Source of the DNA: Ulota crispa
Taxonomy: Eukaryota; Streptophyta; Bryopsida; Orthotrichales; Orthotrichaceae
Reading direction: 5' to 3'
Length of the DNA: 64,000 nucleotides
Assembly (NCBI GenBank): GCA_963920765.1
Contig: OY987243.1
Location: forward strand, 21,757,419-21,821,418
Each line of letters starts with the position of its first letter. Positions within the stretch are counted from its first letter, which is position 1. Below are positions 1 to 64,000 of the stretch, in pieces. The notes beneath the pieces were generated by a model. The model was not told where the DNA came from and ran no database searches. It was given only the letters and a program-made list of their open reading frames with translations. The position numbers were made by a program, and so were the translations under genes.

Positions 1-1388
1 TTACTTCACCTGATCGCAGGCTTTTGCAATCCAGCAGTGATTCTGATGAAGAAAAGGCTTCTTCCCAACTGAAAATTGGACCTAGTGCTTTTGTTCCTAC
101 ACGAATGGCCACATGGTCTGCCCCAGAAACCCCCGATTTTGACGACGGCCACGAGTTCAAAGGCCTAAAAGGGTTTCTCAAAAAGAGCGTTAAGGAATTG
201 ACCAAGGGTAAGAAATCGACCCAATTCCGTCGGAAGGTGGTAGTGAACGGCCATGTGGTGCCTGATGATGTGGTGAGAAGAGCAGAGGAGCATGCCGGAG
301 GCATACATCCGGGCTCCTACTGGTAAGTTATTTCACCTTATGTTGTGGGGACTTTGCCAAAGTTTCAAAAGTAGAACTGTCTATGACAAACAGAACACAT
401 GCCAGCTGTTTTGCCAATAGCCTATCTTTATTCATACTACGTGCACTCCGCGGTGAATTGGATAACCATTTACCGTTTGTAAGTTATTTTAGATTTTGAG
501 CTCTTATGCTGTGCATTGGTCGTTTTCCTTTTCTACTTTTATCGAAAAGAACTGAGGCTTTAGCAATATGTTTCATGTTTGTTCTTGTTGTTTAGAGAAG
601 TGGAGTGTGGAGCGTCAGTGAAACGCGACTTTGAGTGCTTGAATTAGTTTCACTATTCTTGTATCAGACTATGCCTGTGGAATGTTAGCAAACTATGTTT
701 TATTGCAGAAGCCAGTTCGTTACTATGAGAAGTAGCTGAGTTAGCATAATCTGGTGGAATGTGTAGGTACGACTTTCGAGCAGGGTTCTGGGGAGTCATG
801 GGTGGACCTTGTTTGGGGATGATCCCGGTAAGTTGAACTGTAAACCTATCAACGCATTGGTACTTTTTTAAGCTTCAATCTATTGATGATGTTTTTCATC
901 AGGACTCACACCAGCTTGGATGTCTGCAGCCTTTCATTGAGGAATTCAACTTTCCGTTGGCCCGACACTGCTCCCATGGCAAAACTGGAGTATCGGTGAA
1001 CGGGAGGGAACTGCATCATAAGGACTTGGAGCTACTGAAGAAGCGCGGTTTACCGGGGACCCCAGGGAAATCTTACAATGTGGATATTGACGGTCGCCTT
1101 ACAGAAGAAACTACAGGATTTGAGTTTAAAGGACTTGGTCGACTAGCCCCAACGTATGCACTGTCAAACCATCCTCCCAATGAATACGCTGGCTTGTGGA
1201 CATGTGATATTACAAAGGTCACTATGATTGTATCCATAATATCATAGAATGGAGATGTGATATTAAAGAGTAGTTCTTGAATGCTGTCATATCTACGAAC
1301 CCTGATTTTGTGTTCTTTCATCTCCAGGTTGGAGCAAACTGGCAGAGGTCCAGGCATGTGGGTACCAGAAAGTCAAAGAGGTTCATAA
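1..1388 (+). CDS. Partial plant protein with XLG-like YWYDFRAGFWG/NGREL domain (3' part of gene)
   Basis: Exons 1-322 (open from the window edge, reading frame begins at base 3), 767-827, 930-1153 and 1328-1388 join in phase with GT-AG introns and end at TAA 1386-1388, giving the last 221 residues. Visible order: acidic Ser-rich stretch, a Lys-rich segment, then GSYWYDFRAGFWGVMGGPCL, PFIEEFNFPL, GVSVNGRELHHKDLELL and a GRGPGMWVPE tail. The pattern PG-YWYD--G-WG followed by NGRE resembles the N-terminal region of plant extra-large G proteins, but no GTPase domain follows, so I read it as the separate, mostly uncharacterised land-plant family with this domain. Function unknown. An in-frame alternative acceptor at 903 would add nine residues (DSHQLGCLQ); I prefer 930 because it restores the MIPPFIEEF junction expected for the family. 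The family assignment is from memory. Confidence 0.8.
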
Positions 1389-1577
1389 GTATCCGAAGAA
1401 GCATGATGAGCATGGTTTCTTTTATTTGAAGATCATGATTAGCGCCTAGGCTGGTTATTAACCTCATGTTTGGCATTACAAAGCTGGATCCACGAGATTC
1501 TCCCAACATTCTTTCTTGAAGGTACTTTGTCCTTTTCACCTATTGATTAATTTCTCCTGTTCGTTGTTTTATATATA
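1389..1577 (+). other. Probable 3' UTR of the left-edge gene
   Basis: This non-coding sequence directly follows the stop at 1386-1388. No clear AATAAA signal decides the 3' end, and an inverted-repeat element begins at about 1578. The transcript could also splice or run further, because CT-rich acceptor-like sequence ending TTACAG lies at about 2325-2331. Confidence 0.35.
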
Positions 1578-2264
1578 AAGATGGGGACACAAAGATCTAT
1601 TCCCCACTCAAACCCCTCCTACTCAATCATTAATTCACTAAATCTAAAATTACATATCTTAAAAGCACTAAGAACAGATTGAGAACAAATTGGTGATAGA
1701 TTGATGGTGGATTTGTAGCGATTTCGAAAGCATTTTAATCATAATTTAATGCTTTTTTCAAATGTATTTTTATTGACACTTCTTCTGAAATGTGGTTAAA
1801 AGCTGTTGGAATGTGACATTAGGCCGTGCTGGAAACAGAATATATATATATATATATATATGTATAGTTTTCCGTTTCTAGCTTATAACCAAAATGATGT
1901 CTATCAAGAAATAGCTTTCCATTGCATTTGCTCTAATTCATATTTAGCCACAAGTAATCTACATCTATGATCTCGTTTCATTTGATTTGACATATGATTA
2001 AACCTCTTTTTGCAAAAAACCACTCCACAAAATGAAAAATTGTTGGTGAAACACTAAAAGTTGATAAATGTAGCATATTTGACTGTGCAAATTTGCACTT
2101 GACATGGGTTAAAGGCATGGAGTTGGAATAGTGTACTCTTCAAAATTTAATACATATTGTCCCACTTCATAGGGTTTTAAAATAGGTACTTAGATTTAGA
2201 TGTGGTTAAGAATTAATTACATGGGAGGGATTTGAGTGAGAAATGGATCTTTCTGTCCATGTTT
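1578..2264. mobile_element. MITE with about 70-bp terminal inverted repeats
   Basis: The left end (AGATGGGGACACAAAGATCT, then an arm through about 1650) is the imperfect reverse complement of the right end (from about 2195, ending GATCTTTCTGTCCATGTTT). The arms align over roughly 70 bp with scattered mismatches. Flanks are TATA-rich, so a target duplication cannot be read with certainty. No ORF of note lies inside. A (TA)n run sits at 1840-1862. The element lies just downstream of the first gene and may overlap its 3' end. Confidence 0.6.
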
Positions 2265-5200
2265 CTATATGTATTTCATACCTTGGATTCTATTCAGAAG
2301 ATTTGATATCTTTCCTGTGACTATCTTACAGGCGTGAAGACTAAGGAGGCTTTGGAAAAACCATATCTAGTTCTCAATAGACCGTCAAGCTTGGCTTTTT
2401 TACATTTCAATGTACTGTACATCTCCATTCAATGTGTGATAATGGATTTTTTTTTTCTTCTAATTTCACTCTGGAGGTTGGTGGTGGATGCTTTGTTAAC
2501 TCTGTCCCATTGTGGGGCTGCTGCCACTGATGACATTACTCGGTGAGATTTTTGAAAAAAGGTACATACGTGAAGATTGGAAATTGCTTTTTGAGAGCAT
2601 GGATTGCTTAGATTCCGGAAAACTCAAATTTGATCTGTGGTGTATTGTACGACAATGTTGTAGCAGAACCGAATGGAATTCCACCTTCAGTAATGAAAGA
2701 CAATCTTCATGGACGAACCAAAGGGGGGAAAGAATGAGGGCAGAAATGAATATTATCAACTGAACGAAGAGTATTATCAAAGAGTGAAGAAGATAAAGGT
2801 GGTGAACTACGTGGTAAGGCTGCAGGTATTAGAAATCCTCTTATAATCATTGACTTTGAGTTTAAAGGTGGCGGAATATATGCAATGTCGTTTTGTAAAC
2901 TTCACCGTAAGATAGCCATAAGAATGGCGTAAGGGTTACAGTCTAAGGAAATAGCAACCCCTCAACCCGAAGAATGCCTGGTAAGAGAGAGAATGTAGAT
3001 TTAGAGCTTTTGAGGCAAGTTAAATTTTGGTTCATAAAGAACCTACATAGATTTGGGCTTGTTAAAACTTATGTTAAGAACTTATGGGCTTGTTAAAAAC
3101 TCATTTTAAGAACCTAGACCATTTTGGGCTTGTTAACCCCTAAACCATAGTGCGGGAAAAATCAGCTGCTAGTTCATTGTTAGCCGGTGGAATTGGGAAA
3201 AAATCCGGTTGTATTTTGAAATTGCCGGCAAAATATTGGTTAGATTTTACTAAAAACTCTAAATATAGTATCTTACCATATAAATTTAGAAAAATATCCA
3301 GCATAGTCTACTAAGAAATTAGTTGAATACAAAAAATGCTGGTTTTTAGCTTGTGAAGTCCAAAAAATTTCCTAAACACTGCCCTAAACTCCCAAGGGAA
3401 CAAAAATCATCCCCTCGTTGCCCAAAAAGACCTTGCAAGATGGGAAAAAAACCTTTTTTATCCAATCTTTTTTGAGAAGTGGTCATGGAGCTGTGTTCCA
3501 TGATGGAATGCCAAAAATAGCCTCATTCATTGCCCCTATTTATTTAAAAATTTTAATTTGTGAGAACATTCACAAGCGTGGTGTTAGATCCTATGCTTCC
3601 CTTTCTTGCAATTTTCATGAGGTTAGCGTGCCTTATTCACTTTTGCAACTTTTAGAAACAATATTGTAATGGGTGAGGACTTGCTACACCACTATAGAGC
3701 ACTGTAAAGCTACTATAGAGGGGCAATTATGGTGACCAATTGGGCATTCAAAGGTTAAGGACTTGATGTGGAGTTATTATATAAACATGAAGAGTTGCCA
3801 AAACATGTAAGGTAGTATGTTCTAAAACCATCATTTTAAGGGTTGGTATGCCTTTTCATGGGTTTTTTTAAGACAAGAAGATTTTTGTCTAATTTTTAAA
3901 TAAAGAGAAATGGATGCTAAATGTAGCATAGTTTTTTTCATATTTTTTGAAGAATTATTGAATTGTTGGTGAATTCTCAAATTTTTTGTAGTAGACACCC
4001 TCAAGGAGATCACTAGCCCATGTTTTAGAAACTACATGAGTTAAAATATAGGGTTCTGGTTTAATTCAAAGAACAACAAAATTATATAATATGTAGAGCT
4101 ACTATAGGGTTCATGAATTACTATATAGTATAGTATATATAAATCAAGGTATGTAAAAACATTAGGTAGCAAGAGTTATTGATAAATTAGGCTTGATAAA
4201 TAGGGATTGTGAAATTTTCTAGTGTTGCTTGTTGCTCTCCATGTTAAGTTGTTTTAAACATATGGCATAGAATCAAGAAATGTTTAAAATTTGGTAATAA
4301 AAATTTCCACTTGGACAATGACCCTTTAATTTTATATGTTTATTATTGGTTTCATGGTGTATACTATATACATGTATGTAATAAAACAAAAGCCTTTTTT
4401 TGAAGAATAGTGGAGATAGGATATAATTGAAAAAACAAATTTTGTATACAAAGTAATCTCACTTAAAAACCAAATAAACAAATTTATAAAAAAACATAGG
4501 GTATTAGAAATATGCCCAGTGTAGCTTTTTATTAAAAAATACGGTCATCTAAAATACTATATTTTAAATAAATAGGCTTACATCAAACACCCTCTTAACT
4601 CACGTGTATACCATAAAATTGCAAGGAGTAATCTCCCTAAGCTTCTTGCTTGGTGGGCAACCTAGGCAACTCAAAAAGACTTCTTGAAAATTCACATTTT
4701 AAATTTTTTTAAATTGAAATTGGTTTTTTAGATCAACATATACATGGGAAGCTTTGAATCATTCAATTTCAACTAATGAGAAGAAACCACCAAAAATGCA
4801 GTTGCTCTAACTTTTGAAATGGGTTGTCAATTAGGCCCTACAACCTTATATTAAGGGTTGGTTCAATTGGTCTTGTTGATGATATGAACGCTTATTTGAC
4901 AAAAAAGTTATACAAAATCAAGTCCAAGCCAAGAAAAATATTGGATCATGCATCAACCCAATTCAAGAATCATATTACTAAAATCACAAGGGGCTTTTAT
5001 AATATTACATTATGGCCTTTGTAATATTACATCTTCAATCTTTGTGATATTATAAAAAATGAGGAGATGGTTATTGAAACTCAAGTGATATTAGAGAGGA
5101 TGCACCCAGTGATATTAAAGAGGTCATAGTTTTATTACTTCTCTTTACTCCGCACTTCATGGCTTTTCAAAATTTTGTGATTTTGAAAAACTTTGGATTA

Positions 5201-5339
5201 TTTTTATGATTTCACTTTTCTATTGCTATTACCATATGATTTGAAATATTTGTTACATTGAAACAATTTTGAACTTCACAACAATTCTAATGATGGATGT
5301 GTAGCGTAGCAAGCGCCAACCGCTAATATGGACTAAATA
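2265..5339. other. Intergenic, no supported gene
   Basis: This is AT-rich sequence without a chain of splice-compatible coding exons. Short ORFs at 2334-2546, 2512-2763, 3418-3669 and 4824-5024 have no recognisable product. Degenerate repeats are present: a TTGTTAA/TTAAGAAC repeat at about 3055-3130, and TAATATTAC-type repeats at about 4997-5055. A lone TTAACCCC at 3133 looks like one end of a TTAA element without a convincing partner. Confidence 0.5.
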
Positions 5340-5528
5340 GGGGGTTTCAAGTATCTCAAAAAATTAATGAACAAATGGTCGTGAACGAGTTTTTGTTCAC
5401 TGCAATGAATATACCGTCACGACTTTAGGAGGTCGTCATGGCTTGTCCATGGAGTGACTTGGCCGGATTTTTCACAAATCTTATTCACTTGCACAAAATT
5501 GGTAGTGAACGGCATATTTGAAACCCCC
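5340..5528. mobile_element. Short MITE with GGGGGTTTCAAGTAT ends
   Basis: GGGGGTTTCAAGTAT at 5340 mirrors ATATTTGAAACCCCC ending at 5528. TA lies immediately outside each end (AAATA before, TAATTTA after), consistent with a TA or three-base target duplication of Tc1/mariner or PIF/Harbinger type. Length 189 bp with no coding capacity. The interior has its own partial dyad around the GGTCGTGAACGAG and GTCACGAC segments. Confidence 0.65.
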
Positions 5529-5699
5529 TAATTTACGGATTTGAATCAATTGAATCCAGTAGCTTGATATTACGGTCTAATCAAATCTTTATCTCAATTC
5601 ATGGCCCACTAACTTACATTTTGATTAGAGCCAACTTGGAATTGGGCCAAGGGACACAATTACACAAAGTGGGGCCTTACAAAGACTCATGGTGCCCCG

Positions 5700-6025
5700 G
5701 CCCACTTCAAAATTCGAAAGGAGCCATTCAATTTGTACTTCGTCTCTCTCATGTACACCGTCGCCACGTCGACACGAACCAATGGCGAGTCCTTTCTTCT
5801 TTGTCGACGTTTCCAGAGCCCCGACCGCCATAGCCGCACCACAGCCACCTCTCGGCTCTCCACTTTCATACCACGTGCCTTCTCGCTCACTCTCCCGCTC
5901 GCCTGCAGCTTAACTCATTAAGCTGGCTACAGTCCCCTCAGGGAGGAGCTCCACCTCCACCTCCGCCGATTCACTCCCGAGGACGTGCCCGACCTCCATA
6001 TCCGCCTAACAAAATATCTCCACAG
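5700..6025 (+). promoter_or_regulatory. Taxilin promoter-proximal region and 5' leader exon
   Basis: Base composition shifts to GC- and CT-rich here (CTCTCGGCTCTCC, CTCCACCTCCACCTCCGCC), as is typical of plant 5' leaders. The exon appears to end at 6025 with CCACAG before GTACAC. The transcription start is not visible and is placed only roughly. Short ORFs on both strands in this stretch are by-products of the GC-rich composition. Confidence 0.45.
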
Positions 6026-6900
6026 GTACACCTCCATTCAATGCCTTTCTTTCTTTTACATTCCTCTGCTTCTGTATCTTCGTTACTGTCTTTGCCCGAA
6101 GAGATAATGAGTTACCGTGAGCTTCTTTTCAGTGGAGCTTGAGGTTTGTAGGCGATCTTGCAGGTGTTCGATTAGGGCGGCGAGTGTGTTACAGTAATTA
6201 GTTTTTGGTGAGGATGTGAGGTTTAGTGGAGCTTCGTTGATTAAGAAAGTCTTGTTTGCTCATTTCTTTATTTGACTCGAGGTTGCATTACTGGAGTAGT
6301 AGGTCGTTGTTGAGGTAGTCGTTACTCCTTTTAGTCTCAATGAGGATGAGGATTCGTTAAAGGTGAATTTCGTGTTCAAATATATTGAGATTTGAGGTAG
6401 TTGATGTTGTTGTTGTCGATGTGGAAGTGTTTTATATGGTAAGTGCTCCTTGGAGTGTGTTCTTGTTTGCAAGGGATTGTTAAGAATTTTATTTTTATTA
6501 TTCAATTTGTGGACGTTTTTTTGAATTTTGGATTAGGACGACATTGATAATGTTCTGCATTAGTTGTTTTCTTGTTTATGGCGATTATGCGGAGGTGTAT
6601 TTGGAGGTAAGAGAGGGGGACGTGTGTTGGACGTTAGTTCGTAACACGGAGAGCTGAGAGGCAATTGAAAAAGACTCGTTTCCCTTTGGTGTTTCAGAGT
6701 GGCAAGAAGCTGAGCCTAATTATGAAAATCTTGAAGTGGTTGTAGCTTGGACACGTTTTTGAAAAAACCGGAGTTCGATTATGATGCGCGGTACAAAAAG
6801 AGTTGTGATTGGTTCTCGTGGCAGATTGTTTGCTGGCTTCGTGTTTTATGCGAAAGAACTGATGTCTTTCTTACCCGTCTTCTGCTTCTTTTCCCTCAGA
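6026..6900 (+). other. Putative 5' leader intron of the taxilin gene
   Basis: The donor GTACAC at 6026 and the strong pyrimidine-tract acceptor TTCTTTTCCCTCAG ending at 6900 bracket about 875 bp. The acceptor lies eight bases upstream of the first good ATG (6909). If it is spliced out, two troublesome upstream starts disappear: a seven-codon uORF at 6722 and an out-of-frame 88-codon ORF at 6781 that overlaps the main start. An alternative, shorter leader intron could end at TTTCAG near 6698. Confidence 0.5.
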
Positions 6901-6908
6901 AACGTATC

Positions 6909-9900
6909 ATGGAGTCTGTTCCAAGTTCACGAACTGAAGTGGAAACTGCTACAGTGGAAGAAATTGTTAGCCACCTGCCTGGAGCGCGGTCTTTGCCTGA
7001 CGGTTTCTCGGTTTCAGAGAATTTTCCAGAAGTTGAAACATCAGTAGTTCCAGATATCACGGAAAGAAACAGAGACAATGCCTCGGAAAGCTCGGTTTCA
7101 GAGGAAGCGATTGATAGTCGCTCGGATGAAAGCACAATCGGACTTAGCTTACAAGAAACTAAGCTCGCAGATGCTTTGAAGAATGAATTACATCTCGGGT
7201 TGCCCTTGCCTGAAACAGAGAGTAGTTTAAAATCTGTGTTAGATATGACTGAGACACACTCCCCTGAACAAGAACACGAAGAGAAAGATCTGCCTGTTCT
7301 TACTGACTTCTCATTGGAATCTACCGGGGACTTTGCAACTTCAGTGAACAAGTCATCAGAGAAAATCCGAAGGTTTCCTGTGGCTCTTTCAGCAGGGGAG
7401 ACGACTCCAGTTGTTGAAACCGATGCTGGCTCTCAAAGAGGGCCATTGTTATTTGGAGGTGATATTAATAGCAAAGGGAATACTGGCAATGAAGACTCTG
7501 TGGAAGGAAATGCAGAAAGCGCGACTGATAGTGACGGAGATGATAGCGACAGACCTTCAAGCTCTCAGACTAGTCATCTGCCTACGGCCACGTTGCGGCG
7601 GGACCCGAGCACAAATGATGAGCCATTACAAGATATGTTGGAGTTGAAGATCGCCGAACTAGAGGTTGCATCTTCTGGATCCTTGAAAGTTGATGATGAA
7701 GCAGCTAAAAGGGGTAAGCTGAATATTACTCACTAAGTATGCTATCTATCGTTCCTAATGTTCAATTATATTTTGTTTATGCACTTGGTTCGGAACATAC
7801 ACGAATTATGTTCATTGGCATTAATGTTCTCAATATTTGCGCAAATCTGCCGAAATAGTTTACAATTTTGATCAATCTTGAGGCTGCTGTGGATGTGTAG
7901 AGTTGTTAAAAAATGCTCAATGAGATGTTGTTATTGGTTAATGGGTGTGACAGCTAGAGCAACAAAGAGACAAGTGAAGGAGGTGAGGGCAATGCTTGAT
8001 GGAACAGATAGAAACCCTGATGAAAAGCTTCGACTTCTTAACGCCAAATATTTGCAGCAGGTCTGCAATACTTCCTCCTCCTCTATTTGTGTTTCTTGCG
8101 TGGATGCGTGTATGTGGTAGGTAGTTTGAGTGGTCCATGCATACTGCAGATGTCTTGACGAGAAGCAATTGAGTTGTCTGAAGCCAATCGATCTTCAACT
8201 GTATGATGCAGGTTTCAGAGACGAAAATATTGGTGAAAGAACTGTCAACATTGCAACGGAAGCTGGAGCAGGTCAACAAAGAAAAAGATACGAGTATGTC
8301 TTTTGTTTGGGCAATCTGACTGAGGGGGCTGCAGGAACTCGTTCTTGTTCATGGTCTGCCCTGTATGTTAGCAGCTGTTGTAACAATATTTTAAAGAAGC
8401 TAATGTTTGAATTTGATTGTGGTCTTCTGGAAAAGCTTGGTTTAAGAAGCGACTCATTGATGATCATTAAAGCAGTAGGATGCAAGAAAAAAGTTGGAAT
8501 ATCGTGCTCATGAATGTCCCGTTCAAAATCTGCTGCAGTTTATGGAGAATATTCAAAAGTTAGTGGACTTCGACAGAAACTAGAATCCTTGTGTCGAGAA
8601 CTTCAGAGGCAGAACAAGTTGCTGTTTGTGAGCAACTTCTCCTTACCCAATTTTTACTGTAATTGAGTTTGGTTTTTGTGGTTTTTTGACTGCGTTAATG
8701 TCTGTCTAGAACCTTATAAAACCCTCTCATGCGGGTTGAAAGCTCTAGAAAGAAATGAAACCTCCACATGCACTGTGTGATTCATCTGTTTGCTTGAGAC
8801 CGCAGGACGACAGCAGAAGGATTTCAAATGAAGAGCAGATGAAACGTCAAGAACTTTCCACAAAGTTTCATAATACCATCAAGGTTGGTCATATCTTCTT
8901 GCTGAAAGTAGCCGTCAGCTTCTCACATGCTTGCAAAGCAATTGTTCTTGTTTGGTGCAGATTTCCTGTCAGGAGTGCACTTTTCAGTTCAGTATGTGCA
9001 AGAATTGAGTTTCAAATGAATTTCAATTGAGTTCGAACTAAGCTTGCTCGCCATTTTTTTGAGAAGTAGAATTTGAGGTTTAGTCTGATGTCTATTTTTT
9101 CAATTCTGTAGAGTACAGGTTTTATTTAAGAATGCTTTTTTGCATTGATCATTGCAGGATATCACAAGCAAGTTGGAAGAGCAAGGAGACGAGAGGTTGC
9201 AGCAGATCAAAGAAAATGAAATGTGTGCACATCCACGCTGATTTTGATCATGTATTATTATTGTTATTATTACTAAGTTTGTTAGGACTATTTATTCAAT
9301 CTTCAAGTTTATTTTCTAAGTTATGCCCTTGTTCTTTAGGTTACGAGAAACACTTAAAGCTCTGACTCAGCAGTGTGAGAAGAGGGATCAACATTTTAAT
9401 CATCAGGTATGTTTTGCTTTAATCACCTTTTGCAATGAGGTTGAATCCAACAGAGGCCCAAGGAATGATCAGTGGAGGTGCTTGTTCCCTTCCGACTCTA
9501 CTATTTGTTGTCTCATTATGTGTGTTCTACTGCACTTTTTATAGAGAAATCCTTCATCTTCATATTTTTGAAGACTTTGTTCCTATCAACAAGAGCTGTT
9601 TTCTTATGGGTTTGTCTCAGTTAAGGACCAAGGAGCTTGAACAACAGCTTGCTGAGGTAAAGCTAAAGCAGCAGGAAGAGTTAGTTGCACAAGAGGAAGC
9701 TAAATCACGACTCTATAAGGAGCAGATTTCTCATCAACTGAAAGTTGAGCAAGATTTGAGGGCTCAATTAGCCCTCTATGGCGATAAATTTGAGCAGTTT
9801 CAGGCAAGTACTTGCTTCTTGTATGTTTAGTCCGTATCTTAGCAGTCTATACTACCTATCATTCTATAGTTGAAGAAATAGTGCTTCTATTAGAACAAAG

Positions 9901-11205
9901 TACTTTGCTCTCGTAGTGCAATTAAATAGGATGTTCTCTTTCCTCCAAATCTCATTTCCTACTATAGGTTGTTAAACGTGCCTCTTAATTGCTTGGTGGA
10001 GTTCTTTGCGATACGTCTTTGTGCCTCGTATGTAAAAAATAACAAAATCATTGTTAATTTAATCTTTGCTCTACCTCATCTGGTTTTGGTTTTTCTATGT
10101 CTTGAATTGTGAAACGTCCCTTCCCAAAATAATTAAATATAAACAGTTTCTTCTTTGTTGTGAAGATGGTCATCATCAACTGATTCTGACTCAAATATGA
10201 ACTGGTTTTGACGACACCCTTACGTAATTGCAGGAAACGCTGACAAAGAGCAATGAGGTGTTCGCGACCTTCAAGAAAGAGATGGAGAAGGTAAAAACTA
10301 CAAATGCATGGCTTCTTTCTTCAGGCGGTTTGTGTGTACCTGTAGTATTTCTGCATTGTGAACATATGTGGTGCTTCTTGAAGAGTCTTTGCGAATGTCT
10401 TGAAAGCAATACGCTCACTTGATATACTTGTGGTTGGCATGTTTGGTCAGATGTCTAAAACGATCAAGAAGTTAGAGAAGGAGAATATAGCACTAAAGAA
10501 GAAGTCGGAAAAATCTGATGTCACGGTTATTGATCTTCTGGATGAAGTAAGTTATGCTTCCCCTCCTTATGTACTCCTCTTCTAAATCAGAATCAGAGTA
10601 CTTACGAATGGAAGCACTAGAAGCACCAGTATCATCGCGAGTATGAATTCATTGACATTTTTAGTTGGGTCGCGTGCTGATAAGTATATATGCAAGGATA
10701 GAATAGGTGCTGTTTAGGCCTGGACTTTTTGGTAGTAATTGTCATCTGCCTTTCATTATTAACTTGTTCTCTCACTGTACTGTTACCATCTAATGTTATC
10801 TTCTGTATGGCTATTGAGTAATTTCTTGAATACACTCATTGTTCCGAGGACTTTCTGCAGAGGGTCAATTTGAGGAAACAATTGGAGACGAGCAAAAATC
10901 AGAAGGAAAGATTGGAGGCACTTTGTCGGTCGATGCAAGCAGAGCGAAAATCTGCTGCTTCTGTGACTTTGCCATCTCAAGATTCTCTGCAGGTAATAAG
11001 CCCTATGTCCCGCGTTTGATAGGACGTGGTATGAGTCGTCATCCATGAAATGATCATTTGTTGTTCTTCCTATTCTCAACCCTCGAAGATACGAAGCCTC
11101 TAATAAAATGTTGCAGAATCTAATCTTGTTGTCGATTTTCAAATTGGTTTTTCATGTTTTGGCTAGCAGGAGGCAATGAGCGCAGTAGAACCACAAGCGT
11201 CGTGA
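6909..11205 (+). CDS. TXLN: Taxilin family coiled-coil protein
   Basis: Coding exons are 6909-7713, 7954-8060, 8212-8293, 8539-8627, 8806-8883, 9158-9222, 9340-9406, 9621-9803, 10234-10290, 10451-10546, 10861-10992 and 11170-11205. They sum to 599 codons including TGA, with every phase consistent. Residues 1-about 265 form a low-complexity acidic/Ser-rich tail. The rest is a long coiled coil with taxilin landmarks: SKVSGLRQKLESLCRELQRQ, then LRAQLALYGDKFEQFQ, SNEVFATFKKEMEK, IKKLEKEN and LEALCRSMQAE. Animal taxilins bind syntaxins and nascent-polypeptide-associated complex; the plant role is unclear. The start at 6909 follows a strong acceptor, and the frame upstream lacks another ATG before a stop. 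Intron 8 uses a GC donor (TTTCAG|GCAAGT at 9804). Size is close to the animal proteins (about 550 aa). Confidence 0.92.
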
Positions 11206-11742
11206 ACCTGATATATTAGACTGAGAAATGCTAGGACCATTGTGTCCCCAAGTTTTGCAGATTAGGGAGAACTGTTGTTGTAATGGAAAGAGGATGAACT
11301 TCCTTCGTTGGCTTCCAAGTCTTTCATGAGACACAACTGGATAATGTTATCTTTTATGTTTTCATTCCTCTTCTTATGCTTTGCGGGCTCTCTTGTTAAG
11401 GTAAGTAATCGTAAACTCATCCAAAACATAAGCATGTGTGCATGGTTTCTATCATTAACCGCCTTATTTTTGGTTGAATCTTTGCTGGACACCATGTGCC
11501 TAAATTGTGACCCCAGCGGCCCTTGGTTTTTACTGGAAGTCTAGTCTTGTGATTGGGATCCTGTTACTTACAAATTTCAATAGTTTCCGACCTGTTTGTA
11601 TACCGCTTTAATGTTCAAAGTCATGTATATTTGAGTATATTGGAGTTCTTTATGTAACAGCTAAATGAATGGTTGAAGAAGAAATTTGAAGGAAGAAAAT
11701 TCATCTTCGTAGTGAAAGCAATTCAAATGAACTGACAACCAC
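11206..11742 (+). other. Taxilin 3' UTR and downstream sequence
   Basis: Moderately GC sequence follows the TGA at 11203-11205 and becomes AT-rich before a transposon at 11743. An ORF at 11308-11544 (78 codons) is not recognisable and lies in what is probably transcribed 3' UTR. No poly(A) site can be fixed by eye. Confidence 0.4.
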
Positions 11743-13244
11743 TTAACCCTGTAGAGACCACCGAACCATATTTTGGTTCGGTTCGGGAGAGTGGTTTTTG
11801 TTTTATAGAATAAAACCGTTCAACAATTTGGAAACCGGTCTTGAAAAACGCTTGTGCTCACAAGAATTGTACATCCAACCAAATAAAAAACAACGAAATC
11901 AGGCATGTGAGTTGATAAATAATGATGTTTATATGGCATGACATCAAAATACATATCCATATTTGGTCAAAGATGGATCAAAGCAACAACATAATACATC
12001 AAACATCCAAGAAGAATGTCAAATTTCAATTGTGTGGCCTTAAAATTTCAAATTCCTCAAGAAATATGCTTGTATTGTTTCTCTATACGGTAGTAGTATA
12101 ATTGTAATATTTGAAGATCTTTTGAAATGGTGCTATCATTTCATATTAAAAATTTGTTGTCCTACATTTAAGGCTAATTCTTTATTGTATTTATCAATTG
12201 GATTTTTCATATTCCCTCTGTCCCAATATAAACTTCCAAATTAGGCATAGTTCTTGTCCCACTAAAAAAGCACCTTTTTGCTAATTTCAATTTTTGAGAA
12301 AGCGTTTGTTATGTCCAATGATCTCATGGGGGTAAGTTAAGCAATTAAAGAGCATTCCTCTATCAACAAATTTGGCCTTGCCCATATGAGGTACCATTGT
12401 TGCTACTAATCTTTAAATCATCAATAATGAGGAGCTAGCAACATGTACAAATATGGTACTTTTGCATGGAATTTGGGTGCCCAAATGGCAACATAAAAAT
12501 TTGAGATTTTGCAAATATTTGGTAGATGGTATATTGATTCTAGATTGCATGTGTCATCATTACAAAAGCTAAAATAAATAGGAGCCAGCATTTTTCACAG
12601 ACAATGTACAAAAATTGTACTTTTTGCATGGAATTTGGAAGTCTAAATGGCAACATAAAAACTTGAGATTTTGCAAATATTTGGTAAGTGGTATATTGAT
12701 TGTAGAATGCATTTGTCACTAGTATAATGACTTAAAATACAATTAATCCCTCATGGAGAAGTTTTTGGAGGTTTATAATGGGATAGAGGGAGTCGCATTT
12801 ATCAAATTTCTTGTAAAACTATTTCTGGGTAGCAAATAAAGTGGGATTTTTTACCCTTTTTGTCCACTTAGCTACACCTTGTGATTGCTATTTCTATCTA
12901 TTTTGTGTGAAACTAGTCTTGTTGAAAAGTTGAGAAACCATGCTTTAAAAAAATATAAGGCTCTTCTCAAACAAAGTTTGTATGAAGTAGTAAGATCCAA
13001 AACCACACAAGCACAAAAACTAGAGATTTTCCACCTACAACTCACTCAATTTGATTATAATATTTCACCTCCAACATCAAATCTAGTTGAAATTTTGATA
13101 CTTTATAGTAAATAAGGTGTAGTTCCCATTTGTACGGTTGAATTATTGAAATCAGGTTCATATTTAATTCAACTGCACATCCAAGTTTACTACCCCGATT
13201 TCTAATGAATTTTGTGAAAATGTGTGTGGTCTTTAAAAGGTTAA
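11743..13244. mobile_element. TTAA-flanked piggyBac-like MITE carrying a nested Stowaway-like element
   Basis: TTAA 11743-11746 and TTAA 13241-13244 flank an element beginning CCCTGTAGAGACCA and ending GGTCTTTAAAAGG. A palindrome CGAACCATATTTTGGTTCG sits at 11762-11780, about 15 nt from the left end. Outside the inserted 12212-12792 block the interior matches the element at 34439-35345 along its length (for example TATACGGTAGTAGTATAATTG and GATTTTGTGAAAATG segments). Removing the insert leaves about 913 bp against 907 bp for the intact relative. No transposase ORF. Confidence 0.8.
12212..12792. mobile_element. Stowaway-like MITE, copy 1 (nested)
   Basis: Starts TTCCCTCTGTCCCAATATAA and ends TTTATAATGGGATAGAGGGAG. 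The ends mirror each other and match the classic plant CTCCCTCYGTCCC signature of Tc1/mariner-derived Stowaway elements. Length 581 bp. The interior holds an imperfect direct duplication of about 150 bp, each copy containing TTTGCATGGAATTTGG and TTGAGATTTTGCAAATATTT. A second copy lies at 49734-50315 with the same internal duplication. Confidence 0.8.
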
Positions 13245-13993
13245 ATTGGTTCCTACTTTAAGCTCATTTGATGATTGGAAAGGCATCTTGGTCAAGAATG
13301 CTTTCAAATTCTAAGATGATGTATTTTGTGGGTTTTTGAGTTTAGCCTTCAATCCGTCTCTCTTTTCCTCTTTGTGCATCCACTAACGAGTACCTTCATT
13401 GCAATTAGAGGCTTTGAATGATGTTTTAAGTGAAATTTGGCTTGAAGGGATGTTCTGATGTTTTTAATGATGCTACTTGTATCCATTGATACGATTTGGA
13501 GTGGAGTTGATTTGATTTGATTTTTATTGTTAATTTGCAATGAGTAAGAATAAGTTGCATTTGGAAAGTGGGTTTTGATTAAGGTAAACATTACATTTCT
13601 CCAATTGGTCCGCTCGACCCCTACATTTGAGGTGTCCACCACTCATTGTGAACCCAACGTGTACGAGTGAACATTACTTGTATAAGCAAATCTTGTTACA
13701 TGTTGGTTGCTAAGTTAGTTTGGGAGAGTTGGGATTAGGACTGTAAAGTGCCATTATAGGAACACATCCAAGCAGTCTTAAGGTTAGTCTACAGTTGCTT
13801 TTAGGGTCTTATGAGTTGTAACTTTGCCCTTTGACATGAAATATTTTCCAGTACTTTTTTCCACAAAAATGTTGTTTCATGATAACTTGTGAAATGCTAG
13901 TCTTACAAAAAAATTCTTGAATTTTCCAAGACCTTGCAATACCCTAGACCCTTGAACCTGTATGCCTACCTTATGTGACTTTTTGAGGCACTT
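13245..13993. other. Intergenic, no supported gene
   Basis: AT-rich. A 97-codon ORF on the minus strand (13349-13642) has no recognisable motif and no splice partners. No CH-domain-like exon for the downstream flagellar gene is visible here. Confidence 0.4.
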
Positions 13994-14347
13994 GAGGGCA
14001 TCTCCACAGTCCACACGTATTGGCAATATACTAGGTTAGAGAGACTTTTAGGGAGACTTTTGGATGAAAAGGGAGCAGTTAATGCTTGGACTTGTCAAAA
14101 ATGTTTTCCATTGTATTGTAATATTTTCATTTTTTCTAATGCACAACTCTTTCAAACACTACTTTTCTTTGAACAATGAATAGGTTGAGTAAGCAATGAT
14201 GGAGAATCTATCTAAGAGGCTTGTTATTGGTTGAACATTGTTTTGCTTATTTGGACAAGTGGGGGGGAATTACTGCTCAAACCCTAGAAATAAGAAATAC
14301 TACATAGCCCCAATATGAACTCCTAGAGGACAGCTAGAGATGCTCTT
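13994..14347. mobile_element. MITE of the GAGCATCTCC type, degenerate copy
   Basis: Left end GAGGGCATCTCCACAGTCCA at 13994 pairs with right end GGACAGCTAGAGATGCTCTTA near 14347. The same terminal motif, as GAGCATCTCC or its complement, bounds other elements at 26294, 42685 and 56105-57388. Interior non-coding. Confidence 0.55.
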
Positions 14348-14391
14348 ACATTCAAGACAATTTTCAAGCTTTTGATTGATTGAATATAGAA

Positions 14392-14510
14392 AACCCCATA
14401 TTCGATCATTATGGAGTTGTTAACTATATATGGAGTGTATCTGGACCAACACAAAATCTAGATACACTCCATATATAATTGACAACTCCATATTGATCGA
14501 ATATGGGGTT
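14392..14510. repeat. 119-bp foldback (hairpin) MITE
   Basis: AACCCCATATTCGATCATTA at 14392 and its following bases pair with the sequence ending AATATGGGGTT at 14510. The arms are about 54 nt with about five mismatches, leaving a loop of roughly 10 nt. No coding capacity. Confidence 0.8.
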
Positions 14511-17251
14511 AGAAGCTCTACTTTTGTTTTTCATTTGCGCAAGAGTTTCTTCTTAGGAGGGTTTTTGCTAATTCTACATGAAGCAATTATTACAATTATT
14601 ATAAGTAGTACATACAAAAAATGTCATAACTTTTGTAAAAAAAATGTGCAAATTTCTTACAAATGTATCTCTTGTGTGTACTTGATGTATAACTTATGTA
14701 CTCATATGTATCCTAATGCACGGGCATGCGCTTTGCACGAGTTGGCTTTGTTTGGCTTGCAACATTGGTGTGAGGGGTGTCCTCTATCTTTACAACTTAT
14801 TGTACAAGTTTCAAAAGGTTTTGAAAAAGGCCACAAATGGAGGGAAATCTTTTTGTTTGATAGTATATGTGAATATATATAGTATGTAAAACTATTTCTT
14901 TTAATTTGGATATTTTTATCTGAATTTAGTGTAGCTAGTTTTTGTTGTTAAAAAAAATGAAAACTTGAATGTATTCTAAATACGCAAGTAGAATTTGTTT
15001 GTAATCTCTTCACTTGTATTCCAAACACTTGTATTTGCAAAATAATATGGGACAAAAATGCCTAAAAATTTCAACTACAAGCTTCACTAGTTCCTCAATT
15101 GTTGCAACATTTATGTGAATTCTTTAATCTTTTAACAACAAGGCAACTGGAACAAAAGAAAAAGATGCATGAATTAGAAATGTAGATATTAATATGTATA
15201 AATCAATTATGAAAGGATAGATGTAGTTGTCTTAGTATATATGGAGTGTCATCCCAAGTAGAAGTCAAAAAAGGCAAAGTATGTCTTGTATATGCAGCAT
15301 TAAAGCATATAAATGAATCGTAGGCAAGTTGAGTACTCAAGTTACTAGTAACCTACGGGGTGATTTTTTGTAAATTAAACAACATGTTCTTTAAAATAAA
15401 GTGATTTCTTTACAATATTAATTGTTTTCCAAACTTTATCTTTATATCAATGACAATCTCATAGCATTCAAAAACGCAGTTTTTTTGGTGTTTTGTCATT
15501 GCCAAAGGAGAAGATCTACCTCTAAGAGCTTGTAATTCTAAATTATTTTTATTTTATTTTTACCTTGTAACACTTGAGGATTATGTTGTACACGTGTTTT
15601 GAGTATACGCGTGATAATCGTAGACCAATAGGACCTATTCGACATGGATGTCCAAACTACCCCTTTTTCAAAATGAATGATAAATTGACATTGCAAACTA
15701 CAGCTTTTCAATCCCAACCCAAATTGCTTTATAACCTTATAGGCATAAAGATAGTATTGAAACACCTTCTTGATGAAAAATCCACCAAAATGTAACAAAT
15801 ATTGCACCCTAAACAGCTTGCCCAAAATTGAACATGAAATTTCAAAATAGGGCCGGTTATAACAACTAAACCTAATGGTGTTTATTTTATTTTTTATAAA
15901 ACAAATCCGTGGATATTCTCACTTAAAATTGACGTTTCTCAAAACTGAATTACTTGTTATGTGGTTTTTCAAAATTTTAATATTTTTATTGTATTCAATC
16001 AACAATCTCTATTATAAAGCTGTGAGTTTCTATCCGTCACGGGAATTTTGAAATTCTCTATAATTAGCACCAAAAATTCAAAATTTTATTAAATGTGAAG
16101 CATTGGGTGTTTCTCATTGGAAATTTGAATTGAAAGAGGGAGGTGGGAGAGGAAAGACATGGAAAAGGAAGGTGAAAAATCACCAAAAGTTAAGAGAGAC
16201 GGCGCTTTGCACCAGCAAAACATTCTAGTTTTTGTAAACTGTGCTTTGAAAACACGTTACTTTGATTTTGAATAAGCACTTGTGGAGAGAATGCAACACA
16301 ATCACCCAATGCACATGGTTTTAGTGAACTAATTAAATAGGTGTAGCTTGCTTTTGTTTATATTTTTTAAGGTAAGCATACAATGAGTGCAAGTATTTTG
16401 TGGAAAGCCGTTTTAAGATATAAAATAACTTATTGACTTTCTAATAACGCTATGTATATGAATTTTGGACACAAAATTTGGTGCAATTCCTAGCATTAGC
16501 TTTCAATCAACTGGTATAATTTGGTTAGTGCAGAAAAACAAGTTGTCAAAAGAAATAGAAATAAGAGCTAACCACTAAGGTTTTGCACCATATTAGAACT
16601 TTCATAACATTATTAATCCATGCAAATGGGGTTTCTTTGGTGCACAATGTACTTAAGAGAAGTGTAGCTTGGTGGTCTATGTTTGCTTAAGGATGAACAT
16701 TTGAGAAGTGTAGAATGTTTTGCTTCCAAACATTTGTTGTTGAATTAGGGTTTGACTTGTTTAATATGATTGTGCTGGTTTTCAAGAAGTACATCAATTG
16801 ATCTATATTTTTTGTCAACATCCAATGAAGCAATTTTGGAAATTCTTAGTTGAAGTTTGACTTAAACACAATCTTGAAAACAATAAATTTTTGCAATGGA
16901 TAATCAAATTGCAAGTCTCAATTTCATCTTGTCTTGTGTAAAGTTTGTTGAATCAACCAAGAAGAATAAACCTACTTAAAATACAAGTTTAGCAAGTGTA
17001 AAACATTCTACTTAATGCCATTTAATGGGAAACAATATGACTTGCGTAATGAAATTTCCTTATGTTGGCTTTACAATTATGAATGGAATTGGCCTCTTTT
17101 ATGATTGATGAAGGGTTTTTGGATTTTGGACATTATCTCAAAGGAAGGCAATGTGTGCAATGGGTATTTAAATTGTAGGCCCTAAGTTTGTCTCACCTCC
17201 ATCTTGTAAAGTTTGTTGAAGCAAAAAATAATAAGTTGGATTTTTTACAAA
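14511..17251. other. Region upstream of the flagellar gene; no exon identified
   Basis: AT-rich, with scattered short ORFs that lack splice-compatible neighbours. A degenerate repeat with TTATAAAGC...TCAAAATTCTCTATTA occurs at about 16010-16200 and again near 34095, 41262 and 59780. It could be an old Helitron or MITE end, but no terminus is clean. The N-terminal CH domain expected for SPEF2/CPC1, the promoter and any upstream exons should lie here, but I could not recognise them. Confidence 0.35.
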
Positions 17252-20200
17252 ATGGCAACTAAGGAAAAGCCTCCACTAGAGAATCACTTAGAGTGGGAAG
17301 AACCTAAAGTAAAAAATAAGGATTGGAGAGTATGGGGCAAAAACTTGATGAAAAGGCGCAACACAAAGCAACTCATTGAAGATGCACTTCTCATGCGCTT
17401 CAAGGATCAAAGGACAATTCAGGTTTTGGTTTCATTTTTTCTTTTATGATTGATAAAATAAATATGACAAATTTACCTAATCTTGGACTATACAAAGTCC
17501 AAATGTAATTCATATGAAAAACATCATTAGGAAATCTCTATATGACCCTCAATGTTAGGAAATCTCTATATATATTAGAAACAAAGTCTAGAACACTATT
17601 TGTTAATTGGGAAAAACGCTTTCCTAGAATGGATTTTGAGATATTGAATTTTGCAATTATGAGAATATTTTGGTGATTTAGAGTGAGTTTATTGATAGTT
17701 CCCTCAAGATATTTCATCATTGATGTTAAGTCTTGAAGATATCATCATACAATCCCTCTAAATCACCTAAAAACTCTTAAAAATAAAAAATTCGGAAGTC
17801 TTGAAATTAGGGTTTTTTCCCAAATCAACAGATTTTGCGTTCTGGAGTTAGTTTAATATGACATGGATGGTTTATAGAGACATATCTATTAAAATTACAA
17901 ACTGAATTTGTTTTTCATGTGAATGATTCTAAAGTAGAAATTTTTTGTGGTTGGTCTTTGAGCTCTGCATATGCATATTAAAGGGGTTATTTTTCATTTT
18001 TTAAATTTTACAAGAATGTTACGTTTCAATTCAAAGTGAAGGGAAGAAAAACAGATACTCTCTTCATTCAGGTAGATTATTTCAGTATTCTTTGATTTAA
18101 TGTTGGCTTTAAAGTCAAGCTGATTAAATTTATAAATTGGTTTGTGAATGATGGAGTGGATTTGAGATTACACTACTTGTATTACATACATAAAAACGTG
18201 TGTTAAACCCAACAAAATTCATAATCAGCATATTTGAAGGACCTGCAAGGATTGTTAGTTAGTTATAGTTGGTTGTCTTTTCTTAACCCCTGAGCGCCCA
18301 GGCCATTTTCACCAAAATTAAGCTTTTAGGAGATCTACAGCTTTGATGCATCATATCTTAGTTAATTGGATGATCCATAAAAAGTGATCATTAAAAATAG
18401 TGAAACACCTACCTTGAAAATATATTGCATATTTTGGGAACAATTGACCGCGGGAGATGGGAGACTATAACATTTGAGCTTGTGATGGTAAAATCTCATT
18501 TTTGGCAAGTACTTGCTATTTAATGATTTTTACAAAATTCTATAAGCCCTAATTCATCTCAATTTTTTTGAGTAGCAAGATTAGATACAAATTCACACAT
18601 TCGCAAATTATTGAAGATTTTACTTCTTTGTAGGTTAAGTTTTAGGGCTTCAAATTTGCTATTGCATGGAAAACAATGAACAAAACAATTGGTGAGGGTT
18701 GCCCCAACAAGGGATTAAGAACATGCTTGAACATTTGCTGGGCTATCTCAAAGCCCATGCAATGGAGCTTGCAATGAGTATTGATTAGTTGTAGCTTGTA
18801 AGACATTGCTGGCCACCACTTCTGTATGATGTTTCATATGATATTTCACCCAATTAAAACTCTTGAGGCACTTGTATAAAATTTGACTTGCCTTGCCATT
18901 ACTCCACTTGCATGAACCATTAGAATACCTTGATAATTGTAGTTTATAGCAAGGTCAAAAAGTTAGATCTAGTACCTCAAGCAAGCATGTGAAATCCTGT
19001 GAGGACCATTTTGGTCCTCTGGGACTTTCAGGGGTTAACCCTTTAACGACCGTGGTTGATTCTAGGGTGGGCAATTCTTTGTATGACCATTTGGGGGAGA
19101 TTTTAGGGTAATTGAATACAAATGTCTACCACAAATCTGACCGTACAAATGGACGTATCTTGCAGGGTTTAATGTTATGCATCATGAATTATGCTCACTC
19201 TTTAGTTTTTATGGCCATCTTTTTGCATTCATTGATGTATTTTTAGCCGGTACTCTTGTATTTTTTCAACCCTTTGGCCACATGCCACCTTAAATTGGCC
19301 TGGTTATTGTCCTAAACTCTTCACTTTCCAATTCCCTAAACATGTCCCCTCTGCCACATCATCAAATTCCTTGACACACTCTCTCTACAAACTGAAAAGA
19401 ATAAAAATCTACCAGGAACTGGTCGACCAATCGTTAAAGGGTTAAAGCCCAATTTCAAAACACTAGTCTTTAATGTCTAAAGAGAACTGACATTTAGTAT
19501 ATTATCAGCTGACTGAAATTGTAAAAAATGGGTTGAATTTGAAATTATTGGCTACTGGTCCAATTTTTCAAAAAAACCAGTTGTAGTATATTACAATATG
19601 AATATAGGAAATATCTTGTGCAATAAGTGAAAAAACCAATTGAAAATGGGGGATGCCAAAATTTAGCTGGTGAAGCCCAAATTTCTCCTCAAATTTTGCC
19701 GATCTAAATTGATTTTGGTCATTTTTTGACAATAAAACTGGAAAAAGAACTGATTGGTTCATTGTTAGCTCAAAAGCATACCAAATTTCCATTTGTAAAA
19801 ACAAATGTTATGGCCTTCAAATCAACTCCAATTTTGGGAGATAACATGCTTAATTCAGAAAAACTATAGTCAACAAGCATCCCCATCTTGGACTATTTAC
19901 ACTTTTTACTTTGTTTTTATTTCATTTTTTATCCTTTATTGCCGAGATGGTTTTGCATTTTGTGAAAACTTTGTTATTATTTCCAATTAGCTCTATGAAG
20001 CTTGTCATGAAAAAGATGTTTTATTCCACATTTGATTAAATTAGCACTAATCAAAAATCCACAAGCATTAACCTGAAAACTGGTTTGATTTGCAAAATAT
20101 TTAGAGATACTTGCAAAACATCCGCAGATATGTCCAAATCAATAAATATACAAAACTTTGGAAAAAATACATACAAAATACTAAAAAATCTTCAATTTTC

Positions 20201-23200
20201 AAAAATATATATAGAAAATCCACAACTACATGAATAGTTCATAACTAGCCAAATGTGTTATCTTTTTCTTTGCTTTTCTTTTTAATCAAAAACACCAAAA
20301 GGGCATACAAATGTTATCAAATGCCAAAAAAAACAACTCTGAGCAATTGAGCCATCAAATGCATGGATAGGGTTCCAGAAGTGGCCTCATGAACCTCAAC
20401 AGATTTATTAATTTCTTGATGAAGAATGAGTTACTTTCTTTTCAGCTCTTATTTATTTCTCTTGAAAAACTAAATTGTATGAATCTTTGTTAAGAAAGTT
20501 AGTGATTTTTAAATAAGAAAATTTCACATATTGTCAATACACAATCTTCATGTTTAGCAATATCTTAATTTTGAAACTTACTAGATTTTTTTTTTTGAGA
20601 TTTAGTTTTTATACAAAAATCTATGATAATAATTAACACAACTTCATAAAGTGCAATCTACATATGGTGCTATATATATTTTTTAATATATAAGATGAAC
20701 ATTATTTGTTTTAAATGTTTTAGTAGCTGGTGTAAATTTTTTGTTTTGGTTTTTTATCTGGTTATTAAAAATTCTTATAGGAAAAGGTCAAAAGGGAATT
20801 CTTTGCTAAGAAAGTGAAGGAAATGTTGATTTTGAGGACACAGCAACGGGATATCATCTTTGAGGTACCTTTTGAAGTTTTCTTTGAGGAACAAAATCCT
20901 AAGGATGTTCTTGTCCAACTATTTGTTTCTCAATTCTATTTCCATGAGTCCATTGTAAGTTGAAAAAGTTAAAATTGGTTGTTTGAAAGTATTTTAAACC
21001 CATGTTTTTAAATAGATACCTTTTGGAATAAGTATACTTATTATTATCAGTAAGAAAAAAAAATCAAAGAAGGAAAACGGGATTCATTCTAGTTGCGTTT
21101 GTTTGAGAAGTTAGATTTGGTGAAAGCCTTCCATTGAACACAAACTAAGTCTAAAAATTTTAAAAAACTAGTCACTACAACAAAACTAGACATTTTATGA
21201 CTCTCACTTATAACTATAGTGAGTCATTTAGAATTATAAATGACTCACAACAATCATAATTTAGAATCATAAAATGTCCATTTTGTTATAGTGGGTCTAA
21301 AACTCTAAGATCTTAATCGGGTAATACTTTACACAAGGGCTTTGTGTCTTTTTGCAATACAATTGGCTAATTGCTAAATACCAAGTCGATTCTACATGTG
21401 GCACATGATTAGTGATTCACGTATATGAGAATTTTTAAAATCCATGGTTAAGCTAGCTATAGGAAAATTTGAACAATTGATTCTAAATAATCTTCCCAAG
21501 TGTTTTTTGAAATATTTTTTGACCAACATATTTCTTGGCTACAAAATGGAAGATCTTAAGTGAATTGACTTGGTTTGTTTGATTATTTTTCAATGCACTT
21601 GCCATAAAGAATGTGGTTTTATTGTCCAAATTGGCATTCAATAAAGGTTTGTATATTCAAACCAACAATGGGCCTAAATGCGTTATCATGTTTCATTGAT
21701 ATACATTCAAGATCCTTTGACATGTAATTGTTGTACGTACTTCTGGTTTTAAATTCACTATTAACTTTGGGTGTACATGAACTTGCTAACAAATCAACCA
21801 TCTCAATTGATTAGTGAAAAGTCGTCTTGAGACTAGCTCCAAATGAGGGGCCTTTTGGAAGGTTAAATATTAAGCCTATAAAATTCATAGCATTTTTTTA
21901 GGCGACATTGACAGCTGAGGTCCAATCAGAAGCCCTCCAAATTTTAAGAGATTTGATTAGACCTTAGCTATAGGTGTCGCCTAAAAAAAATGCGCTACTA
22001 TGAATCCTTGTTTGACATTGAATTATATTGTGTAGAAATATCATGCTTCTATGCATGCAATGAAATTGAAGGAGCAATATGGAATAGCAATGCAAAGAGC
22101 TTTACGGGTTTGAAATTGCAACTCTTGCTTGTCAATCTTGTATTGCAAAGCTAAACTAAATATCACATACTAATCTATTTAAAAATGAATAAACATTGGC
22201 AATAGAATTGCCTCTAATTATTTATTGTAATTTTTAGAGTTGTTCTAATAATTAATGATAAACACATTTACGCTAAAATTGATACCAATGTTGCATCTAG
22301 TCAAGTTATTGAAAGAAGTTGTGAATGCAGGCTTCATGGCACGACATCCTTGGTCTCCAATTTTTTGCTGAAGAAAAAGATGAAAAAATACGCATGAGAA
22401 TGGTGAGTTTCTAACCTTATATACTTCTAGGACAATAGCACTAAAATGGGTCATTTTATATTTGGGCTCATAATTATGTATTTAGCCTAGTATGGTTGAA
22501 ATGAAAAATAAACAAAAATTTCAAAGATTTTTTTTATGGATTTTTTTATAGCAATAGTAGATGTTGAAACAACAAATTTGTCAAATTTGTAAATTTTCCC
22601 AAAAAATGCATCTATATAAAATAATTACTTTAACACAAAGCCTATTTGACCAAATATGAACAATAGGGAATTGCATGTTTACCATCGAATTGGAGATTCT
22701 TACTTTTTGACTTATAACCATACGCTTTGCTTGTAAATCTTCTTTTATCCTAATGACCCTTGTCTTAGCCTTATGATTCTTGAGTCTCTTAGCCTTATAA
22801 ATATGCGCTTGGCCTTTGTACAATTGAAAAGACTCAAAAGTGACATTTTCAAGTATTTGTTATTGGATTCATTGTTCACAAACTCAAGAACAACATCAAA
22901 AGTAGAAATATAAGAAAAACTCAAAACTTTTCAAATGTTTTCCAAATTTTTCACTTATTTGTGCAAAATATTTTAAAAGCAAAGTGGATTTGACCTAGTG
23001 CTAAAATTGGGTAGTTTTGTGATATGATATGTTTTATGCATTTTAATACAATTCCAAGACAATGATGCTTGGATAAGGTCAACCTTTGTAAAAGAAACGT
23101 TTGGATAGTGTCAAGATCTTACCCTCTTTTTTGTGTTGTCCTAGCCAAATGCAATGTTTGTTTATGGTCAATGCTAGGATATGGCCAACATTCATTTTTC

Positions 23201-26200
23201 TGTAAGGCATCATTATGTATCGAGTGAATTTTGATATTTTTTAATTTTTTTGCAATGCAGGAAAGTATGATAATACATTATGATCCGAAGCAAACAGAAG
23301 ATTTTGCCAAGAATGTTGAAGAGTTTGAGACCAAAACTGGCTTTATTCTTGGTGCTGAAGAGCCACCCCCTGCACCAGGTGCTAGGAAAAAAGCTCTTGC
23401 CAAACCACCCCCACCACCCAAAAAATTAAGCAAATCTGCCATCAAACCTGTTGTAGAAACAACACCTGATCCCCTTGATCCTAAGCTCCTAGAAGAGGTA
23501 CCAAGCTACACCTCTTTTTTGTTGCAACATGGTAGTGAGAGTGAAAGCATAAGTAAAAGGCATGGAGGGGTCACATTCCTAAACCTGCTAAGGTAGGAGG
23601 TCCATAAACTGACCATTTATGTCTATCTAACTCATCAATTACAATAATAGATATATGAAAGAACATGTCACTCATTCCTAAATAGGGAACACATTTAGAA
23701 CATGGTCGCTTTTAGAGCCTCCTACTTTATTGGTGGTTTAGTAACAAAAGTTTATGAAATAAGGCAAGTTGTATTGATAAACACTACTATTTTGAGCACA
23801 AAAAAGGAGCAACTTTGCTAAAACATTTTAAGCACTTTTTATCTAGTAAATAAAAAGGATTTTTTGGAAAGCATTTATTACAATCAAGAACTACTTTCAT
23901 GTTTGTAAATGGTAAATGGTAAATGGTAAATACATTAGTAAAAAGGTGGATTTAGAAAACCAAGCTATTAATAGTGTCACAATTTAGTTCCACATACTAC
24001 AAGAAAAATGTATCCTAAACAAGACTAATCTAAAATGATTGCCAATGTTCACAATGACTATATTTTATCATTTAATAGTAATTATAAACATTTGCAATCA
24101 TTGTGGACTAGTTGTTTTGTGCATATCGTTCTTATAGTGATTAGCTCTGTTTGGATGTTACTGTTTGGTTATCAAACAGGCCTCTGGAACCAAACTTTGA
24201 TATTATAAAAAAAATTATTAAAAAAAAATTTCAACTAGTGATTGGTTGTACTATATATACACATTTTTCGATTAATTGCAAAGTCCTGTTTGGTTGGTTT
24301 AAAAATGTACAACTACTTTTTTGTATAAAAAAAAGATGAAAAATCACTTTATGAATCAACTATTGGTGAAATATTTGTGACAGAAATATGGGTGCTTAGG
24401 AAGAATTTTAATTGCATGATAATGCACATTGCAGCAAGCCAAAGCAGCTAAGGCTTTTATATTGGAAATCAAAGAAAGAAAATTAAAAGAGTTTGCTGAT
24501 AAGCTGGAAGTCCTGAAAAAACAAAAACAAGTATATTTTCCTTTTATTAAATGCGTTTATAATGCATATGTAGTGAAGTTGTAGATTCTCTAAATTGAAA
24601 ATAAAATAAAATAATAAAAATTGCACCTACGTCAAAATGACATTATTTGTTTTAAGATTAGGAGTAATTTCTTAACCTTGGTTTTTTATGATCATATATT
24701 TAAAGACAAAAAAAAGAAGGAAAAAAAAAGTAGGTATAGATTGTCTACTTCAATATTCTCACCCTTTAACCCTTAAATGTTAGAAAGGCCCTTTGCAACC
24801 AATACAATACAGGGTATTTTCTTGTATTTGAAATAGTTCCACACCTTTACTATATTTGAGATCAATAAAGAAGTTGGAATATAGATAAACACGATTCTAA
24901 TGAGCTATTTGAGATTCCAAGTTAAAATTTATTATTGATAGCAAATGCCAGATATACAACTATGTATCTACTATGCCCCTTGACATTTAGGGGTTAATAT
25001 AACAAGTGTTTTAATTTCTTTGCCTAAGCCGTTATACAATTTAGTGTCTCTTATTGTCTTGTATCTCCTTACATTCAACTTATGTAAATAATTATTAGGT
25101 CTTTATTATTGAATTCATTTTCATGTATGCTCAATCTATATCTTCAACATGATGTTTTTTTTCTCCTCAAGGTAAAGAACACTCACATTCAAAAATAAAT
25201 AAAATATGTATTTTTGGAAAAATCAAATTTCAATTTTGGAAGTATAAATTGACATACATTTTTCAAGTGTAGTTCACTTTTTAGAAACAGCTTTTATCGT
25301 TGCATAATTGAACATTGGATGATACCAAATTTGGCATTATAGCACTTAAGCTTACAATCATGCTCTTGGCCTCAATGTAGCTAGAAAAGAGAATCAAAAC
25401 TACATTATTAGAAAAAAATTTGGGAAAATTTTGTGCTTCATAGGCAAAATAATATACTGGGTGCTTAGATAAGGTTGATGTTTTGGGAGAGAAAAAATTG
25501 TTGATTATATCCAAGCATTGACTTTAAAGAAACACTCCATTTAACTAACCTACACATAAAAAAAGAATGGGAATTTTGACATTATCCAAACATTTCTCTT
25601 ACAAAGAGTGACCTTATTCAAGCACCATTGTATTAGACACTGAAACAACAAAATTAAAATATCAAAAATCTTAAAAAAATTTAAGAAATTATTATTATTT
25701 GTGTAAACCAATTTAGCACAAAAGTGCAATTGGTCAAATGGTAAGTGAGGGAATTGTAGGTTGTCAACACTAAGATTTTCTTTTATTTTCCTTAGGACAT
25801 GCTTGAAGAAGAAGAGCAAAAACGTGCAATTGATGAGGAAGAAGCAAAGAAGAAAAGCGAAGAGGATGCAATATTGCAAGAAACACTAGAAAAAGAAGAG
25901 GCTGAAAAACAACAACTCCTTGAAGAAGAACAAAAAGTAGCCCAAGATGCATGGCTTGCTCAACAACAAGAAATGAAGGACAAGAGTAGAGAGGAGTATG
26001 ATGTCATTCAAGCTCTTGAACATGAGCTTTACATGATGTATTTTAATGACAAAATGGATGATATCAACAATGAATTCAACTCTTGGCAAGTAAGTTTACA
26101 ATTTTGGATTTTGCTTTAAAAATGAAGCCAAGTAGAAGTACTTGTGATGTTTCCAAAATGCTTGTAGTACAAAATCCTTGCAAAAAGGGATTGGCAATTG

Positions 26201-29200
26201 CAAACTCTTCCACAAGGTGGTGTATGGGTGCAACCTCCCATTTCATAAATTAGTTGGTGGCTAGCTTGCAAGTTTGTAGATTTTTGCAATCTTAGAGCAT
26301 CTCTTGCCACTTGCTATGTGAGTCCCGCAAACTAATATTCTTTGTGCCCGTAATAGCTTGCAAATTTTGAGTCCCCAACAACATTGTAGTCATTAATATA
26401 CAAGCACAAGGTCTCCACAATTAGCCATAGCCACATCAAATTCTATGTTTCAGTAGGGGACCTTTACAGCACCTTGTTTTTGTTGTCACGTACAAATTTG
26501 ACCATTGCATGACATGGAAGCTTCAGCAAGCAAATCCAAACCCTAAATTTTTCGGGTTGCAAGGGCACTTCTGGCCCTACCTCCATTTCATATAGTTCCT
26601 GCCATTGTCCCTCCAAACCTTCTTTGCCATGACGTGGGAAAGTTGGTGACAGGAAATGCTCTTACATACTAGCTAACTTTGAAAAGAGAATGTTACATAA
26701 AAGAACGTGAGATCCCAAAGATACCAATAATCATTACTCAATTACACAAATTAAAAAGTTTAAATTTTTGTCTATTGCAACCACCAACTCCTTGACGGGT
26801 TTTGAAGCCTTACAAAGGGGTATTTGCAACAAGCAATTGCGTTGTTTTTAAGGATGTGGTTGTTGCCAACAATTTCATTTATTACAATGGTTGCAAATTA
26901 ATTTTTCTTTCTTTGTAAAGTTTTAAAAGAAACAATGTTTAAAGCTTTGCAAAAAGACCTTTTGCGAGTGTTGATTGTTCTTGGGATTTGCAAAAATGGA
27001 ATAAAAAAGTAGATGCCAAAACCTTTGTAAAATTACATGTTTCAAACTTTATTTGTTTATAGTGAAAAGAATCTTGCAAATTGGTGATATGGCATTTGCC
27101 GAAACTTGTTTTTCTACAAAAACATTAAATATTCAACGAGGTTGTGTTTAGCTTTGGTCTGCATTTAGGAAAATATCATAGTGCCATTTATAAAGGAAAA
27201 ATTGGATCTTACGTAATGTTAAATGCTTTAGAATAGCCCATGTATTCAAAATTTTAAAAAATATCAATTTGATTGATTACATTGTAGAAAACACAACATA
27301 TTCATAGAGTCAAATTTTATAACACAAGCATTAATGAAGTTTGTTGTATGTGTTGAAGAACATTTTATTTGTTGATCAAAAATTTAATTAATTTAATTTA
27401 GACAACAGAAAGCCTCCAAATGATCCCATTGTAGTTTCTAAAAAAGAATAAAAATCAATTTACAGTAGACTCCTTAGTAATTTCAGAGTTTTTAAACATG
27501 TGAATCTTAATTGAAATGCAGCATAAAACTTTTCCAAAACAATGTTATAATGGAATTTTTTTGTTTGCACATTGTTGCTTGAATGATTGTTTTTCTTTTA
27601 GAAAAACGATTCATAATTACATTTTAAATTCGATTTGATGAAAACTCTCGGGTACTTTTGCGTGTATATGCATCTTAAGGAAATATTAAATAAAATATTG
27701 AATCCAAAATATTGTATACGATATCAAAATTTTGGCTCTTCTTGAATTTCTACATTGTTCTTGTTTTTCTTTAAAAGAAATCCTTAAATTACTTTAATGA
27801 TGTCAGGTTGATATTCAATCAAAGCGTAAACGGAGATGGCAAAAACACTACAACTTTTGTTTTGATATTATTTTACAGGTGCTTTAATTATATATTTATT
27901 TTTTCATTTCATGCTTTATTTGTACAATTAATTGTAGTCCTTATAAAATGTATTCATGGATCTCCATATGTCCTTTAACCCTTAAATGCTCAAGGCACCA
28001 CATTTTGGTGCCAACAATATTTTGAAGTTTAATAAAACCTAACTGAGTTTGCTATTTTTAATATTTATTATTTTAGAATTATTCTTTTTGAAGTCTAGAT
28101 TTAGCATCAAAAACTTGATATTGAAAACGATTAATTGTGAATTTTCTATTCAAAATTTTGTGTAAAGGTGTTCATTGCACACTTGACTTTTTTGGTGTTG
28201 AGAGCTCATGAAAATGAGCCTCAAATACACTAGATCTTGGAGAAAACTTCACACTAGAAATCCATTTTATAAAATTGTAAAAGAGATTATGAAAAGCCAT
28301 AAATGGATTGGAGTTACGTATGTTATGTCCTTTTACCTCATATTTTTGTAGTTACCAACATTTTAGATTTGACATGTGAAAAGAAAATTGAAAGACTTGA
28401 AGTCATTTTTGCAGTTTTACACCCTCTTGATTAAACATTATAATCTTTCAATTCAAAAGCAATATTATTGTGTTTTCTTTTCCTATGTGATGTATAACAT
28501 ATCTAATTTGAATTTGTACGGTTATCATTTAAAAATTTTGATACAGCTTATCAAAATGTTGACTTTTTGTTCAATTTAGAGCAAATTCCTATAAACTCAA
28601 AAAAACCTTGGGTATTTAGGGGTTAACTACAATGCACAAATAAGCGTCTAGCTTATATATACATTTTGCCAACTTGAATCAAAGTTTCTATTTGCCTCTT
28701 AAGTTTGGAAAACCATTATATAGTTCATTGAATTTTCACATACCCCTATAAAGATAATTTGTTGATCATGTTTTTGTTAGACGAAATGCATCCCTTGTAT
28801 TACAAATGATTGGAGAAAAACATAAATTTTACAAAAAGCTTTTATCACATGCAAATATACATGGATGGCAAAAATTCAAGTGTGTATAGCGAATAATAGT
28901 TTCATTTTTTTCTTTTAAATCTTTGTTTTGTCAATAAATAAGAGGCCAAGATATAAGATCGAACACTCACTATATACACGACTAGTGTTTATACATGTTA
29001 ATGACCATCCAGCATATGAAAATTTTAAGTGAATTTTAATAATAGTAACTTGTTATATCTTCAAAACTCTGTAATTGTGCTATTATTTGAAGTATTTGGA
29101 CTTATTTTCTTAAAAATAAAAATCACGTAAAATCATTTCATCATCATCCAGTTTTTCCCATTTCCTTCTTTTCAACGGTGCAAATGTTTCATTCCATAAT

Positions 29201-32200
29201 TTACTTGGATCCTTTCTCAAATCTGAATTGTAATACAATAGCCATCCATTTTAGGGAATTGATACATGCACACCCGGAGTTACTATATGAACACTCAAGG
29301 AAGGGATAAATTTTAGATATTTACCATCAACAAGTTGGATTTGGAAAGTTTGGATTCACATTTGGATCAAGAGGCCTTAATTTTGTTTAGAACCATAAAA
29401 GAGGTTACAATCAATTGAACAAATCCTATTAAAATAACTTACAAATTATTGCTTTTACCCTTGCTTGTAAAAAAACTAAGCTTTTTTACTAAGAGTTGTC
29501 CAATTGTAACCTCCTTTTTGGTTCTAGACTAAATCAAAGTCTCTAAATCCAAATGTGAATTCAAATCTTCCAAATTCAAATCATTGATGGTAAATGTCTA
29601 AAATTTCCCCCCCCCTTTAGTGTTTATATAACAAACCTCAGGTGTGTCTATATCGATTCCCCATTTTACATAAAATCATTATTTTTCTTTTCAGCACACC
29701 ATGCTATAACTACTTTATTAATACATATTTGCTATAAGGTAATTTCTTATTTTATTTTGTTTTTTGGGAAATTTCAGTTTGTGAGTATGGCCGAATGTGT
29801 GAATGAATATCGACTTGAGATAGGAAAGAACGTACCCATTAATGAGTGGCGTGAATGGAAAAACTTGTTCATCAAAGGAGCTCTCTTACCAATTGTTCTA
29901 CCACGCCCACCGTCACCAATAGAGCCTCCTAGTGAAAAAGAGCTCAGAATTGCTAAGGTTTTTCTTCTGACATGTATTCTAAATACACACAAGTTTTTTT
30001 TTCATTTATTCTAAATTACTCCTTGCATTACTGCATGATATTCAAGATTGAGCAAAAATCATTGTGAACAACTACAAAAAGGAACAAAAAAATAATTAAT
30101 GTAATAATATTATCATTTATCATAACACTAATAGAATAATGATTTTTGGAGACTAGGATACAATATTAGAGCTAGGTCCCCACTAAAATTGCTTTCACTT
30201 GTGGAGATTTAGTAAAAAACTAAAGCATAGTTTTTTAACTCTAGTTTTTTTAATAGTAACACAACTCATTAAATGACTAGAAGAAAAAAGTGTCCTATGT
30301 GATTGGTTAACAACACTTGCAAAGGTCCTAAATAAATATACAACAATTCCATTACAGTCATTTAGGACATTTATAATTGTTTAGGAACAATTACTTATTG
30401 CAAATTTTTTTCAAGAGAAGAAATTGGTCCAAAATAAATGACATGAGTGGTCCTCTTGTAGGCTTTGTGGCTGGTAGAGAAACCATTTTAATCCTTAACA
30501 TGAATAGATGTATATTACAAAAGAAATTAATAAAAATGATACTTCAGTATACGAATATTGTGTTTATGTTTTTTTCATGAATCTTTTTTTGTAAATACTC
30601 GTAGGAAGAATCAGAGGATTATTTAGATGAGAAAGGAGAATATACAAGTCCATTTGGAGTAGAGCCCATTGGTAAAAACAAAGAATTGGGAAGGTTTTTG
30701 GTAGATACTGAAGGATTGGCGGAGAGCCTTGCAGAACCATTTCAAAGACCAGACTTATCAATATTCAGCCTCATGGTTTCTATTGTAGGGGTACCAAATG
30801 CAGGTATTTGTTCAAAAGTTACCCGGTGTTCCATTAGATTTTTTTCATTAATTGAACCTTTCATAATTATGAAAAAATACGGGATGATGCTTGATGAGTT
30901 GAGTATTATTCAATATAAACCACCGCCAAAAATGGATAAATTTCTTTTGAAGTCTTGGATGAAGCATTTGTAATCCTGATTACATAAGAAAACTTGCATA
31001 ATGTTTTTGAAATTCTAATTTCGTGGAAAATTTTGTCCTGAAAATGAATGGTAGGTTCCCAAGAATAAAAGGACACCATGTCAATTGTATTTAAAATAAT
31101 AGAACTATATACAGATTGCAATAAAGGTTGAGATGAGTATGTATAATCAAGACTCAATATATGTTAAATAAAATGTTCATGATTTTTTTATTAGGAAAGA
31201 CAATTTTGGCAAAGCATTTGGCTTCTACATATGGAATATTGTTAATTGAAGCGAAGCAAGTTCAAGAATTGGCTATTAATAATACAATAATTGGTACAAT
31301 TTTTTCATCATTTGTTGTCACTAAACTATTGGTTGCTTTACGCAAAAAGTCAAGGTTATAAAAACTTTGGGTCAAATGAACCAATTTCAAACTCAAACCG
31401 CCCTAACCACGTGTTATAATGAAACTGTTTATATTTTGGGTCCATTCTCTTGTATGTAAAGGTCTTGAAGTCAAAAAAAAATTGAGGTCATTAGTGCCAG
31501 ACTTTGAAAACTTTAGTTGGAAATGATAAGAAAAGAAGAGCAAGTATAGTCATTGAGATTTCTACTCCATCCTACAATGTTGACTATCTCAAAAAGAGCA
31601 CATTTTAATGAAACTTGACAATGGCCCCTTGATCACAAATTAGCATTTTATTCTCATTTGACCCAAATTTCAAAGTTGGGATTTTGTTAGGCATATCTTT
31701 CAAATATTAAAAGACATTCTCAAAATTTGGTATTGATTCTTAGTTTAAAAACTTTGAGATAGTTTTCATAAAACCAACAAATGAGAGGTCAAAATTGAAA
31801 CCTCTAGAGGCTTCAAGGCAATTTGGATTCCTAACATACAATTGCATTAAGAGTATTTTTTCATTATGTGTTATGATTGAGTCAATTATTCTAGGGAGTT
31901 GCTAAAGCGACATCCTCTTGTTCTTAATGCAACATTTTGAGGTAGGTATGTGACTTTTGCAAACATCATCACTATAGCATACACATCAGTGTTCATCCTT
32001 TTAACCAAAAGATCACAAAAGCTTAATGAGTTGATAGATAGCAAAAGAATGGAAAAGCGTTGTTAGACAAATTGAGCCACATCAAAATTTGGCAAAAAGC
32101 AAGCAAGTAATACAATGTGACTTGTTTACCACCAATTTTCAAAAACAAATGTGCTTTCATCATGAGCTAAGGCATTTTTCTTGACAACAAGACCTTACCC

Positions 32201-35200
32201 TTGGTTATTATGCCACTTGGACAACATACAACAACAATCTCAAAATGTCACATTTAACAATATGAAGGTGTTGCTTTAATAATTCCTTACTTTTGATATA
32301 AGCTATCATAAAAAGTCCCATGAATAAAAGTTTCTCAAAACAAAATTGTATATTTCTACCATGATATAGAACAAGAGAAATGTAAAGCCAAGTTAGCTGC
32401 TCAACCTCCTTTAGAAGATGGTAGTCCCTCAAGTGGAAAAAGTGAAGAAGAAACTTTGTTAGAGATGTTATCCCCAAAAGCGCGTTTTGGTCTTCAAGCC
32501 AAGAATGCCATTGAAAAAAAAACACAAGTAAGTAACATTCTTTTACATGATGTTTTATGAACACAACAAGTTTGTATTTATGTTTATAAGCTAGGCTATA
32601 TTTGGATTTTGTGAAACTTGTAATTTCTTGTGTAATTTTGAAGTGTTTATTAAAAAAAAGATGATGTTATAAGTAACCGCATTATAAAGAGGGGGTGTTT
32701 TTATAGGTACCGGATGATGTTATAGCTAACTTAGTAGTCTTGATAATGCTCCATCCAGAAGAATATGGTAAAAAGCTTAATTCTCAACATTAAAATTATG
32801 TTTATTATCTAGTGTGTTTATCTATATCTCAACAAAATTCAATATTGGATTGGAAAATTATTGAATAATGCAAAATTTAATGTCCTCTATTGTTCTCACG
32901 CAAGTTTGAGGCCCAAACTGGGTCTTAGAGCTGAATCTGCAATGATAGTATTTTTACAATACTTGTAGCATTGTCCTAGTACAACAAATGTTTTTCTGTT
33001 TTTCTACATAATATTAATAATCTTGTAATACACTTGGAGTTGAAATTTTGAAAAGGTTGAATGTACAATATCTTATAAAAAAAAGTGTCACGCTTCACAA
33101 CAACACCACTAGCAAATTTCTTTCACACAACGCTCCTTTTCATGAATGTATTGCAAAGATTGTCCTATCACAACAAAAGTTTATTCTGCCCTGCAAAATT
33201 GATTTGTGGATAGAGGATAATAATTTTGTATATCTTTTTGTTAATTATTGAATGACTTGAAGTTGGGGTGTTTTGTAGTGGAGCTCCAACTAAATCCTCC
33301 AATAATTGAAGTAAACCTAGTGAAACCTAGAACTTAGATTTTTTTAAAAATTTATGTCCTAAATTTTATTTTATATGAGTGAAACAATTGTGAAACCTTT
33401 CTCCAACATTTACATTTTATATTTTGCAAGCATTTCTCAAGGTGTAATGGAACTTTCAAAGGTAGTTCATTTTGATAGGGTGTCATGCACACAGTAAAAA
33501 AAATCCAAATTCAGAAAGTATCATTTCCTTTTTCTTTTTATCAATTCTCTTATTATTGCATTGTTGTTATGTAAACAGTACCACGAATTGATACTAATGA
33601 GCCTCCAGCCAAGAGTGCACCTCCTCCGCCTAAGAAAAAATCAGGTTAAAAGAACTAAACCCTATTGTAAGTATTTTGAGTAGATTCTCTATCCTTTTGG
33701 AATGTCATAAAAAAAAAAAATCCCAAATTTAGATTTTCAAAACCATAAAATTTAAAATTGGAATTTTTTAGCATTTTTGCACTAATCATATACTTGGCCC
33801 ACGTGAGGGCCAAAATCACCAATATTGACAATTTAAGGAAATGAATCAACTACAAATCGCTCTCAAATGGTCTACAAAATTAAAAAAAGGCAAGACAATG
33901 CTAAGTGTAGCATAATGTTTTCAAAAATCACATTTGTTTGTGTAAACTAGTTTTAACACATAATACGTTTTAGTCAAGTACAAAAAGCAAGGAACTATGT
34001 AAACTTTAATTGATTCTAGATGAAAGCAAATATGGACTATACATGGTCATGATGATCAAGGGATATTTTCATTGCATACATATCTAAATTATAAGGTCTC
34101 AAGTGTCTATCCATCACACAATATTCAAAATTTTCAATTAACAATAGAAGTTCAAAAATAGTTATCGTAAAGCATTAGTTGTCCAATATTATTAACCCCT
34201 AAAGGATGTTGTTGTACTACATACGCTCTCATGTGTTGTATACAGATGGGGTATATGGGTAGCACATGAATTTTATTGGAGTTGTAAATCTTAATCCAAG
34301 TCATAAACATACTAAAGGTCAACTAGGATTTTTTGGAATTTTTTTAACATTTTTCATAAAGCCAATTCTTCAAGTACTAAATGGTCCTTGTAAGAATACA
34401 GCCAACACTTTTGGTAGGCAACATCCTTTAGGGGTTAACCCTTTAAGGACCATGCAACCATATCTTGGTCGCTGGGAGTGGTTTTTGGCTTGTAGGTTGA
34501 AATTGCTCAATAATTTGGAATTTGGTCTTGAAGTATGCATGTGATCACAAGAATTTTGCATCCATCTAAAAAAATAACAATGCAATTGGGTATGTGAGTT
34601 GACAAATAATGGTGTTTATACGGCATGGTTTCAAAATACATATCCAGTTTTTGTCAAAGATGGATCAAAGCAACAACACAATACATCAAGTATGCAAGAA
34701 GAATGTCAAATTTCAACTGCACAATTCTAAAAAATTCCAAATTGCTTAAGAAATACGCTTGTATTGTTTTCATATACGGTAGTAGTATAATTGTAATATT
34801 TGAAAATCTACTAAAATGTTGTTGTCATTATGGCTTTAAAATTTGTCATCTTACATTTAAGGCCAATTCTTGATTGTTTTCACCCATTGGATTTTCCAGA
34901 ACAATTATCAAATTTCTTGTAGAACCGTTTTGGGGTAGCAAAGAAAGTGGGTTTTTTGACCCTTTTTGTCCACTTAGCTACACCTTGTGATTGCTATTTT
35001 TGTCTATTTTGTGTGAAACTAGTCTTGTTGGAAAGGTGGGAAACCCTGCTTTCTAGAAATGTAAGGCTTTTCTCAATCAAAGCTTGCATGAAAGGTTAAC
35101 ATTCAAAACTAAACAAGAATAAAACACAAGAGAATTTCCGCATACGGCTCACTCATTCATTGTAGTATTTCACCTCCAACGGTAGATCTAGCTAAAATTT

Positions 35201-38200
35201 TGGTACTTTATGATAAACAAGCTGTATTTCCCATTTGTATTGTTGGATTATTGAAAATGGGTCCATATTTGAGTCAATTCCAAATCTACGCTTACAACCC
35301 CTGTTTTCAGTGGATTTTGTGAAAATGGGTTTGGCCGTTGAAGGGTTAAGAGAGAAACAGCACAAAGCATGTGCAAGGCATACTTGTCCTCTTCTAAACC
35401 AAAATTTCCAAAAAAAAGTGTCCGTCTCCCCATGCAATTTATATAAGGCCAACATTTGGTAACCCTTCCTATTTTACCTTTCCAAATACCTTGATTTTTT
35501 AAGATTTTGGATTATTAATTGTTCAAGATTAGTTCAACATGACATAATTGCATATTATAGCAACTTCTCCAATTCATATAAAATATTTCTCAATTTTAGT
35601 GTGGTTATTATTCATACTTATTGTTCTATCAATGTAGTCGTAATTTTAATTTTCTTATTCATTACAATAGGGTTGTTGATTATTGTAATATTTATTAACA
35701 ATTTGACATTGGAATTTTCATTTTTATTTTATACTTCTATTAGTAAAAGGTGCCCAACCTCCAACAACAACGACACTTGTTCAGCAAACTGGATTAATAC
35801 TAGATGGCTTTCCTCAAACTAAAGGACAAGTAGCTGCATTAGAAAAATGTTTGACAGGTCTAGATTTTGAAGCTCAAGAAGCTAAAAAAGAAAAAGAATC
35901 CAAAATTGCTCCACCACCTATGCCAGTAAGTATTTAAATATGAAAAAAGCAAAGATAAATAAATATTGTAACGTTAATATTCAATGAAACATAATTGAAA
36001 CCACGATGGTTTTAAATTTTAATAATTTCTTTGAGATGCATATTCTTATTGAAGTCACGCAACTAATTTTTTTGGTATTTGCATGCAAATATTTAAGTTG
36101 AAAATCTGGGTTTATTAACAGTCTATATATTGCTTAAAATTTGGTCAAAGTAAGATTAAAAATGGATTAAAATTTTCTAACCCTATACATAGATTCTTGG
36201 TTGCTGGAGTTGGACCTAAAAACTTAATCAACAAACTTTATTGTTTTTATTAAACCAAATATGGAAAGTAGAGCATATTTGTCTATGGAGATTGGAATTT
36301 AACAACGAGTTCATACAAATTTTTAGGCAATGTAGGAAATGATGTTTAATTATTTAGACGGTTTGTAACTTAACAAACGCAAATGCATATTCAATCTTAG
36401 ATACTTTCAAAGTTATTGAGGTCTTTTTTTTATTCATTTAGTGACCTCCCAATCCATATAAAATAAATAAGCATGAAACTCACGACTCTAATCTAGTGAA
36501 TTACTATTGATTTTTATGTTCTTTTCAATTCAATTCCCTTTTTGGATCCCAAAATGAATAAGAAAAATCCACAATACCTTTGGATAGGCTGAGATTGATT
36601 GTGTGACTAGATTTTCATAGTTACAACTAATTTGATGGTATGGTTTGTTTTTGCTTCCAACGAAACGCTCCATGAACTCATTCTCGAATTTCAACCTTTA
36701 TTCTGACGACTTGTATGTTATTCTTAGGTGTTCAAATCATTTGAAAGAATAAGTTTTTTAAGGTTCTATTACTCTAAAAATTTAAGGGACGCACTTCAGT
36801 AATTTGTAGGTTTGCTAATTTTAGATTTAAAAAAACAGCAACACAAAATTAAAGCTAAAATTAATAAAAGCGCAAGTAAAATGGTTCAAAACTTAAAATT
36901 TTACTCTCAATCGTTGAAATATACCATAGGGAAGAAATTATATTGTAAGTATGTCCATTAATGAGAAACATTATTATTGAAATTTTTTTTTTTTTTAATT
37001 CGTCAAAAGGCCTTTTGACCTCTCTCTCATTAAGTTATCTCCTTACAATCCACACCAATCATAAAGAAAGATAAACTTATGGACTATTCACATTATGAAC
37101 AAAGTGATATCATTCAAAAAGATGTAGCAGCATTTAGAGAAATGTAGTAAAAATCCATCAAGATTACTTACATGTGATAGTTTCAATGAAAACTTTGAGC
37201 ATCTCACTACAAAAAAATTAGTCCCAAATGATTAATCCACAATGATTTCAAATGTTTGTATTGACTATAATTAAGTTATTAAGGTAGGTATACCCAATAC
37301 CAACCACGTACCTAACGCGACACTATGTGCAGAAGGTGGACATTTTAGAACTCAAATCTAGGTATGCCATAGAGAGATTATCATTTGTGTCACAAATGAT
37401 AATTTATCTATAATGTTCTTAGACTTGAATTCTAAAATGACCACTTTGTGTACATAGTGACGCATTGGATATGCGTTGGTATTAGGTATACCTATCTTAA
37501 TAATTATTGTGAACATTTGCAACCATTGTGGACCAATACATTATGACACCTTTTCTTTTAGTGTATTTACTTGACATTATGTTGAAAAAAATAAATCAAT
37601 TTGTTAATTATTTGATAATGGGATGCATTAGGACGTTCAACCACCAAAAGTATCAGGACTTACCAAGTATTTAATTGTTGAAACACCTCCTGAAGATGAG
37701 CTTCTTGATAAGCTTTCAGGAAGCACTATTGATCCAACTACAAATATTGTATATCATCCATTGACAAATCCTGTACCACCCGGAGACAAAACGTAATTAC
37801 ATTTTTCTAACAAATGATTTTACATATAATCACTACTAAATCAAAACGCGCTTTATTATTTACTTTACGTTAATGTGTGTTGAATGACTATGACCGCTTT
37901 TGTCTTTACACAATACAAGAAAAGCGTGCATAAATGATTGGTTCACAACAACTACATGAATGTCCCCAATTGATTGTTAATTGAGGTAGGAGCACCCAAT
38001 ACCAACAGAGCACTTAATAGAGTCACTCTCTATACAAAGAGGTCATCCTACATCATAGATAGTCTATCATTTTGGTTAACAACAACAAGCTATCTTTGAC
38101 GTACCTAGATTGAAGTTCTAGGATGATCACTTTGTGTAGAGAGTGATGCCATTAGGTACATTATTGGTATTGGGTGCTCTTAAATTTACTCAATTATAGT

Positions 38201-41200
38201 CGTTGTGAACATTTACAATCATTGTGAAATTATTATTTGGGACACATTTTTTTTTATAGTAATATGTTTTTTTGTACAAAACTTTTGAATTCATTACAAG
38301 ATAATCATGGTCAAATCTACAAAAGTTAACAAAAATTATGACTTATTGTAGATTAAATCACAATTTTTGTCAACTTTTTGTAAATTTAACCATGGTTTTT
38401 AAACAATATGAATTAAAAGATATTGGTTTTGAATACAAAAATCCTATAAATAGTATACTTTAAAATGATTTGTTAGATTCTTGAATTATTTAAACATCTT
38501 AAAGTTTGAAATATACATGAATGGCAGTGGAATTGCAGAGCGCCTTCAACCACTGGAATCCGAAGAAGAAATCCTTGCAAAAATTGCTATTGAAGCAGAT
38601 GTTTTTAGTTCAATGCAAGACCTATTGAATAAGTTTAACAATGTACACCTTGTACCACAACATCATGATGAAAATGGAATTGCATCTCCAAATTTGGAAG
38701 AAGCAATTAAAATAATTACTACTGTTATTGACGAGAAAGCCAAAGGAGAAGTGGCAAACCACACAAGTGATACTACAAAAGCTGCAGTAGATTTAGCAAC
38801 ACAGGTGACCTTTTCAAATCATTTTTCATTGATTGTTACTAGAAGTGTATCTAAAATGGGAAATCCCCCCAAAAAAATTGAGTGTCAAGATGTGTTTTTG
38901 TTTTTGTTAGAACTTCTAGATTGGAATTTTAACCCCCTTAAGGAGCAGACCCCTTTTTAGAAACATAGCGATTTTGGGCAGGTACATGTGATTGGAGTTT
39001 TTTATGTGTTAGATTGAAATTCTAATAGAATGTGGGGACAAGGTTTATCTTTCATATGCACTAAATTTTATGGCATTTGAAATTATGAGTAAAAAGTTAT
39101 GGCTTAATATATTGTTTTTTACATTCGAGGGGCAGCTTGGGCAGATTTTTAAAAATCACTTTTCTCAAAAACAATTTTTTAAAATTGGTTTAGGAGATTT
39201 ATGTGAATTTAGGAAGCTTTGAATCATTCCGTTTGGATCAACAAGATGAAAGTTATGGAGACTTTTTGTTTGCGGGCAGTTATGGATTCTCTACTCCAAA
39301 ATAAACTTTGAAGTCCTTTATTTTACTCAATTTTCAACATTTTGGAAAAATAGCAAAACCTAAGGATGAATATTGTTTATGACAACATTATGACCATTGG
39401 GATTGGCATTTTTCATTTACATACTTAAATTCTTAACAATTTTGTGTTTTCAATCATTCTCTACTTCTTTTTACTTACTAATTGTTTTCCATATGTTATA
39501 CAACTTCAAATGATTTGAAACTTTTTTGACATGTACTTTACTTAGGTGGAATAAGGAATTTAGAGAAGCACCACCCACATGACCTTTTTTCCTTAGGAAT
39601 TGCACCTTTTGAAGGGTAGCTGCCCAGTTTTTCATAAGACGTTTTTGAATATTCAAACCATTCTAACTTCCAATCCACATGGTGGAAAACTCTGAAAATT
39701 CTTCCACATCTTCTAAAACCATTCTTCTACAAGATCCTACAGTCACATATGCATAAAAATGTTTTTGTTTTCAAATTTGGTTGATGCTCTAAAAATGGCA
39801 GTTTTGAAGAGTGTTTGGTGAAACTTTGTTTGGTCCTTTAGGGGTTAAGCAAACAGTTGAGAAAATCTAATAGGTAAATATATTTCTTGAATTATTTTTG
39901 TCTTTCATTCTTTGTAGTATGTAAAAAATGCCAACTAGGTTGACAATATTCGAAAAATAATATCTTTTGACTATTACCAATTACAAATCTACAAACCGTG
40001 AAAAATCAATAGTTTTGTACAAAACAAAGAGAACCATTGTAATAAAGTTTTTAATGGAGATAAATTTGTAAGGAAAAAATGGATTTTGTTTAAATAAAAC
40101 ATTCTTTGTTGGTTTCTTTTTGCTGTTGACAATTTGCCATCCGGTTTATAGCGCAATATAGAAATCTTATAGTTTGTAATCATCAAACTCCAAGTTATTT
40201 TAATAATTCATTTTCTAATATTTTAAGCACATATTGCTAAAATTGTTAACCGCAATTCAAATCTAAATAATTTCTTTTCAAATTTATAAGTTAATTTTTT
40301 GACATATATTTTTTTTTCCAAAAATTATACTCTGAATCAAACAAGGTATACAATTATATACTTCAAAGTTATTTGCTTATGTACAAGTAAAAGACAAAGT
40401 TTGGGATCCTTGGTGTAAGAAGAATTAAACCAATATATTCATCAATGTACAAACTACTAGATTCTCAAATTAAAAAAATTAAGTTGTATATTTGTGTTCA
40501 AACTTATAATACTATACTCACATGTTTTGGGGAACATCAAACTCAAATTCTCTTACAGACAAATAAAAATTATCATTCTCTTGCTAAACTTTAAACAATA
40601 TTTTCAATGTCAACTCTCCATTCATAGTTTTTTGTGATGTCAAAAATGAAATAGTTAGTCAATCTCAAATATGGATATTTTTAAATATCAAAACCAATCT
40701 ATAAAATAAAAGGTAGCATCAACATGCAAATAACAATGCAATATACATATGGTTATTGATATTTAAATCTAAAAACTTTAGAATTTTTCTTAAGGATGAC
40801 TTAATACTAATTATTGTATTTAGCATATAACCAAAAAAATTTAAAAGCCATATCGCTATAATTTATTAAAAAAGTTTGTTGTTTTTGTTTTTGTGTGCAA
40901 TTTACAAATAGGCTCATAAGGAAGTTGATGCTGCAAACAATGTGGCAAGATCTTTGGCTGAAGTATTTTTCAAAGCAAAATTGGTGGAGGTGGAAATTGA
41001 ACAAGCTTCAAGTATTGATGCACCACCTATTGATCCAAAGGCTAAAGCACCACCACCAGCAAAAGGAGCACCTATAGGAAAAGCTAGTGATGCTGTTGCC
41101 AAAATGCTTGATGAAGTAACAAAAATTGCTTTAGAAATTCAAGAGAGTGCTGCAGCTTCATCAATTGCAGCTGAAGAAGCTCAAAAACATAATCAAGCTT

Positions 41201-41567
41201 CCTTGGTATGTAGAGTAGTTGCAACGCAAAATTTGGTTTTTACATATATCATTTATATTATAAAGCCTCAAGTGCTTGCTTGCCTGTCTCAGGAAATTTA
41301 AAATTCTCTATTAACAACAAAAATTCAAATTTCTATATTATAAACCATCCACCCAAAATTTGAATTTCAAAGAGACTATTAGAGGTGATTTTATTGTACT
41401 AAGGGCTCACTCAAAACCAAAGCAAGTACAAAAAGTATAACACCTCTTGAAGTAGATACTATGTTAGAACAATGATATAATAAAAATTTGGAAAATACAA
41501 TTCCTTTGAGATTTGTAACAACAAATAACCCAAAGATCAAAAAATAATAATGAAAATGATGATGATG

Positions 41568-41605
<38 letters not shown>

Positions 41606-44600
41606 CCCTTTCATGCCAATATGTACTACCATTTTACATGTATAGTCAACAAAGAAAGGAACACCCAAACAACACTCTAAAAAAATCTTATAAATTCCAA
41701 ACTCCATAATATTTTACTAGATATGTACTACCACAACTATATATGACAGCCCAACATTTTTTGTCTTAAAATCTTTACCTCATAATAATCAATGCATAAA
41801 TAAATAAAAATGATACAAATGTGCAAGATTTTTAATATGTCATAATTTATTTACTTTATTGAAAATTCAAAACCATTTTGTCACTTCTTCCAATTTCTTT
41901 TTGTTTTGCTATGTTTTTGAGTAAATAAGAGTTTAAGAAAGTGTTCATTTGAATGTACATATAACCATTTTTATATTTTTTTGTCAAGTTAAGTTTTGAT
42001 TCTACATAATATTTCAAGTTAAATTAGATGTTTGTTTGTAAAGATTGTTATTGATGTTACAATAGATTGCTGGAGGCCTTGAGGAAATTAACCTTTGCAA
42101 AGAAGAAGTAGAAAAGGCATTAGTAGTTGCAAAAGAGGCTTCAACAAAAGCAACAGTTGCACGTGAGAAGTGTTCTACTTTGTTGGAGGTTGCAAAAGCT
42201 CTTGCTGCTGGAGAACCACCTCCACCTCCAATTCCACCAGTACCCACGCCTCAGGTATTGCTATATAATATGTATTAATCTTTAAGGAAACAAGATTGAA
42301 ATTTTAGGCTTTTTTTTATTTTTGGGTATGTGCTAAAGTATCAAAAATTGTCTAGTTCTTGTGAATTTTGGATTGGACATGTGATTTATATTTTTCATAC
42401 TAATTGCAATGACTAGAAGTTTTATAAAGATTTGAGAGAAGCCTTTCATAATTGATATCCTCTTTCATTTATTTTCTAGTACAGGGGCAAGACGGGCAAC
42501 AAGTTTAACACCATTTTGGTCAATTTTTTTAATAACTACCCTAATAGTGTATGTTGTGGAAAAAGTCAAGGAGGAAAATATCTAGCCATATGTCTGTGTA
42601 TATAGTGTGCACCCTCCAAAATCTGTCCTTTGAATGATGAGACTCCCACTTCACCATGTACAATAGATGTCTTTTATTTCACCATAAGAGCATCGCCAAT
42701 GTAGCCAGAATATTAGCACGGGGAACTTTGTTAAACCGTCTCTAACTATTGTGCATTTGCATAGCAGGGCTATTTCCTAACCTCCTAGCCCCCAATGTAA
42801 ACAAGTTATGACACTCACTAAACACAGTTTTTTAATTGTGTATGCTTTTTTTAAGTGTTTATGTGAGGAGATTCATGTCAAAAATATCTGAAATTGCTTG
42901 AAATTGCGTCCAAGTTAGAAAATCAGACACTCTAGAGTGGTATGTAGGACTCTCCAAATAGTGTAAATATGCAAGGGAGGGGCTCTTGCATGGGGAACCT
43001 TGAAAATCACAGTTGCAAGTACCTGCTGCATTGGAGCCTTGATTTTGACTCAAATTGAGTATAGCAGTCTGTAAAAAAAATCCAGTGCCTTGTTACGGCT
43101 ACATTGGGGATGCTCTAACAGATGTACTTATTTGATTTGAACTTCAAACACAATTACAGAACAGAATCAGTTTGACTTTGAGATCATATGGTCAATTGTT
43201 CAAAAAAATCTCTCCAAAGTTTACTACAATAATGTTTTATTTAAGAGACCATCATTCTTGGTAATTTTGAACACAAAAATATCTAGAAGTATTGGAGGTT
43301 CAACTTCAAAAAATGAAAACCTCAACATATCCTATTTACAAACTACAAACACAAAAAATGACGTAAATCATCAATAGGATTTATTTATTTAATTTTAACC
43401 TTTAAATTTTGATGATTAATTGCCAATTACAAATTTCTTGTTTTTCCAAGTGTACTTTAATAAATGTCTATCTGTATAAAAAAATACAACTTACCCATCC
43501 TGTGATCCTTTTACCGCAATCCTTTTACCACGTAGATGAAAACTTGTGTAGGTATTTTAAAAAGAATACAATTGGCAATCTTTTTACTGCATGGGTAAAA
43601 ACATGCATGCATAAAAACCGACATGGGTAAAAATCTACGTAGGTAAAAACTTGTGTGGTAATAAACAAAAAATGTTAAAAAATGTTAAAAAGTGGCATGG
43701 AAAATTACTATGATAAAGAAATTGTGCGGGTAAAAAATAAATAATATTTTTCTGCATGAGAAAATAGTAGCAATCCTTTTATTGTGTGGGTAAAATAGTT
43801 TGTGGGTATAAAACAAAAACTATTTTACAAGGGAATGTTTTGTAAACAAAAACAAATATTCTACTAACATGGGTATAGTTTGACATTGGTTTAAGTGAAC
43901 AAAAAAATTAAAAAATCTTGCGTGAAAATTGTTTTACCTAATTGGACTTGAATTTATTTTGCGTCCCGTTGAACCAATGGGTGCCTATACTAATATACAA
44001 TAAATATATTAAGGTCTTAAGAAAAATATTTTATGGAATGGTGTAGGTTGAGCCCCCTTCTGATCCTTTGGAACCAGTTGCCAAGCCCCCACCAGATCCA
44101 GAGCTTGTTAAGAGAGTACAACTTGCAGGTAAGGGGGGTTGAATTTAAAGAAAAAATCCCAGTATTTGCTTATGTTTTGTTTTACTTGGAAAACCAATAC
44201 TTTTCAATTTAAATGTTAAAGCATATCAAAATCGTGATTTTGAGTAGTCTAGACGAGTTGCCAATACATTAGTCCAAATAAAGAAAATGCTAATTTGTTT
44301 GAAGTTTATGTATCATTTAATATCATAAACCCTAAGTCACAAAGGGTCGTTTTAATTCTAAGGATCATGTAAAAACTAAAAATTAACGTTACTCTTGTGG
44401 TACATGCTATTGTGGGCAAGTCAAAGTAAACAAAAAGGAGTAATAATCATCGAAAATATGTATTGACAGAAACAATTAACAACATTTGGGAAGAATTAGA
44501 AAAACAATACTTGGCAGCAATACAAGAAGGATTTAGGCTTTTAATACATGAAAGAGAGCGTACCATACCGTTGCTTGTTGAGGTTTGTTATTATTGTTGG

Positions 44601-47600
44601 TTTTTTTATTTTTTTCTAATATAATTTTGAAATATGAGAATTTGTAAATGCATGACAAATTTAACTAAATTTGGACTCTCCACACTCCAATGACAACAAT
44701 TCAATAAGAGAAAGTTTGGAAGATTCACGTAAAACATTAAAAGATCTCCCAATACTGAAAGACAAACACAATTTCATAATTACATGAACACTTCAAAATT
44801 CGTTTAAAACATTGTATTTGGTATATCTTTTTCACATAACACAATCACTTAGATTTATAATATGTACGTCAAACTCAAAAGTTAGAACATATTATATAGC
44901 ATTTTTTTCCAAATTTATTAAATTTGGTTAAATCGAAAAGTGAAGAAAGCCTAATAAATGTATTGATTTCTTTACAAAAGATGTACGCAGGCTAAAAGGA
45001 GTTTTGTGGAATTGTTGAAAGAAGATAATGGAAAGCAAGAGCTTTTCGAAGATTTCCAAGTACCTTGAAAATTCTAATATACTAGAAATAGTTGTATGTG
45101 TTGCATATACGTACATTTGGGTAATATTTTATAAAAAAAGATATTAGTATTATATTTTTCACATTTTTCTTGTGTGGAAGGAACGATGGAACAGAGTGGA
45201 ACTTGATTACCGCCGTGAAAGGAAAATGATACAAAGAATGTTCAATGAAGGAATTAAGTTTTGTGAAATTTTACGCTCACTAGCTATTGAACGGCTTCAG
45301 GTCCCATTTTCCAAACTCATACTGTACATATGTATTTTACTATATGGTCAAAAGGATCATTTACATTACAATCACAGGTGACATTTAATCTAAAGAATCT
45401 TACACACCAAAATTGGTCATTTTCGGGCTTAATCATGCATTTTCTCCTCCGTATGGCCAAAAATCCAAACCAAGATGATAAGTTTTTAATATGTTTAAAT
45501 GGGGTTATGAATCAAAAAACCAAAAATAACATCAAATAATTAAATAACCAAAAAAAATTAAGTGCTTCAATTTTTTTCTAAATTATGTTAGTTTGTATAA
45601 AGCTACGTAAATGCAAAGTACACTTGATCAAGTGCAAAAGTAGAAAATTGTGTGTTTAGAATACATGTATATAGGTACATCAACCAATATATGTTTCAAA
45701 TGATTCATTAAACTACCGACAGAAGCATCAAAATATAGATTTTAATACAAGAATATTAAGGTAGGAGCACATTAATTGGACATTTTTGTTACATCAATTC
45801 ACCTAAAGTTTGTATGGAGATTCTGAGAATGTAGAAGGGATAGGAAACCTACAAAGAGTGTTGGAAAATTGTTTTTGGAATTTTTTGAGATCTTATGTAT
45901 AAACTACAAATTGTTGAAGGTAACTCCCTAAACACACCTATTGTGGATACTAGACCCCCATTGAATTGTTTGTATTGAAATGCAAATGTGACATCAAAAA
46001 GATCCAATCACATGCTGCCACCTACACAATTTATCTTCCAATACTCAATTATGGTGGACACCTTTAGCTCTCAAATGGGCTCATTTATAGGTGTCCAAGA
46101 ACAAATCCTGTCCATTTCAGGTCAACCTACCTTAACAATGGCATATAGCATGTTTTAAAGTGACATGCATCTTGCTAACAAGTCAATAAGGTGTAGGTTT
46201 GAAAAAAAAGTTTTGAAAATAACCAATTAATCATAGAAAAGGTCAACTTCCAAAACCAGTTACAGACTACAAAATAACACTACAAGGAAACCATGGTCAA
46301 ATCTGTAGAAATGTTGACAAAAATTATGACCTAACCTACAATATATTGTAGGTTAGGTCACAATTTTTGTCAACTTTTCTGTAGATTTGACCATGATTTC
46401 TTATTTTATAAACATAAAATATGTAACATACTAAAAGCCTAAATGTGTAAGATTGATAACAATACGGAGAGTGAAAATTATAAAATCTATTAGTGAACCA
46501 AAGCTATCATTAGCACAATAATGTTGCTCCATGTAGAATTGAAAGCCTCAACAGTACCAACTTTAGGAAGCATCAAAGAAAACAACATATTTTCATATCA
46601 AATATTATTTGAAAAACACTTGGACATTGTAACATTATTACATTTGCGAAAAATGTGTTTTAGAATACTATTTCCTCACTTTTTGTTTCTTCTACTTACA
46701 TGCCAACATTGACATTTTTCTTTTACTTTTCAATTATAGAGCGGAAAGCAAGTGGAACAACAAAGTTTGGAAGATTTATTGGATGAAAGAACTTCAACTT
46801 TCACCTCCATTTTCACAATGCTTGTTCAAGCAGAGGTAATTAAAAACCAATTCACAAAAAACAATACGAACTGGTTAGTTTATGCTTCTAAAGTACTCTC
46901 AGAAACTACTAAGCATTTGGTTCATGTTACGACTCAATAAAAACAAAGACATTAGAAAATAAAACCACTATTCAATAACAACATAAAGACATATTGCATT
47001 TATCTAATTATAGATTATTCATGTAGAAAAAATTGTACAATCTCTTGATTTTTTTCATAAATCTCCAAATCTATGTTTCTTTAGTTTTTAATTTTGGACT
47101 TTTACTAGTCTACAATTTGTGAAATATGTCATCTATTTATCTTTTAAACAAGTACTAATGTGTACCAATTGAAACTTTTCCATGTGTGTTAGTTGGATAG
47201 GCACATTGAATCTTGTGGTTTACTTCATGAACACCATATTGGAAAAGTGGGTTGTAAATTTTCTAAGCAATTTTCATGCAACTTGTCAATTATAAGAAAG
47301 CAAACAAAATGGACATTTGAGACACCCAAATGGTTAATACCTTTACAAGGCTCTTTCCCAGAATTTCATATGGTAATCAATATTATATAACCAAAGTCTA
47401 AACTTGAAAATTATTACTTTCAACATGACACTAGTATGCAATTTAAGCTTGATGTTTATATTAAAGTACCTTTACCAAATAATTTCTTTACCGATTGCAT
47501 AACGCAAAAATTTGGTTGTTATATTTGAATTTAATTTTGATTCTCACAAAGAAATTTTCAGGATTTTCTTTAGTTTCATGAAAATGAATTTTACTAATCT

Positions 47601-50600
47601 GATCATCTTGCCAATAGTTTTACTTATGGAATTCAACTTTTGGAAATAAAACGATTTAGAAGGGTCTCTATTACCAAATGATAAGTAGAAGTATAAACTA
47701 ATCCTATGTGCTAACAACACTAAAAGAAAGACAAGGATAAACAACTGCCACAAATTGTCATGATTAGGTCACAATAATTGCCTTACAAGTGCACAACATT
47801 TGCACAATTACAATCTAGCCGTGCAATTGTTGTGTAGTTGTTTGTGCACTTGTAAAGCAGTTATTGTGGCCTAATCATGGCAATTTGTGGCAATCATTTA
47901 TGGCATGTTTTTCTTCTAGTGCAAAAAACACCAATCAATAATTGACCATTTGTCTAACCTTTAGTACAAAAAATCAAACTTTTTTTGAAATATGCAATTC
48001 TGATGAATATACTATAATAAAAAAAGAAAAACTTGGAAGCAAATTATATATTCAAATATAGCTTTGTGTTACAACCACAACAATGAATGACTACTCAATT
48101 TTAAATAACTTTTTAATATAAATTGAGTTATTTTGGTTTACTTTTCTATTTTTTGTTTTTTGAATTATGAAGGGTTGAAGACTAGTATACCAAAATATAA
48201 ATTACAAGATATTATGTTGTTGATTGTTATTTCTATCAGTTTTTTAAGAAGGTACTATTAATTGCCTATGTTTTTGTAAACCACAAGTTTATTTTTAGGT
48301 GTTGAGTGAGGCCCTAGCAAATGCATGCCATTTATTGGATGTCATTGCCGGTAGAGCTAATAAAGGCAAGAAAATGCAACCACGGAGGCATAGAGAAAGA
48401 AGGATGAGTGGACGTCGAAATACATGGATGAGAGCAACAAATCCCTCCTTTCGAGAAATAATTCATCCTGATTTGGACGTAAAACCCGTCATTGCCCGTG
48501 AACACCAAATCTTTTACTATCGGCTTGAACTCCTTGGTACATTACTAAGTACCAAACAAGTTTTTTTTCCTTTTCATGTTCGATTTATGATTAAGTACAT
48601 TTACAATGTAATAACAATCCAAATGCAAAATATTGCAAAATCTCTTGGTATTTTGCATATGTTGTATGAAAAGTACTAAGAGATCTACTCTAAACATGGG
48701 AGGTTTATGGAAATATTTGCAAATCTATGTTTCTCAACATTGGAAAATCTACGTCTTCATCAAGATGTTTAACCCTTTAAGGACTGGTCGACCTGTTTGT
48801 GGTTGATTTTGACTCTTTTCAGTTTGTAAAGAGAGCATGTTAAGGAATTCAATGACGTGACAAAGGGACAGGTTTGGGGAATTGGAAAGTGAAGAGTTTA
48901 GGACAATAACCAGGCTAGTATGAGGTGGCATGTGGCTAAAGGGTTGAAAAAACTAAAAGAGTACCGGCTGAAATACACCAATAAATGCAAAAGAATGGCC
49001 ATAACTACTAAAGAGTGAGCATAATTCATGATGCTTAACACTAAACCCTGCAAGATACTTCCATCTGTATGGTTAGATCTATCGTAAACATTTGTATTCA
49101 AAAGTTTGAAAATTTCCCCCAAATGGACATACAAAGGATTGCCCACCCCCCAAATCAACCATGGTCCTTAAAGGGTTAAGGTAGGAGCACCCAATACCAA
49201 CAATGTATCTAATAGTGTCACTCTCTATACAAGGTGGTTATTCTTCTCTACACAAGGTGGTCGTTTTAGAAGTTAAATCTGGCTAAAACATAAATAGCTT
49301 ATTGTTGTTAACCATAATGATAAGTGGTGTACCTAGATTTACCTTCTAGAATGACTACCTTGTGCAGGGAATGACACTGTAGGTATATTGTTTGATCCTA
49401 CCGTATGTCTTTCAACATTGGGAAATTAATGTCTCTCAACATTGCAAGTCCTCCCATGTTTAACAAAAAAAAATCCAAAATCACATAATTAGTTCAAATT
49501 TGGTTAAATATGACATACATGTATTCCATTCAATTTCTTATCTTTGTGCAATATCATAAGCTACAAAAACACATTCAAATGTGATATAGAAACAAACCAT
49601 AGACAAACTAATTGTAATAGAATTTGCAGTGTCACAAATAGTACTTGAAAGAAAAAACCAATACAAAAGAATAATACAAAGAACTAGATTTATATGATCT
49701 AAGGAGAGATTTGATAAAGAAAATTATCAATTACTCCCTCTATCCCAATATAAACCTTCAAATTAGGCATAGTTCTTGTCCCACTAAAAAGCTCCATTTT
49801 GCTAATTTCAATTGCTACAAAAGTCTTTGTTAGTTTCAATGATCTCATGGGGGCAAGTTAAGCAATTCAAGAGCATTACTCTCCTAACAAGCTTGGCCTT
49901 GCCCATATGAGGTACTATTGTTGCTACTGATCTTTAAATCATCAATAATGAGGAGCTAGCAACATGTACAAATATGGTACTTTTTGCATGGAATTTGGGT
50001 AGCCAAATGGCAACATCAAAGCTGGAGATTTTGCATACATTTTGTAGATGGTATATTGATTCTAGAAAACATGTGTCATTAGTACAAAGACTAGAATAAT
50101 GAGGAGCCAGTAGCCTTCACAAACTATGCACAAATATGATACTTTTTGCATGGAATTTGGGTGTCTAAACAGCAACATAAAAACTTGAGATTTTGCAAAT
50201 ATTTGGTAAGTGGTATATTGATTCTAGAATGCATTTGTCACTAGCATAATGACTAAAAATATGATTATTCCCTCATGGAGAAGTTCTTTGGAGCTTTATA
50301 ATGGGACAGAGGGAGTGGTAAATAATGAGATTGAATTTGTGCTCAAGTATTTTACTTACAAATAAAGTTGAAACAATGTTTTTGATTGATAGTATATATT
50401 ATGTGGTAATAAAATTACATGAGACCTTGGGAATTCCTCAACGGAAGGAACTTATTGATTTGATGTAGAGTTTATCTCTTAACAAAGACATCAAGGATAG
50501 AAGTTGCCATCTAGGTTTGTGAAGCTTAAATAGTTGAGTCAGTCCTAAGGCTTCATTCACGTCGGTCTTCCAAACATTAATTAATTTTTCTTGCTAGAAC

Positions 50601-53600
50601 AAAATAATCTTATATTTATGCATTAATATTCACAACCCACGCTTGAAAATCTATATTTTCAATATATCACACTCTTTTAACATCAAATGAACATGTTATA
50701 TAAGAGTTATGCACTTGAATTTTGCAAAACCTTTTGGTTTATAAATTCACGTATTACAGTTTTTGACATAACCCTTATACGTTTTGTTAGAGCAGCAAGA
50801 TTAGCATGCAAGTACCTAGCGGATCTACAACCGGTTTGTGATGGTGCTTGGGGACATATGGATGATTGGCTAATGAAACGTTGTGATGTATTATTCTAGC
50901 CTCATAAAGCTCATATATATCTGAAAATCAATTATACACAAGGGAATTGTTAAAGTAACACCCTCATATTCTTAATGCAACATCTCATATTCTTAACCCT
51001 TGAGCGCCGGGTATACTCATGAATACACGGCCCAAGTGTGTTTGCCGGGGACAATTTTTGTCCCCATGGGCGTTTAACTCTTGAGCACTCCAGAGAAAGT
51101 ATACTTCCTCTGAAAATTTTGAAAATAGGTACCTAAGTCATGTTAGTACGATGTACTAGAACTAGGGTAGGGTGGTACAAGGGTGACATGAAGTGGGGTA
51201 CCCGGGTTCTTAGTGATTATTATTGGTTTCACATGAGTTATCTTAGTTTTGTAAAATTTGTAAAAACCACAAGCTTGTGAGTGTGAGTAGGTTTGCCAAA
51301 ACCAGATTTTGAGCTGGGCGCTCAGGGGTTAAGGGTTAAAGATGGATACCCCTGAAGTTTGAGATATTTGTATAGATACCCCTATTTTTCCAAAAATTGC
51401 ACAAATATCTTTGGACCATAAATTTTAAGCATTTGTTTTATTGTGTATGTTGCCTCTTTTTCCCTTTGAGCACATGTTGTTTTTTTAAAGTTGCATTGCA
51501 CTCCTTGCTTCAACATTGGTCATTGAGGAAGTAGCCTTGCAAAACAAAACAAATGCATGAAAATCATGGTCCAAGGGTATTTGTGCAATTTTTGAAAAAC
51601 TAAGGATATCTATACAAATATTGCAAATTATAGGGGTATCCATTTAACTTTCCCAATTCTTAACCCCTAAAGGACCATTGTCCCTTTGGGGGACACATGG
51701 GATTTTAGGCACGTACCTATGGCTAAACTACTTTGTGTGATTTTCTGAAACGTTTATTGAAGTTGAGGAATTCAAAGATTTACGTGGGAATGTAATTCAC
51801 AAAACCAGACCTATCTGCAAACTAAAATTTCTCATGACTTTCATCTCATCTATCAGAATTGAATGATTCAAAACTCCCCATGTCTATATAAGTCTAAAGA
51901 ACCTATTTCAAATTTTTATTTGAAAAAAACAAAAGTTTTAAAGAAGTTTTTGGCTGCCCATGGAGCATCATTTTCTAGATTTTCATTTTTAACTTCTTTA
52001 GTAAATGTTGGAATGAAGAAAAGTTACATTCCCATGTAGATTTTTGAATTTCCCACCTTCAGTAAAAGCTTCAAAAAATCACGCAAAGTAGTTTAGCCAT
52101 AGGTACATGCCCAAAATCCCATTTGTCCCCCAAAAGGGCCCTTGGTCCTTTAGGGGTTAATGGAACACCTCATATTCTAATTATTGCAACACCCCAAGGT
52201 GGGTACATGAGTTAACTCATGTTTTCTCCTATCTTTTTTCAATTTTTTTTTACGTTCAACATTTGTGCTTTTTTAAGTTAAAAGGATGAACATTGATGTG
52301 CACACTATGGTGGCAACATTCACACGTGCCCACCTCAATATGTTTTTTTAACAAAATGGTGTGTTACTTTAACCCTTAAATGACCGCTGGGTGGCTGTGG
52401 CCTGCCCACACTGTAGGTTCAACAGTAATTATATTGTAGCTTCAACAGTGTTTTGGTAGATGGGCACCAATAGTATTGTTTCTAAAAATTTCAAAAGTCA
52501 ATAGTGCATGCTGACCTCATGAAAAAGGACAGCTTGGAACCTAACACCATGATTTTGAATTTTCTCACAATTTGGGTTACCTAAAAATATAAGCATATTT
52601 GATAAGATGGTTTTTTACCTTGTATGATGGATCATGTGTTTACGGTCACTTTGGAAAAAAAACAGATGAAAAGCGACTTTTTTTTTGTTGTACAAATTTT
52701 TTTTTCAGGGCCAAAGGACGATAATCGTCCTCATGGCGTTTAGGGGTTAACAATCACTTATAGACAATCTTCAATTATTCATTTCAAGCTAAATTTATAT
52801 CTCAATTGCCACAAAGAATTGCTCTCAAATTTTTTATTTATCATTCACATAACACCGTGGTGTTCTCATCTTTACAAAATAATTTAACATGAATTGCTGT
52901 AGACATCAATGAAATTTCCTATTGTTAATTTTGGGTTTTTGGCTTCTTTAAAAAAAGAATAGGACGAATCAACTTTGGTTGAAGAAGTTAGATCTGTGAT
53001 TCTTGAAGCCGCCCAAGAAAGTATTCCATTATGGTACCGTGTGTGGATGGAAAGTGAATTTAAGATTGAAGAAGAAGAAATATTAAAGGTGAATGTTTGT
53101 TGAAATTGCATGTAAATAAGTTAAATAAACTTCAAATTTGAAACAGTCGTATAATTTTAAATGGTAGAAGGTGTGGTATCTTAAGGAAATAGTACTTCTT
53201 GAGATTTTTGTACCACTGGAAAGCCCATAACAATTCTATATATTGCAAACAATTATTGTAAGTGCTCAAATCCACGTAGATAAAGCTCAAGAAACGAACT
53301 CCAATTTCCTATCCAATCACTTGCTAACCCTCATTGTAGACTTCTTACAAGCAACTTGTGTTTCATTTCCAAGCCTCTTTGCACTACCATAAAGAGTTGC
53401 AATCTTGTCTCCTAAATAAGATTATTTTATCTTTTGAGGTTCTATGTTTTGAGGTTCTATGTTGCCATACAAAGTGAAAGTAAAATGACATAGTGACAAT
53501 GGGTTAAGGGAACTTAAGTTTTGAATACACTACTGTCAAAATATTATACCATGACAATTTGAATAATTTGTATTTTCAATTTTGCAGATAGAGCATATAC

Positions 53601-54634
53601 CACCAGAGCCAATTATTGATCTCACTCCATGGCATATAAAAGTGATGGAATCAATTACCAACACCTTTAAAACCTTTAGGAGTAAGATAATCATATTTAA
53701 AATTAAAATATGATGGTTTATCCTCATATTAAAATATTGTCAAATTTGGATTAAAATATGAATAGGTTGTTGTGAAAAATAAAAACTCTATATTTGATGC
53801 TTGTAATTGAACTCTTAAAAAAATAAAACCCTTTTATTAAAAACAAGAGTAAGAAAAAATGGGAAATAACTTATATTCTCAAAAATATTATATTTTTAGT
53901 ATGCCTTCACTTGTATTACATATACAAGCATTTATAAAGTAAAACTTAGGACATTTCAATCTAAGCTCTACACTTTACTAGGCCTCATTTGGCTATTGAA
54001 GTATTTACTTGTTAGTCTTTAGTGCAAATCATCCTAAATTTAAAACTTCAATAATTCCTCACAAAAACATGACACTTGTGTTTACAAATCAATCACACGT
54101 GAAGGGATAAGGTCAAGAGTTTATCCATTTATCAAAATTTGATGAGGGGATAATAAAACAAGAAAGAAAAAAACAACATATTAGATCTAATAGTTTTGTA
54201 GTGTTAATGTGAATTGCTCTTTTTACCTCCTATAGAATGCATGTACACCTACTTAGTATTTTTCCATGATCATTTTTTGTTTCCTTGTTTCTTACGTACA
54301 TTAGCTATAGATGAAAAGTCAATGTCAAATCACATGTGTTGAACTTTTGAATCTAATCTATTTCTTTTATAAAAAAAACTCTAGCCTTCACTATAGACAA
54401 TATTATTGTGGTTTGACTTACTTTATTTGTGGCAAGAAAGAAAAGAACTTCTAAAATACTTTAAACTGTGCTTTAAAAATAAAACTTGTAGAAAATCACA
54501 AATGATATTTGATAAATGTTCTTAGGTTAGTAAGGAGTTACTATAGGACATCATTTTTGTACTATGTTTTAGCAAATATAACCAATCAAATTCACAAAAA
54601 CTAAAATATTGCATTGCCAAAAGATATCATTTGC

Positions 54635-54680
<46 letters not shown>

Positions 54681-57600
54681 CAAATGGAGTGAATATTCCA
54701 CACAAGTGTGGATTAATTCTTAAACTTGTGTTGAAATTTCTATAATAATACGCAAGTGCAACACAAAAAAACGTTTTGTCGGAAAAAGTGCTTCAAATCA
54801 ATCACTTCAACAAGATTATTTTTGATTTCAGTAGTTTAACTAAAGACATGGATGTACAATTAACTTGAAACAAGTTAATGAAGTGTTCAACAAAATTAGA
54901 AATTTCCATGATCTTTAAGCATCAATTTTGAATGTGAAAAAATACAAATGAAAAATATGCAAGTCAATAATAGAAAGGTTAATTATTTTGTCGTTAGAAT
55001 TCCAAGTTTTGATATTTTTAAGTGTGACATAAGCACATTGCAAGTTGGTACATACGATCACAAACAGGGAGTTGTTCATGATACCACGTAGACATCTCTT
55101 TGTAAACTATATCGTGTTTACCTTTCTATTCCACTGATCATACCTTTAATGTTGTTTAAAGATATTTGGAACTATGTAGCGTTGTTAAAAAAAATTGATT
55201 GCACATAAGTGCCAAAAAAATTTAAGACTATATAAATTAAAGAAAACTCAATTATTTAGCATCCTATTCATGAGACACGAATTGTTGTTAATGAGGTTGT
55301 ATGCTTTCAAAAAGCAATTATACTTCTGTATTTCTGTGCCCATTCACTCAAAATTAACCAAAATAAACTACCACCTTAGTCCAACTTTTTTGGAAGATAT
55401 AAACACATGCAAATGGAAGTATTTTCGTGCTTGGTTATTTTCCAATGCATGCAAACTAAAATAAAATAAGAAACAGCTCCTTTCAATATCCTACAAAAAC
55501 GATATTTTTCTAATATAGAATGAAGGTTCTTCATTAGTAACCTTGTCATAATGGTAAGTGTCTCATGAACTTCACCCATCTCTATCCTTAAAACATCCAT
55601 AAATTCTATATTTAACCAAATCTAAACAACCCAAGGTCTCAAAATAATAATACACATGCTAAACATTTAGAAATCTTTAGTGGTTTACATGTGTCATGTA
55701 AAAAATACCAAGGGATACATTCAAAACATCAAGAAATTTATGTCCCTCTATTGGAAGATTTTTATATGTTTTGCAAGCAAAGTCAAAAATTGCACAAATA
55801 GCTCAAATCTAGTTAAATATGGCATACAGGGTACATTACAAAAAATATATATTTTTTACATGTCACTTATGAAATTGAGTGTAATCTCAATGCTAAAAAT
55901 TCGGGTGTTTTTTTTGTTTGTTCCAGATGGCTTTACAAAAACAGAAGATGTTACAAACTCAACATTAAGTGCCATTAATGATGTATACATGATGTGGAGG
56001 AATGCTCCACAAAATAACATTTATCCTCGGCTTCCTCGATACAAAAGTAGGCGCTATGGGCATTTCCAACATTGGGCAAACTTGACTCATGATATTATAG
56101 AGGTGAGGGCATCTCCACCGGTTGCCAATTACAAAGACACGCCACATCTGTTTGAGAGGGCCCTGAGCGATTGTTTGGCGTGGGCAAGCATTGGGATCTC
56201 CCCCATTGTCTCTCTTTCAACTCGCTAGAGGATCTGTCCAGCTAAAATGGGCTGCAATTCTGAAACAATTGGGATACCTCCGCGTGGGCCCCGAGATAAG
56301 TCACAATACCAAATAGTGCATTTAGGTTGTCCCACACTAATTTCTTGACATTCCACACTATTTAAATACTTACTACTGTTACAGTAATTTTCAGCAATAA
56401 TTATTGTAATAAATTATTTTTAAAAAACTTGACAACTACTACAAAGTTATAGAAAGACAATTTAGCAATATCCAAATTGTAAACCAAGTGAAATCTAAAT
56501 ATGTAAAGAATTGCATGTATTTCCAAGTGGGCAAGTGGTGGGTCATGAGGTAACTTTCCAAGGTAAGGCAACCTAATTGTTGAGGCAGCCTAAATGCACT
56601 ATTTGGTGTAGGGAAGGCTTGCTGACCACTTGTAGTGGGACTGGTCCCACCTTCAAAGCACATCAAACCCGCCTTTCAAGCGCGTTAAAAAAACTCTCGA
56701 TCTTGCTCACTCATTGTCCTAGCACCAGATTTTGGCAAGGCCGCTCAAAAATTGGCCCTCGTAGTTTCACCGGTGGAGATTGCAAAGGTGAAAAGTGTGT
56801 TAAGGCCACGCTATTTTCCAGTTGTGCGCCAACCGGTGGAGATGCTCTAAGAGCAACTCCACCGGTTGGCGCAAGACTGGAAAATAGCGTGGCCTTAGGG
56901 TTGCTTTTTATTTTAGAGTGTCCAGCGTTGACACAGTGATGGCAAATTTTTGCCCAGCCGCTTCAAAGAAGGCTCCATGCACTATCAGCTGCTGTGGTAT
57001 TTTTCATTTGTATTGTGCTTGAATCATGGCTCTGACACTTTTATTTATTGCCTTGATGGTTGGTGAGGCCCCAATTTATTTGCCATTAGTTCTCCAAAAT
57101 CTAAACTGCTAACCTGCCCATGCTGCCATGGCAAAAATGCATATAGCATCCCATGCTGCCATGGCAAAGATCCTTAGAACATCCCATGCTGCCATGACAA
57201 AGATACTTAGAGCATCCAAAAATTGCAACTATTTTTGGCATAGATTTTAATTCCAAACCTTGTGATGCATCCTCTTAAACTCAATCTGGTGAATACGGGA
57301 ATTATATAACAAGCCAATTCTCCATGAAGGGGCCGAGTTGAACCTTATGGTGTGTCATTCCACCGGCCAACCGGTGGAGATGCTCTAATGAACACAAAAC
57401 AAATGTTTTACATTTGGTGGATTTTGAAATTCAAAAAAAAAAAACTCATAAAGATTTGCATTGATCATTCTTTGCAATTAGTGCAACATATATGTTTCAG
57501 TATTTGACAATTTAAAACGTGGTTATAAAATTTGAATCATTTGTCACATTTCACTTTTATTTTAAGATATTTTTTAATTGTAAATACATAAAATTATAAA

Positions 57601-60600
57601 CAGATAAAGAATTTAAGCTTATAGTATATGATTTCAAATATCCTATTTAGAGTTGAAGACATAAAAGATCCATTCTTAATTTAGAATCTTTTTTCCACAA
57701 ACTCAACTCTGAACCAAATTTAAAACTATGTACAAATCCTAAAAATTGAAAATGTGAGATAAAAGGGCATTGGAATATGAGAGGTATCAAAACGAGTAAT
57801 AGTAAGTTTTTTTTAAATGATTATTTCTAAAAAGACAATTATAAGGCTACAGAAGTCACTTCCAATCCACTACAAATCCACCTTGGTCCAACCAACAATC
57901 TACTTTCAATCTATAAAAGGTTCTCTTGAGTTGAGACACTTTCAAATTTTAAGAAGCCATTCAAAGCCAAAAATGTGTTGGTGGATGTTGATGAGCATGG
58001 CATACTAATTTAAAATTGCAAGTGCAAAACCAAAATTAAAAGCATGATGGAGTTAAAAAAAAAATTGCACTTCAAACACTGATACTTTTGTCCCCCTTTC
58101 TCACCTTTCAAAACACATCGTCAGTTTTAAAGTTGGTGAGGAATTGAATACATGGAAAGGTTCTAAGTGAAGATTAAATCTTTTTGTCATCAACTCTACT
58201 TGGATTTCAATGCATACACTAAATTGAACAATAGAAGAAAGGGTCTATTTCAATAGTCATACTATTATGACTAATAACTATAAAATATTGCAATCTATAT
58301 CAAAATTCCAGTATATAAGCTTTTTGCTTTTGCTTTTTGCTTTTTTTTGCAGCAATCAAAAGGAGAAATTGATCCTCGGTTTATGAATGCAATTGAATGG
58401 CGAGGCTTCCTTATAACTCTTGCAGATGCACAGTTTGATTACATAATTTCAAATGCTACAATTGAAGATATTGTACAAGCTCGTACTGGTATAGTTACCC
58501 ACAAAAAAAAACTAAAAAAAATTTAAAAAAACTAAACTAAACTAAAATACAAATAAATTTGATTTTCCCTTTTACAAAATTATGAAGTATAGTTTAGAGA
58601 GTTTTCTCTATTTTTGAATTATAGTAATAAAAAAAAGCACACGCACAAAATAAATCCACAATTATAATACATTGAAGTTAAAAAAATATTGTGTTTGCAA
58701 TTACAGTAAGACTTGCTTGCCTTGAAGCNNNNNNNNNNNNNNNNNNNNNNNNNNNNNNNNNNNNNNNNNNNNNNNNNNNNNNNNNNNNNNNNNNNNNNNN
58801 NNNNNNNNNNNNNNNNNNNNNNNNNNNNNNNNNNNNNNNNNNNNNNNNNNNNNNNNNNNNNNNNNNNNNNNNNNNNNNNNNNNNNNNNNNNNNNNNNNNN
58901 NNNNNNNNNNNNNNNNNNNNNNNNNNNNGGGAGGGTAGCTTATTTGCAAAAGACTCGCTCAATCATAACTCTACAAAAATGTGCTTGATAAGGGGAGGCC
59001 TTACGCTATGTAAGACACCTCCCCTTTGGCCTTTCCCAAAATAAGATAGCCTTTACCTCTAAGCTTTGCCTTCAAGCTTGGGCCCCTTATTTTGAAAAAG
59101 GCACTTGAGGAAGTGCGTTACCATATACATGATAATTTGGTTGTCTCAAAAAGAGGGATTTGGAAAATGCAAAATCCTTACAAGGCCCAACATTTCCTTT
59201 GCATTATATAACTTATGCAAACTCAAATTGTAAAAAGAAACAAAAGATTTGACATGTCATAAATCAACGGAAAGATTTAAAAAAAAGAAAAAAATTGGCA
59301 CTCTAATTTTTCTACACTTATATTTACCCATAATTGCATAATATATGATGTTTTCAAATCTTTAGCAGACACGTATGTATTGAATGCAACTTAGGTACAA
59401 CAAAGTAAATATGAACTATCAAATAACTTACCATTAAAATGACTTGTGGTTTTTGTTTTCTTTTCATTCTTGTGTGAATCAAAGAGTTAGAAATGAACAA
59501 ATTTTTAATTTGTATTCGCTTTTAAAAAGCCATTCTTAAAATATCAAAAAATTTAAAGGAAATTTGTATATATTTTAACTTGATGTTTCTATTTCATAAA
59601 TTGTGTTTCTTTTTCAGACTTTTTTATGGTTGTAACTACCAAACAACCAGGGGATCCATCAGAGGGTTGCATCACATTGGACGACTTTCTGAATATTCGG
59701 CTTTGGTTTGATAAATTAGATGGTAATGAAAATAGAATATATTGATTTTACCTGTAGAGCATGGATTTTCCTTCAGTCATGTGATATTCAAAATTCTCTA
59801 TTAACATTAAAAATTCAACATTTTTTATTGTAAAGCATTTGGTGTTAGATATAGGGTGTTTGTTTGTCATCCAACATTTGAAATTCAAAAATGCAATTTT
59901 GAAATTAAAAAGGAGAGGGAAACAAAAAAGGAGGAAAGAAGGGAAAGGGAGGGTGAAACGGCATAGGAATTACAAGGGGATGGAGAGGAAAAGACAAGGA
60001 AAGGGAAGGTGAAAAGCCACTTCAAAAGTCATAAGCAATTAACCCCTAAACACCGAAGCCCATTGTTTCCTAAAATAACATTGAAAACAATCATTTTTGG
60101 TCATTTGATCCCAAGAGAAATATTTTTGTATTTTATACAAATCTAGCCAAAGGATCTTGCATCAAACATATGTAAGAAGCCATGGTGAAATTTTCATGAA
60201 GTTTGACCGTACAAATTGAGAGATTTGAGCATTTTAAGTTAGTACCCAAAAAAAAATTTGACCTCTGCCCCAAATTTTCACATTCCTTTGATTGCATGTT
60301 GTGAACAATTTTTGCACTGTGCATGTGGGAGAGATTTTTCCAACATGCTCTAAATCATGTTAGGCATATCTCCACAAGTTTATATGGCCAACAAAGACTT
60401 GAAACACTCTATTCATAGGCATGTATCGCAAATATGTGCTTGAAAATCTCACTACACTAAGGTTTTTTGCAAATCAAATCGCCAATGATTTTATTTGACA
60501 TATCAAATTCCAACAATAGATTGGAGGGTCTTGATGTTATTGAAAACCACAAAATAATAATAATAATAATAATAATCTCTAATAGCTATTGCAATTCAAA

Positions 60601-61720
60601 AGTTAGTTTATTTATCAAATACAAAATGATTTTATCTACTACATTGTTGCTTTTGGTATATTTCAATGAAGGGCCATGCCTTCATTGGTGGCCCCTAAGA
60701 GAAGTTAACAAAATTTGGCATGCCCAATTTGCCCTTTGAACCAAAAAAGGCTCATAAAATACTAATAACTTTTGAAGTGTGAGGTTTGATTTCAATATAA
60801 AAAAATGGACTCTTGTATAGCCCTTGCATAAATCTGTTTCATTTCAATAAAAATTGGACAATTGTGTAGCCCTTGCATAAATCTATTTCATTTCAATAAA
60901 GAATTGGACAATTGTGTAGCCCTTGCATAAATTTGTTTCAAAAATAAATTTCAAACAAATTGACAAAAAATCCCAATAAAACAAGCCTACCCAAAACCCA
61001 TTTTGTTCCCAATGGGGACAATGGGCTTTTAGGGGTTTAGGGAGACACAATGCAAGTCGAGAGAAGGCATACTTCAATATAGAAGAACATACAAAACTAC
61101 TTTTTTCTTGTATTCAATCACAAGCTCATGTACATAATTTATAACATGCCCCTTTAATAGCATAAATCATCAATGCAAACCCCATCATATTAAAAACAAA
61201 TAAACTCATCATACATAAGCTAAAAAAAGCTGATTTATGTTGATTTTTAGAGGAAGGTTATGAAGATGGTGAAGATTTTGAGGATACAGATAGCGACAAT
61301 CCACCAGAAGAGACATATGATTTAGCAAAATCTATAAAAATCTATGTATTTTCGTTGTTGGAGAGAAGCAGTCAACGATGCACAAAACACAAGCCAAGTG
61401 GCCTTGCATGGCAGTCATTGCTTTTGTACCTTTGCCGTGATGCATGTTTTGAAACTGCACTTCGGAAAGCTTTCACGGTTCTTGCAAACACCATGTAGGA
61501 CAAAAACAAAAAAAACTCTATAATATAAAAATATATAAACAAAGAAATTTTAAATAATGCATTATATATACAATTTTTGTGTGAATATAGTGAACTGTGG
61601 GTTCCAAAACGTAGTGCATTGGAGAATTGTGTTATAGAGTATCAATGTTTTGTTCCAAAATATCGCATCAAGCTAGTGGGTAGTTTGAATCAAGCTTTGA
61701 CATTATGGTTTAACTCCTAA
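17252..61720 (+). CDS. SPEF2: SPEF2/CPC1 homologue, flagellar central-pair protein (gene-level entry; exons in the segment entries)
   Basis: Thirty-five + strand exons chain in phase across 44.5 kb and give about 1,526 residues before the sequence gap and about 145 after it. The protein is known from Chlamydomonas (CPC1, C1b projection of the central pair) and mammals (SPEF2, sperm tail formation, IFT20 binding). Support: N-terminal coiled coils, an adenylate-kinase-like domain at about residues 515-780, SGKQVEQQSLEDLLDERTST...MLVQAELDRHIESC resembling the SPEF2 EEQSL...LMQVELDRF segment, and a C-terminal DDFLNIRLWF...SLLLYLCRDA region. The total length is near the roughly 1,800 aa of mammalian SPEF2. 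Two parts are uncertain: the ATG at 17252 is only the first in-frame Met (no CH domain found), and the end is ambiguous, either TAA 61718-61720 inside a transposon or a donor at 61676. Introns are unusually long and full of MITEs. Its presence implies motile sperm or zoospores. Confidence 0.85.
17423..18282 (+). other. SPEF2 intron 1, part without a named element
   Basis: AT-rich intron sequence after the donor at 17423. I see no exon, gene or bounded transposon before the TTAA element at 18283. The same is true of 19446-20780, the downstream part of this 3.4-kb intron, apart from weak similarity between about 19500-19700 and 3160-3370 (GCTGGTGAAGCCCAAAT-type words). Confidence 0.4.
18283..19038. 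mobile_element. TTAA element, CCCCTGAGCG end type
   Basis: TTAA 18283-18286, element 18287-19034 (748 bp), TTAA 19035-19038. Left end CCCCTGAGCGCCCAGG, right end CTGGGACTTTCAGGGG. A perfect 19-nt palindrome GAGGACCATTTTGGTCCTC lies at 19001-19019, exactly 15 nt from the right end. The right TTAA is also the left TTAA of the next element. Non-coding. Confidence 0.8.
19035..19445. mobile_element. TTAA element, 403 bp, CCCTTTAACGACC end type
   Basis: Element 19039-19441 between TTAA 19035-19038 and TTAA 19442-19445. Ends are CCCTTTAACGACCGTGG and CCAATCGTTAAAGGG. The palindrome TCTACCAGGAACTGGTCGA (19408-19426) sits 15 nt from the right end. An inverted copy of identical length lies at 48773-49175, sharing interior sequence such as CATGATTCATAATTATGCTC-like and TAGTTTTTATGGCC-like stretches in opposite orientation. 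Confidence 0.85.
21173..21293. mobile_element. 121-bp hairpin MITE with CACTACAACAAAA ends
   Basis: Left arm CACTACAACAAAACTAGACA pairs with right arm TGTCCATTTTGTTATAGTG. A second dyad inside pairs ATGACTCTCACTTATAA-type sequence with TTATAAATGACTCAC. The CACTAC...GTAGTG-like termini are common in plant non-autonomous DNA elements. It lies in SPEF2 intron 2. Confidence 0.75.
21883..22005. mobile_element. 123-bp hairpin MITE with ATTCATAGCATTTTTTTAGG ends
   Basis: ATTCATAGCATTTTTTTAGG at 21883 mirrors CCTAAAAAAAATGCGCTACTATGAAT ending at 22005. A GGCGACA/TGTCGCC core and an internal GGTCTAATCAAAT dyad are also present. The element ends 30 bp before SPEF2 exon 3 (22036), so it lies next to the likely branch-point region of that intron. 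Confidence 0.75.
23995..24142. mobile_element. MITE, TACTACAAGAAAAATG ends, without nested insert
   Basis: TACTACAAGAAAAATG at the left and TCTTATAGTGA at the right. The interior AATGATTGCCAATGTTCACAATGACTAT pairs loosely with AAACATTTGCAATCATTGTGGAC. The same inner words recur at 37205-37563 and 37910-38262, where a second element interrupts them, so this copy looks like the unfilled form. Confidence 0.6.
24766..24997. mobile_element. TTAA element, 224 bp, CCCTTAAATG end type
   Basis: Element 24770-24993 between TTAA 24766-24769 and TTAA 24994-24997. Ends are CCCTTAAATGTTAG and CTTGACATTTAGGGG. A short palindrome AAAGGCCCTTT starts 14 nt from the left end. No coding capacity. It lies in SPEF2 intron 6. 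Confidence 0.75.
26294..26664. mobile_element. MITE of the GAGCATCTC type
   Basis: Left end TAGAGCATCTCTTGCCACTT, right end GGTGACAGGAAATGCTCTTA. These mirror each other imperfectly and match the end motif seen at 13994, 42685 and 56105. About 370 bp, GC slightly above the surrounding intron. Non-coding. Confidence 0.55.
27975..28626. mobile_element. TTAA element, 644 bp, CCCTTAAATGC end type
   Basis: Element 27979-28622 between TTAA 27975-27978 and TTAA 28623-28626. Fifteen bases in from the left end lies a 19-nt palindrome GGCACCACATTTTGGTGCC (27994-28012). The right end reads CTTGGGTATTTAGGGG. The interior is homologous to the element cut by the right window edge at 63586 (shared TTCTATTCAAAATTTTGTG-like, GGTGTTGAGAGCTC-like and ACTAGATCTTGGAGAAA-like words). 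It begins 96 bp after SPEF2 exon 8. Confidence 0.85.
28627..29777 (+). other. SPEF2 intron 8 remainder and comparable unannotated intron stretches
   Basis: AT-rich intron, no exon or bounded element seen. It contains an imperfect inverted repeat: GTTTATTATATGAACACTCAAGG-like sequence around 29275-29400 against a CCTCAGGTGTGTCT-ending arm at about 29500-29650 (words GGTTACAATC and GATTGTAACC, AAATCCAAATGTGAA), probably an old foldback element of about 380 bp. The other long intron stretches, 31294-32369, 35926-37204, 39849-40911, 43119-44046, 47373-47717 and 53682-55926, likewise show no gene. Confidence 0.4.
34193..34438. mobile_element. TTAA element, 238 bp, CCCCTAAAGGATG end type
   Basis: Element 34197-34434 between TTAA 34193-34196 and TTAA 34435-34438. 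Long matching ends: CCCCTAAAGGATGTTG and CAACATCCTTTAGGGG. Imperfect palindromes lie about 14-15 nt from each end (TGTTGTACTACA at 34211; GCCAACACTTTTGGTAGGC at 34401-34419). Its right TTAA is shared with the next element. Confidence 0.85.
34435..35349. mobile_element. TTAA element, 907 bp, CCCTTTAAGGACC end type
   Basis: Element 34439-35345 between TTAA 34435-34438 and TTAA 35346-35349. Left end CCCTTTAAGGACCAT followed directly by the imperfect palindrome GCAACCATATCTTGGTCGC (34454-34472); right end GGCCGTTGAAGGG. This is the uninterrupted relative of the nested element at 11747-13240. Non-coding. Confidence 0.85.
37205..37563. mobile_element. Composite MITE: CACTACAAAAA element containing a GGTAGG element
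   Basis: Outer ends CACTACAAAAAAATTAGTCC and CTTTTCTTTTAGTG. Inside, TTAA 37279-37282 and TTAA 37497-37500 flank a 214-bp inner element (37283-37496) with ends GGTAGGTATACCCAATACCA and TGGTATTAGGTATACCTATC. Outer arms match those at 23995 (ATTTGCAA-CATTGTGGACC). Confidence 0.75.
37910..38262. mobile_element. Composite MITE, second copy of the nested pair
   Basis: Outer arms CACAATACAAGAAAAGCGTG and GGGACACATTTTTTTTTATAGT. The inner element 37985-38179 has ends GGTAGGAGCACCCAATACCA and TGGTATTGGGTGCTC. TTAA 38180-38183 flanks it at right; the left flank is TTGA, one change from TTAA. The inner element occupies the same relative position as in the copy at 37205, only about 350 bp upstream. Confidence 0.7.
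38292..38402. repeat. Hairpin repeat, ATCATGGTCAAATCTAC family, copy 1
   Basis: ATCATGGTCAAATCTACAAA and the following AACAAAAATTATGA pair with TCACAATTTTTGTCAACTTT and GTAAATTTAACCATGGTTTTT. The same family recurs, better preserved, at 46278-46400. Confidence 0.65.
38929..39848. mobile_element. TTAA element, 912 bp, CCCCCTTAAGGAG end type
   Basis: Element 38933-39844 between TTAA 38929-38932 and TTAA 39845-39848. Ends are CCCCCTTAAGGAGCA and TTGGTCCTTTAGGGG. The interior shares words with the elements at 51664 and 61714 (GCTTTGAATCATTCCGTTTG against GCTTTGATTCATTCCATTTG). The subterminal palindrome is not clear in this copy. It begins 128 bp after SPEF2 exon 17. Confidence 0.75.
41557..41605. 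repeat. (ATA)n microsatellite
   Basis: About 16 tandem AAT/ATA triplets preceded by three GAT triplets. Another run of seven AAT triplets is at about 60555-60576, and a (TA)n run is at 54637-54675. Confidence 0.95.
42685..43118. mobile_element. MITE of the GAGCATC type, 434 bp
   Basis: Left end TAAGAGCATCGCCAATGTAGCC pairs with right end GGCTACATTGGGGATGCTCTAA over about 20 bp with two mismatches. Non-coding; lies in SPEF2 intron 19. Confidence 0.75.
43119..44046 (+). other. SPEF2 intron 19, stretch of degenerate GTAAAA repeats
   Basis: Between about 43500 and 43830 a short motif of the form TGGGTAAAAAC(T/A) or CCTTTTACC recurs many times at irregular spacing. No bounded element or exon is seen. 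Confidence 0.45.
45756..46135. mobile_element. GGTAGG element, 372 bp, TTAA-flanked
   Basis: Element 45760-46131 between TTAA 45756-45759 and TTAA 46132-46135. Ends are GGTAGGAGCACATTAATTGG and TGTCCATTTCAGGTCAACCTACC. It shares the outermost GGTAGG(AGCAC) with the elements at 37283, 37985 and 49180 but has a different interior. Confidence 0.7.
46278..46400. mobile_element. Hairpin MITE, CACTACAAGGAAACCATGG end
   Basis: Nearly perfect foldback: AACCATGGTCAAATCTGTAG and onward through TGACAAAAATTATGACCTAA pair with TTAGGTCACAATTTTTGTCA and CTGTAGATTTGACCATGATT. The axis is near 46342 in ACAATATATTGT. Arms are about 55 nt. Same family as 38292-38402. Confidence 0.8.
47718..47921. mobile_element. 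204-bp hairpin MITE with CACTAAAAGAAA / TTTCTTCTAGTG ends
   Basis: The arms pair over about 85 nt: CACAAATTGTCATGATTAGG with CCTAATCATGGCAATTTGTG, and TTACAAGTGCACAAC with GTTTGTGCACTTGTAAA. The central loop holds a smaller dyad. CACTA-type termini; non-coding. It lies in SPEF2 intron 25. Confidence 0.8.
48769..49179. mobile_element. TTAA element, 403 bp, inverted copy of 19039-19441
   Basis: Element 48773-49175 between TTAA 48769-48772 and TTAA 49176-49179. Left end CCCTTTAAGGACTGG followed by the imperfect palindrome TCGACCTGTTTGTGGTTGA (48788-48806); right end ATGGTCCTTAAAGGG. It is exactly the length of the copy at 19039 and lies in opposite orientation. Its right TTAA is also the left flank of a GGTAGG element. 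Confidence 0.85.
49180..49402. mobile_element. GGTAGG element abutting a TTAA element
   Basis: Left end GGTAGGAGCACCCAATACCA directly follows TTAA 49176-49179. The right end TTTGATCCTACC at 49402 is degenerate and no TTAA follows. The interior resembles the element at 37985 (GTCACTCTCTATACAA, GTGTACCTAGATTTACCTTCTAGAATGA). Confidence 0.65.
49734..50315. mobile_element. Stowaway-like MITE, copy 2
   Basis: Begins CTCCCTCTATCCCAATATAA and ends TTTATAATGGGACAGAGGGAG; 582 bp, nearly the length of copy 1 at 12212-12792. The interior carries the same imperfect 150-bp direct duplication (TTTTGCATGGAATTTGGGT twice). It lies in SPEF2 intron 26. Confidence 0.85.
50993..51332. mobile_element. TTAA element, CCCTTGAGCGCC end type, possibly two fused copies
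   Basis: TTAA 50993-50996 and 51329-51332 flank CCCTTGAGCGCCGGG...GGGCGCTCAGGGG. An internal junction GGGCGTTTAACTCTTGAGCAC at about 51068-51086 looks like the end of one copy meeting the start of another. Palindromes start about 14 nt inside each left end (51011 and 51092), and a strong GGGGACAATTTTTGTCCCC lies at 51047-51065. Confidence 0.65.
51336..51647. mobile_element. TTAA-flanked foldback element with about 90-bp arms
   Basis: Element 51340-51643 between TTAA 51336-51339 and TTAA 51644-51647. AGATGGATACCCCTGAAG...AAATTGCACAAATATC pairs with GGTATTTGTGCAATTTTTG...TATAGGGGTATCCAT. Unlike its neighbours it lacks CCCT ends, so it is a separate family that also uses TTAA. Confidence 0.75.
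51660..52160. mobile_element. TTAA element, 493 bp, CCCCTAAAGGACCAT end type
   Basis: Element 51664-52156 between TTAA 51660-51663 and TTAA 52157-52160. Left end CCCCTAAAGGACCAT followed by the palindrome TGTCCCTTTGGGGGACA (51679 onward); right end TTGGTCCTTTAGGGG preceded by GTCCCCCAAAAGGGCCC. Inner sequences also mirror each other (AAAATCCCAT, GCCATAGGTAC), giving long imperfect inverted repeats. Confidence 0.85.
52369..52750. mobile_element. TTAA element, 374 bp, CCCTTAAATGACC end type
   Basis: Element 52373-52746 between TTAA 52369-52372 (shared with the outer element to the left) and TTAA 52747-52750. Right end CATGGCGTTTAGGGG; exactly 15 nt inside it ends the palindrome AGGACGATAATCGTCCT (52715-52731). 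At the left, TGGGTGGCTGTGGCCTGCCCA forms an imperfect hairpin from base 16. Confidence 0.85.
53682..55926 (+). other. SPEF2 intron 29, no further exon seen
   Basis: 2.2 kb of AT-rich intron with a (TA)n run of about 40 bp at 54637-54675. No bounded transposon and no splice-compatible exon were found by reading. Confidence 0.4.
56105..56850. mobile_element. MITE with GCATCTCCACCGG ends, starting at a splice donor
   Basis: Left end GAGGGCATCTCCACCGGTTG at 56105, two bases after the end of SPEF2 exon 30; right end GCCAACCGGTGGAGATGCTC, about 746 bp. GC is higher than the intron around it. A further CCGGTGGAGAT at about 56770-56780 may be a third, internal end. No product recognised in its ORFs. 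Confidence 0.7.
56851..57388. mobile_element. Second GCATCTCCACCGG MITE, head-to-head with the first
   Basis: Left end GAGCAACTCCACCGGTTGGC, right end GGCCAACCGGTGGAGATGCTC. With the preceding element it forms a palindrome at 56801-56897 (arms of about 47 nt, axis near 56849). Inside are three tandem 33-bp units at 57119-57217, each starting CATGCTGCCATG and ending CATCC. Confidence 0.75.
57389..58352 (+). other. SPEF2 intron 30 remainder
   Basis: AT-rich intron sequence with no bounded element or exon seen. A pyrimidine-rich tract with repeated TTTTTGC precedes the acceptor at 58351-58352. Confidence 0.4.
58729..58928. other. Assembly gap of exactly 200 N
   Basis: Two hundred consecutive Ns interrupt exon 32 of the SPEF2 homologue after 22 readable bases. 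The round length suggests a placeholder, so true distance is unknown. The missing sequence must hold the rest of the exon and a donor leaving phase 1 for the exon at 59618. ORFs that run through the Ns are artefacts. Confidence 0.98.
58929..59617 (+). other. Intron 32 of the SPEF2 homologue, right of the gap
   Basis: The first 150 bp after the gap are GC-richer than the rest and contain a dyad (GGGGAGGCCTTACG...TAAGACACCTCCCC, and CAAAATAAGATAGCC near CCTTATTTTGAAAAAGGC), probably a transposon end whose partner is in the gap. The rest is AT-rich without features. Confidence 0.45.
59618..61720 (+). other. SPEF2: SPEF2 segment 5: C-terminal exons 33-35
   Basis: Exon 33 is 59618-59722 (FFMVVTTKQPGDPSEG, TLDDFLNIRLWFDKLD), exon 34 is 61251-61494 (acidic EDGEDFEDTDSDNPPEE, then SLLERSSQRC and AWQSLLLYLCRDACFETALR), and exon 35 starts at 61591 (ELWVPKRSALENCVIEYQCF). 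Phases agree throughout: exon 34 ends AT before GTAGGA and exon 35 supplies the third base, avoiding the TAG that would follow without splicing. The LWF...LLLYL pattern is typical of the SPEF2 C-terminus. Exon 35 either ends at 61675 before GTGGGT or reads on to TAA 61718-61720, which lies in a TTAA element. Confidence 0.72.
60039..61039. mobile_element. TTAA-type element, 993 bp, CCCCTAAACACCG end type, with internal tandem repeat
   Basis: Element 60043-61035. TTAA 60039-60042 flanks the left end; the right flank is TTTA, one change from TTAA. Ends are CCCCTAAACACCGAAGCCCA and ATGGGCTTTTAGGGG. The palindrome TTGTTCCCAATGGGGACAA (61003-61021) ends 14 nt from the right end. A 49-50-bp unit (TTGTGTAGCCCTTGCATAAA...) is repeated about 2.6 times at 60813-60941. 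Confidence 0.75.
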
Positions 61721-62648
61721 AGGACCATTGTCCCATTGTCCCTTCGAAGGACAAATGAGATTTTGGGTAGGTACCTACGGCCTCAATTTTTGTCTTGATT
61801 TTTTGAAACTTTTTCTGAAGATAGAAAAACACATTAGCTTTTGGGGAATATAATTTTTATTCCAATTGATGCTAGGGAGCAAAAGTTATGCCCAAATAAG
61901 CACAAATTTGGGGACTAGGGGTAGCAAATAAAATTCTTATAAAAACTTCAAAAAAAAAATTTAATTTTTTTTTCTCATAAATTATATCTTTATCTACTTC
62001 TGGAGCTTTGATTCATTCCATTTGGACTAGTTATGAGAAAATTTTGGACAATCTTGTTTTTTGGGCAACTCAAGCATCTTCTTGAAAAAATTACTTATAA
62101 ACTTCACTTTTGAATGCAGATTTAACATTTTTTCAAAAAAAATTGTTGGAGAGGGTGAAGTTTGCTTTCTAGAACAATCTCACCATTGGGATTATTGTGT
62201 TTCAATTCCATTGTAGGGTTATTAGCAATTTAAGTTTTTCTTCAATCTCATACCTTCCTCTACCTAATGTTTTTTTAAAGAATGAAAATTAAGTATTCTT
62301 TTTTGAAAAAATTTCCCAAGATTCCCAACTCAACTTCCCACCATGCAAAAATAGAATTTCAAACTTTGTGGTGCAAAAATTTTAAGTTAAAAATGTTCAA
62401 AGTTAAAAAATATAGTCAAGCAAGGTGCAAAAAAAGTTGTTTTTTACTTTTTAAATGCAAATATCTTCCAATTTGTGCGATCAAAGTTCTTGAGTTTTGT
62501 ATGACACATTCTTATAATAGTCTAGCACAAGATCCTATGGTCAAATATGCAAAATGCCTGATTTTCAAACTTTTTTACTCTTTGCCATAGAGGTGACAGT
62601 TTTGAGTGTCTTTTGACAAAATATAGGCCATGGTCCTTTAGGGGTTAA
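61710..62648. mobile_element. TTAA element, 931 bp, inserted in or beside the last SPEF2 exon
   Basis: Element 61714-62644 between TTAA 61710-61713 and TTAA 62645-62648. Left end CTCCTAAAGGACCAT, right end ATGGTCCTTTAGGGG. A perfect palindrome TTGTCCCTTCGAAGGACAA lies at 61736-61754, displaced by what looks like an eight-base duplication (CCATTGTC). The interior is related to the element at 38933. TAA at 61718-61720 within its left end is in frame with SPEF2 exon 35. Confidence 0.85.
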
Positions 62649-62787
62649 TTCTACAAGGCCAAATTTACTGTTAGTGATAGGTGATAAAGAGTGGGGCTGT
62701 TTTATACCAATGTGTTGAGGCTATCAAAACCTGGCGTCATTTGTTTTGAAGTTTTGGCACATATGGCTTCAAAAAATGTCTTTGATA

Positions 62788-63185
62788 CTATAGGTTGAGA
62801 GCAGATTCAACATGTCTATGCCAAATCAATTATTTTTGAGAAAAACAAATTCAGCATCCGCTTTTGTAATTAAACAAGATTGGACACTTTTAGAAAAAAT
62901 TGTTGTTATTTGATATTCAACCAAATTTTTTAATAGAATTAAACATTTTTCTAAGCGTTTTCTACCTTCTAAAATGAGCCCTTGATATAAAATTTGCAAT
63001 AGATTGAGCCCTCTTGGAATCAACCTTAAATTTCCATTGTTAGTTAAGCCTAATGTCTTTTATAATATTTGCCATTTCAGTTTTTTGATTTGTTTGACAT
63101 TGGGCATTTTTGAAGAATAATTTATGAAATAATTAGACAAAATTTTGAGGAATTATTTTATGCCGAATCTGCTCTCAACCTACAG
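62788..63185. mobile_element. TA-flanked MITE, CTATAGGTTGAGAGCAGATTC ends
   Basis: CTATAGGTTGAGAGCAGATT at 62788 mirrors AATCTGCTCTCAACCTACAG ending at 63185, with TA immediately outside both ends (62786-62787 and 63186-63187). 398 bp; Tc1/mariner-like by target site. Non-coding. Confidence 0.75.
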
Positions 63186-63581
63186 TACTTGTTACAATAA
63201 TAATGTAATAGGGTTCTTTTAGTTTTTTGTTCCTCTTGTGTCTCAAGGTCTAGAGGCCATAACCACAACACCAGAATTCTAGAAAATGAGTGAAGGAGTC
63301 CAAGTAGAGTTGTTGCGAGTTTATTTTCATCTTGTGGTTCTGGCTATCACCAAAAAAACCTATTTATTAAGATAATTGTATATTGAAGACATCTAACAAT
63401 AACATTATATATTTTTACTTAGAAGCTATTTCTAAATTTTGATTGAGCATTAAGATTCCTTTCAAAGTTTGGCTATGACTCCTAGTTTAAAGGCCTTGAA
63501 ACTTATTTCAAAAATTGAATCAATGAGAAGCAAGGACTTGTTGGGGCTCCAAAACGCCTCAATGCCTTCTCTAAGCGGCCC
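63186..63581. other. No feature seen
   Basis: AT-rich sequence between two mobile elements. If the flagellar gene continues past 61675, further exons could lie here, but none was recognised. Confidence 0.35.
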
Positions 63582-64000
63582 TTAACCCCTCACCGCCCAA
63601 GAGGCCCAAATTGGGCCTCTCTGAATTTTATTCAAAATTGGGCAATCATTTTTCAAGATTTTTTTGTGTGATTATTTTTATTTTTAAATTCTTATTAAAA
63701 TCTAGTTTCAGCATTAGGAGTCTGGTTTTGAAAATGAATCAAAGTGATTTGTCTATTCAAGATTTTGTGCAAGGGTGTCCATTGCAAATCTTCACTTTCT
63801 AGTGTTGAAGGCTCTTGGAATGAGCTTCAAGTACATTAGAACTTGGAGAAAGAATCACATTAAAATTCAATTAAAAAAATTATAGAATAGATTTTGAGAA
63901 GCCGTAAATTGATTAGGGTTATGCATGTTATACTTTACATACTTATTTCTTTTTGGTACCCTCAATTTTAGGTTTGAAGTGCAAAAAGAGGATTGAAAGA
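63582..64000. mobile_element. TTAA element cut by the window edge, CCCCTCACCGCCC end type
   Basis: TTAA 63582-63585 then CCCCTCACCGCCCAA and, exactly 15 nt in, the perfect 19-nt palindrome GAGGCCCAAATTGGGCCTC (63601-63619). The following sequence is homologous to the interior of the element at 27979-28622, though the palindrome sequence itself is entirely different. The right end is beyond the window. Confidence 0.8.

Follow-up and report, generated by a model that had tools for sequence, protein, structure and literature searches.

A left-end palindrome of variable sequence at a fixed position in piggyBac-type elements of a streptophyte genome, a putative transposase site

Palindromic sites for transposase CRDs at a fixed position are already known from piggyBac, and from piggyBat at the left end only. 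In piggyBac of Trichoplusia ni, a CRD dimer binds the 19-bp palindromic internal repeat at bp 17-33 (PMC7351741), which is present on both ends with asymmetric placement. In piggyBat of Myotis lucifugus, the CRDs bind an imperfect palindrome that is unrelated to that of piggyBac, on the left end only (PMC11707139, PMC13405395). piggyBat has three imperfect palindromes with neighbouring motifs 44 bp apart, the outermost occupies bp 19-30, and residues R543 and E545 contact the palindrome (PMC11707139). The coral piggyBac-derived MITEs (CMITEs) are short, TTAA-flanked and CC[C/T]T-tipped, and they form several families and tandem arrays (PMC2872659).

We analysed the TTAA elements of a window, a stretch of 64,000 nucleotides from a streptophyte genome, together with samples and counts from the whole genome. 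A sequence-only reading had listed eleven palindrome positions next to TTAA, and all of them (11/11) are present in the window sequence. It had also claimed that the arms stay complementary while their sequences differ; this holds, as the listed palindromes score 5 to 7 of 7 pairs and the one at 52715 is a perfect 17-mer. Throughout, bp 1 is the first C after TTAA, the palindrome block starts at bp 16, and the symmetry score is the number of paired positions among 7 arm pairs. The elements and palindromes of the window are:

11743..13244, plus strand: TTAA element of about 1.5 kb with a left-end palindrome; paired ends, 12/15 tip bases common
11762..11780, plus strand: left-end palindrome CGAACCATATTTTGGTTCG, bp 16-34; 7/7 pairs
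18283..19038, minus strand: probable TTAA element, palindromic end 19038, non-palindromic end 18283; pairing inferred (automatic pairing had instead chosen a nearer CCT site at 18638)
19001..19019, minus strand: palindrome GAGGACCAAAATGGTCCTC; 7/7 pairs; contig C2 21776419-21776452 in the genome listing
19035..19445, minus strand: 411-bp TTAA element, palindromic end 19445; paired ends
19408..19426, minus strand: palindrome TCGACCAGTTCCTGGTAGA (element strand); 6/7 pairs
27975..28626, plus strand: 652-bp TTAA element, palindrome only at the left end; paired ends
27994..28012, plus strand: palindrome GGCACCACATTTTGGTGCC; 7/7 pairs
34192..34438, minus strand: 247-bp TTAA element, weak palindrome at the 34438 end; paired ends
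34401..34419, minus strand: palindrome; 5/7 pairs
34435..35349, plus strand: probable TTAA element, left-end palindrome; the non-palindromic TTAACCC end at 35349 is taken as its probable right end (automatic pairing had instead chosen a nearer CCT site at 35099)
34454..34472, plus strand: palindrome GCAACCATATCTTGGTCGC; 6/7 pairs
48769..49179, plus strand: 411-bp TTAA element, relative of 19035-19445; paired ends, sequence comparison
48788..48806, plus strand: decayed palindrome TCGACCTGTTTGTGGTTGA; 5/7 pairs
51660..52160, unstranded: 501-bp TTAA element, both ends of the left-end (TGTCCC) family, right-hand palindrome copy decayed; paired ends, sequence comparison
51679..51695, plus strand: 17-nt palindrome TGTCCCTTTGGGGGACA, centre bp 24; 6 pairs
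52369..52750, minus strand: 382-bp TTAA element, palindrome at the 52750 end; 9/15 tip bases common
52715..52731, minus strand: perfect 17-nt palindrome AGGACGATTATCGTCCT, centre bp 24; symmetry scoring
61003..61021, minus strand: palindrome TTGTCCCCATTGGGAACAA (element strand); 6/7 pairs; adjoining TTAA decayed
63582..64000, plus strand: TTAA element running past the window edge, interior homologous to 27975-28626; sequence comparison
63601..63619, plus strand: palindrome GAGGCCCAAATTGGGCCTC; 7/7 pairs

The TTAA at 19035-19038 is common to the elements 18283..19038 and 19035..19445, and the element at 11743 is 79% identical to that at 34435 across 451 bp.

Judged from their sequences, the elements belong to the piggyBac superfamily and are for the most part short non-autonomous derivatives. 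They have TTAA flanks and CC[C/T]T terminal inverted repeats of about 12-19 bp, and PF13843 lies inside a two-ended element. Like piggyBac, they have a palindromic site centred on bp 25; unlike in piggyBac, no second preferred centre was found between bp 18 and 75, and the right end of the gene-bearing element lacks the palindrome. With piggyBat they share the TTAA target and a left-end-only palindrome near bp 25 (a likeness of symmetry and placement only), and a putative C-terminal CRD resembles that of piggyBat in its order of Cys and His at a weak alignment; they have one palindrome instead of three, and it is longer, often perfect and different in sequence. The CMITEs resemble them in all the features named above, but belong to an animal host, and a variable palindrome at a fixed position is absent from their description in the available text of PMC2872659. 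Since this layout matches the superfamily, with CRD-bound palindromes at bp 17-33 of piggyBac and at the left end of piggyBat, the earlier remark, which took fixed-spacing self-palindromic blocks for a departure from the textbook form, was wrong.

The position of the palindrome was evaluated on 109 TTAACCC ends, picked without regard to symmetry and all kept in the count; they come from the window and from contigs C1 and C2, which were sampled in 20 evenly spaced stretches of 10 kb. When these ends were compared with shuffles, we observed at least 5/7 pairs at centre 25.0 in 17/109 ends against 2.1 expected, and 0/600 shuffles equalled this. The excess persisted after removal of redundancy (14/87 ends, 1.8 expected, 0/600 shuffles). 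The adjoining centre 24.0 was likewise enriched (7/109 ends, 1.5 expected, 0/600 shuffles), and an enrichment at centre 29.0 in the redundant set (9/109, 2.6 expected, 0/600) was gone once redundancy was removed (3/87, 1.5 expected, 111/600). In a tighter scan of centres 18 to 75, centre 25.0 was found in 7/71 ends and every other centre in at most 2/71, with a maximum of 3 at any centre in 60 shuffles; no second preferred centre, as on the right end of T. ni piggyBac, was found between bp 18 and 75. The commonest centre is bp 25.0, with the TGTCCC and AGGACGA families at 24.0 or 24.5. The large chance background of such ends is evident from the genome-wide count of TTAACCCY, 83,965 sites versus 36,312 for the reversed control.

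Furthermore, we paired nearest-neighbour ends into 35 elements, some of them false but all retained, and observed the palindrome at one end in 10, at both ends in 0 and at neither end in 25. One pair among the ten one-ended ones, 1458-2112, is a false-pair example with only 3/15 tip bases common. For the 22 better pairs (at least 11/15 tip bases common) the counts were 6, 0 and 16. The palindrome thus marks a single end, the left one, which is 5' of the transposase gene in gene-bearing copies. In 23 ends the arm hexamer has 0 recurrences from bp 37 to bp 300, against 1.42 expected, so repeated inner palindromes were not found there. Two earlier claims accordingly stand in part: a palindrome "at one or both ends" is right for one end (10/35 pairs) and not for both (0/35), and the shared terminal plan is borne out as an enrichment at bp 16-34 and not as a universal rule, as 92/109 ends from the window and 20 stretches fail the symmetry threshold and 25/35 pairs are without a palindrome.

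Across the genome, arms were counted with patterns that begin at CCCY and do not demand TTAA. GAGGAC-N7-GTCCTC at the 16th base of the CCCY start was found at 444 places, versus 6 when displaced by two bases, and the arms of the 27994 palindrome matched at 165 places. Crossing one family's arm with the other's gave 0 and 0 places, versus the matched 444 and 165.

The variety of these arms is considerable. Among 19 non-redundant left ends, selected as symmetric, there are 16 different arm hexamers, including the near-variants TAGGAC/GAGGAC and the frame-shifted related arm AGGACG. One of the 16, GAGAAA, is possibly due to chance. The tip bases of the same 19 ends are largely conserved (bp 1-5 CCCYT, bp 7 A, bp 10 G, bp 12 C). 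We observed paired change in 20 centre-25 ends that are symmetric or kin to symmetric ends, with the centre-24 families excluded: 6/7 pairs change on both sides, and the covariation score is 0.82 versus at most 0.18 in slid versions. The 92% of paired positions in this alignment is biased upward because the ends were picked for symmetry or kinship, and it counts G-U cells that are not DNA pairs. The earlier view of piggyBac-type elements with a symmetric (dimeric) site at fixed spacing whose arms change jointly is supported.

That reading had attributed the variety to compensatory change or swapping, and each route has examples. Between relatives that are 73% alike, GGC/GCC versus GCG/CGC is an exchange of C-G for G-C on both arms. 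Some other paired changes are explained by methyl-CpG decay, which alone can make complementary-looking pairs. The elements at 27979 and 63586 carry different palindromes on homologous interiors, as claimed (74% over 338 bp, E 4.5e-51); the homology begins at position 88 counted from TTAA, and the whole 34-bp tip has apparently been exchanged between families.

The palindromic ends can be tied to a transposase gene, now decayed, that encodes a putative CRD. A gene-bearing element of about 5 kb was found in two copies, which are 89% identical along 4,018 bp and 93% along 1,300 bp; their alignment stops at TTAA on both sides. Its left end is GAGGACACATCGTGTCCTC and its right end is without a palindrome. 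It encodes PF13843 (DDE_Tnp_1_7) and a C-terminal Cys/His domain, with stop codons in both copies. The genome has at least 120 PF13843 matches, with 116 scored out of 528 candidates, and a transposase fragment matches the solved transposases piggyBac 6x67 (E 1.9e-14) and piggyBat 9c0f (5.8e-14). No exact TTAACCC ends were found in the initial 3-kb loci around 12 transposase genes, because the element is about 5 kb long. A palindromic end lies upstream of the transposase gene at L038 (GAGGACA), L035 (GGGACG) and, weakly, L036 (GGGACG, a poor palindrome), and L029 has a TCGACCA palindrome beside a decayed TTAA. In the stretches read, a clear palindromic left end is missing at 6/12 loci (L030, L031, L037, L039, L040 and, doubtfully, L033), with only a further 0.9 kb read for left ends at L039 and L040; right ends were read for L032 and L034.

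The Cys/His order of the CRD is present in several loci, and one CRD aligns with that of piggyBat (9c0f) at 3.6 bits, a weak alignment; Pfam gave no match over cut-off on six CRDs or on the N-terminal regions of two loci. If a numbering offset of 6 residues is assumed, the equivalents of piggyBat R543 and E545 would lie in the loop that separates the second cysteine from the third. In the GAGGACA genes L032, L034 and L038 this loop has the sequence G[RK]KQ, in L035 and L036 K[RQ]KQ, and in L029 KRRSFYI; the GAGGACA and GGGACG classes differ mostly in its first residue. The data suggest a correspondence between CRD and palindrome in these few elements; since palindrome class tracks the transposase tree, it adds no independent support for co-evolution.

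We propose that the palindrome at bp 16-34 of the left end is most likely the putative site of the dimerised C-terminal CRDs of the transposase. The transposase core would bind the first 12-15 bp, with tip bases staying alike across families, while a CRD dimer would read the palindrome, which would explain its symmetry and fixed distance and leave its sequence free to vary with each CRD lineage. Families would alter the palindrome through paired substitutions and exchange of the whole 34-bp tip, and the palindrome may decide by which transposase each family is moved, acting as an address that is specific to the family and can be exchanged. The pairing peak at bp 25.0 coincides with the centre of the piggyBac CRD site (PMC7351741) and favours this reading. 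We give the whole account, that of piggyBac-type elements with a CRD-read, family-specific left-end palindrome changed in these two ways, a probability of about 0.85.

The strong paired change and a central 5-nt spacer that could form a loop would also fit a single-strand hairpin or cruciform, in RNA or ssDNA, in which pairing itself is conserved and not protein binding. However, the C at bp 21 and the G at bp 29 are invariant in the 20 aligned ends while neighbouring pairs vary, as expected of a protein contact and not of a plain stem, the block is one-ended at the place of a known CRD site, and an Rfam scan of the window gave no family at gathering score; we consider a hairpin very unlikely. 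A little lower we place the reading that the palindromes are functionless by-products, either of mutation, through template switching at quasi-palindromes or methyl-CpG decay in the two arms, or of chance combined with family descent. The gene-bearing elements are decayed, CpG-containing arms become complementary TG/CA pairs, and large families each inherit their palindrome as a unit, all of which would agree with it. Against this stand the single preferred centre in non-redundant ends, the 16 arm hexamers in 19 left ends, the GGC/GCC versus GCG/CGC exchange, which is not CpG decay, and the palindromes of gene-bearing copies.

The least probable of the three is that a host protein, a silencer or transcription factor dimer, binds the palindrome instead of the transposase. 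A palindrome at the left end, lying upstream of the transposase gene, might regulate that gene, but a host factor should favour one common sequence, whereas the families differ here, and the palindrome is placed where two solved piggyBac-type transposases bind.

What is notable is the variety of palindromes within one streptophyte genome, the paired changes between relatives and the apparent exchange of 34-bp tips. The evolution of transposase/end specificity and the matching of MITEs to their masters are hard to infer from terminal repeats that closely resemble each other. In this genome the part that carries specificity seems to be separable: many versions of a short symmetric word occur at one fixed place, next to conserved tips. 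A 2026 preprint reports that a fusion of the piggyBat core with two piggyBac CRDs, together with a partner protein, works on a right end equipped with the piggyBac palindrome (PMC13405395), which makes the CRD/palindrome pair modular in one case at least. As a tentative extension, which we hold to be possible but more doubtful, the 34-bp left tip, made up of the core-binding repeat and the CRD palindrome, may be a swappable address cassette, with CRD loops and palindromes diversified jointly into near-orthogonal transposase/site pairs and non-autonomous families switching master by tip exchange. If such a CRD/palindrome code is true, it would be readable from sequence, would offer many CRD/site pairs and would predict the master for each MITE family.

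All eleven palindromes listed by the sequence-only reading, which had described a tip of about 15 nt followed by a palindrome of about 19 nt, were recovered in place, spanning bp 16 to bp 34, or bp 16 to 32 in the 17-nt versions (bp 1 is the first C after TTAA). For the symmetry analysis, we sampled the 64-kb window, which lies at C2:21757419-21821418, and, at even intervals along contigs C1 and C2 of the Ulota crispa assembly, twenty stretches of 10 kb (264 kb in all; 109 usable TTAACCC ends), and right arms were shuffled among ends 600 times. At centre 25.0, five or more of the 7 arm pairs matched in 17 of the 109 ends compared to 2.1 by shuffling, and 17 was reached in 0/600 shuffles. Excess complementarity over shuffles in bases 16-34, which the sequence-only reading had proposed to test genome-wide, is present in this sample. 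With redundancy removed, the count was 14/87 against 1.8 expected. Centre 24.0 also exceeded expectation (7/109 against 1.5), as predicted since 17-nt families exist. At centre 29.0 an excess was found only in the redundant set (9/109 against 2.6, 0/600 shuffles) and not in the non-redundant set (3/87 against 1.5, reached in 111/600 shuffles), so a single large family was taken to account for this signal. When centres 18 to 75 were scanned under a stricter rule in 71 non-redundant CCCYW ends, the counts were 7 at 25.0, 2 at 24.0, 2 at 29.0 and at most one elsewhere, with about 0.1 expected per centre. Among the 92/109 ends below 5/7, many TTAACCC sites are chance occurrences, and the others comprise decayed ends, right ends and families that have no palindrome.

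Genome-wide (275 Mb, 157 contigs), the pattern TTAACCCYTNNNNRCC was found at 9,751 + 9,805 places compared to 263 + 248 for the reversed control, indicating that TTAA elements form a major class of repeats. The host is photosynthetic, with 56 chlorophyll a/b-binding matches, and the genome contains the SAM domain of LEAFY (best E 1.2e-27), a streptophyte gene; by these features alone it would be placed among the streptophytes, probably the land plants. Using arm patterns that start at CCCY, with TTAA not included, we found CCCY-N11-GAGGAC-N7-GTCCTC at 218 + 226 places (control 0 + 1) and CCCY-N11-GGCACC-N7-GGTGCC at 79 + 86 (control 0 + 0). Crossing the arms of these two families gave 0 and 0 places, and shifting the GAGGAC palindrome by two bases towards the end gave 3 + 3. 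Taken alone, the zero for crossed arms could stem from family descent; the weight of these counts is that every family is symmetric at one common place.

The palindrome had been described at one or both ends. In 35 paired elements of the sample, with a palindrome defined by at least 75% of pairs, it was present at one end in 10, at both in 0 and at neither in 25, which upholds the first part of that description and not the second. The 22 pairs with at least 11/15 tip bases in common gave 6, 0 and 16, respectively. Non-palindromic ends group into families of their own; by eye, several of them (35349, 39848, 62648 and their relatives) have a loosely similar TTTT-CAC-AAAA...AAAAC-like stretch in common around bp 20-45. 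At 51660-52160, both ends are of left-end type with the same interior family, a natural LE/LE form.

A profile search for the DDE_Tnp_1_7 transposase (PF13843) gave 120 matches in the genome (116 scored of 528 candidates), and nearly all those listed contain stop codons. The first ten listed hold 19 TAG, 15 TGA and 5 TAA, numbers that would be expected if methylated CHG and CG sites had decayed. Three opposite-orientation pairs with identical or near-identical scores (G000:C7:18203169 and 18223004; G000:C10:676128 and 785346; G000:C2:36765124 and 36779670; G000 is the assembly) suggest inverted duplications.

Among twelve transposase loci (L029-L040), L034 and L032 are two copies of one lineage, which we extended and compared. 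They share 89% identity over 4,018 bp and 93% over 1,300 bp, and the alignment stops at TTAA on both sides, giving an element of 5,230 bp in L034. Its left end, 5' of the gene, reads TTAA-CCCCTTGAGGACTAT-GAGGACACATCGTGTCCTC, in which the palindrome is perfect and has bp 25 as its centre; no palindrome is present at the right end. The gene runs left to right, has stop codons in both copies, and ends in a cysteine-rich domain (CRD). This decayed, gene-bearing partner carries the palindromic left end. The first 2.4 kb form a long region with open frames ahead of the PF13843 domain, and a piece of it matched no Pfam family. Ends upstream of other transposase genes were as follows.

L038: palindromic end GAGGACA...TGTCCTC
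L035: palindromic end GGGGACG...CGTCCAC
L036: weak palindromic end
L029: TCGACCA...TGGTCGA, adjoining a decayed TTAA
L033: doubtful candidate left end AGCACC...GGGTGTC, 2.1 kb upstream

Judged by coordinates, and for the left side only, the distance from the ends of L038, L035, L036 and L029 to the downstream PF13843 match is about 2.4-2.9 kb. No clear left end was found at L030, L031, L037, L039 and L040, the last two extended by only 0.9 kb.

The sequence-only reading had proposed compensatory change or swapping, and we found examples of both routes. In a non-redundant set of 19 left ends picked for their symmetry, bp 16-21 held 16 different hexamers, some of them near-variants. In these selected ends, tip bp 1-5, 7, 10 and 12 are mostly conserved, and two positions are prominent inside the palindrome: C at bp 21 (1.41 bits) and G at bp 29 (1.51 bits). 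In 20 chosen ends, change was two-sided in 6/7 pairs, and the covariation score was 0.82 compared to 0.18 or less after sliding by 1-3 columns. As examples of paired change, 11743, 34435 and an end next to L038 show 79-82% similarity starting at the first base; their outer triples are CGA/TCG, GCA/CGC (one mismatch) and TGA/TCA, respectively. L025_5134 (position 5134 of a fetched locus) and 27975, which are 73% similar, likewise starting at the first base, carry GCG/CGC and GGC/GCC. C-to-T members of such changes can arise by methyl-CpG decay, whereas C-G to G-C exchanges cannot.

Apparent tip exchange is seen in L011_2316, in another fetched locus, which is 79% like 27975 over 415 bp; the alignment begins only at position 38 from TTAA, where the palindrome has its final base, and the two differ in both tip and palindrome. 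The end at 63582 aligns with 27975 only from about position 88. Adjacent elements often have one TTAA in common (e.g. 19035-19038, 34435-34438). The shared-TTAA junction RGGGTTAACCCY occurs at 2,797 sites genome-wide compared to 41 for the control; if the two sides were independent, roughly 500 would be expected on an assumed total of some 3.6 million TTAA sites. Insertion therefore seems to be favoured next to an end that is already there, and the resulting junctions could provide material for tip exchange. Some tips hold a doubled heptamer TTAACCCTTAACCC, with two TTAACCC starts 7 bp apart (51332/51339; 8195/8202 in fetched locus L024; G000:C1:570475/570482).

One transposase fragment gave matches to the solved transposases of piggyBac (6x67, 1.9e-14) and piggyBat (9c0f, 5.8e-14). 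In piggyBac, the CRD dimer occupies a palindromic repeat (bp 17-33), narrowing the groove around bp 25 (PMC7351741), which is also the centre of the Ulota crispa palindrome. In piggyBat, the fold of the CRD differs from that of piggyBac, and the CRD binds an unrelated imperfect palindrome (PMC11707139); there (also PMC13405395) palindromes are at the left end only, and here they are one-ended too. The Cys/His order of the CRD resembles that of piggyBat in a weak alignment (3.6 bits). We strongly infer that the left-end palindrome is a putative CRD-dimer site of the transposase.

The piggyBat residues R543 and E545 touch the palindrome (PMC11707139). After renumbering of the 3.6-bit alignment they would fall in the loop that separates cysteines two and three. 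This loop reads G[RK]KQ in the GAGGACA genes (L032, L034, L038), K[RQ]KQ in L035 and L036, and KRRSFYI in L029. These classes fit co-evolution of loop and palindrome and give a lead, but the first two differ mainly in one residue, L036 has a poor palindrome, and the class of palindrome and the position in the transposase tree are confounded.

Palindromes that bind the CRD are a known kind of feature at piggyBac-type ends, and plant piggyBac is in print, e.g. in a repeat-table row for Ceratopteris in PMC6890710. As far as the open-licence literature was searched, what is new is one plant genome with many different, often perfect, single, left-end-only palindromes and signs of tip exchange.
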